Made by a program: the position numbers and the translations under genes. Under the pieces are notes generated by a model, which did no database searches, was not told the origin of the DNA, and saw only the letters and a list, made by a program, of their open reading frames with translations. Positions 1 to 64,000 of a DNA stretch of 64,000 bases are shown piece by piece. The stretch is from Polytrichum commune (Eukaryota; Streptophyta; Polytrichopsida; Polytrichales; Polytrichaceae). The first letter of the stretch is position 1. Each line of letters opens with the position of its first letter. Where the stretch lies: contig OX485804.1 of the NCBI GenBank assembly GCA_950295325.1, positions 19,654,001-19,718,000 on the forward strand, in the 5' to 3' direction.

Positions 1-641
1 AACCAAAAAAACTCAACTACCAAAGTTTCATCGCACACAAATCATCTCAGATGTACAGTTTCGCAAGCAAAATTCAGTCTGCTTTCCCCTTGGAGTCGCC
101 GCTGTAAAAGTATATCCTGTAAAAGTATATCCTATACTTGCAAAAATTAGAGAAGATTGGCATGCGCCAGCCTGACATACTAACCTCCCTCCCCGGCCTG
201 CAATTCCCATCACCAACCTTGGAAAACTGTACAACTAACGTTTAAGTGTGCGAATGAATTCACAAAAATTTCCCCTTGAAATGCCACAAATATTAGACGA
301 GTTACTGCATCATACTAGTGACCGACCCAGAATTGCAAATCTCACCTGACGTCTTAGTAACCATTTAAAACCCATCTACTCATTACCCATCTACTGAAAT
401 TGTCTGACTGTTACAAGTGCAAAGAAGTTAACTTAGTGTAAACATGTCCCCCTGTCTAGTTTTTGACCAGTTGACAAACTAACTACTAGCAGAAGCTTGA
501 TCAAAATTGGAAATGACCAATTCTCCCACTTACCTGGTACTGAATAGTTTTGTACAGCACTTAGTCAGTAGATACGATTAATCAGCACTTAGTCTAATTA
601 GCAAAGCAATTACATTTCATAACTAAAGATATAGGCCAGGT
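1..641. other. Non-coding left part of the CACTA element
   Basis: AT-rich sequence downstream of the TNPA-like gene. I see no domain, RNA gene or clear repeat. It probably holds the 3' flank of that gene and subterminal DNA of the transposon. Confidence 0.4.
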
Positions 642-3600
642 CTACATGGCGTGTTGAATTGATTCCAAACTTACACCCACAACAAGATGCAATTGACAAA
701 GAATACAACAAGATGCAAGAGAAAAGAATTGAACCCGCAAGATTGTAGAGATCCCTGAGGCAGTTGTTTTCTGTTTTTTGGTTGCCCTCAACCTCTTCAT
801 TTCATCATTCACTTCGTCATTTGTTGGTATCCTGCCAAGCTCCTCCTCCTACAATGTCACAAAATTAGAAGTATTGTCCAAATAAAAATGTTCAACAAAT
901 TATTCAACAAATTATAATACATAATCCCTCTCACATACCAAACGCTCTCGAATGGATTCTTCTCCACGAGCTGATGATGTCTGATTGCATAACCGTACAG
1001 TCTTCAACCTCTCAGCCTTAGCTATTTTGTCTGGATTTTTGATCAAAAGCTTCATGTTCTCCCAATGCTCTGGAGTGCAGGTCTTCGGCCTCTCCTTATT
1101 AGCCTCAATGCGATTCTTTAGGAGATGTCGCTTGTTCTTCAAAATCTGCTTCAAATGCTTCTCAAATGCATGATCATGGAGCTTGTAGTCTACATACTCC
1201 CATGCCTCATCCAGTCGACGCCTGATGGCTTCAATTGCAGTCTGAGGTTGTTTGTTCAAGTCAACGATGCTGCAATCCAATGCATGGGAATACCTCCGAA
1301 GTGCCGATCCCCACAAATACAACCTAGAACCTGTGGGGAATCCTTTAACATCACATTTCACCCAATATGGTTTTTGCCCTGCTTGTTTCCGTAGGATTGC
1401 TTCAGATCGTGCATCTGCTGCAATTTTTCGCCTCCGATTTCTCAACCTAACAATTTGTTCTGCTGATGACTCCCCAGGTATGCGAATTCTAAAATCAGAG
1501 TCCTCGTCATGGCCAAATTGAATGTTTGGTATGGTTGGTGCAGGTATGGCTGGAGCTGGTGCCTACAAAAATCAAGCACTCAATAAGGACTCAATAAGAA
1601 CTCAATAAGAACTCAATTTCAAATTGAGAAGCACTCATCCTCTGCTTTATAAATTGGCTACAAAAGAATATAGAAACATACCTGATTTAATAACCCGGCC
1701 AACAAGGCTCCTAGGACATTGCCTTGAGCGTGGCCAACACTAGGGTATGCTATATGTTGGGGTGCAGGTTGTTGTCCCAATGCTTGAAGTAGATAGGACA
1801 ATTGTGGATTTTGCAGATTCTGAAGTTGATGGACGGGCATAAGTTGTGGGGGAGGCTACACTTGCTGCATCTACTCAAACATAAGCAATTAGTCACCAAG
1901 AACACTCATACATACAAGCTTAATTTCAGATGATCATACTTTCAGGTATCCACTCAAGTCAGAAGAGCATTACAATAACAAGGTGAAATAAGAAACACCA
2001 GCTGAAGGCACATACCTGTGGAAGGGGTTGAGCAAGTTGGGCCTCACCAAATTCATCATTGTCGTCCTCATCGAGCTCGAATTCTCCCAACCACGATTCA
2101 TCTTCATCTTCACCAGGTAGGGGATCCACGTGTGATTTTCTTTTGTTAGGTGCCATTTTTCCTCTAGGATTCTTCACTTTGCTCCTCTTCTTCCAAACGT
2201 GCAGAAGCTCCTCCTAAAACACACAATAAAAACATGGACTGAACATTAGTATATAGATTTGTATAAACCTAATGTCATTGTGATAAACCTTTCAGAATCT
2301 GAATCACATTGAAAAGATGATCATTGAACATGACAATTGAATATGAGAAGAATTGGGATGAGTTTACACACCTAATTCTTGTACTGCATGTTACTTGGCC
2401 GAGAATAAATGGAAATACTAGGAACAACATGAAAACTGAGAGTATTCAAACAACAAAAATATTGTGTGGTATTTCGTTTCTAAGTCATGACCTATGAATA
2501 AACTGGCGAAGGATCCATCTCAAGTTCATGGTGCAGGGAGCTGTAATTGAACACACCCGTGTATTCATATAAGTCTGACGAAGGTGATTAAAACAGATGA
2601 TAATGAGAGCCCCCACTTTAACCAAATACAAGTTTGATACAGAATAAGCCACGATAGAGCACTCCTGGAGGACGAAAGTTGAAGAGGATTGGGACTCTGT
2701 AGCCTGAAGGGTACTAATGAAGAATTGTTCTCCAGACATGGAGAACTTACTCTGCACAGAATCGGTCTATACAGACACACTAGGTGAAACCACCTAAGAG
2801 CAACAAACCCATTATTTCCACGAAAGAAAACAGAAGATGTTCTATGAGAGAATCTTCCATGATGACAATTTACGAAGTTTCATCACGTACCAATATAATC
2901 CTTGCCAACAAATATGAACACAGTGAAAAGTAGAAGGCAAGACACCACCAGATGAGTCTCCCAACTACACCGTCCCAAATACAAGTCAATCCAGAGACTT
3001 GCATATTCACTGGAATCTCAAAGAGACATAAAGAACATAAAACACATAAAACACATCACAAGGACCTAGTATATGAACAGGTTATATGACCAAATTAAGC
3101 AAATTAAGGACCTAGTATATGACCAAATTAAGCAAATTGCAAAGTTAAACATAAGACTTGCAGGCAACAATACTGTTTCCTTACCCTCTTCTTCTAAACT
3201 TAACTCTTGACTCTTGACTCTTGAGAAACCTAAAGAAACTCAATACTAACCCATACTTAGTGCATTTATACATCCATACTTAGTACATTCTAACATCCAT
3301 ACTTAGCGCAAATGAGTAAGGTAGGTTAGAATGTACCTTTTTCTTAGGAGGAGGAGATGGAGGTGGAGATGTATCCTCTGTAGAGCTACTAGAACTCTCT
3401 AGATCGCCTTCAAAATCTTTGTCTTTGCTCTTGTCGTCTTCTGAAGATTCTATCAACACGCTGGTCTTATTTCTTTCTCCCTTCAAGCGCCTACTCCGTC
3501 TAGGCGTGCATATTCCTTCAATAGCACCCTCTGATCGAGGTAAGGTTTGTTGTAGTTCAAAGGTATTCACAAGGTCTGAGGTGGCTTTCTCAAGGATTGG

Positions 3601-3711
3601 TTGATGAATAGAAGGAAACCTGCTCAATGCCAAGAAAACACTCTGTTGGTCAATATCTGATATGTTAGCCAATCTTCTGATAAGATCGTTAGTATCCATT
3701 GAATGCCCCAT
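642..3711 (-). CDS. TNPA-like CACTA accessory protein (plant transposase Ptta/En/Spm type)
   Basis: Five phase-consistent exons on the minus strand: 3337-3711 (ATG at 3711), 2016-2213, 1682-1855, 939-1562 and about 642-848; further exons could lie in 2214-3336. Exon 1 is Ser/Asp/Pro-rich and contains a basic RRSRRLKGER stretch. The fourth exon carries the recognisable core: WVKCDVKGFPTGS, then a basic Lys/Arg-rich helix region and a WENMKLLIKNPDK segment. The last exon starts with EEELGRIPTNDE. This order (basic helical core, then G-R-x-P-T-x-E) matches the plant transposase family (Ptta/En/Spm; Pfam Transposase_24) of TNPA-like proteins, which bind subterminal repeats and assist transposition. 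The C-terminal end after the GRIPT block is uncertain, since the frame simply runs to the first stop at 642. The gene diverges from the TNP2 gene. The family assignment is by eye. Confidence 0.6.
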
Positions 3712-4420
3712 TGTGAATCAAAAAGACAAATATGAACATCAAAATAACTTTAGGAAGCTCTAAAGTCTTTAGCAATGTGAATCAGAGTTGGGTTGCATCT
3801 TCTCAAACATAATAATAATCATAAGGATGATAAGGTACATCATAAGGCATCAGCAAGGGCAATGCCTCATTAATTACCAGACGGCTCATTAATTAAAAAA
3901 AACTCGAATGTTCTCATTGGGCAACAAATTCACTCATTACCTCATGAACATCAGAGTGGAGCAAAGTAAGTAGTTACATACTAACTACTAACTCATTGGG
4001 CAATTAGGGTTTAGGTTTAACTAAGAACCAAGATTGTAAAAAAAAGGCGGGAAAAAAGTTCTATGGAGGCGGGAAAGGAAAGTATTCACCAAACAAAGGC
4101 CAGCAACTACTTAATTGCAAGTGATGTATTGCAAGTGAGGCCAAGAATGCAATGGGTGGGAACAGTGAGGGTGGACAATTGTGGGTTTCTCAATTGTGGA
4201 CAATTGAGAGTTTCTAAGAAGTTTGACCTGACCTGGGAACTAGAGTCTTCTGACACAATCATCCTCGTCACAACTGTGACTTGCAAATTCCGAGCACTTG
4301 GATTCATGGTTGCGGCTTTCAAAACAGCATCCCCGACCTTTTTTTACCAGCATCGAACTCTTATCCACACTGGGCTCGTGATGAGTGAAGATAATCTATG
4401 TCGAGTGAGATACCATGAGA

Positions 4421-4612
4421 GTAGTTTGTCTCACCACTAAGTAAGTTTCTAAGTGGGCTAGGGTTTCAACAAACAAGACAAAGCAGAAATCATAAGTGGC
4501 AAGGGTTTGAATGCAGGTATGAGTAGTTTGTCTCACCACTAAGTAAGTTTCTAAGTGGGCTAGGGTTTCAACAAACAAGACAAAGCAGAAATCATAAGTG
4601 GCAAGGGTTTGA
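4421..4612. repeat. Tandem duplication, about 102-bp period
   Basis: The block beginning GTAGTTTGTCTCACC and running through AAGTGGGCTAGGGTTTC to GGCAAGGGTTTGA occurs twice in direct orientation, starting at 4421 and 4523. A short part (TTCTAAGTGGGCTAGG) recurs at 7091 just before the TNP2 exon. Confidence 0.8.
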
Positions 4613-5508
4613 GACAAGGATTCTGAAACAAACAAAGGGAAGAGAGGAAAGGGAAGAAAGGGTTTGAGACAAACAAAGGGAAGAAATGCAAACATAAGAC
4701 ACTTGAAACCCTATCAGCTGGTAGATCTCTTAAGACAAGCTTTGCTTCGTTTTCTTCTCCACCCTATAAGCAAACAGTTTGTCCTTCGCCGTCCAAATCT
4801 CCAACACCACATTGAAGAACAGGGGCTTGTCTATAAGGATCGTTCTTCCTCATCCACATGATGTTCTATGCTTCCGCCTGCATGTTTCTAGTACTCTCTA
4901 AGTTCCTAACGACTACCGAACCTTGGAGGAGAAATCCGTGCATGTAGGCAAGGGTTCTGAAACAAGTGGCAAGGGTTTGAGGCAAGGGATTGAGTAAAGG
5001 GGTTGAGGCAAGGGTTTCAGGCAAGGGTTTCAGGCAAGGGTTTGAGGAAGTCAACAAGACAAAGCAGAAATCAACAAGACAAAACAATCAACAAAGGCGA
5101 AACAAAGGCGCTCCTCGGCCATCGGCGCGACACTCATCCTAACCCTCTCCTACAAGTAAGTACAAAAACTTGGAAGTAAGCACTAGAGAGACACGCACCT
5201 GGACTTCTCCAACCTGGGAAGATTCAATGATGCAAGAAAGGCATTGTTCTTTGCAATCTTTTGCCTTCTCAGATGCTCGTAAGCCTCAACCTCCTCACCT
5301 TCTGCCATAGCCAACGATCTAACGCACAACCTGAGGTTGGATGAACTACGAACAACTACGAACCCTGAAAATCGTGCAAGTGAAGGGCGCCTTTAGGTCA
5401 CTTTTTGAATTTCAAATTTTAAATACCCTATGAAGTTAATAAGGTACCTTTTGACTCACAATATGTGACATCCAGTCAATTAAACAATATTTATAAGTAC
5501 CTCTGTGA

Positions 5509-5586
5509 CTTATTGACTAACCTTAGTCAATAAGTCCTAATATGCTCGTAAGCTCTGTGACTTATTGACTAACCTTAGTCAATAAG
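5509..5586. repeat. Two copies of a 26-bp palindrome in a 52-bp repeat
   Basis: CTTATTGACTAA-CC-TTAGTCAATAAG is a perfect palindrome at 5509-5534 and again at 5561-5586. A half copy (TTAGTCAATAAG) is present near the right end of the transposon at about 10938. Position and form suit binding sites for a TNPA-like protein (inference). Confidence 0.75.
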
Positions 5587-5727
5587 TCCTACATGGCAAA
5601 TTGTGGTTTAATTAATTTTGTGGCATACAAATATGTATATTATTATAATGTATCAATATAATTATTATGGTATTATCTAATAAATGTTACCCCTAACATA
5701 GTGGAAGGGGAACTTGATCCCGAAACC

Positions 5728-6618
5728 ATGGAGGCTACCCTTTGTGCCAGAGAAGAACTACAAGCAAATCGTCTTAAGTTGCATGAATATCGTTGTCCAT
5801 GCAACAAATGTCATGGTTCTCAAGTGCTCAACCGAACGACGATACGAGCACATCTCCGAAAGTTCAAGCATGACGAATTCTTCACACAATCAATTCTGGT
5901 GAGTTTTTTTATTTATTCATAATATGTTGATAGTTGAATCAATTTCATTTTTTGCAACATATTGTATACTTATATTGTATATATACTTGATGTTTTGCAT
6001 TTATTTATGGTGTAGGATAAACATCGCCCACAAGTGAAAAAATCAATGAGCTTGGCATTAAAGGCTTTCCTTAGGGAAGGCTTTCCCAAGCAAGAAATGT
6101 CAGCTTCATTTGTACCTAAGGCCATAACCCAATTGGTCAATTTTGACGTGGGGAAAAACTATGGCCAATGGCCTACTCTACCAATCCCACGGATGACCCC
6201 TTTCACATGGTGGAACCGTCAATGGGAAATTAGAATATCCACATTTCCGTACATGGGTTGGGGTCTATTTACACTTCAAAATTTGGAAGCAGAAGAAGAA
6301 TTGTTTCCATTTACGGGGCCTTACTACACAACCAACCAATACAACAAGATGCGAGATTATTTTCCAAGAGTGAAACGCTATGCATTGAATGCAGAAAAAA
6401 CATTTTACATTGATGGGGATGTGGAAAAATGGAATGTTGCAAGCTATATCAATAGCTCTACTGATAGGCATGAGGAGATTGAAAATGTCATTTGGGAATA
6501 TCATGATGTGGAACCTAGACCATGGAACAAGCAAGAATGGGGATATGTAATGACTAGGTCAATTAGGCCTATCAAAGCAGGAGAAGAACTATTTGCATAC
6601 TATGTAGTAAATTTTTGA
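5728..6618 (+). CDS. Transposase-associated zinc motif spliced to a SET domain
   Basis: Exon 1 (5728-5898) starts at an ATG in good context (ACCATGG). It encodes a Cys/His motif, CPCNKCHG followed by HLRKFKH, like the zinc motif of the transposase-associated domain at the N-terminus of TNP2 proteins. The donor GTGAGT at 5899 and the acceptor before 6016 join it in phase 0 to a 201-codon exon. That exon carries a SET domain: MGWGLFTLQNLEAEEELF, a YIDGD segment, NVASYINSS in place of the usual N-H-S block, and a C-terminal IKAGEELFAYYV. SET domains are lysine methyltransferases. Here the Asn-His pair is altered (INSS) and no post-SET cysteines are present, so activity is doubtful. The same exon 1 could also splice in phase 0 to the TNP2 exon at 7132, making this an alternative 3' exon or a captured host fragment. 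Confidence 0.7.
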
Positions 6619-7131
6619 GACTTTGAGGTTAGCAATGGACCAAGAGGTAGGATTGGGTCCCAAATGGGTTTATATGACTTGACTTTAATGGGTTTATATG
6701 ACTTGATTTTAATGGGTTTATGTGGATTGGGTCCCAAATGGGTTTATATAACTATAAATTTCAAAACATTTTATTTTTGTCTTGGTTAACTTGAGAACTT
6801 AAGAGACAATGCTTGCTGAGGGTTTTATAGTTGGCTTCATTCAATTCCCTCCTTTTTAAGATTGAGAATTTACTGAGCTTCACTCGTGTGATTCTCTTTG
6901 GTGGTGACTTCTTTTGTGTGGTCCACTGTATCTTTTGTGGCCACTCGTTCCATTATTGGCAGTGCACTGGAACAGAAGTTCACAAAATCTGTATTTTGCA
7001 TACTTTGTAAAATATATACTTTGATATATATCACAAATATATTTTGTAAGATATGTGCATTGTCTCTTGGTTAACTTGAGAACTTATTGTTTCTAAGTGG
7101 GCTAGGATTACTTCATTTCAAAATTTGGCAG
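6619..7131 (+). other. Gap between SET exon and TNP2 exon
   Basis: No coding signal. Contains short direct repeats (GGTTTATATGACTTGA at 6665-6720; TCTTGGTTAACTTGAGAACTTA at 6780 and 7063). It ends in a good acceptor (TTTGGCAG) at 7131 for the TNP2 exon. Either an intron of the transposase gene or the 3' flank of the SET transcript. Confidence 0.4.
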
Positions 7132-10100
7132 GGACCGGATCCTGAGTTGGCGCCATTGGGTTGTGATCCTTATTCACTGTCAAATCGTGATCCCCATACA
7201 TTGGGTCGTCATGGCAATCGAATTCAAGCACCTTGTACAGGTTCATTCAATGGAAGCATAGATCCTGAAACTGAGTTGCATCGCATGTGCAATGAAGCAT
7301 TTATCCGCTATGACGAAGTCCATGGGAATAGCTCACGCCAAGATGACATCCCTGAAGAGGTGGAAAATGATGAGGATGGGCATACATTGGACTCAGAATC
7401 GCCTGTGGTGGACCCCAATTTGGATGAATTACTGAAGTGGGCTAACACTCCTTTGTATCCAGGGAGTAAAGTGAAGCTCTTACAGGCTGTGTTGCTTATT
7501 CTTAATACATGCACAGTGCATGGTACTACGAATGGCCATATAGATGAGTTATTAACTCTCATTTCTGAGGATATATTGGAGCCGGGCAATTTGTTGCCGA
7601 AATCAAGATATGAAGCCAATTTTTTTCTAAAAAACCTTGAATTGACCTATGACTCTATACACGCTTGCGAAAATGGATGCATATTGTATCGAGGGGAGCA
7701 CAAGGATCTTGACAAATGCTCAAAGTGCGATTGCAGCCGATATGTGGAAGGGTCGTCCACAGTCCCGCGAAAAGTACTTCGCCACTTCCCTTTGATCCCA
7801 AGACTTAAACGAATGTACCGTTGCAAATCCATAGCTGGGCTTATGCAACATCATGCACATAATCGACCAAATGATAAAGGATCTCCTGAAATAGGTGCAG
7901 AAAATGAGTATTTGGTGCGATCGGTATCAGATTCCAAAGCTTGGAAGCACATTGACAATATGTGGCCTGATTTTGCTATTGAGACCCGTAACATCCGATT
8001 GGGACTCGCTACAGATGGGATGAACCCATTTGGAGATTTCAACTTGAAACATTCTACATGGCCAGTGATCCTTTTAAACTATAATCTACCTCCATGGCTT
8101 GTGACAAAAAGATTTTTTGTCATGTTGGCTCTCATCATTCCTGGGAAAGAAGCGGTGAAGGATCATAACTTTGATGTTTATTTAGCACATGTCCTTGAAG
8201 AACTTCTCCAGCTATGGCAAGGAGTGTGGGCATATGATGTTGCTGCAATTAATGGTAACCATCGCTTCTTGTTGCGAGCTGTTTTAATGTGGACCATACA
8301 TGATTTCCCAGCCCTAGGTCTTGTTTCAGGGTGTATAACCAAGGGTTACAAGGCTTGTCCAAATTGCGGGCCAAATACAATTGCAAGGTACTCGAAACCT
8401 ATGCGGAAAATGATCTATACCGGTCATAGACGCCTACTCGCTCGTCCACATCCTTACCGAAAAAAGAAAAGTTGGTTCAATGGCAAGATAGAAAAGAGGA
8501 CAAAACCACGAGCACTCTTGACAGACGAGTTTATAAAAAATGGTACAGAACGGGATGAATGGATTGCTAAAGGGGGGAAACCTGGAGCCAGAAATGACCC
8601 TGTACACAAGCATGGAATGAAAAGAATGTGTGCTCTATGGAAACTCCCTTACTGGAAGGTTTGTTTATCTCAAACTTTGCTCTTTATGTACAACAAATAC
8701 TCTAGTCTTAAAGATTGTCAAATAAACCAATTATGAGCTTGTAAATTATTTTAAGACGCATTCTAGTCAAATGTTTAGTGTAGTCTATAGCATTGATTTG
8801 CTTTTAGACTAATTATGGTGTAGATATATTCCAACATTTTAAATGATTGATCCAACATAATCCAATATAGCAGTATGAAGAAGGCTTGTATCCAATCTAA
8901 GTATGTAACATAATTGATAATTTATTATGGTTTTTACAGGATCTTCGTATTCGTCACACTTTGGACGTGATGCACTGCGAGAAAAATCTCGTTGAGCACT
9001 TAATGAACATTCTTTTTGGTGAAGAAGATACAGTGGCTGTAAGGAGAGACATGGTTGCTATGAACATACGCTCAAATTTGTGGCCCATTCCTATGGGGAA
9101 TGGAGAACTAGAGCTACCACCTGCACCTTATGTGATGACAGCGGATGAACGACAAACATTTGTGGGTATAATACAGGAGTTGAAGGCCCCCACTTCATAC
9201 GCAAGTTCTTTGAAAAAAAGAATACACCCTGAGACTAGCAAATTGAAGGGCTTAAAAGCCCATGATTATCACATTCTTATGCAACAGGTCCTACCTTTAT
9301 GTGTTCGCACTATACTGCCGAAGGGACCAAGGCTTGCAATCATTCGCCTGAGTCGTGTATTTCAACGGATTTGTGCCAAAACCTTGGATCCAAGCAGTAT
9401 GAAAGAACTAAGAGAAGAGGCTGCAATGACATTGTGTATCCTTGAGAAAGAGTTTCCGCCTTCTTTGTTCAATGTAATGACACATTTGGTGTATCACCTA
9501 GTGGAGGAGTTGGATCTTTGTGGTCCTGTGCACACCAGATGGATGTACCCTATAGAAAGGTACATGAAGACATTGAAGAATTTTGTACATAACAAGGCAA
9601 GGCCGGAAGGAAGCATGGCGGAGGGGTATTCCTTTGAAGAATCGCTGGGATTTTGTACAGAGTATATGAAAGACTCCAAGAGCACAAAGACGCGAGTATG
9701 GGATGACCGTGAAGATCCCAAGATGTATGATGAAATGCCTGAAGGAGAGGGGCATGACAGGCTTAAACCTGCTATCTTGAGGGATTGGGCACACTCGTTT
9801 GTCTTGAAAAACGCAGCCGCATTACAACCTTGGAAAAAGTAAGATTTCATTTTGTGTTTTCATTTTGGCATAGGTGGCCCATGTTGTATTGAAGATCGTA
9901 TGTTGACTTTTATACCTAACTTTTTGATGGCAGGAGGTACGAAGACGCTGTGGAAGCTCAAGGCATAGCTCGATTGCACTATCAGAATAGTCATAGGAGG
10001 AGGGGAGCAAGGTTGCAATATCCATATGAGTTGAGGCCATTGCCGCCTTATGAAAATTGGATATTACCAGCCATTTCCAAAGCAATCAACGATGGAGAGA

Positions 10101-10805
10101 ACATAGAAGAGGAGGTCATTCAATTGAGCATACCTCCTACCATGAAAGCTACTGCATACCGGTCTATGTATGCAAATGGAAATCACATCCGTGTGAAGAG
10201 TGCTGAGACCAATTTGGTTACCATGGATTCTGGAGTTGCAGCTGTATTTGGGACAACGTGTCGCTCAAGTGTAAATGACAGGAATCCCATTGAAGCAGAG
10301 ATTGAATATGTAGGCTACGTGGAGGAGATCTTGGAATTAAACTATGGTACCACGTGTGTGATAGTGTTGTTGTGCAATTGGGTGAGAGCCAATCATAGAG
10401 GAGCAGGGGCTACTATGAAACGTGATGAGTATGGGTTCACTTTGGTGAACTTCAATCATATGTTACCCATCTCTGAAGATTCTTTTGCATTTCCTATCCA
10501 CGTTGAGCAGGTTTTTTTTCTCAAATGATCTCGGCAGTGAACCTGGATGGAAAGTGGTTATGAAAAACGAGCCTCGCAGTCGAAGAGTAGAATGTGCCAA
10601 GGATAAAATGGTAGAGGTGCCTTGTCTGACCTTAGGGAATGATAGCAACTATTCAGGCTTGGCAGATCCCACATTAGATGCAGGTGATGTGGAGCATGAT
10701 GATAATGCAGATGATAATGATGAGGGACAAGATATTCATGAGTTTCCATTTGACTCAGAGGACAATTCAGATTACCTTGGAATTTCATATTCAGATGAAG
10801 AATGA
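7132..10805 (+). pseudogene. TNP2-type CACTA transposase with DUF4216, frameshifted near the C-terminus
   Basis: Exons 7132-8658, 8940-9838 and 9934-10805 join in phase (0, then 2). The first carries the TNP2 core: the acidic/His-rich region, CSKCDCSRY, LATDGMNPFGDFN, a PPW..TKRFFVMLALIIPG block and the zinc-like KACPNCG. The second carries HTLDVMHCEKNL, GLKAHDYHILMQQ and LCGPVHTRWMYPIERYM with RPEGSMAEGY, the conserved C-terminal part of TNP2 proteins (DUF4218 region). The third is a DUF4216-like domain (EIEYVGYVEEILELNYG...CNWVRA). At about 10510 a run of eight T shifts the frame and stops it at 10528. The following frame continues the expected DUF4216 ending (NDLGSEPGWKVV) to an acidic tail at 10805. 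The 5' exon is presumably 5728-5898, which has matching phase. The protein cuts and joins CACTA termini in the nucleus. Confidence 0.85.
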
Positions 10806-11106
10806 ATGTCATACCGGCTTAAGTTTTTAAGACTGTAGTTAGTCTAAATGTGTGATTGGGTCTTGAGTCAAAAAAACATATTCAATGCATAGTTTGCTTG
10901 CTTCCAATAATGTATGCCTCCTCTGATTTTGTGGACTATGTTTAGTCAATAAGTGCGATTGAATTGCTGAGTAAAAAAAACCAAGGGTGGTTTGGGACTA
11001 TGGTCAGTCACAAAAACCACCCTGACTATGAGGTTGGGCTACCTCAGTTAAATAAACACGGATAGTCAATTGTGCCGAGACATTAAGCCATGGATTTGTT
11101 GTAGTG
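10806..11106. other. Right subterminal region and terminus of the CACTA element
   Basis: Non-coding. Includes an inverted pair GGGTGGTTT / AAAACCACCCT around 10985-11024, a half copy of the internal palindrome near 10938, and the terminal TAGTG at 11102-11106. Confidence 0.7.
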
Positions 11107-11710
11107 GGAAGAGAGAGAGCTACAAGGTGGAAGGAGGGGTTTTAAACCCTCTCACAAAAGGGTTGGACCCCTCCTCCACCGAATCCATTTTTCAAACTCT
11201 TTCCCGAAATTTTGGCTCGGGGGTTTTCCCGGTTGAGGTTGCCACCCTCTCGCCGAAGTGGCTCCGATAAAAAACCTTTAGAAATCTTTCTAATTTTTCC
11301 GCCATCGAGTTGGCAAGGGGGCAAGTGGGCAAGTAGCCCCCTTGTTCTCTTTCTAATTTTCTTCAAAAGTCTTCAAGCCGATTTTGTCTTCTTACGTAAA
11401 ACACCTCCAATAGTTTTGTGTGCCTCACACTAACTAATAAACTAACACTTGCTTAGCTAGCATCTACTAACATTTGCTTAATAGCTAGCATCTACTAATA
11501 TTTGCTTAGCTAGTTGCTTTTACTAGCTAGCATATTTTTTCTACTTTGCTATCTTCTAGCACTACTTATTTTCATTTTGACCTTCCTTCTTCTAGGCTAA
11601 ATGCTAAATGAACTAATTTTCCCTAAATTCCCTATCAATTCTAACTTTTAATGCTAACATTCTAACTAAAAGTGATCCCGCGGAGTGGTGGACCACTCAA
11701 AGGGTTCACA
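11107..11710 (-). mobile_element. Family-B LTR fragment (copy B0), interrupted by the CACTA element
   Basis: Nearly identical to one end of copies B1 (about 54315-55004) and B2 (58193-58800). On the minus strand it begins TGTGAACCCTTTGAGTGG at 11710, followed by the same GCTAGC-rich direct repeats (TTTGCTTAGCTAGCAT). It is cut at 11106/11107 by the CACTA element; the remainder lies left of the window. Its outer end abuts gypsy A reverse-transcriptase sequence, so B0 inserted into gypsy A. Confidence 0.8.
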
Positions 11711-14700
11711 TCACCAATCGTTGGAAAGTTTCCGGGGCGTTACACAACCCGAAAGGCATGACGACCCACACAAACGTTCCCCAAGGTGTTGTGAATGCCG
11801 TCTTGTGGATGTCTTGGAGTGCTATCGAAATTTGGTTATACCCCACATACCCATCCATAAAAGTATATCTAGCGTGTCCTCCGACTTCCTCTAATAACGT
11901 AGTTATAAAGGGTAAGGGAAAATGGTCCTTTTGAGTACAAGAGTTCAACTTTCGGTAATCAACACACACTCTTAACTTCCCGTTCTTCTTCTTCACCAAA
12001 ACCATCGGCGACACCCAATCCGTGATTTCCACCGGTTTAATGAAACCGGCGTTTAACAATCTTTCCAATTCCGCCTTAACCAACAATTGTAGTCGTGGGT
12101 TCATCCTTCTCTCCTTTTGTCGAATCGGTTTCGCTCCCGGAATCAATGGTATACGGTGCTCCACCATCTCTTGCGGAATGCCCTTAAGCTCATCGTAGGA
12201 CTACGCAAATGTATCGCTAAACTCGTCAACTAATTTGCTATACTCCTTGACCTCCTCTTCCTTTAGGTTAGACCCCATTTTTATTTGGCAGATTTTCCCA
12301 TTCTTGGTTTTCACGTCCACGTACCGCCAATCTCCTTCCGACACGTAAGTTTGTTCGTCTTTGTTCCTATACCAATCCGCCGGCACGTTCGGGTAATCCC
12401 TGATATCGTGCCCCACAATGATACCTGTAGATGTTGTCTTAAAATGTAATGGTTCCTCTAACTTAGAGGCGTCCAAGATAGCTTCGTCGTCTTGCGTACC
12501 ATCCACGTGTATCATATTAACTTCGCCCTCGTCTACACTATCTACCCACGGGGTTAACCCCCCTAGAATCCAATCTTCTTCGGTAAGAACCTCACATGGT
12601 TCTAACGACGCATAATCTCCACTCCGAGAGGTAAGCCTTTCATCGCTCAAACATGGATGGTGAGATATTGTTAAAATATCACACTCCGACTCGGGATACT
12701 CTTTTAACCATTTGACATACTCACCATCATCTTTGTGGTGGTAAAACTTAGGACCTAAGCTTCCCGAACTTAAACTTACAATTGTGCTTTGACCCTCGGG
12801 TTGAACAACTCCCACTAAAGCCTCATCAAGGTCATCCTTAACCTCGTCCTCAACTACCTCTTCCGATGGTAGATACAATTCTTTCTTCATCCAACTTCCT
12901 AATGACCCAATCGACACTACGACTCTATTGTCCTTAGGACCATACGTGATGGATGGCTTCAACCCTCCCCAATTTACTATGGCATCCGACATCCTCAACC
13001 AAGGCATACCCAACAATATGGGAACGTATCCTTATTAGAATGCATCTTAATCATATGGAATGTGACCAAATATTCTTCTCCGCCGGTTGTCATCCTACAA
13101 TCCTTAATCATACCCAAAGGTGTCGTTGAACTTTTATTCGCTATATTAATAACCAATGGTGACGGACCGGTGAGATCAAGTCCTAACCTTTTCATAGTAT
13201 GCTCCGGCAGGATGTTCAAACTACTACCCCCATCCACTAATACATTGGGAACTACCTTGTCCACAATGACAACTTCTATCTCTATGGCTCTCACATCCCG
13301 ACCTCCATGTGACTCAATCCTAGCGGCTACCTTAGTCTTGACCTTCTTAGCTCTCCTATTTACCGGCATGCCGTCCTTGAGTGTCTTTCTCGCCACCGGT
13401 GAAATCTCCAATAGTTGTCCGAAGGTTATGTCCGCCTTGAGCGAACTAAGGTCGGCCCATAAATCATAACCGCTCGACTTCTCCACCTTAGTATTACCCA
13501 CACCATCAAATTCATCGAAAGGAATTCCCGGTCCTTCCCATTCTTCTACATCACTACCTTCTAAATCATGAACTACATTAGGTCTTCCCCTATCATGGCG
13601 AATCGCATTCTCCTCTTCTAACTCCTTGGTAACCCTCCTAACTACTCTAGCTACCTTGTCTAACTCGGGAATATTAAGACCTTCATCCGAAGAATACTCC
13701 TCTTGATCCCCTATTCCTACCTCTAGTGGAGCATCTCCTCTTCTAGCTCTAGTAGTGACCGCTAAGACCGGTACTTCATGAATAACTTCCCCCTCTAGAC
13801 CTCTCAACTCAAAAAGTGATGGCATTGGTGTGGGGAGGCCATTGACTTTGCTCCTCTCCAATACCCATTGGGAGAGGAAGCATGTCATTACAATTGGCAT
13901 CCACGACACCATCCATAAATCTAACATCTTGTGAGTTAGACGGACCCGGATCCATAGGCGGAGCTTGGCGCCTATTGTCGTGATTTTGTGGACCTCTTTG
14001 CTTACCTTGAATGGGGATGTACCCATTCGTCGTTTGCAATCCCGCCGGTGGGTTAAAAGTTTGTCTCGCGTTTCCATGGTCGTAATACAAATTTGGTGGT
14101 CTAAGTTCATTAGGTGGTCCACCTTGAGGTCTAGTTCCTCTCATATTATCCCTCGCTTGTTGTTGTGCATTGGCTACCGGATATGGCATGCTAATGACTT
14201 TATCCGGTTGACGACATTCATCCGAAGGGTGGTTTCCCCCACAATTACTACAACCGTAACCTTGTCCATCGGACCAACATTGACCTTGGGCGTGCCATTT
14301 CCCACAACCCGGGTGAAATTCTTTCCTTTCATTGCCTTGACCACCTTGACCTCTAGGAGGATAACCTCTATTGTTCCCTTGACCATAATGAGGTGGTGCT
14401 TGACCTCGTTGATTTTGTAGAGGTGGACCATTGTGTCGCCGTTGGTCACGGTTTTGTCCAACTCTACAATATTGACGAGTATGGCCCGGTTGGCCACATT
14501 GAACATACCATAAACCCGACGAATGTCTACCCGACTCAATAGGTGGTGGAAGTCCCGGTTGTTGGCTCTTGATCATTAATGACATTTGGTCGGTAAGGCT
14601 TTGCATTTGTTTGATCATGGCCTCTTGGAATCCTAATTGACTAGTACCTAACCGTCGTTCTACTTCCTCAAGGTGTGGATCAACTCTAGGGGCCGGTAGT

Positions 14701-15792
14701 GCTAGTAATGACACCGGTTCTCTAACCGCCAAAGGACGTGGACCCCCATCAGCTATAGCATAAGGAACTTGATTCTCATACTTGAACGGATCGATCGTGA
14801 CCACTCTAGGTCGAATGGGGATGAATTGAGGTATCAATTCATCTTCCCTCCTCCACAAATGCTCATGATCTTTGTCCAAACTTTCTATCTTCCTAACCGC
14901 TCGTTTGACATCCGCTAATGTGTGAGGACTTCTCTCAAGAACACTCCTAATAGTTCCCGACTTAAAAAATCCTTGGATAAAGAATTGTTTTAGTGTGTAG
15001 TCGTTGAGCATAATGCCTACGAACCGCGTACACACTAAATCAAATCTTCTAATATACGCAGAGATCTCTTCCTCCCTACCTTGCTTCAATGAAGCTAACG
15101 CCCTCAAGGCTGTGCTTTGACCAACTTCCAGGCGGAACTCGTTTAAGAACTCTCTTTGTAGTTGATCCCAACCTCTAAAATGACCTTCGGCATGGTCCCT
15201 ATACCACTCATAGGCTTCGCCCTTTAAAGTGGTGGGAAACCAAACTAACCAATAACCCGGGTTAGTCACGAGGGAGCTAGCCAACCTTTCCATATACCTC
15301 TCCATATGCCTTGAAGGATCCTCATCCTTAGTTCCATAAAACTTAGGAAGGTATGTCCAACGCTTGTAAGTTTTGTGGAACTACAATGGGTAAGCCTCTC
15401 GGCCTAACCAATGGATCAATCGGCGGTATAGAAGGTATGGGTGGCGGATCCATTTCTCGACCCCCGTCCATCGTGATTGATGAACTCTCTAACAATCCAC
15501 TATCAACTCCTATCGGAAACTCCTCTCTAGGTGTATAATTTTCCGAAGAAGTTTCACCACTCAACTTGGAGGAAGTGGCCTCCCCTTCAAGTTGAGCTCC
15601 TAATTCTAATGTATCTAAAAATGATCTAGTCCTAGGTTCAACATTTAAGCAACTCTCTATCCTAACATCATCTTGTTCTACTCTATTACTACTTCTAGAG
15701 GATTGCCTCCTTCGCGTAGATTTTTCCAATCCTACTATCAAGCTTGGTCTTTGAGAACGAGTCTTATCTTGCATTCCATAAGAATCGATCAA
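11711..15792 (-). pseudogene. Broken gag-pol of gypsy A
   Basis: Reads colinearly with the first two-thirds of the gypsy C polyprotein: N-terminal Pro/Ser-rich segment, retrotransposon gag core (about 14900-15305), CCHC-type knuckle (about 14470-14520), a second Cys-rich block, an aspartic-protease-like LVDGGSSLNILP (about 13225), and the start of reverse transcriptase. Lesions seen: frameshifts near 15310-15340, 13810 and 13020, and a TAG in place of a Trp codon at about 12201. It stops inside RT, before the catalytic VDD motif, where family-B DNA begins. It cannot make a functional polyprotein. Confidence 0.85.
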
Positions 15793-16671
15793 CCCTCACT
15801 TGACCAAAATACAATTCTCACATTTCCCCTCTTAGTATTATTACTTTTCTTGGTGTAAATTAAAACTTATGGAGGTGAGGAAAGAGAACCTGCAAGCCCA
15901 CTTAAGTGAAAAAAAAATCCCAACAAGGGATAGGCATGTTCATGCCAATTCTTAGTCAAGTCGGAGCATCACCTCCGCACTTTTCTTCGAATAGGCACTC
16001 ACCACAATACCGATAGTGAGGGGGTGACCGTTGCCATACACTACATTGAAAATCAAGGCATTACCCTCAAGTTTCCAACATAATGTGATGGCTAGGGAAT
16101 TACCCTCTACAACGGGTAACGACAATAACAAATATTAAAATCGTTCCTTAATTATTTAGAAGTTTCACTTGGAAGAAAATAACATACCTCAAGCTATCGC
16201 TTCCCCCTGCAAGTTAGCACTCCCCTCGGTCGTGGTTCAACGTGATATCACAATCACTAAATCTAAATAATAATTCTAACCTATAGATTTCAAGCCCCAA
16301 GACTTGGAGACTCACCCCGGGGTGAATGTCGAAGTTGAATTCCTAAATTAATTATCCCTCTAAAGATTTAATGAGCTACCGATCTTAGGTTCCTTTTGAT
16401 GTTTTTAGCAAAATCCCAAGAAGGTGGCGATCGTACCTTCGCCGCGCTCCTTCCTCAAAAATGAAATTGCATAATTGACAATGCAATTCATTCTAAGGAA
16501 TTAATTAAAATACAACTACTCTAATAAATTCAAATATAAAACCCAAGAGAGGATACTTACCGAACCTCGAGTGCTCATTCCTCCTTCTCAAGTTTGTATC
16601 TCCACATTCTCCTAGTTGCCTCCAAGTCTTCTATCTACTCCCCGCTTCACTCCCGACAGACGCACCATTTA
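15793..16671 (-). other. Untranslated leader of gypsy A
   Basis: Lies between the gag start and the LTR and aligns by eye with the leader of gypsy C (43229-44138), for example in the CGGAGCATCACCTCCGCAC and TACCTTCGCCGCGCTCCTTC blocks. No gene seen apart from the primer-binding motif near 16650-16667. Confidence 0.65.
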
Positions 16672-16685
16672 TGTGAGGCCAAATT

Positions 16686-17680
16686 TGTCGCGCACCTCTC
16701 CATGAGGAGTGCCCGAAACACCATGGGCACAAGGGGGACCCCGGAGTGACACCCGGGACTTGTGGCGCCGTTGGTGAGAGGGCCCAAGTGATCCTAGTGT
16801 GGGTGAGGGCCTCGGGCGTTGGGAACGCCTCCCACCCACGGAAACTAGGAGGCACAAGGGTAAGGCCATGAGCTATGCGTAGCTCATGGCGTGGTGATTC
16901 TAGAATGCTCAAGAACACCTCAATCGGAGGTGTGAGCTAGGAGTTATGGCCATTTGAGTGGGGCGCTGTCCTGGGACAGCACCCTGGTACAGCAGTGCCT
17001 GAGAGTGATTCCCGGGACTGCCAAGGTTCAAACAGGCATAACTTCCTCACCACTTGCCCGAATGGGGCAAGTGAGGAGTCCATCGGCATCTACGTGAAGT
17101 GTAGATGAAGATGGAGTGGTCAAGTGTTAGCATCAAACATCATACAAGGAAGTTATGATGGTCTGAAGCTGTGGGGGCTTCTAGGCCCAGCGGCTAAAGG
17201 AAAATGTCCACTTGGCCCCAACTCTTGGTAGAGAGACAAGGGGTTGGTTGACGGTGGGGTAGGGGCCCCGCGTGAAGTCCTAGAGGCTTATATGGGTGAG
17301 GTGGTGTGGCCTCACCCACCCGAGGCCGAACGGCACGGCCTCCATGGGCTTTAGCCCATTGTGAGGCCATAGTTGCCTAGTATGGTTCGGGTTGTTGTAG
17401 TGTTGCTCCGGCAATGCGATGATCAACATAAGATTGGACTTCCATGGATGGAAGTCCACGTCTAAGGATTGGTTACCGATAAAAGGGGTTGGTTACCGAT
17501 GAAAGGGGTGAGTCCCAAAATCAAAGTAGGAGGGTTGGTTCCCCTCCTATGAACTAATGGTCCGGGGTTAGAGGAGCTAACCATTAGCATGGCGGTATGT
17601 GAAGGGTTAGCGACTCGTAACCTTTGCTAGAATTGAAAATTGGCAAGATGGTCAAAGGGGGGCTAGGAAGGGTTGCGACA
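16686..17680. mobile_element. Solo LTR, 995 bp, inside the gypsy A LTR
   Basis: Begins TGTCGCGCACC and ends GGGTTGCGACA, so TG..CA ends with a 6-bp inverted repeat TGTCGC/GCGACA. Flanks are AAATT (16681-16685) and AAATC (17681-17685), an imperfect 5-bp duplication. The host LTR resumes directly after it. It contains direct repeats GGGGTTGGTTACCGAT (17465-17505). Open frames here are short and look non-coding. Confidence 0.7.
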
Positions 17681-18249
17681 AAATCCACCACCCTTAAGCG
17701 TCCTAGTCCGGGTGATGACTTTGAGAATCACATTTATCTATTACAACATTGAACCATGTGCAAGGTAATTTTCATGTTCAAATGAACATGTATTGTCTCA
17801 CTCATTGTGCTTTATTAATGTTGGCCTCTTGGCTTGTGCTAGAGTTGGCTTTCTCAAGAGTCCAACCCGCGGCTTTAGCCGCACATGCCCTTACGGACAT
17901 TCCCCTCACTCTTTTGATCTTCACCCCATTTATCTTGCCATTGCAAGAGTCCTTCACATTCTCCATTAATAATGCAAGTAAGTTATTTTGAACGATAGGT
18001 GCAAGTGTTGAAAAACACTTTACTCTATAGTCAATGTTACATTCAATCATATGAGACTTCCACACGCCTTGCCTATCCTATCGGGCTTAACACTTGCCTA
18101 ATAACTATTTTAGTCTACGATTGGTCTAACACCCTATTGGGTAGTTTAGTGGCACCCTCCACACAATCTTAGCCTTAGCTTGCTAATCCTACCAACTGTC
18201 TAATTAGCCATGGGTACAACTCCCGCCTAGTTGCCGGCAGCCCCTTGAT

Positions 18250-18945
18250 AGCCTCGGATGCCACAGCTTAATACTTCCCAATCCAGCAGTCTCGGCTGCC
18301 ACAGCTTAAAACTCTCCAAGGCCAGCAGTCTCGGCTGCCACAGCTCAATACTTACCCAGGCCAGCAGTCTCGGCTGCCACAGCTCAATACTTACCCAGTC
18401 CAGCAGTCTCGGCTGCCACAGCTCAATACTTACCCAGTCCAACAGTCTCGACTGCCACAGCTCAATACTTACCCAGTCCAGCAGTCTCGGCTGCCACAGC
18501 TTAATACTCCCCAACCCAGCAGTCTCGGCTGCCACAGCTCAATACTTAACCACTCCAGTAGTCTGGGCTGCCACAACTTAAAACTCTCCAAGGCCAGCAG
18601 TCTCGGCTGCCACAGCTCAATACTTACCCAGTCCAGCAGTCTCGGCTGCCACAGCTTAATACTCCCCAACCCAGCAGTCTCGGCTGCCACAGCTCAATAC
18701 TTACCCAGTCCAGCAGTCTCGGCTGCCACAGCTTAATACTCCCCAACCCAGCAGTCTCGGCTGCCACAGCTCAATACTTACCCAGTCCAGCAGTCTCGGC
18801 TGCCACAGCTTAATACTCCCCAACCCAACAGTCTCGGCTGCCACAGCTCAATACTTAACCAGTCCAGCAGTCTCGGCTGCCACAGCTTAAAACTCTCCAA
18901 GGCCAGCAGTCTCGGCTGCCACAGCTCAATACTTACCCAGTCCAG
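18250..18945. repeat. 39-bp minisatellite array
   Basis: About 18 units built on CAGCAGTCTCGGCTGCCACAG followed by either CTCAATACTTACCCAGTC or CTTAATACTCCCCAACC. The two variants alternate in places, giving a 77-78-bp higher-order period. One more unit (CAGCAATCTCGGCTGCC) lies at 62303-62345, so the array was split when the 43-kb outer element inserted. Long open frames across the array are artefacts of the repeat. Confidence 0.9.
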
Positions 18946-18981
18946 GGGGAAAGTTACAGCATGAGCGTAGAGCGTAGAGCG
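18946..18981 (+). repeat. Left TIR of the outer element
   Basis: GGGG, then a spacer, then a 23-bp sequence with three GAGCG units (18959-18981). It pairs with 62260-62296. Outside it is the TSD CCAGTCCAG. Confidence 0.8.
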
Positions 18982-19743
18982 GTGAGTGTCATGTTTTCGT
19001 GAATTTCTCCGCTCGCTTTTCAAAAATTTATTGAAACATAAGGATCCTATTACCACTAAATTTGGTCCAGACAAAATTGTAAATGTATATTTTTAGGGAA
19101 AAGAGTACCCCAAATCCGTGGAAGGGGGTCCTACTGCAAATTTTTGTTATTATATATATAGTGAAATTAGGGCTGACGTCATCATTTAAATGAAAGGGTG
19201 ATTTAAATGAGGACCGTTCAAGGTTGAAATGAAATTGTGTTTTAATTAATTCACAAATTTGTTTTAGTGTTTAAGGCTAAGGGCGTAATTAGGGCTGGCT
19301 TCATCATTTAGATGCGGGCATCCTCGAAACAATAATTTAAATGGCGAAGTTTATACAATCCAACAAGTGAATATTCTTTAGGTTGATTGGCCTCAAATTT
19401 TGATGTCAAATTAATAAGAAACAATAGTACTCAAAGTTACATACTATTCTAGGGTTTTCACGGTGGACGAGTGATAGATACGTTCGTATGCAATAATTCC
19501 CTCCCCCACCTAGATATAAAGCTTATATGATGTGTGGGGAATGGAAACAATTACTATGTCAAGGGCTTTTACTACTTCATATAAGAAATTATATGACAAA
19601 GGAAGAACATTGAGCTCCAACCATTCCAAGCATCACTTTAGAGACGCATGTGCCCTTTAACATAACCAAACGCCCCACGGGTGTTTGGAGGCAAGAAAAC
19701 ATATTTTTTTGTGTTATAATGCTATTCATAGTTTAAAAAACGC
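18982..19743. other. Non-coding left subterminal region of the outer element
   Basis: AT-rich, between the TIR and the 3' end of the ParB/methyltransferase-like gene. Contains two similar blocks (AAATTAGGGCTGACGTCATCATTTAAATG near 19165 and a diverged copy near 19290). No gene seen. Confidence 0.5.
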
Positions 19744-22424
19744 CTAGTCATCTCTATCACTGTCCATTCCCTGCCTGGCCTCTACATCTAAATATTCCAA
19801 CACACGCCTATCAACAGGACGAGCACGAGTAATAGGTGGAGATGGTGCGACCGCGAACTCATGGGCAAGCCCACCAGCATACAAAGGTAGTTCGAACGCC
19901 CGTGAAGGGCTTCGAAACATGTCCGGGTTGAGGACACGGATAGGGCTCTCCCGTGGAACTCTGCACACAAAGCAACATACTAGAATGCATAAGCTAAAGC
20001 AAGAAAAGAAATGAAAAAAAAACCAATGAAAGAGGTGCTAAGTTAGAAATCAGACTTACGCACACTTTCTGTGACGCCTCAGGAGCTTTTGCCGAGGTTC
20101 AGTAGAAGGGGGGTCCGGATGTGCGACAACGGGTTCGGCCGGAGGTACAGAGTCCCGCATAGGCAGTAGGACGGCCTCGAAGATCTCCGAGTCTCGCTCG
20201 AGCGCCACAATGTGGCGCTCAGCCATACGACACGCAGTGATGGATGCACCTAAATGAAAAGAAATTGAGTGAGGTAGAGAAAAAAATTAAAAATGCAAAA
20301 GCAAGGAATGAAACTCAAAGACAAAGTATAGGAGGGCAAAGAGAAACCTGTGCCACATTGCCAATCCATGACAATGTCGTGCTTCCTCGTGAGCGTCTGG
20401 ATAACAATGCTTAAGAATACCATGCTCTTCTCTCGAGCCCCTCTCCATGGCACCTTGCCATCCTTCATGAGCTGGCTCTCCTCATCCGTGAAATTGTGGA
20501 GAAGGGAATCCTTCTCCAATGAGAAGCCCAACTTCGAATAGTCCTCCGCCTCGTAAACGGAGAGAGTGGAGCCGAGGGGCACAAGAACCTTGATGAAGAA
20601 GCGTTTTGTCTACAAAGAAAATTGCATAGTTAGTGACAAAAAGAAAAATGTACAACTTGAAGTAAATGAAGAGGAGGAGAAGAAATACTTACAAACATCT
20701 TGGGATCTTGTGCGGACGTAAGGTGAAGATCATTCACGCCCCACCAATCCCTGGCGATAGTAAAGTGACATTCCAAGGCCCAATCGCGAATGTCGTCGTG
20801 CATCTTGGGGGCATCGGGGTGCATGATGACGAGGACACCATTGTCATGGAGGTTGTCCTCTGCGAAAGTAAAGACATCATCAAAGAAACTCGGACCCCGG
20901 CGGTTCCACGCTAGAATGTCGGATGGCGAAGTCGAGATGGCGGGCACCGGGGGATTGTCCGGTACATCGACAAGGAGAAGGTCGATACCGGTATGGGACT
21001 TGGGATTCCTGTTAAGGCGAGTCCGACCGACACCAACCTGTAGAGCAAAGAAGAAGGTTGAGAAGAGAAGAGGAATGCTTCACAAGATAGAAATGAATGC
21101 AAGAATGAAAAAAGAAGTGGACTCCTACCTTGACAAGGAATTCTTCGATGCGAAGGTAGGCCGCTTGGTGGGAGTTGGTCTTCGTGTAGTGGTCCATGAG
21201 CACTCCGATGTCTACATTCTCAATGAGACTGTAGGTAGAAGCAGTCTCAGAGGATGTAGCACTCGTTGCTGCTGCGAATGCCTTCCTCTTGCGAGTCAAA
21301 AAGGGGGCAGTGGCTGTGCTGTGAGAAGGAGCGGGGGCATGCAAGGCAAGAGGGAGGGATGGGCTACCTACAAAGGTGGCAGCAGGTGCAGCGGAAGCCT
21401 CGGCGGCGGCCTTCGTAGCAGAACGAGTAGACACGGTGGCTTGGGAAGCTTGAGTACCCGAGACCGCCTTCACCTTCTTGCTTTTGATTTCCTTAAGAAC
21501 CTTCAATGCCTTCGTAGTGGTCACCGACTCCTCGGGGACCACGGCCTCGTGAAAGACAACATCAGCGGGTGCCTCAGCATTCAAAGAGGTGAACAAATGA
21601 ACCTCCGAGGGAGGAACGAACCCCTTCGAACAGTCCAAATACCACCTTGCATGCTTGAGGTGAGCAAATGGGTAAACATCGTGCTCGTCAGTGTACATGA
21701 AATTCAGGGAGGAGTCCAGAACCCACTCCTCGACATAGACCGGTAGAAAGGAGGCAGAAAGAGCTTCTTTCGGAATAAGCTCGTGATAGATGTACCTAAA
21801 GCAAACGACATGGGAAAAAATGAGAGAGGTTCGAGTGTTGCAAAGAAAATGAAGGACAAGTGGAGAGGAGGAAGAAATACCTATAAAGGACACGGTGAAT
21901 GATCTTGATACCATCTTCAAACTCAGTGAGGTTCGTGCCCTTGAGGAACTTCGTGTTTGACTTCTCCTCAAAGTAATGCGGGAAGGCGTGGTCCCAGAGA
22001 AGGATCCTCCATCCATCCACGAACTTTGGTGGACGTAACACACCCCCTTGCACATCCCAATTGATGGCGCGACCAAGGCTAGCCTCTAAGGACTTGAACT
22101 CCAAATCAACCCTGTCCTCCAACTGTAGTCATAGAATGAAAAACAAGAAATGAGGATAGACAACCGTAGAGAAAACAATCAATCCAAAGGAGGGGAGAGA
22201 TTCACCTGAGCCCAGAAAGAGGCCTTATGAAGCCAGGATTCGAGGACCCTCTCCTTAAGGGGCACAATGGAAGGGAATTTGTTGCCGGTTCGGACAGTCA
22301 TGGTGGAATTCCACCAACGGAGCCACTTCGCCTTGAAATGACACGGGACATGAGTGTTGGCCACCTTAGAAAGCTTCTCGATGGTCATGTCCGGGACCGT
22401 GTTAACCGAGAAGTGCCGATTGAT
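19744..22424 (-). pseudogene. 3' part of the outer element's ParB-like/methyltransferase-like gene (exons 5-11)
   Basis: Minus-strand exons 22206-22424, 21881-22122, 21129-21795, 20693-21037, 20348-20609, 20060-20249 and 19744-19960 (stop). All are GT-AG and all phases agree. Together with exons 1-4 (49742-51129) the model has 1,089 codons. Exon 7 ends in an Ala/Thr/Lys-rich linker with the basic TRKRKAF. Exon 8 has a motif IV-like DLLLVDVPDNPPV (about residue 770). Exons 9-10 have WRGAREKSMVFL, then motif I-like VMDWQCGTG and HIVALERD (about 945-970). This order (motif IV, then I) is that of class-beta N4/N6 DNA methyltransferases. NPPV lacks the usual aromatic residue and the first Gly of motif I is Gln, so catalysis is doubtful. 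The intron before exon 5 holds the whole inner element; its acceptor lies 3 bp outside that element's TSD. Called a pseudogene because exon 2 has two in-frame stops. Confidence 0.7.
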
Positions 22425-22430
22425 CTAGAT

Positions 22431-22463
22431 AACACTATATTCGTTAATCGGAGACTTTTGAAA
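22431..22463 (+). repeat. Left TIR of the inner element
   Basis: AACACTATATTCG followed by a GGAGACTTTT block. Matches the reverse complement of 49622-49654: 13 identical bases, then mostly identical to about base 30. Confidence 0.85.
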
Positions 22464-22949
22464 GTCTCAAAATAAAATATGCCCATAGTTTGGGATGCCA
22501 ATATTGTGGGCATATGGAATGTTGGGAACATCAAGAACATGACAATTTAAAAATTTGCACGTAAAGAATATTCATAATACTAAAAATAGAAAATTGCAAT
22601 TATAATGAAAACGTGAACTCCATGTGGAAAATAACAAGCGAATCTAAAAAACAAATGGTTTATGTCATTATAGAGTTTGGGGTGCGCATCCCATAAGTAA
22701 GGTTCTTATGGTTTTGGATGGCACATCCCAAACGTATACCACAATGGAGTGTGACAAGTCTACTAAGTCTATTAAAAACCAAGACTACTAAGCACTAATG
22801 TTTTTTCCCGCCGTTAACTTTCACCTATGTTATGTTTACCCATCTCCATCTTCCGCTTCATATTCATTCTCGGCGTCATTTTCCGCAGCTGCAATACGTG
22901 CCAAGTTGTCTTTGGCAAAATCTATATGTTTTTGGGGGATGGTCATTAC
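22464..22949. other. Non-coding left end of the inner element
   Basis: AT-rich. Contains an imperfect repeat related to 'TTTGGGATGCCA.. / TTTGGGGTGCGCATCCCA' (22480-22500 and 22675-22730). No gene seen. Confidence 0.4.
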
Positions 22950-25900
22950 TTATGTGTTGGAACCTTTGCGCGGCTTCCAAGCACAAAGTATAGTATCCGT
23001 GTTTATCCAAACCGGTGTGTACGCTGAGTCCACTGTCCACTTAAAATTCTTTTTGGTGTTCCAACCTAAATAAGTGCGGAGCACGTTCTGGTCTTTAGTG
23101 CTTGGACGACAATATTCCACCTCAATTTGACGAAAGTTGGGGCTAGTTCGAACAAAATTGGGTGAAGACAATGCTTTTACCAACCAAATTGGCTTGGGAT
23201 GCTCCTCATCCCCTGCTCGTACGAGGACCAAATACCCTTCATGGCAATCAACACCTACACGAAACGACGGTGCCAGTCGATTGCGGGCAGGGCCAACGTA
23301 ATGCTCGTCCATTGCGAACTCTTCACGAACGTCTCCATTGCTGAAAAATATAGTATCCGACTCGACAACCGTCAAACGACTTTGTGGCCAAAATCCTTGT
23401 GTCAAAGTCGTACGGGTGTCGCCACCAAGTGTCATCAAGGCTGAGCGAATGCGATCCCAATACGCGATCAACGGTTCATGGGTATCTCTAACACGTCTTG
23501 TGATGTCCTCCTCGCACAACTCTTTCCAATATTCAATGAATCCGGATATGCCTCTGATGATTTCCGGCCCATTCCTCATGGGTTCGGGTTTGCAAGGCTT
23601 TGGTTCCCCATCCGGGACCAAACATTTCCCATCATTGTCTTGACGCCATACGAGTATACCATCATCCAGGCCCCAATTAGGAGATGTGCACAAAAGCTTG
23701 AATTGCATGGCCGGGAGACCATTGTCCCTCATATAAAATCGGAATTGTTGTGCTTTGGTATGCCCCACCAAACGGTCCCCTCCCTTCAACATGTATGGCT
23801 TGATGAAGGCCTTGAAATCTGGTACTTCCTCAATCAAGTGCGGAATTACTGGCATATGGTCCAAATCCATATACGATTTCATAAGAAGAGGTATGGTTGG
23901 AAAATCTTCTTCATGCAACTTCATGCTCCACCGTCCGAATGATGCATCAATGTCGTCGTGTGTATGTCCCACCATCAAGAAAGACACAAACACCTCCTTG
24001 AAGATTCCTTTCGCCACGAGCAATGACCAAAAACAAAATACGTATCGACATTTGTTGTCCTTCGCACAATTATCAAGTTGAACGTGGAGAGTTGGAGGCA
24101 ATGGTTTTGCACAAATGGGTTCTCCGGGTGGTTCTGGCAATGACGACATACAAACCGCCTTCCCCGCAAGCACTGCCTCATAAAGGGATGTGGTTCCACA
24201 ACCATCAAAAAGTGCACGGGAAGAATGTACCGGTGGCTTCTCAAGATCGCGCAACAGTTTTGCAAATGAACCCACCGTGTGGTTAGCATCCCCAGGGTAA
24301 AAATCCAAACCATAATGGGCATACTTTACGTCCCCATGGCCGTGGGCAATCATATCTGGAAAAAACAAACGATGCGTGACCAAAATAATCAAAAAACCAC
24401 TAAACGGATGTATGATTTTGGACATTTGCCAAACACACCCAAGAAAATTGGATAGACTTTAAACACGTAGTTGTGATTTCATACAAACCTGTGACAGCTA
24501 CGGGCAACTTGAAGAGACCATCCGTGGCCTTTATTTTGCGTGCATAACAAGGGCATGCGGTTTTGGCGTGGTCCATTTTATCATGGATGACTGTTAGAAC
24601 CTCTGTGGGCCTCATTATGGATAGACCACGATTCTTATAGTAATCTTGACGGTGTGCCTCTTGATTGTTGACATGCTCAATATATTTTTTCTAGTGTCTG
24701 GAATGAGATTCAGTGCCTATGGGGTGGGCGTCTCGAAGACCTTTGTATTTTTCACACGTCGTACATCTAGCGAACTTGTCCCCGGGTCTTTTCAGAATGT
24801 ATTCCGCAAACTGCTGGTTTTTAATCACACTCAACTTGGACAAAGAAATGGGCCCACATCCCGCTATGCGACCCACTTCATTGATGTCCGTTAAGATGTT
24901 CTTCCATTTTGTGCCCGTGGGCAACACCATTTGAACAACCTTCTCCCCTGACGACAATGTCCTCGTCTTGTGGGGCATTGCATCGGCCAATGGCACTATG
25001 ATGGTGGATAGTGTCGCGGACGCTTGCAGTGTAGCCTCCCTAGGTTTCTTTGTGCCCGAGTTGCCATGAAATCGGGAGCGGCGACCCAACGATGAATACT
25101 TTCGAAACCTATAAAAGTCAGCCTTGGAGACGGCGTGGATAGTATACCACGTTGTACAACACACATCAACATTCTCAAGTGTCACCACCTTATGCCCATG
25201 GGTATCAAGGTGCAAATTTCTGTGGACCTCGAGTTTCTTAGCCGACCTCATACGAAAATCCGCAAGCCACATCTCTTGACGCAGAGATCTAATTTTCTCC
25301 CGCGGGAAAAATTGGCAACATTTCCTCGCGCAACAATCCTTGCCGGACACTAGACGGATAGATTCGTCCCCCAAAAGCCGATCCCGTCGACGCTCCTTAT
25401 CTCCGCGAGGCACACGGTTTGAATCATATCTACGGAGGCCTTTGCGAGGACGTGTTGTGGCCAACAAAGCTAATTGTGTTTGCTTATGCTGCCGCTCATG
25501 ATCCCACAAACTCACTTCCTCATGTAGAACTTGACGAAGCAGCCATCGACGCAAGGAAAATCTCCATGTCACCGGGACCTCTACCTGAAGCAAAGAGTTC
25601 AAGATGCACACGCCAACATCATCGAGACCTAGGGCGTTGGCATCGACACAATCACGGGGATTGGAGTTTCTACATATGCCATCTGCCACCGGGACACCAA
25701 CCTCGTTGAGTAGAACGACATCAAGGCCAACCCATTGCTCCCTCCCGAAACCGGCACACAACGGAATGTCATCGTGGTCATCTCCGGAATGCAGAGATTG
25801 TTCGTGGACTTCCAAAGATTCATGGGAGGATGTATCCACAAACACCCCCCTCACGTTTGGCACACCATTACTATCTGCCGACGGGGAAGACAGTTCACAT

Positions 25901-25965
25901 TCAGCATCGGATGACGATGCATACGTCGACAACTCCAATGAACTATCACCCACATGCAACGCCAT
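22950..25965 (-). pseudogene. DUF7869/DDE-like putative transposase with one in-frame stop
   Basis: Two minus-strand exons, 24489-25965 (ATG at 25965) and 22950-24355, joined in phase across a 133-bp intron; about 960 codons. The N-terminal half is acidic/Ser-rich, then Lys/Arg-rich with CARKCCQFF, and RCTTCEKYK near residue 395. The C-terminal half has VIHDKMDHAK (about 458), GHGDVKYAHYGLD (about 496), HVQLDNCAKDNKCRYV (about 585) and MVGHTHDDIDASFGRWS (about 625). The spaced acidic residues and the LDN..DN / GHTH-D-ID blocks resemble the DUF7869 family, which I take to be an RNase H-fold, transposase-related domain. A TAG at 24691-24693 interrupts the frame; the same frame continues conserved-looking on both sides. 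The gene is the best candidate for the inner element's transposase. A palindrome array begins about 320 bp upstream. Confidence 0.65.
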
Positions 25966-26287
25966 ACCGCCTAGACCAACCACCAGAAAATGATCAACCC
26001 AACCTCCACCGCAATGCATACAAGAGAGGATAGAATATATGTGGAGATAAATGGCCCAAAATTGACAAACAAATTTTGGTGCACCATTGGAGAACCTCAC
26101 GCACAAAGACGAACGCGCGTCCCAAAAAAATGTTTTAAGCATACGTCTAGGTTGTTCACTAATGTAAACAATACATGGACAAAGAGGAGAACAATCGTTA
26201 GTCGTCCAGGAGGGCCCTGTTGTTCGGACCACCGCCTGTCCCCATACAACCGACGACGAAATCAGAAATCCGAGAACGCCACATGTA

Positions 26288-27540
26288 TTTACGAACGCGC
26301 GTTCGTGACCTCAGTAACTTCTCCATGTGCATCCGGCGGCCTTCGAGATCCCTCATCTGAGAGCACCCTCAGGAATATCGGTTTTGTAGGTCAAAGTACC
26401 ATGTTGACTTAGGAACCTGCGCGATATACTATCACAAGAGAACACTTGTCCATACGCACAAAAGTAGTAAATCTGCAGATGATGCCTGAATCAACTCCAA
26501 CAATATTTTGAACACTGAGCACCTCCATATTGTGAATTTGATTATGTTGACTTTTGCGTACCTACCCATTTACGAATGGACGTTCGTAAATGGGTGCGAC
26601 CCCGTGTTCACATCCTTCACGGACGAGCGATGAGCATATTTTTCTTGCTAATCTGTGTTCGTAAATTACTGCCATACTGATGTGCATGAATGAAGATGTG
26701 TTGCTGGATGCGTAGACAATAATGACATGTATTTACGAACGCACGTTCGTAAATTCCCGACCATCAGGTACCAATAGATACGGGTCAAATAAGTATGTAT
26801 GATCCTCGAAGGCATATTTACGAACGCACCTTCGTAAATGACTGTCATGGATTAAGTGCATGTCACTAACCATATGAGTACCTCAATCCAGAACATGCTC
26901 TCATGTGGGATTTACGAACGCATGTTCGTAAATTACCGACCATCAGGTACCAATAGACACGGGTCAAATATGTATGTATGAACCTCGAAGGCATATTTAC
27001 GAACGCACGTTCGTAAATAAATGCCATGGATGATGTGCATGTGACTATCCATGAGTAGCTCAATCCAAAACATGATTTCCTGTGGGATTTACGAACGCAC
27101 GTTCGTAAAATTACCGACCATCAGGTACCAATAGATACGGGTCAAATATGTATGTATGATCCTTGAAGGCATATTTACGAACGCACATTCGTAAATAATT
27201 GCCATGGATTATGTGCATGTGACTATCCATGAGTAGCTCAATCCAAAACATGCTCTCAGGTGGGATTTACGAACGCACGTTCGTAAATTACCGACCATCA
27301 GGTACCAATAGATAAGGATCAAATATATTTGCATGGTCCTCGAAGGCATATTTACGAACGTACGTTCGTAAATAACTGACATGGATTACGTGCATGTGAC
27401 TATCCATATGAGTAGCTCAATCCAGAACATGCTCTCATGTGGAATTTACGAACGCACGTTCGTAAATCCTTGCCATGTACATGTCCGAATCGTTTGTCTA
27501 AACCTGAAGCTCCTCATCTTTACGAACGTGCGTTCGTAAA
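26288..27540. repeat. Array of inner-element palindromes (about 12 copies)
   Basis: Copies of TTACGAACGNNCGTTCGTAA flanked by T..A at about 26288, 26569, 26732, 26817, 26911, 26996, 27088, 27174, 27266, 27351, 27445 and 27519. From 26.7 kb the spacing is 80-95 bp, with two palindromes per unit of about 177 bp. Spacers repeat as well (ACCATCAGGTACCAATAGA; CCTCGAAGGCATA). The centre is usually CA, and the flanking sequence is more variable than the arms. It lies upstream of the minus-strand putative transposase gene. Confidence 0.95.
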
Positions 27541-29133
27541 GTTCCGATATTTACGGCGGTATATGCGGTAGATACAGCCTGTACTGTACCTGGGTGGTGT
27601 AGGGTTGGCGCACACCAAATGGCTTGAGCGCGTTCGGTGAGGTCTGTAGAGCGCACACTTGCATGTGCCGCTGAAAAGACCTTTGTTGTGGGGGGAAGAG
27701 CTTTAAGTACTTCACCCCGCTGGTTCAAAATCCCTTGGATGCTCTTTAAAAAACGGATTCCCGCCGCCTTCTTTGACCTAACAATCTCCCATTCCATCCA
27801 TGCGGAATTATATAAATAGCACTGTCATGTATGGAACATGCCTTGCATGCACGCCAACATATTGAAAATATATATATCGGTTGCACACCTTAGTTGTGAC
27901 CAAGGTCTCATCAAAATATATGTATATACATATACATATATGTATATGTATATATGTATATATATATGTATATACATATATATATATATATATATACACA
28001 TAATGTCTAAATATGGAGATGGTTAACATTGAATATTTAATGATTTGCGACTAAGGTATGAAGTCCAAGTTAATTGACAATTGATGCCTAATAAAGTTAT
28101 GAATGTCGAAGTCATATATATATATATATACATATATACACATATACACACACACAATGAGGTCAGAGTGGCTAAGAACATGTTGCGGACACCCCTAAAA
28201 TTATAGGTATCATATGTTTCACATTAAAAAATGACCGTAATATGGTCACCAAGTGCATGAATACAACTAAAAAATCGGGTTAATCCATAATGGCTTGCAC
28301 TAGGGTAGATTGAGGACACTATGAACTAATTATACCTAATAATATATGTAAGTTAGGTCTTCTTTCAAATGATATCTAGGTGTGAAAATAAGGAATTAAA
28401 ATGGCATGAGTAAGAAGGATTAATCAATTTGTAATGCTGCATAGTATGATAGCGTAATGATCATTGAGACTTGAAACCATACTAGCTACCGTAACGTTGA
28501 ATCATAGTTACAATTATTATGTGTTTGACGTCCTATTGGAAATTGAATTTTCGTCCACTTGTTGTAAGGGTACGGATACACATTGGTTAAATGTTTATTA
28601 GATCATTGGTGATATTTATAGTTGAATGCATTATTCGATTGCTAGTTTAAGTTGACACATGATTAAATGAGTTGAGGTCCTATTGGAAATAGACTTTTAG
28701 GGTTTGGGGAAATGCACTATTAATTTGGAATGGTGCATACAATAGTATGTACTTACAATTAATATATGTTTTGCATCCTATGAGAAGGATGTGCATCATC
28801 ATAGCTTAAAGTGTTGATATAAATTGAAGTCTTAAGACATGCATGTTATTATAATAAGATCGTGGATTGTGTGATGAAATTTCACTCAGAACTATTAAGG
28901 TGAAAGAGGGAATATTTGAAATTTCACTTATCACCTAAACCAAAGTTTTATCTCAAATCTATTAATTTGGAATGTGAAAATGACAATTGGCATCATTATT
29001 AATTATTATAGTTGTTATGAACGGAACTAAGCATTCTCCATCCAACCAACATTGGTAGACCAATTTGACCTGCCCTCAGAAAACAACATGGCCACATATA
29101 AGAAAGGTTGGTAAGATAAAAAGATGCAGGGAT

Positions 29134-29213
29134 GTAGGGTTTAGGGTTTGCGGTTAGGGGTTTAGGGTTAGGGTTTGGGGGTAGGGTTTAGGGGTTTAGG
29201 GTTTGTGAAAGTT
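29134..29213 (+). repeat. Interstitial telomere-like repeats
   Basis: About ten degenerate units of TTTAGGG (variants TTAGGG, TTTGGGG, TTAGGGG) in 80 bp. This is the plant-type telomere repeat. It lies inside the inner element and is unrelated to a chromosome end here. Confidence 0.85.
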
Positions 29214-29989
29214 GTGTATGTGATATTTGGGTTTAGGTTTTAGATTGTTACTAGGATACATTACACACACAAACAATATTGATTCCTCAAAAACCCTTGT
29301 AATTGCACTAACTTCATTCATCGCAAGCTCGTAGTTGATGCTAGCAAAATAGTTGACCACTCCAGAAATGCATTAGTTCAAGCTAACACCTAATATTGGA
29401 ACTTGAATTGACATCCTATCGTATAGCAACTCTGCGCAATCTCATATTATTATGAATTCCTTTTTGCATGTAATATTTATTTGAGGAACCATCGAATTAA
29501 TTGAAAGATATCTAGCTCTTACATAAACTATATTTTAAAACACCATATACATATCTTTTGGGGGTGGATTCTACATTGACAACCTAGGAAATGACATGCA
29601 TTGTTTATTACGAATTAACTGAGTATATTTTTCTTAAATATGTTTACAAGGAATCCAAATGTAGAGGTACTAAGGAAATAAAACGAGTAAAATTCATGTA
29701 TTTGAACTAAGCTTTTCAAGTTAATGCCCTAAACGCATCCATTACATATAAATATGTCAAAGCATGAGAATAACATGAAGGGTTCCAATATACAACCATC
29801 TCCCATCTCCCATCGCATCCCATCCCATCCCATCCCTTCCCATCACCTCCCATACCATCCCATCCCATCTCCCTCCCAGCCCTAGCCAGTGGAGTTGTGC
29901 CACGTGGCAGGTGCTGGGAAACCCTAGCGGCGCACCTACCTCCCCGCGCCCCTTCCTCTTCTCCTCATTTGTCATTTCGAGGAGAGGAG

Positions 29990-30773
29990 GAGAGGAGGAG
30001 CGGAGCGCTTAGAGAGCGAAGCTCTTGCTTTTTTTAGTCTTGAAGTTTTAAATTAGTTTTGTTGCAAGTTTTGAGAGATTTCAGATTGAGAGCTTGTGTG
30101 AAAGCTTTTGAGTTTGTGAAAGCTTTCATTGTGAAAGCTTGTGAGTTTGTGAAAGCTTTCAGTGTGAGAGTTTGTGAGTTTCAAAAGCTTGAGAGCTTGA
30201 GTAGGAAAGCTTCAGAGTTTCGGATTGAGAGCTTGAGGGTGATCTTTAGAAGCTTCAGAGTTTAAGGAAGCTTCAGAGTTGAAGCTTGAGAGTTTATGGA
30301 AGCTTCAGAAGTGAAGCTTGAGAGTTTAGGGAAGCTTGAGAGTTAAGGGTTTGCTTAAGAGTTCAGAAGCTTGAGAGCTACAAGCTTCTGAGTTTTGTGT
30401 ACATGGGAGTATACTAGGGTTTGTATATAAGCTGTGAAGGCTTGAGGTCTGCATTAGAGAGTTATCTGAGTGTGCATTTGAAAGGCAATTGAGTGTGTAG
30501 TTGTGAGGATTTCTGGAATTTTCATAAAGAGAAGAAGCAGGGTTTGAAGTCTGCAGCATTTCAATGTAATTTGTTATCCTTTCCAACTCCTCTCACATTC
30601 TGAAAATGTTGCTTCTTGAATTCAATTTGTTTTGTTACATGCAATGTGAATTATCACTTTCTTCTTCATGTTTCATTCTGCATCTCATTCTGCATCTCAA
30701 TTGCTTTATGATTCAAGATTTGCATCATTCTGACCAAAATTTTGCAGGCACGGCTGCAAGCAGAGTAGCTAAT
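29990..30773 (+). promoter_or_regulatory. Possible 5' untranslated exon of the inner ParB/methyltransferase gene
   Basis: A sequence rich in AGCTT/GAGAG repeats ends in a donor-like AATAA|GTGAGT at 30773/30774. The next acceptor is the CTGTTGCAG immediately before the ATG at 31572. If used, a leader intron (30774-31571) would contain about ten palindromes, in keeping with the palindromes in the other introns of this gene. The transcription start is not determined. Confidence 0.3.
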
Positions 30774-30862
30774 AAGTGAGTTATATACATATATGTATAT
30801 ATACGTATTCATATATATATGAATACATATATGTACGGACAGGGGATCCCAAAACCATCACA

Positions 30863-31543
30863 TTTACGAACGCTCGTTTGTAAATGGACATACACTGCAT
30901 ACCCACCTCCATTTACGAACGCTCGTTCGTAAATGGACATACACTGCATACCCACCTCCATTTACGAACGCTCGTTCGTAAATGGACATACACTGCATAC
31001 CGAACCTCCATTTACGAACGTGCGTTCGTAAATACGCATTCCACGTTCTTTGAAATGATCTATATTTACGAACGCACGTTCGTAAATATACTCAAAATAT
31101 CACTCAGATGGAACCTTAACTTTAATATGAACCTCTACGAATATCTAAAGAACAAATATAAATTTGTGAACACCAATAAAACAAATCACATGTACTTACG
31201 AAAGATAAATCAACCAAATGTCCGACAAGATAGACCAAATGGACAAACTTACGAACGCACGTTCGTAAATAAAACCAAATCTATAAAACCTATATCTTTT
31301 ACGAACGATCGTTCGTAAAAATAACCAAATATATTACAAATACATTCATGACGAGTAGTCTCTTTGATCTTCATATCTTTTACGAACGCTCGTTCGTAAA
31401 CTCAATACTAAAAATTTATATGATCTTGCAACCCCTCATTTACGAACGAACGTTCGTAAATATAATTACATCAATTGCAAAGATGCATTAACACTGCGTA
31501 GTATGTGGGATATGCATGTCATTTACGAACGTTCGTTCGTAAA
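30863..31543. repeat. Second array of inner-element palindromes (about ten copies)
   Basis: Copies at about 30863, 30912, 30961, 31011, 31065, 31249, 31298, 31378, 31439 and 31522. The first four sit in a 49-50-bp tandem unit with the spacer GGACATACACTGCATAC. The array ends 28 bp before the start codon at 31572, so it occupies the promoter or leader intron. Confidence 0.95.
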
Positions 31544-31571
31544 GTCACTAATTGTTTATATTCTGTTGCAG

Positions 31572-34500
31572 ATGGCGAGATCAAGCAGAAGCGCCATTGA
31601 GATGTTCGCGGTGAAGGTCGATGGCGTCCCAGAGTCGGTGTTAGACGATAACGGCAACGACAACTATGTCCCCAAAGAAGACTTCATGGGGGAGTGGACG
31701 GCATTGCCAGAGAAGATCGGGGACGGCCTCTTCTGCATGCGCTTCACCTACGAGCTGGAGACAAGACCGGACCAGCCCGAACAGTGGGTTCAAATGAAGA
31801 CGTGGGAGATAAAGTCCATAGAGGCCCAGGGGGAGTATGTAATTATGGACATGAAGAACAAGAAGGATCATATCAACCTCTTGTTGCATTTCCAGAAAAA
31901 TACCTTCTCCTACCAATACGCCACCAATAACGTAGCGGAAGATGCCAAGCACTTCGACCTGGACGGCCTCTTCTCCAAATATGCGTTGAGCCCATACTGG
32001 ACGGCAAGGAAATTGACCGCCCTGGCATTGAACATCTCCAAATACAACAGTGTGGTCACTGAGGCAAACAAGAAGAAGAAGAGCCCCAGGAAACCATCCA
32101 CATCAGGGGCAGGAGGATCTAGAAGTGCACCCAGGCCTGTGCCTTCCGCTAGCAGAGCGACGGAGGGCCCCAGTAGACACTCCACGCCATCGAAGAGAAA
32201 AAAGGAGGAGATGGAGAAATCGGGAGTAACAGAGACCGCGGAGGTGACCTCGCCTGTCGTAATGCCCACCCCCTTGAAAAAGGGCGAGAACCCTGACGCT
32301 GTGAAGGCCACGAGGATCCTTCGAGACTTCAACAACTACTCGAAGGATTGCTGGCCCATGGGACGCCACTTCACATTCAACGTGGACTGCTTCAAGTGCG
32401 AGATGTCCCCCAACAAATGGGTGGTTCGCTCTCGCGAGAGCGGTGGTGTGAAGTGGCAGATAAATAATCTAATGAACAACGTGAAGTGGGACAGGCAGAC
32501 CGTCTGCGTCATGCCGAAGGGGCTGACATCCCGTCCGACGGAGAAGGACTGGCCACGGATCCAGAATGGAGAGTTCTGGATCATAGACGACCAACACAGC
32601 TTGGAGGCATCCCAGATAATCCTCAAGGATGACAACTTCCAGCATGAGCTGAAGGAGGACTTGCGCTACTGGAAGGCGTTCTTGGTGTGGTCGGACGATT
32701 GGGACAAGCTGCGGAAGATATCCACCTTCCTCAACTCCGGCAACAAGATCAAGGCCTTCGAGGCGTCGTGGGCAGCCAACATAGTGGCTGCAAGGGACGT
32801 CTGGGTCGCCCACGGGTGCCCCCCTAAAGAAAGGGAGAACGCGAAGACGCCGTCTCCACAATGGAAGGTGAGTTTACGAACGAACGTTCGTAAATATCTT
32901 TGACATTCAAATTTTCAAGTTCTTTGACATTCAAATTTACGAACGTGCGTTCGTATTTTGTGCGTTACTGATGCCTTTCTTGCTGTAGGCATTTTGCGAC
33001 GCGATGGTGGACAAGTTCTCCTCCATCGACATGAAGTCTACAACAACCAAGTCTATCCTGGAGCTCAAGGGTGAGCTCCGCCTCATCTGTTGCAACAGGG
33101 ACACTTGGGAGTTGTGGACACAATTTTTTGATGCGCACAGCTCGGGCGATCTGGTCAACCCCGACACCGAGGAGAAATACAGCGCGGAGAAGACCGGGGA
33201 GGCCCCTCCACTACTGAGGGAGTTCTTCAGGTCCCTTCAAGGGTTAACAGAGTCCGAGTTGCAGAGGTGCGCGGTGCATCTTCTTGGGAACACAGTGGGA
33301 AGAACCATCCCATACCCGAAGATATTTTTGAAGAGGCCAAGACACAAGCCCGGCACGTATTTCATCAAGGAATGGTGCGAACACCGCAAGCTGAAGACTG
33401 CTGCAATGAGGGAGTTGAGCGCCCTAATACCAGAGTACGCATTCATCCTAGCCGATGGGGACATTAATTGGGCCAGCTGGAAGATGTTCAAGGTCGACTA
33501 CAACATCTCCGGACCCTCAATGCGTTGTCTTGTCAAGGAGCACGCCTCCATTTTGAAGCAGAAGGGGAACAAGAGGACAAAGAAAACCGAGACGGATCCC
33601 CAGGAGGTGGAGCAATACAGAAGCTTTTTGGCGCGGAAGAGGTTGGCCACATTCGAAGGAGTGGCCAGATTTTGTTTGGTGACAACCGGAGTGGAGAGGG
33701 TCACATTTTCCAAGTGGGACCGGACCATGAGCAGGGCCGAGGTGAGGGAGGATCGACAGGGGTGCCCATTTGCCTTGATCGATTTCAGGGGGATCCCCGG
33801 TGCGTCGAGGCAGGGGGGGAAGGACATCCCTTTCTACGACCCCTTCATGGCCAAGTTCAGGGAGCACAAGTTTCCGGACATGAGGGAGCCTCACGTTTGG
33901 CTGTGGATAGTGGAGCAGGAGAAGTTGTCTGTCGTCACCGACCTGTACGAGAAGACGATCAAATTCGAGTACAACATCTTCCACAGCACTTACGTGCCCG
34001 CCAAGACGGAAGGGATCGTGGCCATCAACGAGGCCAGGGGGAACAAACAGGTGGGGGCGGTCAGCCTCGTCTTCTTGACGTACAACGCGCTTCGGAATGG
34101 GCGAGCCCCTGTCAGGGCGAATACTACGTTCAAGAAGATCTACAGCATCCCCCATCCCCCTCCCAAGGATCTGCTGCAGGAGACCTTGTACACTGTCTTC
34201 CCGGCGATGGAACTCAGGTTGGAGTTCTACGTCTCCGTTTTGCAGAGCGTGGCAATAAGCGGAGAGACCGTGTACAACGTTTGTGGAGGCAGCAAGTTCA
34301 TGTATGCTGCGATGGTAATATCTCCAACTAATATTTACGAACGCTCGTTCGTAAAGTTCACCTCAACTTGTCTTGGGTTTTGATGACATTGTTTCTCGTC
34401 GTTGATGTTTACGAACGCACGTTCGTATATTCTAACGTATTTGCTTGAATCTCAGATGTTGGGGCTGGTCGTCAACAGCTTCATTGAAGCCATCGACGAG

Positions 34501-35097
34501 GAGGACTTCCACGTGCACAGGGCGAAGGCCTCCACGATAGACCTGGAGGACATGTCCCTCCCGAGGACGGACATCAACATGCCCATCGACGAAGGCATGC
34601 CCGCCATGGAGACGGACGACGACGAGCCCGCGCCCTCCTACAACGTCGAGGCGATCCTTCGATCCTTGGACGTAACTCCTCTCCGCATTTTGGCGCCGTC
34701 GGGAAATCCATCCGACGTGCAAGGGACTCCGGGTGGATACACGGGGTCGTCGGCGGGGACAACCCAAGATGTCCTCCCCGCGAGAACGTCTGGAGCGGAG
34801 GCATTCGACACTCCCGGGGGATGCTCGACATCCGTGTCGCCCAGGCCGATCGTGGTTCCCAAGATGGAGAACCTCGACCTTCTGGACCAACGGTCCCGAC
34901 CGACGTTGGACCACTACCGCAACACGAGGCGGAGGATGAAGAAGACCCCCTACGTGGAGCTGCCTCCAGGGGCAATCATCGAGGTCTCCGATGAGGACGA
35001 GGGCGACATGGAGATCATGGTCGAGTTGGGGGTAGACTTTGACAAAAACAAGAGGGTCAAAGAGGAGGCGTTGTCCGTCGCCGAGCTTAACGCCAAG
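31572..35097 (+). CDS. Inner-element ParB-like/methyltransferase-like protein, exons 1-3a (interrupted by gypsy C)
   Basis: Exons 31572-32867, 32989-34314 and 34456-35097, all phase 0 with clear GTGAGT/GTAATA donors and CAG/TAG acceptors. The ATG directly follows an acceptor. Exon 1 (residues 1-432) has an N-terminal domain, a basic low-complexity linker (about 160-240; SKRKKEEME), then a ParB/sulfiredoxin-like region. In that region VKWQINNLMNNVKWDRQTVCV (about 292-312) and FWIIDDQHSLEA (about 335) correspond to VRPINELDVQRLENEF and VWEGNHRLTA of the outer gene. Exon 2 ends with a motif I-like ETVYNVCGGSKFMYAAM (about 860-874) that continues into exon 3 as MLGLVVNSF. A motif IV-like position, FALIDFRGIPG (about 693), lacks PPY, so the domain is likely non-catalytic. 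Exon 3a is acidic and Pro-rich. Both internal introns carry palindromes. Coding resumes in frame at 45973. Confidence 0.65.
32868..32988 (+). repeat. Intron 1 with two palindromes
   Basis: This 121-bp intron holds palindromes at 32873-32894, beginning 5 bp into the intron within the donor context, and at 32936-32957. Together they make up over a third of the intron. Confidence 0.85.
34315..34455 (+). repeat. Intron 2 with two palindromes
   Basis: This 141-bp intron has palindromes at 34334-34355 and 34408-34429, one 19 bp after the donor and one 26 bp before the acceptor, matching the arrangement in intron 1. Confidence 0.85.
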
Positions 35098-36927
35098 TGT
35101 GAGGCCAAACCCCCCACCCTTAAGCGTCCGTAGTCCGAGTAGTGGGTTTGGGCTCACATTCCTCCGCGGTATTGGATTTGGACTTGGATGAGTCCATAGT
35201 GCAAGGTTCACCCTTCAAGTGGTCTTGGATTTAACTTTGGTCTTTGCTTCCTTTGTCTTGCCATCGCGAGAGTGTTCCACATTCTCCATTAAGTTGTGCA
35301 CGTGGTTTATTTTTAAAGAGAGGATGCAAGTGTTAAAAAAAACACTATTCTCTATAGTCAATCTCAAATACATTTACTTGTGAAAGCCACACATAACACT
35401 AACTAGCATAATGTAACTAACTACTTGTCTATGAGCTAATTAGGTAGGCTATCTACTAAGCTCCTTCATGAACCCATCTCTTTACTTTCTAATTACATAA
35501 ACCTAGCTCCTTCATAAACCCAGCTCCTTCATAAACCCAGCTTCTTAGCTTCTAACTAAACAAACCCAGCTCCTTCATAAACCCAGCTCCTTCATGAACC
35601 CAGCTCCTTAGCTTCTAACTAAACAAACCCAGCTCCTTCATAAACCCAGCTCTTTACTTTCTAACTAAACAAACCCAGCTCCTTTATAAACCCAGCTCCT
35701 TCATGAACCCACAACTTTGTAGTTGTAATCCCCAACTACCTCACTAATTATTCAAGCCCTTAACTAATCTTCCTACCTAATTTCCCTAATTCTACTAACA
35801 ACCCCTTTCTAATCACACAATTCTTCTCTAATCCTAAAATCCTAAAATCCTAGAGAGGAGAGGGGGAGAGAGAATTTCCTAACTTCACTAAGACTAACTA
35901 ATCCACACAAGTATATTTTTGCACTCATCACAACATCAAGTGCTCAACTCTTAAATATGGAACTTGCAACCACGTGTATTCAAAACATGAACTTTAAGTA
36001 CCACAAATTGGAATCATGAATTAACTTTAAAATCCTTCACGTCAACACTAATTCTACCAAGAGGTCAAGCCCTCTTCAAGGCTAACAAGCCTTGGCTCTC
36101 AAACTAAAAACTAAGCACACACATGTGCTCCAATATGGCTTCCCACACCCACACTTATAACTCGTGGGGTGCCTTGGAGCACAAAGGAAAGAGAGGATGA
36201 GTGAGGGAAGAATGAGGGATTATATAGTAAGCTTGAGGGGGTGAGCACCCTCAAGGCTCACGATAAGCCCTTGAGATTTCCTCCTACTTAGTAGGCGCCA
36301 ATCCTATCTTCTAAGCCTTCCTCCCTCAAATGATCAACAAGGATCCTAATTCGAACATTTAACTAGCCTTGGCTTTCTACCTACCACACTTTACCAAACT
36401 TGGGATGCTTCAACCCAAACTTAGCCTCCTTCGCTTTCCGCCGCCATAACTTTCTCCCCTTACTTTCCCAAATCGTCGCTCACCACTTAATTCAAACCAC
36501 GATGCTTAACTCGTGATTTGATTGGTGCTTTGAGAATTTGCTTATCCTCCACCTTGCATTCTTCCTTGGGCCTTCCCCATTAAGTGGCCATGATGAGGTG
36601 GTCCACTTGTGCGCTCCATGTGATCCTCCATTCATCCCAATTCGAATGCACTTGCCTCTTGAGTCACTTTGGTTGTCTCCATCCATTTGTACTAGCCTAC
36701 TCACTAACTACTCAATCCAAGTTCTCCTTACCTATCCTCATTCACTCAAATCCTTCCGAAGGTAAAAACACAATAACAACTCACATCCTAGCCTCTTACA
36801 ACATGGTACTTCTAAGACTAACATTTCACTCTTTTTATATTTTTGTGAAGTAACATGCTACTTCAAAGTGCATCAACTAACGTTTCAAGGGTCTAAGACT
36901 AAATGTGGGCACCCTTTTGGGCTCACA
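35098..36927 (-). repeat. 3' LTR of gypsy C
   Basis: Long terminal repeat, nearly identical to 44139-45967. Contains an internal direct repeat of CCCAGCTCCTTCATAAA (about 35500-35720). Confidence 0.95.
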
Positions 36928-36988
36928 TAATTGGCGACCATCGGGGGATGAATCCAAACATCTCTTGCTCCAAGGGTAAGTTGCCTAG

Positions 36989-39900
36989 TCAAGCTCGGTA
37001 CTCCTTACATCTACTTCCCGATGTACGGGTAGGAAAGAGCTCACCATTCAACGTTTCCAATTGAATTGAATTATTAGGAAAGACCTCATAGACAAGGTAA
37101 GGTCCTAACCATACCGCATTGAATTTTGCCGGAAATTCAAGCTTTCGTGCGTCTTGAATCATGACCATCATTCCCGGTGTTAGGGCCCTTCTCTTATGTC
37201 GTTTGTCGAAAGTAATCTTTCTCCTTCTTTGGATTGCCTCAATATGTTGAGCCGCCATTCTCCTCCCTTCGTCAAGTGCTTCCAAATCGGTTAGTCGATT
37301 TCGTAAGGATTGACTTTTGGTAAGTCTCGTACTCACGGCCACCCTAAGTGACTCGACTTCATATTCGATTGGTAGTGTCGCTTCAAGACCATAGACTAAG
37401 GAAAATGGTGTAGCACGCGTAGTTACCTTATAGGTTGTACGGTATGCCCAAAGTGCCGCCGTTAGTTTCGTATCCCAATCCCGCTTCGAGTCTATAACCG
37501 TCTTGCGTAGTATACTCACCAAAATTCCGTTAACCCTTTCCGTTTGTCCATTGGTTTGAGGGTGGTAGGGAGTAGTCTTCCGGTGATCAATTTTAAATTT
37601 CTCTGTCATCTCTCGAATCAAGTCATTCAAAAAGTGAGTACCCCTATCGCTTACTAGGATCTTCGGCACCCCGAACCGCGAAATTATGTTTTCGTACATA
37701 AATGTTGCCGCGTGTTCCGCCGTGTCGGTCTTCACCGCTTTGGCTTCCGCCCACTTGGTGAGGTACTCGGTTGCCACCACAATATATTTCATTCCTTTTG
37801 AAGATTGGGGATGGACCTCACCCACATAGTCGATGCCCCATTTTTCGAAAGGAATTAAGGGTAATGATACATGTAAAGGCATCTCCATTCTAAGGTCGTC
37901 TCGGGCATACCGTTGGCAAGCGTCGCATTTCCTTACATAGTCATGGGCGTCCTTAAATAGTGTAGGCCAAAAGTAGCCCGCTCTAAGTATTTTTTGCCCG
38001 GTGAGTTGACCCGAGAAGTGACCGCCGCAAGCGCTATCGTGGCAAGCGATTAAAATCGCTTCAACCTCCGTTTTTGACACGCATCGTCGTAAAATACCAT
38101 CGGACCCCCTTCTAAACAACCTATGGCCCACTACAACAAATTGCCTACTATTTACCCTCACCTTCCTTCTCTCTTCTTTTGTCCACTCTTTGGGCAACTT
38201 GTGGGTTGTTAGAAATTCCACTATGCCCGCATACCACTCCGGTGTAGAAGTGACCACAAAGAGGCTATCATCTACTAACATATCATTTACCGGATTTTTT
38301 CCTATCTCCTCCGACAACCTAGACAAGTGGTCCGCTTGTAAATGCATACGACCCGGTTTATATTCCACCGTGTAGTCGAATTCTTCTAATAACAAAACCC
38401 ACCTAGCTAACCTACCACTTAACTCCGCCTTGTTAATTAGATACTTGATAGCCATGTGGTCAACAAAAAATACAACCGGGTTGCACATGAGGTAATGCCT
38501 AAACTTTTTAACGGAAAACACCATGGCTAGGCACTCCCTCTCCGTTGTAGAGTAGTTTCTTTCGGCGGGGGTCAATTGCTTACTCGCATAAGCTATAGGT
38601 TGATCCTTCTCTTTTTCTCCCGTTGCTTGACAAAGCGCACTCCCTATTGCCACATTACTAGCATCACAATAGACGTGAAAAGGTTTACCCCAATTGGGTG
38701 GTATCAACACCGGATAGGTGCTCAACCTATCCCGCAATTCCTCAAAGGCTTTTTGACAAGCATCCGTCCACTCGAATTTGACATCCTTTTTGAGCAAATG
38801 GGTAATGGGCACCGCTATCTTTGAAAAATTAGGAATAAGTTCCCGGTACCATCCCACATGTCCTAACAACTTAGAGATCCCCTTGGAATTGGTTGGAGTT
38901 GCCAAGTCGCTTATGGCCGCAATCTTATCCGGATCGGGTTCTCTACCTTTCTCACTAACAACATAACCCAACAACACTCCCTTATTCACTCCCAAAAATG
39001 TCTTATCCGGGTTCAATGCTAACCTCATCTTCCTACACCTAACCAATGCCTCCCTAACACAATGTAGGTGATCATCCACATTTCTTTGTGTGCTAAAATC
39101 GTCCACAAAGACGGTCATGGATTTGAACAACAAGTCGGTGAAGATATACATTACTAATCGTTGGAAAGTAGCCGGGGCATTACATAACCCAAATGGCATC
39201 ACTACCCACACAAAAGTACCCCAAGGTGTAGTAAAAGCCGTTTTATGGATATCTTGGAGGGCTATGGAAATTTGATTATAACCCGCATACCCATCCATAA
39301 AGGTATATCGCGAATGACCTCCAACCTCCTCAAGCAACAAGGTGATAAAAGGTAAGGGGAAGTGATCCTTTTGTGTGCACGAATTCAATTTCCTATAGTC
39401 GACACAAACCCTTAATTTCCCATTTTTTTTCTTTACTAAGACCATAGGAGAAACCCAATCCGTGATTTCCACCGGCTTGATAAACCCGGCCTTCAATAAC
39501 CTTTCCAATTCCGCTTTCACCAACAATTGCAATTGAGGATTCATCCTCCTCTCCTTTTGTCTAATTGGCCTCGCCCCCGGAATTAAAGGAATCCGGTGCT
39601 CTACCATTTCCCTAGGAATTCCCTTAAGCTCATCGTAGGACCATGCAAAAGTATCACTAAACTCATCCACCAAATTGCTATACTCCCTAACCTCTTTCTC
39701 CCCCAATTTGGAGCCCATCTTCATTTGTCGGGTTTTTCCATTCTTTAATTTCACATCCACGTACCGCCAATCCGCTTCCGACACATGTGCTTGTTCCTCT
39801 TTGTTCCGATACCAATCGGAAGGCACATTGGGGTAATCTTTCACATCTTGACCTACAACTATCCCCGTAGACGTGGTCTTGAAATGTAAAGGCTCCTCCA

Positions 39901-42900
39901 ATTTCGATGACTCAATAATCACATCCTCCTCTTGAGTCCCATCTACATGAATTAAACTAACCTCACCCTCTTCCACGTCATCTACCCAAGGTGTTAACCC
40001 ACCGCTAACCCACTCTTCCTCGGTGAGCACCTCACATGGCTCCAACAATGAGCCCTCTCCTAAACTAACACTAGGAAATTCACTCCCTAAGCCTACTTGG
40101 TGAAATGTAACCATTACATCAACCTCGGACTCGGGGTACTCCCTTAGCCATTGGGCATAATCCCCATTATCCCCATAATTGTAAAAATTAGGACCTAGAC
40201 TTCCCGAGCCCGAATCTATAACAACCCTTTGACCTTCGGGATGGACGACTCCCACCAATGCCTTGCCAATCTCATTCTCGTTTAAGTCATCAATTTCCTT
40301 CTCCAATGGCAAATACATCTCCTTCTTCATCCATCCTTCTAATGAACCAATGGACACTATGACCCTATTACCCTCCGGACCATAAGTGATGGATGGTTTA
40401 GGTCCACCCCAATTGACCATAGCATTCGCCATCCGCAACCAAGGCCTACCTAGCAAAATGGGGAAGGTGTCCTTGTTGGAGTGCATTTTAATGACATGGA
40501 AGGTGACCAAGTACTCCTCACCTCCCGTAGTCATTCTACAATCCTTGATCATCCCCAAAGGCGTAGTCGAACTTTGATTTGCCATATTTATGACCAAAGG
40601 TGAAGGCCCCGTGAGTCCAAGTCCCAATTTTTTCATAGTATCCTCCGGTAGTATATTTAGACTACTCCCTCCGTCGACTAGCACATTAGGAACCACCTTA
40701 TCTACTATAACAACTTCTATTTCTATAGCTTTCACGTCTCTTCCACCTTGTGATTGGATCCTAGCGGCTATTTTAGCTTTCACCTTCCTCATCCTCTTGT
40801 GTACCGGCATTCCCTCCTTTAATGTTTTCCTTGCCGTGGGTGAAATTTCCAATAGTTGGCCGAAAGTAATATCCGCCTTGAGTGTACTAAGGTCCGCCCA
40901 CAAGTCGTACCCGGTAGATCTTTCCACCTTAGAATTACCCACTACGTCAAATTCGTCTACGGGAACCCCCGGTCCTTCCCATTCACCCACATCGCTATTA
41001 TCCAAGTCATGTACCGCATTAGTCCTCTCCCTATCTTGTAAAATTATATTTTCCCTCTTTACATCCTTAGTAGCTCTTCTAGCTACCCTATCCAACTCGG
41101 AGAGATTAATCTCTTCATCCGAAGAGTAATTTCCTTGCTCTCCTATTCCTACCTCCAACGGGGCATTTCCTCTCCTAGCCCTAGTAGTTACCGCTAGTGC
41201 AGGTGCTTCTTCAACCACACCCTTACCCTTCACTAACTCATATGTAATAGCATTGGTGTGAGGAGGCCATTGACTTTGCTCCTCTCCAATTCTCGTTGGG
41301 AGAGGAAGCATGTCATCACATGTGGCCTCCAACACTCCATCCATGAACCTAACATCTTGGGAGTTAGATGGTCCCGGATCCGTTGGAGGCGCTTGTCTCC
41401 CGTTACTACCATTAGGTGGAACTCCTTGTCTATTTTGTATTGGAATGTAACCGGTTGTAGTTTGCAAGCCCGGCGGTGGATGAAAAGTTTGCCTAGCATT
41501 ACTATGGTCATAGTATAAGTTAGGTGGCCTAAGTTCATTGGCCGGTACTCCTTGTGGCCTAGCACCTCGCATATTATCCCTTGCTTGTTGTTGTGGATTA
41601 GCCACCGGGTAAGGGACATTAATTATTTTGTCCGGTTGGCGACACGTATCCGAGGGATGACTTCCTCCACAATTGCTACAATTAAACTCTTGACCTTCGG
41701 ACCAACATTGTCCTTGAGCGTGCCACCTTCCACAAAAGGGATGAAATTCCTTCTTCTCTAAATTTTGGCCACCTTGCCCTCTAGGTTGTGGTCCTCTATT
41801 GCTTCCATTTCCATAGTGAGGTGGCGCTTGACCTCGTTGATTTTGTTGAGGTGGGTTACCGTTTCCTCTTTGGTCACGGTTTTGTCCACTTCTACAAAAT
41901 TGACGCGTGTGGCCCGGTTGGCCACATTGGACACACCATAATCCGGAAGAATGCCTACCCGACTCAACCGGGGGTGGAGGCCCCGGTTGTTGACTCCGGA
42001 TCATTAATGACATTTGATCCGTGAGGCTTTGCATTTGTTTTATCATAGCCTCTTGGAATCCTAGTTGGCTAGCACCTAGTCTTCTCTCAACCTCCTCCAA
42101 GTGTGGATCCGTTCTAGGGGCCGGTAGTGCCAAAAGAGGTGCCGGTTCCCTAACCGCTAAAGGTCGGGGACCGGTGTCCACAATGGCATATGGAATTTGG
42201 TTCTCATACTTAGCGGGTTCTACCGCTACCACCCTAGGGCGTATGGGGATGAATTGTGGGATCAATTCATCCTCCCTTCTCCATAGCCTTTCGTGATCTT
42301 TATCCAAGTTTTCAATATCTCTAGCCGCACGCTTGGCATCCGCCAAGGTCAAGGGATTCCTTTCTAGAACACCCCTAATAGTTCCGGACTTAAAAAACCC
42401 TTGAATGAAAAATTGCTTTAGCGTGTCGTCGTTGAGCATGGTACCCACAAATCTAGTGCACACTAAATCAAACCTCCTAATGTAAGCCGAAATTTCTTCC
42501 TCCCTTCCTTGCTTCAATGACGACAATGCCCTTAATGCGGTACTTTGACCCACTTCCGGCCTAAATTCGTTAAGAAACTCCCTTTGTAATTGTTCCCATC
42601 CCCTAAAATGTCCCTCGGCATGATCCCGATACCATTCATAGGCTTCCCCCTCTAGAGTGGTAGGAAACCACACTAACCAATAACCCGGGTCGGTTATGAG
42701 GAAGCTAGCCAACCGTTCGATATACCGTTCCATGTGCCGAGAGGGGTCCTCATCCTTGGTCCCATAAAATTTAGGGAGATGAGATGGCATATCCATCGCC
42801 GCTAAATTTTGTGGAACCACAATTGGTAGGCCTCTTGGCCTAACCAATGGGTCTATTGGAGGTATAGGAGGTATGGGCGGAATTGGGGGTATGGGTGGTG

Positions 42901-43228
42901 GATCCATCCCCCGTTCCTCGGCCATGGTGACCGGTGAACTATTCAACAATCCCCTATCAACTTCTACCGGGAATTCTTCTCTAAGTGTGTAATTTTCCGA
43001 AGAAGTTTCACCACTCAATTTGGAGGGAGTGATCTCCTCTTCAAGTTGAGCTCCAAGTTCTAAGGTGTCTAGAATTGACCTAGTCCTAGGTTCGACGTTC
43101 AAACAACTCTCTATTCTAACATTATCTTGTTCTAATCTATCACTGATTTTAGAGGACCGCCTCTTTCGAGTAGATTTCTCTAGTCCTACTATCAAACTTG
43201 GTTTTTGTGAGCGAGTCCTACCTTGCAT
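36989..43228 (-). CDS. Gag-Pol polyprotein of gypsy C (2,079 aa)
   Basis: A single intact frame. Order along the protein: Pro/Ser-rich N-terminus; retrotransposon gag core (about 150-330; LVWFPTTLEGEAYEWYRDHA); CCHC knuckle CVQCGQPGHTRQFC (about 428) plus a second Cys-rich block (about 500-520); aspartic-protease-like VLVDGGSSLNILP (about 851); reverse transcriptase (about 1209-1390) with the catalytic motif FVDD (about 1373); RNase H starting at VYCDAS (about 1521); integrase with the HHCC zinc region ending CDACQR (about 1768) and acidic residues in GIDYVG, VSDRGTHF and NGQTERVNG (about 1799, 1857, 1893). No chromodomain is evident at the C-terminus. The domain order PR-RT-RH-INT is that of Ty3/gypsy elements. 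The frame is apparently functional. Gypsy A is its decayed relative. Confidence 0.95.
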   Translation of the reverse strand: MQGRTRSQKPSLIVGLEKSTRKRRSSKISDRLEQDNVRIESCLNVEPRTRSILDTLELGAQLEEEITPSKLSGETSSENYTLREEFPVEVDRGLLNSSPVTMAEERGMDPPPIPPIPPIPPIPPIDPLVRPRGLPIVVPQNLAAMDMPSHLPKFYGTKDEDPSRHMERYIERLASFLITDPGYWLVWFPTTLEGEAYEWYRDHAEGHFRGWEQLQREFLNEFRPEVGQSTALRALSSLKQGREEEISAYIRRFDLVCTRFVGTMLNDDTLKQFFIQGFFKSGTIRGVLERNPLTLADAKRAARDIENLDKDHERLWRREDELIPQFIPIRPRVVAVEPAKYENQIPYAIVDTGPRPLAVREPAPLLALPAPRTDPHLEEVERRLGASQLGFQEAMIKQMQSLTDQMSLMIRSQQPGPPPPVESGRHSSGLWCVQCGQPGHTRQFCRSGQNRDQRGNGNPPQQNQRGQAPPHYGNGSNRGPQPRGQGGQNLEKKEFHPFCGRWHAQGQCWSEGQEFNCSNCGGSHPSDTCRQPDKIINVPYPVANPQQQARDNMRGARPQGVPANELRPPNLYYDHSNARQTFHPPPGLQTTTGYIPIQNRQGVPPNGSNGRQAPPTDPGPSNSQDVRFMDGVLEATCDDMLPLPTRIGEEQSQWPPHTNAITYELVKGKGVVEEAPALAVTTRARRGNAPLEVGIGEQGNYSSDEEINLSELDRVARRATKDVKRENIILQDRERTNAVHDLDNSDVGEWEGPGVPVDEFDVVGNSKVERSTGYDLWADLSTLKADITFGQLLEISPTARKTLKEGMPVHKRMRKVKAKIAARIQSQGGRDVKAIEIEVVIVDKVVPNVLVDGGSSLNILPEDTMKKLGLGLTGPSPLVINMANQSSTTPLGMIKDCRMTTGGEEYLVTFHVIKMHSNKDTFPILLGRPWLRMANAMVNWGGPKPSITYGPEGNRVIVSIGSLEGWMKKEMYLPLEKEIDDLNENEIGKALVGVVHPEGQRVVIDSGSGSLGPNFYNYGDNGDYAQWLREYPESEVDVMVTFHQVGLGSEFPSVSLGEGSLLEPCEVLTEEEWVSGGLTPWVDDVEEGEVSLIHVDGTQEEDVIIESSKLEEPLHFKTTSTGIVVGQDVKDYPNVPSDWYRNKEEQAHVSEADWRYVDVKLKNGKTRQMKMGSKLGEKEVREYSNLVDEFSDTFAWSYDELKGIPREMVEHRIPLIPGARPIRQKERRMNPQLQLLVKAELERLLKAGFIKPVEITDWVSPMVLVKKKNGKLRVCVDYRKLNSCTQKDHFPLPFITLLLEEVGGHSRYTFMDGYAGYNQISIALQDIHKTAFTTPWGTFVWVVMPFGLCNAPATFQRLVMYIFTDLLFKSMTVFVDDFSTQRNVDDHLHCVREALVRCRKMRLALNPDKTFLGVNKGVLLGYVVSEKGREPDPDKIAAISDLATPTNSKGISKLLGHVGWYRELIPNFSKIAVPITHLLKKDVKFEWTDACQKAFEELRDRLSTYPVLIPPNWGKPFHVYCDASNVAIGSALCQATGEKEKDQPIAYASKQLTPAERNYSTTERECLAMVFSVKKFRHYLMCNPVVFFVDHMAIKYLINKAELSGRLARWVLLLEEFDYTVEYKPGRMHLQADHLSRLSEEIGKNPVNDMLVDDSLFVVTSTPEWYAGIVEFLTTHKLPKEWTKEERRKVRVNSRQFVVVGHRLFRRGSDGILRRCVSKTEVEAILIACHDSACGGHFSGQLTGQKILRAGYFWPTLFKDAHDYVRKCDACQRYARDDLRMEMPLHVSLPLIPFEKWGIDYVGEVHPQSSKGMKYIVVATEYLTKWAEAKAVKTDTAEHAATFMYENIISRFGVPKILVSDRGTHFLNDLIREMTEKFKIDHRKTTPYHPQTNGQTERVNGILVSILRKTVIDSKRDWDTKLTAALWAYRTTYKVTTRATPFSLVYGLEATLPIEYEVESLRVAVSTRLTKSQSLRNRLTDLEALDEGRRMAAQHIEAIQRRRKITFDKRHKRRALTPGMMVMIQDARKLEFPAKFNAVWLGPYLVYEVFPNNSIQLETLNGELFPTRTSGSRCKEYRA

Positions 43229-44116
43229 TCCATAAGAATCGATCGACCCTCACTTGACCACACATAATCCTAGCAATTCCCCTCTTAATATTTTCACTTG
43301 TCTTGGTGTGGTTATAATTTTTTTAGGAGGTGAGGAAAAGAACCTGCAAGCCCACTTAGGTGAAAGAATCCCAATAGGTGATAGGCATGTTCATGTTAAT
43401 TTTTTGGTTAAGTCGGAGCATCACCTCCGCACCTTCCCGCAAATTAACACTCACCACAATACCGATTGTGAGGGGGTGACCTTCCGAGTAGATTATGTTA
43501 AAAGTCGAGGCTTCACCCTTCAACTTCTCACACCATCTACAATTCGGGAATTACCCTCTACAACGGATAACAACAATCACGAGTACAAAAGGCATTCCTT
43601 AATTAGTTAATGAGTTCACTTTGAAGAAATAAACATACCTTGAGCAATCGCATCCCCTTGTGAGTTAGCACTCCCCTCAATCGTGACTCAATGTAACAAC
43701 ACCATAAACTTTGTGAAATATTAATTTAATCTAGAGCATGAAATGACAACTCCCAAAACTTTGAGACTCACCCCGAGGTGAGTGTCAAAGTTCAATGTCC
43801 TAAGGTGAATTTACCCTCTAATGTTTTAATGAGCTACTCGGTTATAGGTTCCTTTTAAGTTCTTAGCAAATCCCCAAAAAGGTTGAGGACGTACCTTCGC
43901 CGCGCTCCTTCCTCAAAAATGAATTTGCGTAATTGACAATGCAATTCATTCCAAGGAATAGTTGAAATACAATGAATTCAAATGTAACCCAAAGAGAGAA
44001 TACTTACCGAGTTTCGGGTGCTCCTTCCCTTCTCTCAAGTTTGTGTCTCCAATTTTTCCTAGTTGCCTCCAAGTCTCCTAGTCGCCTCCAAGTCTTGTAA
44101 CTACCTTCCGCTTCGC

Positions 44117-44134
44117 TCCCGGCAGACGCACCAA
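44117..44134 (-). promoter_or_regulatory. Primer-binding site of gypsy C
   Basis: On the minus strand, four bases after the 5' LTR, the sequence TGGTGCGTCTGCCGGGAG fits a site complementary to a tRNA 3' end (begins TGG, complement of CCA). The same motif is in gypsy A at about 16650-16667. The tRNA is not identified. Confidence 0.65.
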
Positions 44135-44138
44135 TTAT

Positions 44139-45967
44139 GTGAGGCCAAACCCCCCACCCTTAAGCGTCCGTAGTCTGAGTAGTGGGTTTGGGCTCACATT
44201 CCTCCGCGGTATTGGATTTGGACTTGGATGAGTCCATAGTGCAAGGTTCACCCTTCAAGTGGTCTTGGATTTAACTTTGGTCTTTGCTTCCTTTGTCTTG
44301 CCATCGCGAGAGTGTTCCACATTCTCCATTAAGTTGTGCACGTGGTTTATTTTTAAAGAGAGGATGCAAGTGTTAAAAAAAACACTATTCTCTATAGTCA
44401 ATCTCAAATACATTTACTTGTGAAAGCCACACATAACACTAACTAGCATAATGTAACTAACTACTTGTCTATGAGCTAATTAGGTAGGCTATCTACTAAG
44501 CTCCTTCATGAACCCATCTCTTTACTTTCTAATTACATAAACCTAGCTCCTTCATAAACCCAGCTCCTTCATAAACCCAGCTTCTTAGCTTCTAACTAAA
44601 CAAACCCAGCTCCTTCATAAACCCAGCTCCTTCATGAACCCAGCTCCTTAGCTTCTAACTAAACAAACCCAGCTCCTTCATAAACCCAGCTCTTTACTTT
44701 CTAACTAAACAAACCCAGCTCCTTTATAAACCCAGCTCCTTCATGAACCCACAACTTTGTAGTTGTAATCCCCAACTACCTCACTAATTATTCAAGCCCT
44801 TAACTAATCTTCCTACCTAATTTCCCTAATTCTACTAACAACCCCTTTCTAATCACACAATTCTTCTCTAATCCTAAAATCCTAAAATCCTAGAGAGGAG
44901 AGGGGGAGAGAGAATTTCCTAACTTCACTAAGACTAACTAATCCACACAAGTATATTTTTGCACTCATCACAACATCAAGTGCTCAACTCTTAAATATGG
45001 AACTTGCAACCACGTGTATTCAAAACATGAACTTTAAGTACCACAAATTGGAATCATGAATTAACTTTAAAATCCTTCACGTCAACACTAATTCTACCAA
45101 GAGGTCAAGCCCTCTTCAAGGCTAACAAGCCTTGGCTCTCAAACTAAAAACTAAGCACACACATGTGCTCCAATATGGCTTCCCACACCCACACTTATAA
45201 CTCGTGGGGTGCCTTGGAGCACAAAGGAAAGAGAGGATGAGTGAGGGAAGAATGAGGGATTATATAGTAAGCTTGAGGGGGTGAGCACCCTCAAGGCTCA
45301 CGATAAGCCCTTGAGATTTCCTCCTACTTAGTAGGCGCCAATCCTATCTTCTAAGCCTTCCTCCCTCAAATGATCAACAAGGATCCTAATTCGAACATTT
45401 AACTAGCCTTGGCTTTCTACCTACCACACTTTACCAAACTTGGGATGCTTCAACCCAAACTTAGCCTCCTTCGCTTTCCGCCGCCATAACTTTCTCCCCT
45501 TACTTTCCCAAATCGTCGCTCACCACTTAATTCAAACCACGATGCTTAACTCGTGATTTGATTGGTGCTTTGAGAATTTGCTTATCCTCCACCTTGCATT
45601 CTTCCTTGGGCCTTCCCCATTAAGTGGCCATGATGAGGTGGTCCACTTGTGCGCTCCATGTGATCCTCCATTCATCCCAATTCGAATGCACTTGCCTCTT
45701 GAGTCACTTTGGTTGTCTCCATCCATTTGTACTAGCCTACTCACTAACTACTCAATCCAAGTTCTCCTTACCTATCCTCATTCACTCAAATCCTTCCGAA
45801 GGTAAAAACACAATAACAACTCACATCCTAGCCTCTTACAACATGGTACTTCTAAGACTAACATTTCACTCTTTTTATATTTTTGTGAAGTAACATGCTA
45901 CTTCAAAGTGCATCAACTAACGTTTCAAGGGTCTAAGACTAAATGTGGGCACCCTTTTGGGCTCACA
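44139..45967 (-). repeat. 5' LTR of gypsy C
   Basis: Long terminal repeat, 1,829 bp, nearly identical to 35098-36927. It should hold the element's promoter; I did not identify a TATA box. Confidence 0.95.
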
Positions 45968-45972
45968 CCAAG

Positions 45973-48150
45973 CTCGAGCAAAAAATGAAGGAGGACATGG
46001 CGAAGGCGGCAGAGGAGAATGCCAAGAAAATGTTCGCAATTCAGGAGGAGCTGAGGCAGTCCAACGAGAAGACGGACGCCATCCTCGCCATGCTCCAGCG
46101 TATGCAGAGCTTCTCGGCGCCCCCCCAGCCGGCCTACCCCTTCCCTGGAGGATACCCCTCCCAATCCCCTCCACCAGGCATGTTCACCGGAGGGCCTTCC
46201 CGCCAGCAGGCGCCCCACCCTACGCCTGTTGGCACCCCTCCACCCCCAGAGGTTCCCTCGACCACCTCCCACGATGCTGTGGCTGCGGCCATCCAGGAGG
46301 ACGAGGATTTACGAACGCGCGTTCGTGAATCTTCAGGTCCTCCAGTCCTCACCCCTCCCCCTTCAAGGGTAGGACTGCCATCATACACCGATGCGTCGTC
46401 TTTCACCGTCGTCCCCAGGGTAGTAGACAGACATGGCGATGACTCTGCGCGACACACTGACATGGTCATTGTGGAGGACACGCAGGGGAGCCCCAATGAC
46501 GCACCAGGGGTGCAAGGGATGGACGTGGAAGAAACCCATGCGGCGTGGATGGAGGATGTCAGGATGGACGCGCTCGACCTGGGCGCCGAGGAAGAAAACG
46601 CGCTGCGCATCCAGGCGACACAGGCATCTCAACCGGAGCGTGAGGCAGAGGCCATGGAGACAGAGGCGGCTGCAGCTGTGGAGGTTACGAACGCGCGTTC
46701 GTTAATCGTTGAGGATGGACCTGCTGCTCGGTCCAGCGCCGCTGCCCCTCCCCCCGATGACGAGGTAACTCTCCTCTGAGAATACCATTTTTTTACGAAC
46801 GCGCGTTCGTAACCTCTCTAACATCGCGATGTTTTTCTCTTCATCGACATCCAGTGGCCTTGCGAGAGCCCTCTTCAGCGGTCCCCCTTAGGGTCGAACA
46901 GTTTTGTAGGACACGGCATTATTTTGCCTTAGGAAAATGTGATAGACTATCACGTGAGAAATGTAAATATTCAACGGATTAATATATGAGCCTATGTTAT
47001 CTGCATCGCGTTGCTTCAAATTCTCTGCCCTCAACCCCTTCTCGTATATTGTATATGTTGATGCGATTATGTTCATTCTTGCATACCCACCTCATTCGCG
47101 AACGCTCGTTCGTGAAAGGGTGCGACCCACTGTCCACCTCATTCGCGAACGACCGCTCGTAAATGTACGTGTAGCCGCGCTTACGAACGAGCGCTCGTAA
47201 ATGATGCGCACCGCCCCCGCAACCTTCATTCACGAACGCTCGTTCGCAAGTGTGCCCTTGAGCACATTTTCCTTGCACTCTCCTCACTTCCTCGTCTTTC
47301 CCCATAATGCACCGTCTTCATTTTCTACGCAAAATTTCATTATTGGATCATAGAATTAAACTAGTCGAGTTGTTCATCACAGGACCCCCTGGAGATAGGT
47401 CGCAACCCCTCGACCAGTGGACCTCCCACCCGGCACAAACCTTTCATCGTTTTTGACCTCAACGGGGTGTTGTGTCACACCCAACACATCCCAAGGGTCC
47501 CCACGCGTCCCTTTCGTCACCCCGACGAAAGGGACTACGACGGCGAGCTCGACACCCTCATTAACCGCAAGGCTGTCCGCGCCCGTCCCGGCTTGCGTGA
47601 CTTCCTTCGCGAGGTGGTCGAGTTCGCTCACGTCATTGTGTGGAGCTCCATGGTCATGGAGAACACGGAGCCCATCGTCCACTTCTTGTTCCGCGATCTC
47701 CCGAGCCCGTGCCTCGTCCTCGGCCAAGAGGACTACGACGAGCTGCTCGACGAGAAAGGTCAACCGGTGCCCAAGTTTGGCGGTCGGGGCGGAGGACAAC
47801 AGTTCCTCAAGGTCCTCCGCTCGAGACTCTGGCGAGGCGTCCCCCGTCTGCAAGGGACGCCGCACGGGTGGTGGCCGACTCCAGAGAACACCGTCCTCAT
47901 CGACGACAGCCCCACCAAGAGCGTCTTGAACCCCCCGGGAAACGTCATCTTCCCGGACACTTGGACCGGCGATAGGCAAGACACATTTTTGGTCGATAGG
48001 CTAGCCCCCTACCTTAGAAGGCTCGTGCTCCACGCCGGTAGCATCCCATTTTTTGTTAGGTCCAACCCCTTCGGCAATGCGGCACTTAGCCCCCGCGATA
48101 ATGTATTCAAGAGCATCATGAGGCTCGCCAAACTCAATAAATTGATTTGA
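45973..48150 (+). CDS. Inner-element gene, exons 3b-4: coiled coil and HAD/FCP1-like phosphatase domain
   Basis: After the second CCAAG the frame of exon 3 continues to 46764, with a charged coiled coil (EDMAKAAEENAKKMFAIQEE) and then a Pro-rich and acidic region. A donor (GAG|GTAACT) and the acceptor at 47381-47382 join it in phase 0 to 47383-48150. Exon 4 is a HAD phosphatase of the plant FCP1/NIF-like type: FIVFDLNGVLCHT (motif 1, about residue 1377), HVIVWSSM (motif 2), NTVLIDDSPTKSVLNPP (motif 3) and a conserved NPFG near the end. The motif-1 Dx[DN] pair is DLN, as in many plant members. The whole model has 1,608 codons in one frame. An alternative ending is a stop at 46779 if the intron is not spliced; the HAD part could then be a separate gene lacking its own start. 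Confidence 0.6.
46308..47250. repeat. Dispersed inner-element palindromes in exon 3b and intron 3
   Basis: Copies at 46308-46329 and 46685-46703 lie inside open reading frame, in two different frames (read as LRTRVRE and VTNARSL). Further copies in the intron are at 46792-46812, 47094-47116, 47142-47163, about 47180-47202 and about 47228-47250. These are often GC-rich variants (TTCGCGAACG.., ..GCTCGTAAAT), unlike the upstream arrays. Confidence 0.85.
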
Positions 48151-48261
48151 AATGCCTCCTTGTCTTTGCTTGTATCATGTGGTTCACATTTACTAATGCT
48201 TGCTTCGTTTTTGGATGTCTTTTGTTGTTGTGATTGTTGTTGTTCTTGTTCTTGCCCATAG

Positions 48262-49262
48262 TCTGCCCCCATATGCGACGCCCCTGTGGTCGACGTCCCT
48301 TCCCGTCCCCTCTCGCCCCCTGCCTCCCCTTCCCGCGACGTCACGGACTTCCAAATGCCATCCCTCTACCAGTTCTCGGCGGTGGACGCGGCCTCGGCCG
48401 TGGATTACTCCCGCGACATCGGCATTGACGACGGCGTCGTCAACAGCCCGCCCCCCGCACTTGTCGCCCACGCCTACGCCCCGTCGCCCTCCCCCCTCTC
48501 CAAGGAGAAACGGACGCTCGTTCGTTTGGGGCACCTCTCGCCCTCTAAGGACGACGCCGTCGCTCGTCGCGGGCCAAGCCGCCGGCGTCTCCGCATGGAA
48601 GGCCCCCGTTGCCACACCTCCCCCGCCGATTCCGTTCCTCCCCCCGCAACGTCCTCCGCCATCGTGAGCCCTCCACGCCTCGACTCCCCCCCACCACTCA
48701 CCAATACAATAGTTCCATCGGCTCCGGATGCTACCGTCGACGCCCCCCTCGTTCCCACCGTTCCCCGCATGGACGTCCCCAAAGCCAAGGTGCCCTCCTC
48801 AACCCTAAACCCCTTTCCCGCTTTTGCTTCCCTTGTCTTCCGTTTGCGTGCCGTTCTCTTTACGAGCGCCCATCCCAAACCGCCCTCATTATTTTCCCCA
48901 CTCCATTCCTATTCTTATCTTCCTATGACGTTGTTTCGCAGGTGCCTACCCGCTCGCTTGGTGCCCGGCCCTCCTCCACGTCCTCCTTGGATAGGCACGC
49001 CCTCAAGGCCGCATCTTCCGAGTCCGATCGTTGTCTGGCCCTCCGGAGAAGCGCAAGACGTTCCCTTTCGCAAACACCCTCGTATTCTACTTATAATACC
49101 ACCTCTTACAATTCGGGAGCGCGTCCTGAAACATGCAAGAACGACACATATTCCTGTCCAGGCAACACACAAGGATGCAGTCGTGGGCCTGAGATTTTTA
49201 GAGCCATGGAGGCCGCCAAAAAAAAGGACTTAGCCGCAAAAAAAAATAGTGGGTCGCACTAG
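48262..49262 (+). CDS. Pro/Ser-rich coding region of unknown function
   Basis: Two exons, 48262-48789 and 48942-49262 (stop), both phase 0 with AG acceptors and a GTGCCC donor. The first has no start codon, so it depends on an upstream exon, perhaps an alternative splice from the HAD exon. The product is Pro-, Ser- and Arg-rich (SPPASPSRDVTDF, ARRGPSRRRLRME) without a recognised domain. It is more GC-rich than its surroundings, as are the HAD exon and exon 3b. A palindrome variant, ACGGACGCTCGTTCGT, is embedded in frame near 48511. The right TIR of the inner element follows about 390 bp after the stop. Confidence 0.4.
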
Positions 49263-49621
49263 TGTGACGTCTAGAAGCATACTAGTGGGACGGACTCCCT
49301 AAATGGGCTTAGGTGTAGAACATATTTAAGTGCTTACTTTCTATGCTATTCCAAGTTACTCAAGACATTGATGGTATTTCCATTATAATTGTATTTCAAT
49401 CCCAATTAATTCATTCAACTTCCATTCATTCTTCGCATCTTCCTTTCCATTCATAACGAGTTGTCATTTCATACGCAACTATTCTCATGTATGCCTCACA
49501 TTTTTGTTCACTTCCATGCCTTTATGTATAATAATAGTAGCATACCATTATACATATGGGATTTTTAGTCGTCATTACTGATCCAATTTTGAAATGTGCA
49601 TCCTTATATAGTCTCATAATC

Positions 49622-49654
49622 AACAAAAAGTCTCCAAATACCGAATATAGTGTT
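49622..49654 (-). repeat. Right TIR of the inner element
   Basis: Reads AACACTATATTCG on the minus strand from 49654 and matches 22431-22463. Outside it is the TSD AGAT (49655-49658). The stretch 49263-49621 holds no gene that I can see. Confidence 0.85.
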
Positions 49655-49741
49655 AGATGAGGAAATTGGAGGTGAGTTAGCAAAATCGAGAAGAAATCAC
49701 GAAGGACAAATCGAAGGAGAAGAGAAGATGAAGAGGAGCAC

Positions 49742-51129
49742 CTCATCAAAGAAGGCGTCGGTATTCTCGGAGTTGGCAACGGCCACATACTTCTCGAAGC
49801 TCTTGGAGCGAATGGACTTTCTGGCCTTCTCCTCAGCAAGTGTCATGGCCCCCCAAACACCGAGAGCGGTCCTCTGATCGGCCGGAGTCTCATCCTTGTA
49901 AGCTCTAGCTGCAGCGTCGGAGGCGGCGGAGATCTCTCTCTGGTTGCAAGCAAAGGTAAGCCAACGAAGAAGATGGAAATTGAAAGGAGAGAAATCAAAG
50001 TGTGGGGAAGTGATTACCTTGTAGAGAAAGGAGACGAAGACGTCGATGGTCAAGGGGTACCAAGTGTTGTGCTTCCTCTTGGCATTGATACAAGCCAAGT
50101 AGTCCTCCTTGGAAATGAGGTCCTTGAAGTCCTCCAACTCCAAGGTCCCAAAGTAGCGGATGCAGTGAAGCTTGGAGGGGAGGCTGGACTTGACGTGGTC
50201 GTTCTTGATAGACCTACAAAAAATTGAAGAAGACAAGATGAGAAGACACTCACAAACAAAGAATGAAGTAGCAAAGAATAGAGAGAGACATACCGATTCA
50301 CGTCGTTCATGGCATTCATGAGAACGCCACTATGCTTCCACGAATCCAAGGCAATACAATAGGGAGAGATATGCCACGCCTCTTCCGTAGGATGGAACCT
50401 GTTCATGTGGCGCCACCAAGCGGTCAACCGGTGGTTCCCCTCCCACACGTAGAACATCTTGCCCACAAAGTAGACAAGATCGGGGTCGGCGGCCATCCGT
50501 GCATCGAATCTTTCACTCTCAAGCTTCCACAACGGACTCTAGGTGGACGAGATGTCCTCCGTGACCTCCAAGATGTCGTCCTTGTTGTTGTAGATGGAAA
50601 CATAGAGAACACGGTCACCATCTCGGTACCCCGTAACGAATTCGTTCTCCAACCTCTGGACATCCAACTCGTTGATGGGCCGAACGAGTGGCAAATCCCG
50701 CAAGCAGCAGAAGGGGATGCAAAGTCGAGACTTCTCAAGAGGCTGAATGCGGAGGCGATTGATGACTGCCGTCAAATCTTGTTTCTGCTTCACTCAAAGA
50801 TTGACCTCACTCTCCTCGGGGTTAGCCGACTTGGGAGGTTCCTCGGGAAGTCTAGAGGGAGTCTACAAACATCCGATTCAATTTAGTACACACGAGAATA
50901 ACTCAACCACCGACTCTAAAGGAGGGCAGGTGCAAGAACGGAAGACATAAGTGTCTAAATCAACTACCTCCTGCATGTCGGTGTTCACCCGGTCAACTTG
51001 CTCGAGTTGTTCTGGAACAACCTCCTCAATATCCTCCAGCTCTTCGACGTTGTTCAAGTCCACAGCATCCTCCGCTTGCTCCTCCTCCACAGAGGGCTCC
51101 AAGACCACAAGATCATCGGAGAGATCCAT
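49742..51129 (-). pseudogene. 5' part of the outer element's ParB-like/methyltransferase-like gene (exons 1-4)
   Basis: Minus-strand exons 50968-51129 (ATG at 51129), 50294-50862, 50018-50213 and 49742-49939, with consistent phases (0, 2, 0, 0). Exon 1 is acidic (VEELEDIEEVVPEQLEQ). Exon 2 carries a ParB-like region: LVRPINELDVQRLENEF with GDRVLYVSIYNN, then YVWEGNHRLTAWWRHM, comparable to the 'G-x-H-R-x-x-A' signature of ParB/sulfiredoxin-fold domains. Exons 3-4 look helical (KDETPADQRTALGVWGAMT). Two in-frame stops interrupt exon 2, TGA at 50794-50796 and TAG at 50539-50541, with homologous-looking sequence in the same frame around both. The next exon is at 22424, across the inner element. 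ParB-like plus N4/N6 methylase fusions are known in phage and prophage modification genes; finding one here is unexpected. Confidence 0.65.
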
Positions 51130-51231
51130 TCCCTCCAACTCCTACATAGAGAGAAACAAATGGCATTAACAAAATGAAAGACTAATGAGATGAAGCAGCA
51201 AAGAAACTGTGAAAATTTGACCATATCTCTT

Positions 51232-51953
51232 AATCCCACGGATCCGTGGGATTGGAGCAAACTGTCCACGAAGCCGCAACCGAGGTGCCTGACAAGTGAA
51301 AATCTGCCGGGTGGGGGGCGTCCTCCCTCACTAACTAAACTTCAATTGGTCACCCCTTACCTCCATTTCTCAGATGACTTGATCACAAGTGGTGTGTAAA
51401 ACACCTTTTCTTTATTGATTTTCACTTTCTAAAGAGCATTTACAAATGCTTTGCTCATACATAGAGTTCGTTTTTTGCATCCCTATCTTTAATACTACTA
51501 TTACATCAGTCCCTTCAACTGTGTAAACACTTGTCAATCCCACGGATCCGTGGGATTGATGAATGTTAGCTCCGATGTAAAAATTTATGCACATGCATCA
51601 ATCCCACGGATCCGTGAAATTGGTGAATGTCGGTATCGTTGCTCAACTGCGTAAACACTTGCCAATCCCAAGGATCCGTGGGATTGATGAATGTCGGCAT
51701 CGTTGCTCAACTGCGCAAACACTTGCCAATCCCACGGATCCATGGGATTGATGAATGTTAGCTCCGATGTAAAAATGTATGCACATGCATCAATCCCACG
51801 GATCCGTGGGATTGGTGAATGTCGGCATCGTTGCTCAACTGCGTAAACATTTGCCAATCCCACGGATCCGTGGGATTGATGAATGTTAGCTCCGATGTAA
51901 AAATGTATGCACATGCATCAATCCCAAAGATCCGTGGGATTGATGAATATCGG
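51232..51953. repeat. Outer-element palindrome array, first half
   Basis: Eight copies of ATCCCACGGATCCGTGGGAT (plus A..T outside) at about 51232, 51538, 51599, 51663, 51727, 51791, 51857 and 51919. From 51.54 kb the spacing is about 64 bp. Alternating spacers (GATGAATGTTAGCTCCGATG and GTGAATGTCGGCATCGTTGC) give a unit of about 128 bp with two palindromes. A few copies have single changes in one arm. It lies just upstream of the ParB/methyltransferase-like gene start (51129). Open frames through it are repeat artefacts. Confidence 0.95.
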
Positions 51954-54900
51954 TGTGGTACTTTTGGGCCACCCCCTTTCGAAGAAGTCTAAAAGTATCA
52001 CACAAGCCCTTCGGTGAAGGTGGCCTGCATTTGCAGGCGCCCAAGCCGAACCCGGATGATAGGTGTATAACGTGAGTAGTTAGATTTTTAAGGGAGATTA
52101 AATATGCGTCGTAGTACCTCCGGAGGTTGGGCCTTAGTTTTTTACTAGTGTGGCTTTAAACTCCACTAACCAATTTCATATCTAGTTCTAACTTTAACCT
52201 ACAACCTATTCTACGCGCAGACGCACCAGCCTTGAAACCAAGGCAATCCTAATTTGTGAATTGGCATGGTTCTGATACATCCAACCGGATGTGACTCATA
52301 CCACCCTAACTCAACGAACGGAATAACGACAATTTGATGGACCATTCAATTCTTCCTATTTCTTTATTTAGTTCTATTTAGTTTTCTAAGTGGGAAAACT
52401 TGGCCTAAGTCCCACCCTTCACACAAATTCCTTCTTAATTACTTACTTTTGTTTGCACGTCCTAACTCACTACATTAACATATTAGGCATCACCCCTTAC
52501 CTGGTTGGTGCACCCCTTACCTCGGAACCTTCTAAGGCCTCGTGCAGGTCCTTTGAAGGTCGAGTAACATCTCAAACCCTTCGGACATCAATGGTTCGAA
52601 GGGTGGTGTCACTCTACCGAGTTAAGTTTCCGATTCGGGTCTCTTGCCAACAAGGGTTTACGATTTATTTTGTATGTTTTGATTATTAAATGTGTTTACA
52701 CTGGATAGACCACGAAATGCAACTCAATGGGACCAAGGTGACGGGTAACCTGTACGTTCAACCTGTTGCGCAATCTTCATAAATTGGGGCCATTACTCCC
52801 AATCTATGGGGCCAACAACATAATAGTGGATTCGCAGGTCATTAACCCCACCTTTCCACCAACAACATTCAGAGTGGTCGTGTCGGTGATTAATCCGACT
52901 TACCACACACGAAACTTGCTAATAAATGAAGCTACTACCACAAAACATACCAAGGGCCCCGAAAACAATGGAGTTGGATATTCCTTTGGCGGTCAAGTGG
53001 TCAAGCCACTTGACCTTACGAAATAGGTGAGTGGGTTTATAGATGCGTACCTTAGCTGCGCTCCCTCCAACCTTAAATGGAAGGCTAGCGTTAGTAAATT
53101 TACCTCAATTCTCCTCGGTTGATTTGGGCTCGATGTAGGCCGAGCCGCTACCTCCTTCCTTGCTCCATTTCCCGAGCGTCGATCTTGCCTCCTTCTTTGT
53201 AACTAGTTTGGTAGTAAGCGCACCTTAGTTAACAATTAAAATATAAAATATTTATTCTGCATTGTAATTTAATCCTAAGCATAATATTTATACTTAGTGC
53301 ACCTAATTATCTTTCCAATGATCTAAAAATCACTTAAATCGGATAAGAATTGCAAAAGTTATGAGGGTTGGAAGTGTGAGGTCGATTCAACCGACCCTTC
53401 CAACCCACCTATCTACCTTCTAACTTCAAAAATTCATAGCACATTCCTTACTACTTGGATCTAGGCTTTCCTTATACCATTGGACAGCTATGAACAAGCT
53501 CTAACTAGAAAAATTATGACATCAGCAGGTTAAGCTAATAAAAATTCAGCAGACTCCTTGTAACACAACAGTCAATTAAAAAGGCTTAAACTATGTATCT
53601 CGCCTTCAACAATTCATATCTAATTCAAATCTTATTCAAATCAAACGTTCTATATGACCCTGGAGAGATATTAAAAATATGTATTTGATAAAAATATGTG
53701 ATTAGAAAGGTAAGCCGAAGTGAACCCAGCAGATCCTCTGTAATGAAGCAGTCAACCAAAAGTTCTCAAACTATGTGTCCCATCTTGCACAATTCATATC
53801 TAATTCAAATCATGCTCAAATCAAATGTTCTAAGCCATTTTGGAAAGCTACACAAAAGTTATACTTGGGAAAAATATAACTTCTTGGAATTAAAATTCCT
53901 ATTGGGCTCGCAGGTCTGATCCAGCAGCCGCTACCCACAAGACCACCTAGTTTTTTCTACTCCATCTTTGGAAATCCATAACTAATTGTCATCTTAACCA
54001 AATTACAAATGGGAAATAGCTATGGATAGCTATATGAAATCTCTCTAAGAGAAAAATGATAAGTATCTTGTTCTAGCTTCTGAACTAAGCTTTCAGGACA
54101 TTGGCAGATGAGGTCTACAATGCCTCCACTCAAAACTCTACCATCCAACCTACCTCTACAAAAGAAGGAATAATTTTGTTGGTGTGTTAATAAACACACA
54201 TTCTAACTAGGAGAGAGAGTAGAGGAGGTTCTCAAGCCTTTCTTTTAGGCCATTGAGAATGCATGCTAAAGGATTTTTTCCTAACTACATTGAAGCAGGG
54301 CTTCGCCCAAGCATTAGAAGAAGAGAGAGACCTACAAGGTGGAAGGAGGGATTTTTAAACCCTCTCACAAAAGGGTCGGACCCCTCCTCCACCGGATCCA
54401 TTTTTCAAACCCTTTCCCGAAATTTTGGCTCGGGGGTTTTTCCCGGTTGAGGTTGTCACCCTCTCGCCGAGGTGGCTCCGACGGGGAACCTAGAAATCTT
54501 TCTAATTTTTCCGCCATCGAGTTGGCAAGGGGACAAGTGGGCAAGTAACCCCCTTGCTCTCTTTCTTTTTTGTCTTCAAAAGTCTTCAAGCCGATTTTGT
54601 TTTCTTACGTAAAACACCTCCAATAGTCTTGTCTGCCTCACCCTAACTAATAAACTAACATTTGCTTAGCTAGCATTTACTAACATTTGCTTAATAGCTA
54701 GCATTTACTAATATTTGCTTAATAGCTAGCATCTACTAATATTTGCTTAGCTAGCATCTACTAACATTTGCTTAATAGCTAGCATCTACTAATATTTGCT
54801 TAGCTAGTTGCTTTTACTAGCTAGCATATTTTTTCTACTTTGGTATCTTCTAGCACTACTTAGTTTCATTTTGACCTTCCTTCTTCTAGGCTAAATGCTA

Positions 54901-55004
54901 AATGAACTAATTTTCCCTAAATTCCCTATCAATTCTAACTTTTAATGCTAACATTCTAACTAAAAGTGATCCCGCAGAGTGGTGGACCACTCAAAGGGTT
55001 CACA
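51954..55004 (-). mobile_element. Family-B LTR-like element, copy B1 (3,051 bp)
   Basis: On the minus strand it starts TGTGAACCC at 55004 and ends GTACCACA at 51954; TSD is ATCGG (51949-51953, 55005-55009). No protein domain. Internal features: GCTAGC-rich direct repeats (54650-54820), two or three diverged blocks of about 180 bp (53550-53850), and a primer-binding-like TGGTGCGTCTGCGCG (52214-52228, minus strand). TG..CA ends with a 5-bp TSD fit a solo LTR or a small non-autonomous LTR element. It splits the palindrome array in two. Confidence 0.85.
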
Positions 55005-55561
55005 ATCGGCATAGTTGTTCAACTGCGTAAACACTTGCCAATCCCACGGATCCGTGGGATTGATGAATGTTAGCTCCGATGTAAAAATGTAAACACTTGC
55101 ATCAATCCCACGGATCCGTGGAATTGGTGAATGTCGGCATCGTTGCTCAACTGCGTAAACACTTGCCAATCCCACGGATCCGTGGGATTGATGAATGTTA
55201 GCTCCGATGTAAAAATGTATGCACATGCATCAATCCCACGGATCCGTGGGATTGGTGAATGTCGGCATCGTTGCTCAACTGCGTAAACACTTGCCAATCC
55301 CACGGATCCGTTGGATTGATGAATGTTAGCTCTGATGTAAAAATGTAAACACTTGCCAATCCCACGGATCCGTTGGATTGATGAATGTTAGCTCCGATGT
55401 AAAAATGTATGCACATGCATCAATCCCACAGATCCGTGGGATTGATGAATGTCGGTATCGTTGCTTGATGTGTTAGGAAAAAATTAATCTGACGAATCGG
55501 GAGTAAATTGTTGTTCCCAACAAGAAATACATTATCCAATCCCACGGATCTGTGGGATTGG
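55005..55561. repeat. Outer-element palindrome array, second half
   Basis: Same palindrome and spacers as 51232-51953, with about eight copies at about 55038, 55102, 55167, 55231, 55296, 55360, 55424 and 55538. It was continuous with the first half before B1 inserted. Confidence 0.95.
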
Positions 55562-55594
55562 TGAATTTCTCAACTCTATCAAAAGCCGGGGAAT

Positions 55595-56474
55595 TTAGCT
55601 GAATGCAGTTTCATGTTCAGTCAGCAATGAGAAGTCTAGATGCAAATGGAATGATTGCCTTACTTGTGAATCATCGAGTGTCCCCGATCGAGTCTTTTTG
55701 CGTTGCTCCCTCGAGGCCTCTTTGTTTGGCGTTCTTGCTTCCATCAGATGTCCCGCGCCTCCCCGCATAGCTGGTGTAATACAATTTGTGCGCTTCTCTT
55801 CTCCCTCTAAAGCTATCACTTCGTGATCTGGAGATTCTATATCATCCGTATCTCTATAGATATGTCCGCTATCAGGGCTATCTTCTTGCTAATGAATCAC
55901 AAACATATCTCGCGTTAGTTCAAACTACTACAATGATTAGGGTTTCAACAGAAGCTTAAGCCTCCAAGGAAAAACCACTTACATCGTCCGCGGGAGGATC
56001 ACTTGTCTGCTGAGGTGAATCCATCTTACTAGCATCACTCGCTCTGCTACTCGATTCCTTCTCTTGTTCGCTCTCGTCCATCGCTGTTGCAACTGAGGTC
56101 CCGTGAATCTTGCCCACGTCCTCAGTTTCTGCTATCGACTCTAGGTGTAACGACCGTATTTTACACCTCCCTCTCCAAGTTCCTCCCTGATCCTCTTCCG
56201 CTTCGTCGCTCAAATTCGATGGAGTTCCACGACCCTCAATGCTCGGGGTGTCCTTCTTCAGATCCCTCGCAGGGCGCCTCTTCTGCTTCGAGTTGCTGAA
56301 GTTCGTCCTGCCCCTCCTCTTCCTAGGCTTCCGTGACGGCTCCGCTGAAGAGACTGCTGTGTGCCCTGTTTCCTTCATGTATGCGTCTCGATGCCCCACC
56401 AATGCCCGAACTTCTCTGCTCCTACACAAATTCTCATGCACACTAGCTACTCTCACGAGATGCTCCTCCCGGAA
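55595..56474 (-). CDS. Basic, Ser-rich protein of unknown function (5' exon not found)
   Basis: Exons 55983-56474 and 55595-55888 on the minus strand are joined in phase 0 across a 94-bp intron (GTAAGT donor). The first begins at an acceptor (GATTAG) and lacks a start codon, so an upstream exon is missing from the model. The product (at least 261 aa) has a strong nuclear-localisation-like stretch (RKPRKRRGRTNF, KQKRRPARDLKK) and is rich in Ser, Glu and Asp. No domain recognised. It lies between the outer palindrome array and the divergent SWIM gene. Confidence 0.45.
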
Positions 56475-57039
56475 CTAATCGTACGTTCATGTCTCCCAAG
56501 TTAGTCCTCCGTATCCCTTTCCTTTGTATTTAATTTCTATCAAGCTATGTCATCGAATTATATTCCCGCGTTTAATAAAACGCGGTATCCGAGATTAGAT
56601 CACTGACAACACTGACATCAGTTACTAATCTATTTCGAATTTGTCGATATATTTACGCATCTCTTCTGACAATGACGGCCTCCACAAATTTTCAAATTTA
56701 TTATTTTTCCATAAAAGGTACATACACCTTTAGGGTTTAACTTCATCATTTCGGCATAGCATATATTAGGTTATCAAAAATGAGTTATTTTTTAGTGTGT
56801 TGGAAAATTAGTCTATACTGACATGTATCATATTTGGTGGTCATAAAGTAATGACTATTACTGGAGTATATTCTAATCCTACATGAAACAGGTTGTCTAG
56901 AATTGACATGAATAAATATTGACTATTAATTGATCTAATAGGTTGTCATATATTTGGGTATTGGTGTCTACCCAAGGTGTATATAATACCCAATTATTGG
57001 TACCCTTTCCTTCATGTCATCTCATCATATTTTTCTCCA
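56475..57039. promoter_or_regulatory. Divergent intergenic region of the outer element
   Basis: 565 bp of AT-rich DNA between the minus-strand basic-protein gene and the plus-strand SWIM gene. It should hold both promoters and perhaps the missing first exon of the former. No repeat seen. Confidence 0.35.
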
Positions 57040-58192
57040 ATGGGTACTGACTCACGTCTCCCAAGCCTTGCTCCATTAGGTGCTCCTAGTTCATCTCAAC
57101 TTCACACCACGTTGTCCATCGATGGTTCTGCAGACGTCAACAACATGAAGATTGCCAACCCACCTGACTGCTCAGTTACTCCGGCGGTCGTCGTTCACAC
57201 TCCTAAACCACAGACTCCATCTTTGCGGGCAGTTGATGCAACACTGATACAGAACAAGTCTACTTTCAAGATTCATGCCTATTCTAGAGAAGGGGTTATT
57301 AAACCTGGCACTTACTCTACATCCATATTAAGGAGTGCCAAAGGTCAGAAACTCGATTGCGCAGGATGCACTGCAGTTCGTAATTTAGGGATTGACCATT
57401 GTCATAAACATGACGGTGAGAAATATGGCAAAGGGCCCCATATGGAAAATGCCCCATTTTCGTCTGGCACTCCATGATTCTTAATATTTCCCATAATTAA
57501 CCAAACATTTTCTGACTACATCATGTACATGTCTGGGATGTCCAACGATTTCATCAACCTCTCATGTATATATCCCATTATGTTTTTTCAATCCCCCTTT
57601 TGCAAATGCATTCACATAGCTTTGTCAAATTGTTTCTCAATGTCTTCCGCTGCTGTCCAAGCTCCACTCTTCGATGCCATCGAACTTGTTTCTCCTGGAT
57701 CTCTTATCCCTACATGCATACCTACTGGCCCTGATGGAACCGCTGATCTCACTCCCCAGTGGCTATCCATTCGTTATGATTTCGATGTTGATAGCTTGTG
57801 GTTAGAGACAGATGTTGTCGATCCGGAAACTCGAAATGTCCTTTATTCCTTATACGTCCAGCCCGTAACGTTAGAGAATAATGCTCGCGTTTGGAAACTC
57901 AAGCCCGGAAGGTATCGCGTCTTTGGCTTGTTGGAGTCCATGAACGCTTCTACAGTCCTACTCACTCCTCGCACTTCCTCCACACTGTGCATTGAAGCCC
58001 CCTTACTGTCTCGTGTCAAGATCGAACCAACAGTGGAAGTGGAACGCCCAACACAGCCCCCTGCCTCAACTGGCATAGATATTGGACGGGTGACGGCCGT
58101 GGAGGAGACTCGTGTGAATGAAAAGCTATGGCACATTCCCCGACTTAATAAGGTTTCTGCGAAGGCTTGTTGGGCGCAGATGGCTGTCACTC
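57040..58192 (+). CDS. SWIM zinc-finger gene of the outer element, first part (interrupted by B2)
   Basis: Exon 57040-57415 (ATG at 57040, donor G|GTGAGA) joins an exon starting at 57620 (acceptor CACATAG) in phase. The frame runs to 58192, where copy B2 begins. The N-terminal part is Ser/Pro/Thr-rich, then has a small Cys/His cluster (CAGCTAV..IDHCHKHD, about residues 108-125). The second exon (DSLWLETDVVDPETRNVLYS..) has no known domain. Skipping B2 and one copy of its TSD, the frame continues without shift at 61037; the full model is 585 codons. The match of phase over both junctions supports one gene. Confidence 0.6.
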
Positions 58193-61031
58193 TGTGAACC
58201 CTTTGAGTGGTCCACCACTCTGCGGGATCACTTTTAGTTAGAATGTTAGCATTAAAAGTTAGAATTGATAGGGAATTTAGGAAAAATTAGTTCATTTAGC
58301 ATTTAGCCTAGAAGAAGGAAGGTCAAAATGAAACTAAGTAGTGCTAGAAGATAGCAAAGTAGAAAAAATGTGCTAGCTAGTAAAAACAACTAGCTAAGCA
58401 AATATTAGTAGATGCTAGCTATTAAGCAAATGTTAGTAAATGCTAGCTAAGCAAGTTTTAGTTTATTAGTTAGTGTGAGGCACACAAGACTATTAGAGGT
58501 GGTTTAGGTAAGAAGATAAAATCGGCTTGAAGACTTTTGAAGACAAAAAAGAAAGAGAGCAAGGGGGATACTTGCCCACTTGCCCCCTTGCCAACTCGAT
58601 GGCGGAAAAATTAGAAAGATTTCTAAAGGTTTTTTGTCGGAGCCACCTCGGCGAGAGGGTGGCAACCTCAACCGGGAAAACCCCCGAGCCAAAATTTCGG
58701 GAAAGGGTTTGAAAAATGGATCCGGTGGAGGAAGGGTCCAACCCTTTTGTGAGAGGGTTTAAAAACCCCTCCTTCCACCTTGTAGCTCTCTCTCTTTCTC
58801 TAGTTTTTGGGCGAAGCCCTGCTTCAATGTAGTTAGGAAAAAATCCTTTAGCATGTATTCTCAATGGTCTAAAAGAAAGGCTTGAGAACCTCCTCTACTC
58901 TCTCTCTCCTAGTTAGGTTGTGTGTTTATTAACACACCAACAAAATTATTCCTTCTTTTGTAGAGGTAGGTTGGATGGTAGAGTTTTGAGTAGAGGCATT
59001 ATAGACCTCATCTGCCAATGCCCTGAAGGCTTAGTTCAAAAGCTAGAACAAGATACTTATCATTTTTCTCTTAGAGAGATTTCATATAGCTATCCATAGC
59101 CGTTTCCCATTTGTGATTTGGTTGAGATGACAATTAGTTATGGATTTTCAAAGATGGAGTAGAAAAACTGGGTGGTCTTGTGGGTAGCGGCTGCTGGATC
59201 AGACCTGCGAGCCCAATAGGAATTTTAATTCCAAGAAATTATATTTTTCCCAAGTAGAACTTTTGTGTAGCTTTCCAAAATGGCTTAGAACATTTGATTT
59301 GAGCATGATTTGAATTAGATATGAATTGTGCAAGATGGGACACATAGTTTGAGAACTTTTGGTTGACTGCTGCATTACAGAGGACCTGCTGGGTTCACTT
59401 CGGCTTACCTTTCTAATCACATATTTTTATCAAATACATATTTTTAATATCTCTCCAGGGTCATATAGAACGTTTGATTTGACTAAGATTTGAATTAGAT
59501 ATGAATTGTTGAAGGCGAGATACATAGTTTAAGCCTTCTTGATTGACTGCTGTGTTACAAGGAGTCCGCTGAATTTCTATTAGCTTAACCTGCTGATGTC
59601 ATAATTTTTCTAGTTAGAGCTTGTTCATAGCTTTCCAATGGTATAAGGAAAGCCTAGATCCAAGTAGTAAGGAATGTGCTATGAATTTTTGAAGTTAGAA
59701 GGTAGATAGGTGGGTTGGAAGGGTCGGTTGAATCGACCTCACACTTCCAACCCTCATAACTTTTGCATTTCTTATCCGATTAGAGTGATTTTTAGATCAT
59801 TGGAAAGATAATTAGGTGCACTAAGTATAAATATTATGCTTAGGATTAAATTACAGGGCATAATAACACTTTATATTTTAATTGTTAACTAAGGTACGCT
59901 TACTACCAAACTAGTTACAAAGAAGGAGGCAAGGTCGACGCTCGGAAAGTGGAGCAAGGAAGGAGGTAGCGGCTCGGCCTACATCAAGCCCAAATCAACC
60001 GAGGAAAATTGAGGTAAATTAACTAACCTTAAGCCTTCCATTTAGAATTGGAGGGAGCACAGCTAAGGTACGCATTTCTAAACCCACTCACCTATTTCGT
60101 AAGGTCAAGTGGCTTGACCACTTGACCGCCAAGGGAGTACCCAATTCCATTGTTTTCGGGGCCCTTGGTATGTTTTGTGGTAGTAGCTTCATTTATTAGC
60201 AAGTTTCGTGTGTGGTAAGTCGGATTAATCACCGACACGACCACTCTGAATGTTGTTGGTGGAAAGGTGGGGTTAATGACCCGCGAATCCACTATTATGT
60301 TGTTGGCCCCATAGATTGGGAGTAATGGCCCCAATTTATGAAGATTGCGCAACAGGTTGAACCTACAGGTCGCCCGTCACCTTGGTCCCATTGAGTTGCA
60401 TTTCGTGGTCTATCCAGTGTAAACACATTTAACAATCAAAACATACAAAATAAATCGTAAACCCTTGTTGGCAAGAGACCCGAGGTAAGGGGTGATGCCT
60501 AATATATTAATGTAGTAAGTTAGGACGTGCAAACAAAAGTAAGTAATTAAGAAGGAATTTGTGTGAAGGGTGGGACTTAGGCCAAGTTCCTCCGCTTAGA
60601 AAACTAAATAGAACTAAATAAAGAAATAGGAAGAATTGAATGGTCCATCAAATTGTCGTTATTCCGTTCGTTGAGTTAGGGTGGTATGAGTCACACCCGG
60701 TTGGGTGTATCAGAACCATCCCAATTCACAAATTAGGATTGCCTTGGTTTCAAGGCTGGTGCGTCTGCGCGTAGAATAGGTTGTAGGTTAAAGTTAGAAC
60801 TAGATATGAAATTGGTTAGTGGAGTTTAAAGCCACACTAGTAAAAAACTAAGGCCTAACCCCCGGAGGTACTACGACGCATATTTAATCTCCCTTAAAAT
60901 TCTAACTACTCACGTTATACACCTATCATCCGGGTTCGGCTTGGGCGCCTGCAAATGCAGGCCACCTTCACCGAAGGGCTTGTGTGATACTTTTAGGCTC
61001 CCTCGAAAGGGGGTGGCCCAAAAGTACCACA
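58193..61031 (+). mobile_element. Family-B LTR-like element, copy B2 (2,839 bp)
   Basis: Starts TGTGAACCC and ends GTACCACA; TSD is CACTC (58188-58192, 61032-61036). Inverted relative to B1 and highly similar, but lacking about 130 bp present in B1 near 52510-52640. Contains the same primer-binding-like TGGTGCGTCTGCGCG at 60757-60771. No coding domain. It interrupts the SWIM gene. Confidence 0.85.
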
Positions 61032-61036
61032 CACTC

Positions 61037-61842
61037 GAAAGAAGTGTACATCACGTATCGTCCAAAACGGGAAGAGCACCCCAGCTCCCACATACACTGG
61101 CCTTTGGACCCACCCTCAAAAAGGTAACCAGAAGGTGGTGGAGCAGTTTTTTTTCTGTGCTGACGATATTGAGAGGTGTGTGAAGGGGCATCGTCGACGA
61201 TGGATAGAGCCATTTTCGGATTACGAGGAACGACCTCCCATCCCGTTGATTTGGCCTGTGAAGATAGGGACCAATCTCACACGTTCCGAGATTAAGGCGT
61301 TGGAGAATGCGGGATTTCAACTTCCCCAAAAGCAAAGAGTTCCTATGAGCCGCACGTTCAACAGTGTAGCACCGCCACCGGATCTGTCACAGGTTCCAAT
61401 GCCAGATAATGCGGACGTTTATCCAAAAACACGAAAGTCAAAGAACATGCGCCGCTCAATCACTTGTGCCAGTTCGAAGCACATGCAGAACATTGATTCC
61501 GCTAGAGCAATGAAGGCAAGTATTCTGAAGGTAGTAATGATACCTCAACCCGGTTTTGGATGCGTTGTAACTTTGCAATCTAAACCAGCTCCCACGGAGT
61601 CAGTTTACCATCTCTCAATCAGTGCCTACCCAGACTGCAATTGCCCGGCGTTCAAAGAGACAATGGCTAAACTGGGTAGACGCGGGTGTCCATTCCGACC
61701 TTGTAAGCATCTTTACTATCTCTACGTACAAGTTTGCAAACTAGAGGCCGACCATGACCTCTTCATGCATGCGCCTACCCTCAGTTTCAAGGAGGTGAAA
61801 ACAATTCTTGAAAGGGGGATCTTAGCCCATGCTACAGTTTAA
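61037..61842 (+). CDS. SWIM zinc-finger gene of the outer element, last part
   Basis: Continues the frame from 58192 to the stop at 61840-61842. Near the C-terminus is a SWIM-type finger: CNCPAF followed after about 11 residues by CPFRPCKHLYYLY (C-x-C-xn-C-x-H), usually a DNA- or protein-binding zinc motif. SWIM fingers are found at the end of Mutator-like transposases, which fits the 9-bp TSD. However, no MULE catalytic domain is recognised upstream, so this is either an accessory protein or a diverged transposase. Confidence 0.65.
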
Positions 61843-62259
61843 ATTCAGCAGATTTATTTATTAGTCTCATATATATGTTCTTTTTCATAAACGTGTATGA
61901 CACACGTCACTCTATGTATTTACACAATTTAGTGAATACGTATATATAAATATATATTATTTGTTCGCTATGTTAAATTTATGAATCACTTGTACTTGTC
62001 CTTCACTTGTGTTGTTCCGTGAACATGTGTCCTTTTAGTTCTATTCAATAAAGTATTCTATTTCCTCCAAAATTCGGTCACAGATAAATTTATTCCATGT
62101 CAAGCCCATTTTGCACGGTTATGGGTACTGAATTCCACGGTCATAAGACAATAATATTCGAATATTCTGAGGAATATATGTTCCCAAAAATATTTTTTCT
62201 ATTTTTGGACAAAAGTTTACTAAAAATAATTCCTCTCCGCTCAAAATTCAGAAAATGTA
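61843..62259. other. Non-coding right subterminal region of the outer element
   Basis: AT-rich, between the SWIM gene stop and the right TIR. Polyadenylation-like AATAAA at about 62046. No gene seen. Confidence 0.5.
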
Positions 62260-62296
62260 CGCTCTACGCTCTACGCTCATGCCCTAGCAACGCCCC
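62260..62296 (-). repeat. Right TIR of the outer element
   Basis: Contains the inverted copy of the 23-bp repeat (62260-62282) and ends CCCC at 62296, next to the TSD CCAGTCCAG. Confidence 0.8.
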
Positions 62297-62407
62297 CCAG
62301 TCCAGCAATCTCGGCTGCCACAGCTTAATACTTCCTAAGGTCCTAGTGACTATATGTTAAGTCTATCTACTAGTTACCCTTAATGCAACCCTTCTCATTC
62401 ACTAATC

Positions 62408-62438
<31 letters not shown>

Positions 62439-63063
62439 GCTTCTAAGTCATGAGCTAATCTAACACACTACTTTAACTAACTACCACCTAATCACTACAT
62501 GCAAACTTAAGCTCTAGAGCTCCCTCACTTGGGAGGCCTTGAGAGAGAGAGCCTAACTAATTAACTTCACTAAAACTAATGTCACACACACGTGGCTCAA
62601 GCTCTTAAGAGCTTGCTCCCTTGAGAGCGCTTGATGGAGAGAGAGGAAAATGAGAGAGAAACCACCTTAAGTAGCAAAGAGGGAGAGAGGGAGAGAGAGG
62701 TGAGGATAGGGTGAGAGGATTAGCACCTCCAATCACAATCCCTTAACCTTCACCTTCAAAGTAGGGACTAATCCCCTTCCACCAAGCTTCCTTCTTCCTA
62801 AACTACCAAGGTGGATCCAAAAGTGGGCATTTAACCCGCGGAGCTCACCTTGCTCCACCTTACCCCCTACTCACAATATCAAGGCATACTCTTATTGAAT
62901 TCAACCTTGAAATAATCACACAACACATTCTAAAGCCTAAACTTAAATCCACACCACACTTCACTCTTTTTATGTTTTGTGAATAATCATAACACCTCAA
63001 AGTCAAACTAAAATTGGTTTCGAAGAGTTAATCACCACATGTGGGCACCATTTTGGGCTCACA
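62297..63063 (-). repeat. Second part of the gypsy A LTR
   Basis: Begins with the last minisatellite unit, then LTR sequence including a run of about 30 T (62411-62440). Ends TGTGGGCACC..TTTTGGGCTCACA, which matches the end of gypsy C's LTR (36927, 45967). No gene. Confidence 0.75.
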
Positions 63064-63250
63064 GGTGTTGAGGTTGGATCCACAACCTTTGCGAACACCT
63101 TTGCATGTAATGGGATAATTATGCAAGTGGGAGGGGACATCACATTATTCAAAAATTAAAAAAAACTCAAATGGTTCACATTTAATATTGGAGAATAACA
63201 CGTTGAATGACTTCAAGATTGAACAAAGAAGGAACAAATGGTGAACTTAC

Positions 63251-63341
63251 GTAATCCATTGGGATTTCGTGGAAACTTTTGAATAGGTTCCTCATCATCA
63301 TCATCATCATCAACATCATTAAGGGAGACTATCTTCGCCAT
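63251..63341 (-). CDS. Possible first exon of a host gene
   Basis: ATG at 63341 opens a 30-codon frame beginning MAKIVSLNDV, followed by a run of Asp (from a CAT/ATC microsatellite) and EEPIQKFPRNPNGL, ending at a consensus donor (GTAAGT) at 63250. The downstream direction runs into the gypsy A LTR (63063), so the gene would have been interrupted or would have a very long intron. Only start, frame and donor support it. Confidence 0.3.
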
Positions 63342-64000
63342 TGAGCCACCACTAGGAGGTGAGGATAAAGTACTCTATGATGATGCCCATATAACATTGA
63401 ATATGACAGAGTATCTCTCAAATGCGATGAAATAGCGTTACTACACCAACAAGCATAAATAAATGCAGGTGCAATTCGCATAGACATGTGGACTATATTC
63501 AATGTTTGAAATCCACAATTACAATAAAACAAAATTCACATGTAGATGCACGAGCATCAATGTGTACCCCAATATAGTCAATACCTCTATTAAGAACTAC
63601 AAAGACTTTTGTTTTTGTCCTTGTCCACCTCTTTATAAAACATTTATTTTTATAGTTTGCGTTTATGCAATAGTGAAATTGAATTCTCTCTACTACCCAT
63701 GTTTGCTACACTTTCTAGTCTACATTACCCTACTACCTAGACTTTACTACTATCATGTTACCAGTGATATTATTCTTGAAAGTTGTACCGGTACTACCCA
63801 CCCCATGCTATTGGTCAAGACTCATAGGTGTACTATCGTGTAATTTGACTACTTATAACCTTATCTTTGTACTAGTTATATGATATATCTTCTAATTTAC
63901 TCCCTCTTATACCGGCAACGTTACACTCCTCCAATTTGTGATCATGCACAACTACCCATTATTGATTTGCCATATTTACCTCTAGCTTCCTAACTTAGAC
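63342..64000. other. Flanking sequence right of the nested cluster
   Basis: AT-rich DNA without a recognised domain, RNA gene or repeat. Probably the original insertion locus of gypsy A; if 63251-63341 is an exon, this is its promoter side. Confidence 0.35.

Follow-up and report, generated by a model that had tools for sequence, protein, structure and literature searches.

We re-analyze a stretch of 64,000 nucleotides from the moss Polytrichum commune (contig OX485804.1; hereafter, "the window") in which one transposon sits within another, each with its own family of short palindromes. Our analysis shows that the palindromic sites are conserved, that the examined sites are confined to elements of the matching type, that the two arms covary symmetrically with the clade of a ParB-type protein of the element, that distant relatives carry other sites, and that the inner protein models have ParB and methyltransferase folds. 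We lean towards reading the palindromes as lineage-specific sites for the element's ParB-methyltransferase (ParB-MTase) protein, which would bind them for self-recognition and, most likely, anti-silencing; we give this slightly better than an even chance.

According to this explanation, each element would encode one large protein that combines a ParB-type domain with a methyltransferase fold lacking the canonical catalytic motif, and the palindrome would be the private binding site of that element lineage. A protein dimer would recognize two arms specific to the lineage, which flank a constant core: CGNNCG in the inner elements and CGGATCCG in the outer ones. The sites, concentrated between two divergently oriented genes and present within introns of the inner type as well, would load the protein onto copies of its own lineage. 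Once loaded, it would most likely block or reverse silencing and so leave the element open for transcription.

Nested elements and their palindromes

The inner element is inserted in the ParB-MTase gene of the outer element, whose exons are found on both sides. A Ty3-like LTR retrotransposon, in turn, interrupts the inner gene; its LTRs are 99.9% identical, it is flanked by the duplication CCAAG, and it is no part of the palindrome/ParB system. Exon borders were placed by splice-like signals and homology and are thus inferred. Rfam and tRNA scans of the window gave no matches.

20110-22430, minus strand: outer methyltransferase exons, the gene's second half as far as the inner insertion (DVPDNPP; MDWQCGTG / ASITACRMAERHIVALERD)
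22431-49654, no strand: inner element, with inverted ends AACACTATATTCG / CGAATATAGTGTT and AGAT flanking both sides
22950-24425, minus strand: transposase-like gene (name inferred) with a DUF7869 domain (PF25273, E 1.7e-39)
24691-26232, minus strand: upstream open frame of the transposase-like gene, which adjoins DUF7869 in copies at 2.23, 2.27 and 2.54 Mb of contig C1
26289-27539, no strand: array of 12 palindrome-1 sites upstream of the transposase-like gene, some of them in a 179-bp unit with two sites
30864-31542, no strand: array of 10 palindrome-1 sites upstream of the ParB-MTase gene, the last one in the 5' leader
31572-32867, plus strand: exon A of the ParB-MTase gene, a beta-rich N-terminal domain followed by a ParB-fold domain
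32868-32988, plus strand: intron 1 (inferred), palindromes at 32874 and 32937
32989-34314, plus strand: exon B, N6-adenine-methyltransferase fold, motif-I-like NVCGGSKF at its end
34315-34455, plus strand: intron 2 (inferred), palindromes at 34335 and 34409
34456-35097, plus strand: exon C part 1, cut by the Ty3-like element
35098-45967, minus strand: Ty3-like LTR retrotransposon interrupting exon C (class by eye)
45968-46764, plus strand: exon C part 2, in-frame palindromes at 46309 and 46685
46793-47249, no strand: five more palindrome-1 sites, four of them with 1-3 mismatches, in the intron inferred to precede the phosphatase exon
47383-48150, plus strand: last inner-gene exon, encoding a NIF-type phosphatase (PF03031, E 4.2e-16)
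49742-50778, minus strand: outer ParB-type exons, first half of the gene (VWEGNHRLTAWW; one stop inside)
51233-51940, no strand: palindrome-2 sites 1-8, at 64-bp spacing from 51537 on
51954-55004, no strand: solo-LTR-like insertion 1 in the outer element, duplication ATCGG, splitting the palindrome-2 array
55041-55558, no strand: palindrome-2 sites 9-16
57523-58192, plus strand: first part of the outer element's other gene, 31% and 50% identical to open frames of locus L017; broken by a solo-LTR-like insertion
58193-61031: solo-LTR-like insertion 2 in the outer element, duplication CACTC, breaking the other gene

Palindrome 1 (TTACGAACGNNCGTTCGTAA) occurs at 33 sites in the window when up to three mismatches are allowed (19 exact; 0.01 expected from shuffles), all within 26289-47249, and palindrome 2 (ATCCCACGGATCCGTGGGAT) at 16 sites by the same threshold (shuffles 0), all within 51233-55558. 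An earlier, sequence-only reading of this DNA had placed about 35 copies of the first exclusively in 22431-49654 and about 16 of the second in the outer element outside the inner one; both distributions hold within the window, as do its remarks that both palindromes contain CpG and that GGATCC forms the center of palindrome 2. Its description of two palindromes per repeat unit is right for the 179-bp array of the inner element and for the 128-bp period of the outer one (also readable as one palindrome per 64 bp), but not for a second inner array, which has one per 49-bp unit. The arrays do lie upstream of element genes, as it had proposed, but not only there. In the ParB-MTase gene one inner site stands in the 5' leader, directly before the ATG, two each are found in introns 1 and 2, two are in frame in exon C, and five are in the next intron. 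The inner sites are internal: 3.9 kb separate the first from one element end and 2.4 kb the last from the other. The two outer arrays are a single array, interrupted by the first solo-LTR-like insertion.

These positions bear on the possibility that the palindromes are sites of the transposase-like protein, serving a transposition complex or autoregulation, with the ParB-MTase gene following by linkage. Such genes do adjoin the arrays, and covariation alone does not tell which protein binds. Still, we consider this unlikely: the sites are internal and extend into introns and coding sequence of the ParB-MTase gene, a placement unlike that of subterminal transposase repeats, and a role as subterminal transposase sites was rejected on position.

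Among the 33 inner sites, each arm position carries 1.4-2 bits of information, the center pair little, and positions a few bases outside approximately zero. Because the information ends at the palindrome borders, what is conserved is the palindrome, not the repeat unit. The 16 outer sites are weaker evidence, since they form mostly a tandem array in which the entire unit is alike.

Predicted folds of the inner and outer proteins

In copies of the inner element without the retrotransposon, exons A, B and C and the phosphatase exon are successive on one strand, exon C being unbroken, and we take the four to form one gene on the strength of this order. Exon A carries IIDDQHS in the window and mostly IIDGQHS in relatives. 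Its AlphaFold2 model (mean pLDDT 72, pTM 0.47) has ParB/Noc structures in ranks 1-12 of 345 PDB hits in Foldseek (E 5.3e-3 to 0.29, prob 1.0), with no match at E <= 1e-3 among the 345. The exon B model (pLDDT 78, pTM 0.63) has CcrM, MTA1 and MboII in ranks 1-5 and METTL3 later (best E 1.3e-2, prob 0.94-0.99), again with no match at E <= 1e-3. Pfam and PDB sequence searches with exons A and B returned nothing significant, and no relatives of exon A were found in viral contigs.

As for membership of the N6-adenine methyltransferases, the fold is found and the DPPY-type motif IV is absent from both proteins. At the place where DPPY is expected (assigned by eye), exon B has DFR, invariant over 31 aligned sequences, so that the fold seems to be kept and the canonical catalytic motif not; the motif IV position, also by eye, precedes motif I. 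In the outer protein, motif IV would be DVPDNPP. The outer methyltransferase exons give a weak match to PF01555 (E 8e-4, below the cut-off) and a match to DpnA (E 9e-4). The outer VWEGNHRLTAWW looks ParB-like and varies little among 21 aligned relatives; this ParB assignment was made by eye from the VWEGNHR motif, not by fold. For the outer element's other gene, a MULE-like identity was considered and dropped, the L017 relative having no Pfam match above the cut-off.

The folds raise the possibility that the palindromes are methylation targets, on which the methyltransferase-fold protein would set a protective or labeling mark (a CpG mark in both types, or 6mA at the outer core's GATC). The nearest folds of exon B, the proximity of the outer exons to DpnA, and the CG or GATC in the cores are what such a role would lead one to expect. 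It is distinctly improbable, however, given DFR and DVPDNPP in place of the catalytic motif and the conservation of the inner arms besides the core, which exceeds the needs of a methylation target.

Sites across the host genome and their change with protein clade

We searched the host assembly (407.8 Mb, 64 contigs) for exact copies of palindrome 1, one of the two genome-wide counts that the sequence-only reading had named as checks, and found 3737, versus 0 for the pattern read backwards as a control. Palindrome 1 is thus a feature of the element type rather than of this one copy. All of the 100 matches listed (of 3737), which lie on contig C1 below 2.55 Mb, fall in inner-type element DNA, and none lies away from such elements. 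Ninety-eight of them form five clusters with tblastn matches to inner-element proteins (in the first cluster, at C1 0.64 Mb, two partial matches at 63% and 70%); the remaining two are at loci that match inner-element DNA at 87% over ~1 kb (L071) and 68% over 562 bp (L072). In viral contigs palindrome 1 is found in four contigs, one site each, approximately what we estimate to be expected by chance for its length.

From 1089 first-look candidates, 97 relatives of exon A were scored in the genome, at 86-100% identity. The best 30 of these 97 loci (98-100% identity) all carry palindrome-1 sites, at near-identical places. Across intron 1 of six copies (the window, L016, L064, L065, L066 and L068), arm columns are identical in 510/510 pairwise comparisons, center bases in 44/60 and the ungapped spacer in 561/1007 (56%). 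We read this pattern as purifying selection that maintains the palindrome while the surrounding sequence drifts.

The exon A relatives form two clades, one 64-94% identical to the window, with arms TTACGAA, and the other 42-46% identical. The predicted proteins of clade 2 run into the flanking intron, where they read TDARP or YGRASV versus TNARS or YERSFV in clade 1, and back-translation gives TTACGGACGNNCGTCCGTAA as the clade-2 palindrome. Among six clade-2 metagenome proteins, this tail is readable in four (P0018, P0019, P0021, P0022); P0020 is without it, and the frame of P0023 is uninformative. Clade-2 relatives are abundant in the host genome itself (95 scored matches of 1063 candidates, 77-97% identical to P0018). 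At least two inner protein clades that differ in their sites coexist there (97 and 95 scored matches).

The diagnostic base pair separates the clades. In clade 1 it is A-T in 256/256 sites at 30 close loci, which are near-identical copies (98-100%), so that the 256 sites are not 256 independent events. In clade 2, sampled in seven short stretches of four copies, the 17 sites that are otherwise exact comprise 14 G-C, 2 A-C, 1 G-T and 0 A-T; three are thus half-changed. Five copies at 87-88% identity to the window (L064, L065, L066, L067, L068) keep A-T, and L069, of clade 2, has G-C. Two clade-2 copies provide exceptions: the leader site of L061 is A-T with one mismatch, and an intron site of L070 (82%), next to an altered splice donor, is A-T with two mismatches. 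The copies being related, none of these counts represents independent trials; the telling point is the joint change of both arms at dispersed places.

With the clade comparison in hand, two further explanations can be weighed. Passive tandem-repeat expansion of a chance palindrome, followed by concerted evolution with no protein reader, would account for the outer sites, mostly a 64-bp tandem array with its unit alike throughout. We rejected such drift as the least probable of the explanations considered, one with hardly any chance: the inner sites share little beyond the palindrome, are scattered through introns and an exon, remain symmetric in 14/17 clade-2 cases despite the change, and in intron 1 of the inner type have arms conserved beyond their spacers. 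Nearly as improbable is a function in RNA, as hairpins that control splicing or processing. Several sites do lie a few bases after inferred 5' splice sites, but the same sites fill intergenic arrays and occur within a coding exon, only 0-2 center bases would be unpaired, and pairing would allow many compensated sequences where clade 1 has a single type; this explanation was rejected as well.

Recognition of the DNA by a protein dimer would account for the conserved arms, the free inner center, the symmetric changes and the unvarying spacing. As the binder we favor the ParB-MTase protein, because both element types have one (by fold or by motif, with no direct sequence similarity between the two shown), whereas the inner transposase-like proteins have no match in L017, the part of the outer-type relative with its other gene, and because the clade of the ParB-MTase protein predicts the site. 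Since the site tracks the whole element lineage, another element protein could bind instead. The earlier proposal that the palindromes are cognate sites of ParB-like proteins gains support from the ParB/Noc matches, from the change of palindrome with protein clade and from the other palindromes of more distant relatives.

Known systems and other palindromes in distant relatives

The sequence-only reading had also likened the arrays to those of VANC in Arabidopsis VANDAL elements. One report (PMC5735166) describes VANC as a transposon-encoded protein whose short, element-specific motifs are densely packed, frequently as tandem repeats, within introns and upstream regions; the motifs differ between related elements, with protein and motif reportedly co-evolving. 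The layout here, in introns and upstream regions, is as PMC5735166 reports for VANC21, with a transposon-encoded protein and lineage-specific motif arrays in non-coding parts of the element. A similar layout in VANDAL elements serves the removal of DNA methylation from the element (PMC5735166), and on this analogy we take anti-silencing as the most likely purpose here. Two inner sites, though, lie in a coding exon. Differences from VANC are the motif itself, a palindrome of 20-24 bp in which variable arms enclose a fixed core, the ParB and methyltransferase folds of the protein, and DUF7869 in the inner neighboring gene. Homology of the inner protein to VANC is unlikely, given the ParB fold. 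Should the ParB-MTase explanation be correct, two kinds of element would share a self-recognition or anti-silencing system that follows VANC-like logic with other components, a ParB fold and a pseudo-methyltransferase.

The combination of a ParB-fold protein (the first 12 Foldseek matches) with many palindromic sites near its gene recalls ParB-parS and Noc. In contrast to those systems, the hosts here are eukaryotic transposons, the sites are densely clustered, and a methyltransferase fold and a phosphatase domain are adjacent. ParB proteins have a CTP-binding box, GERR; at its likely place, by eye, the inner protein has GQHS and the outer GNHR. Exon B shares its fold with the N6-adenine methyltransferases CcrM, MboII, MTA1 and METTL3, and departs from them in the invariant DFR at the DPPY place and in the linked ParB domain. 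The exon B part may be an inactive DNA-binding scaffold, in the manner of METTL14 and MTA9, which are non-catalytic partners of such enzymes. Fungal DNA transposons of several lineages carry TET/JBP proteins, according to PMC12730594. These, too, are DNA transposons with a DNA-modification-type protein, with a dioxygenase where we find a ParB-MTase.

Literature searches, judged by titles and abstract openings, yielded nothing on such a system beyond the VANC work. Nothing was found on DUF7869 in connection with transposons or on a ParB plus N6-adenine system of eukaryotic or algal transposons, and only unrelated work on ParB in liverwort transposable elements.

An outer-type relative at C1:2248001-2265000 has a ParB exon 55% identical to that of the window and five other exons at 40-64%; the exon with DVPDNPP has no meaningful match there. 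The stretch that separates its ParB-MTase gene from a divergent open frame of 766 residues contains 36 CGGATCCG cores, 32 of which are flanked by AGGCCT on each side. Its palindrome, AGGCCTCGGATCCGAGGCCT, thus has the core of the window's outer element and other arms, those in the window being ATCCCA / TGGGAT.

Locus L023 (C1:2473001-2483000) is a distant relative of the inner element, with exon A at 40% identity in its second half and 22% in its first, exon B at 43% over 111 residues, and the phosphatase at 42%; its exon A contains stops. It has no palindrome-1 site, even at 3 mismatches, and carries 12 sites of TTTGGGTCGNNCGACCCAAA at up to one mismatch. They stand at places equivalent to those of palindrome 1: upstream, in the leader ahead of the start codon ATG, ahead of exon B, and also in frame within that exon. 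In protein P0192, 37% identical in exon B, the tail is consistent with this L023 palindrome.

Within the compared pairs, the core is common to the type (CGNNCG in the inner, CGGATCCG in the outer, here represented by two elements) and the arms differ. A more specific version of our explanation, which we put forward tentatively and regard as possible but rather doubtful, is a eukaryotic self-marking system like ParB-parS, in which a ParB clamp with a pseudo-methyltransferase would load at private palindromes, spread over the element and exclude the silencing machinery. The arms would then be the address and the fixed core (CGNNCG or CGGATCCG) the common lock, so that new lineages would arise by joint change of arms and protein. 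With their matched proteins and sites, the elements offer a ready-made resource for studying how DNA specificity shifts. They might also supply proteins that read 20-bp palindromes and could be used to target chromatin.

Probable terminal domains of the inner ParB-MTase gene

A phosphatase exon apparently closes the inner ParB-MTase gene and is retained at 42% identity in L023, a distant inner-type copy; a phosphatase of this type is unusual inside a transposon.

Window 47383-48150: NIF-type phosphatase exon (PF03031), apparent last exon

At the start of exon A (window 31572-31900), structure modeling confidently predicts a beta-rich domain spanning residues about 10-110. P0018, the predicted protein of one exon-A relative, has a below-threshold YEATS match (E 0.019), which hints at a possible chromatin reader.

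Palindromes in related elements and outside them

A diverged inner-type element (L013/L014, C1:632001-652000), whose protein-level matches are partial (63% and 70%), contains 31 exact first-type palindromes, many of them spaced about 34 bp.

Another palindrome, CCCACGGGTGAACACCCGTGGG / CTCACGGGTGAACACCCGTGAG, occurs twice (L017 8634-8655 and 9028-9049) within the outer-type array of L017, part of an outer-type relative, and possibly represents an additional site family. In L062, a 56-bp perfect inverted repeat (345-400) surrounds one clade-2 palindrome of the upstream array. Outside both the inner and outer elements, the 30-bp palindrome GACTTATTGACTAACCTTAGTCAATAAGTC is found at window 5507-5536 and 5559-5588, 52 bp apart.

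LTR-derived insertions

Two solo-LTR-like insertions in the window are 93-97% alike and lie in opposite orientations.

Window 51954-55004: solo-LTR-like insertion, 5-bp duplication ATCGG
Window 58193-61031: solo-LTR-like insertion, 5-bp duplication CACTC

Related sequence at window 11109-11710 adjoins a second Ty3-like element.
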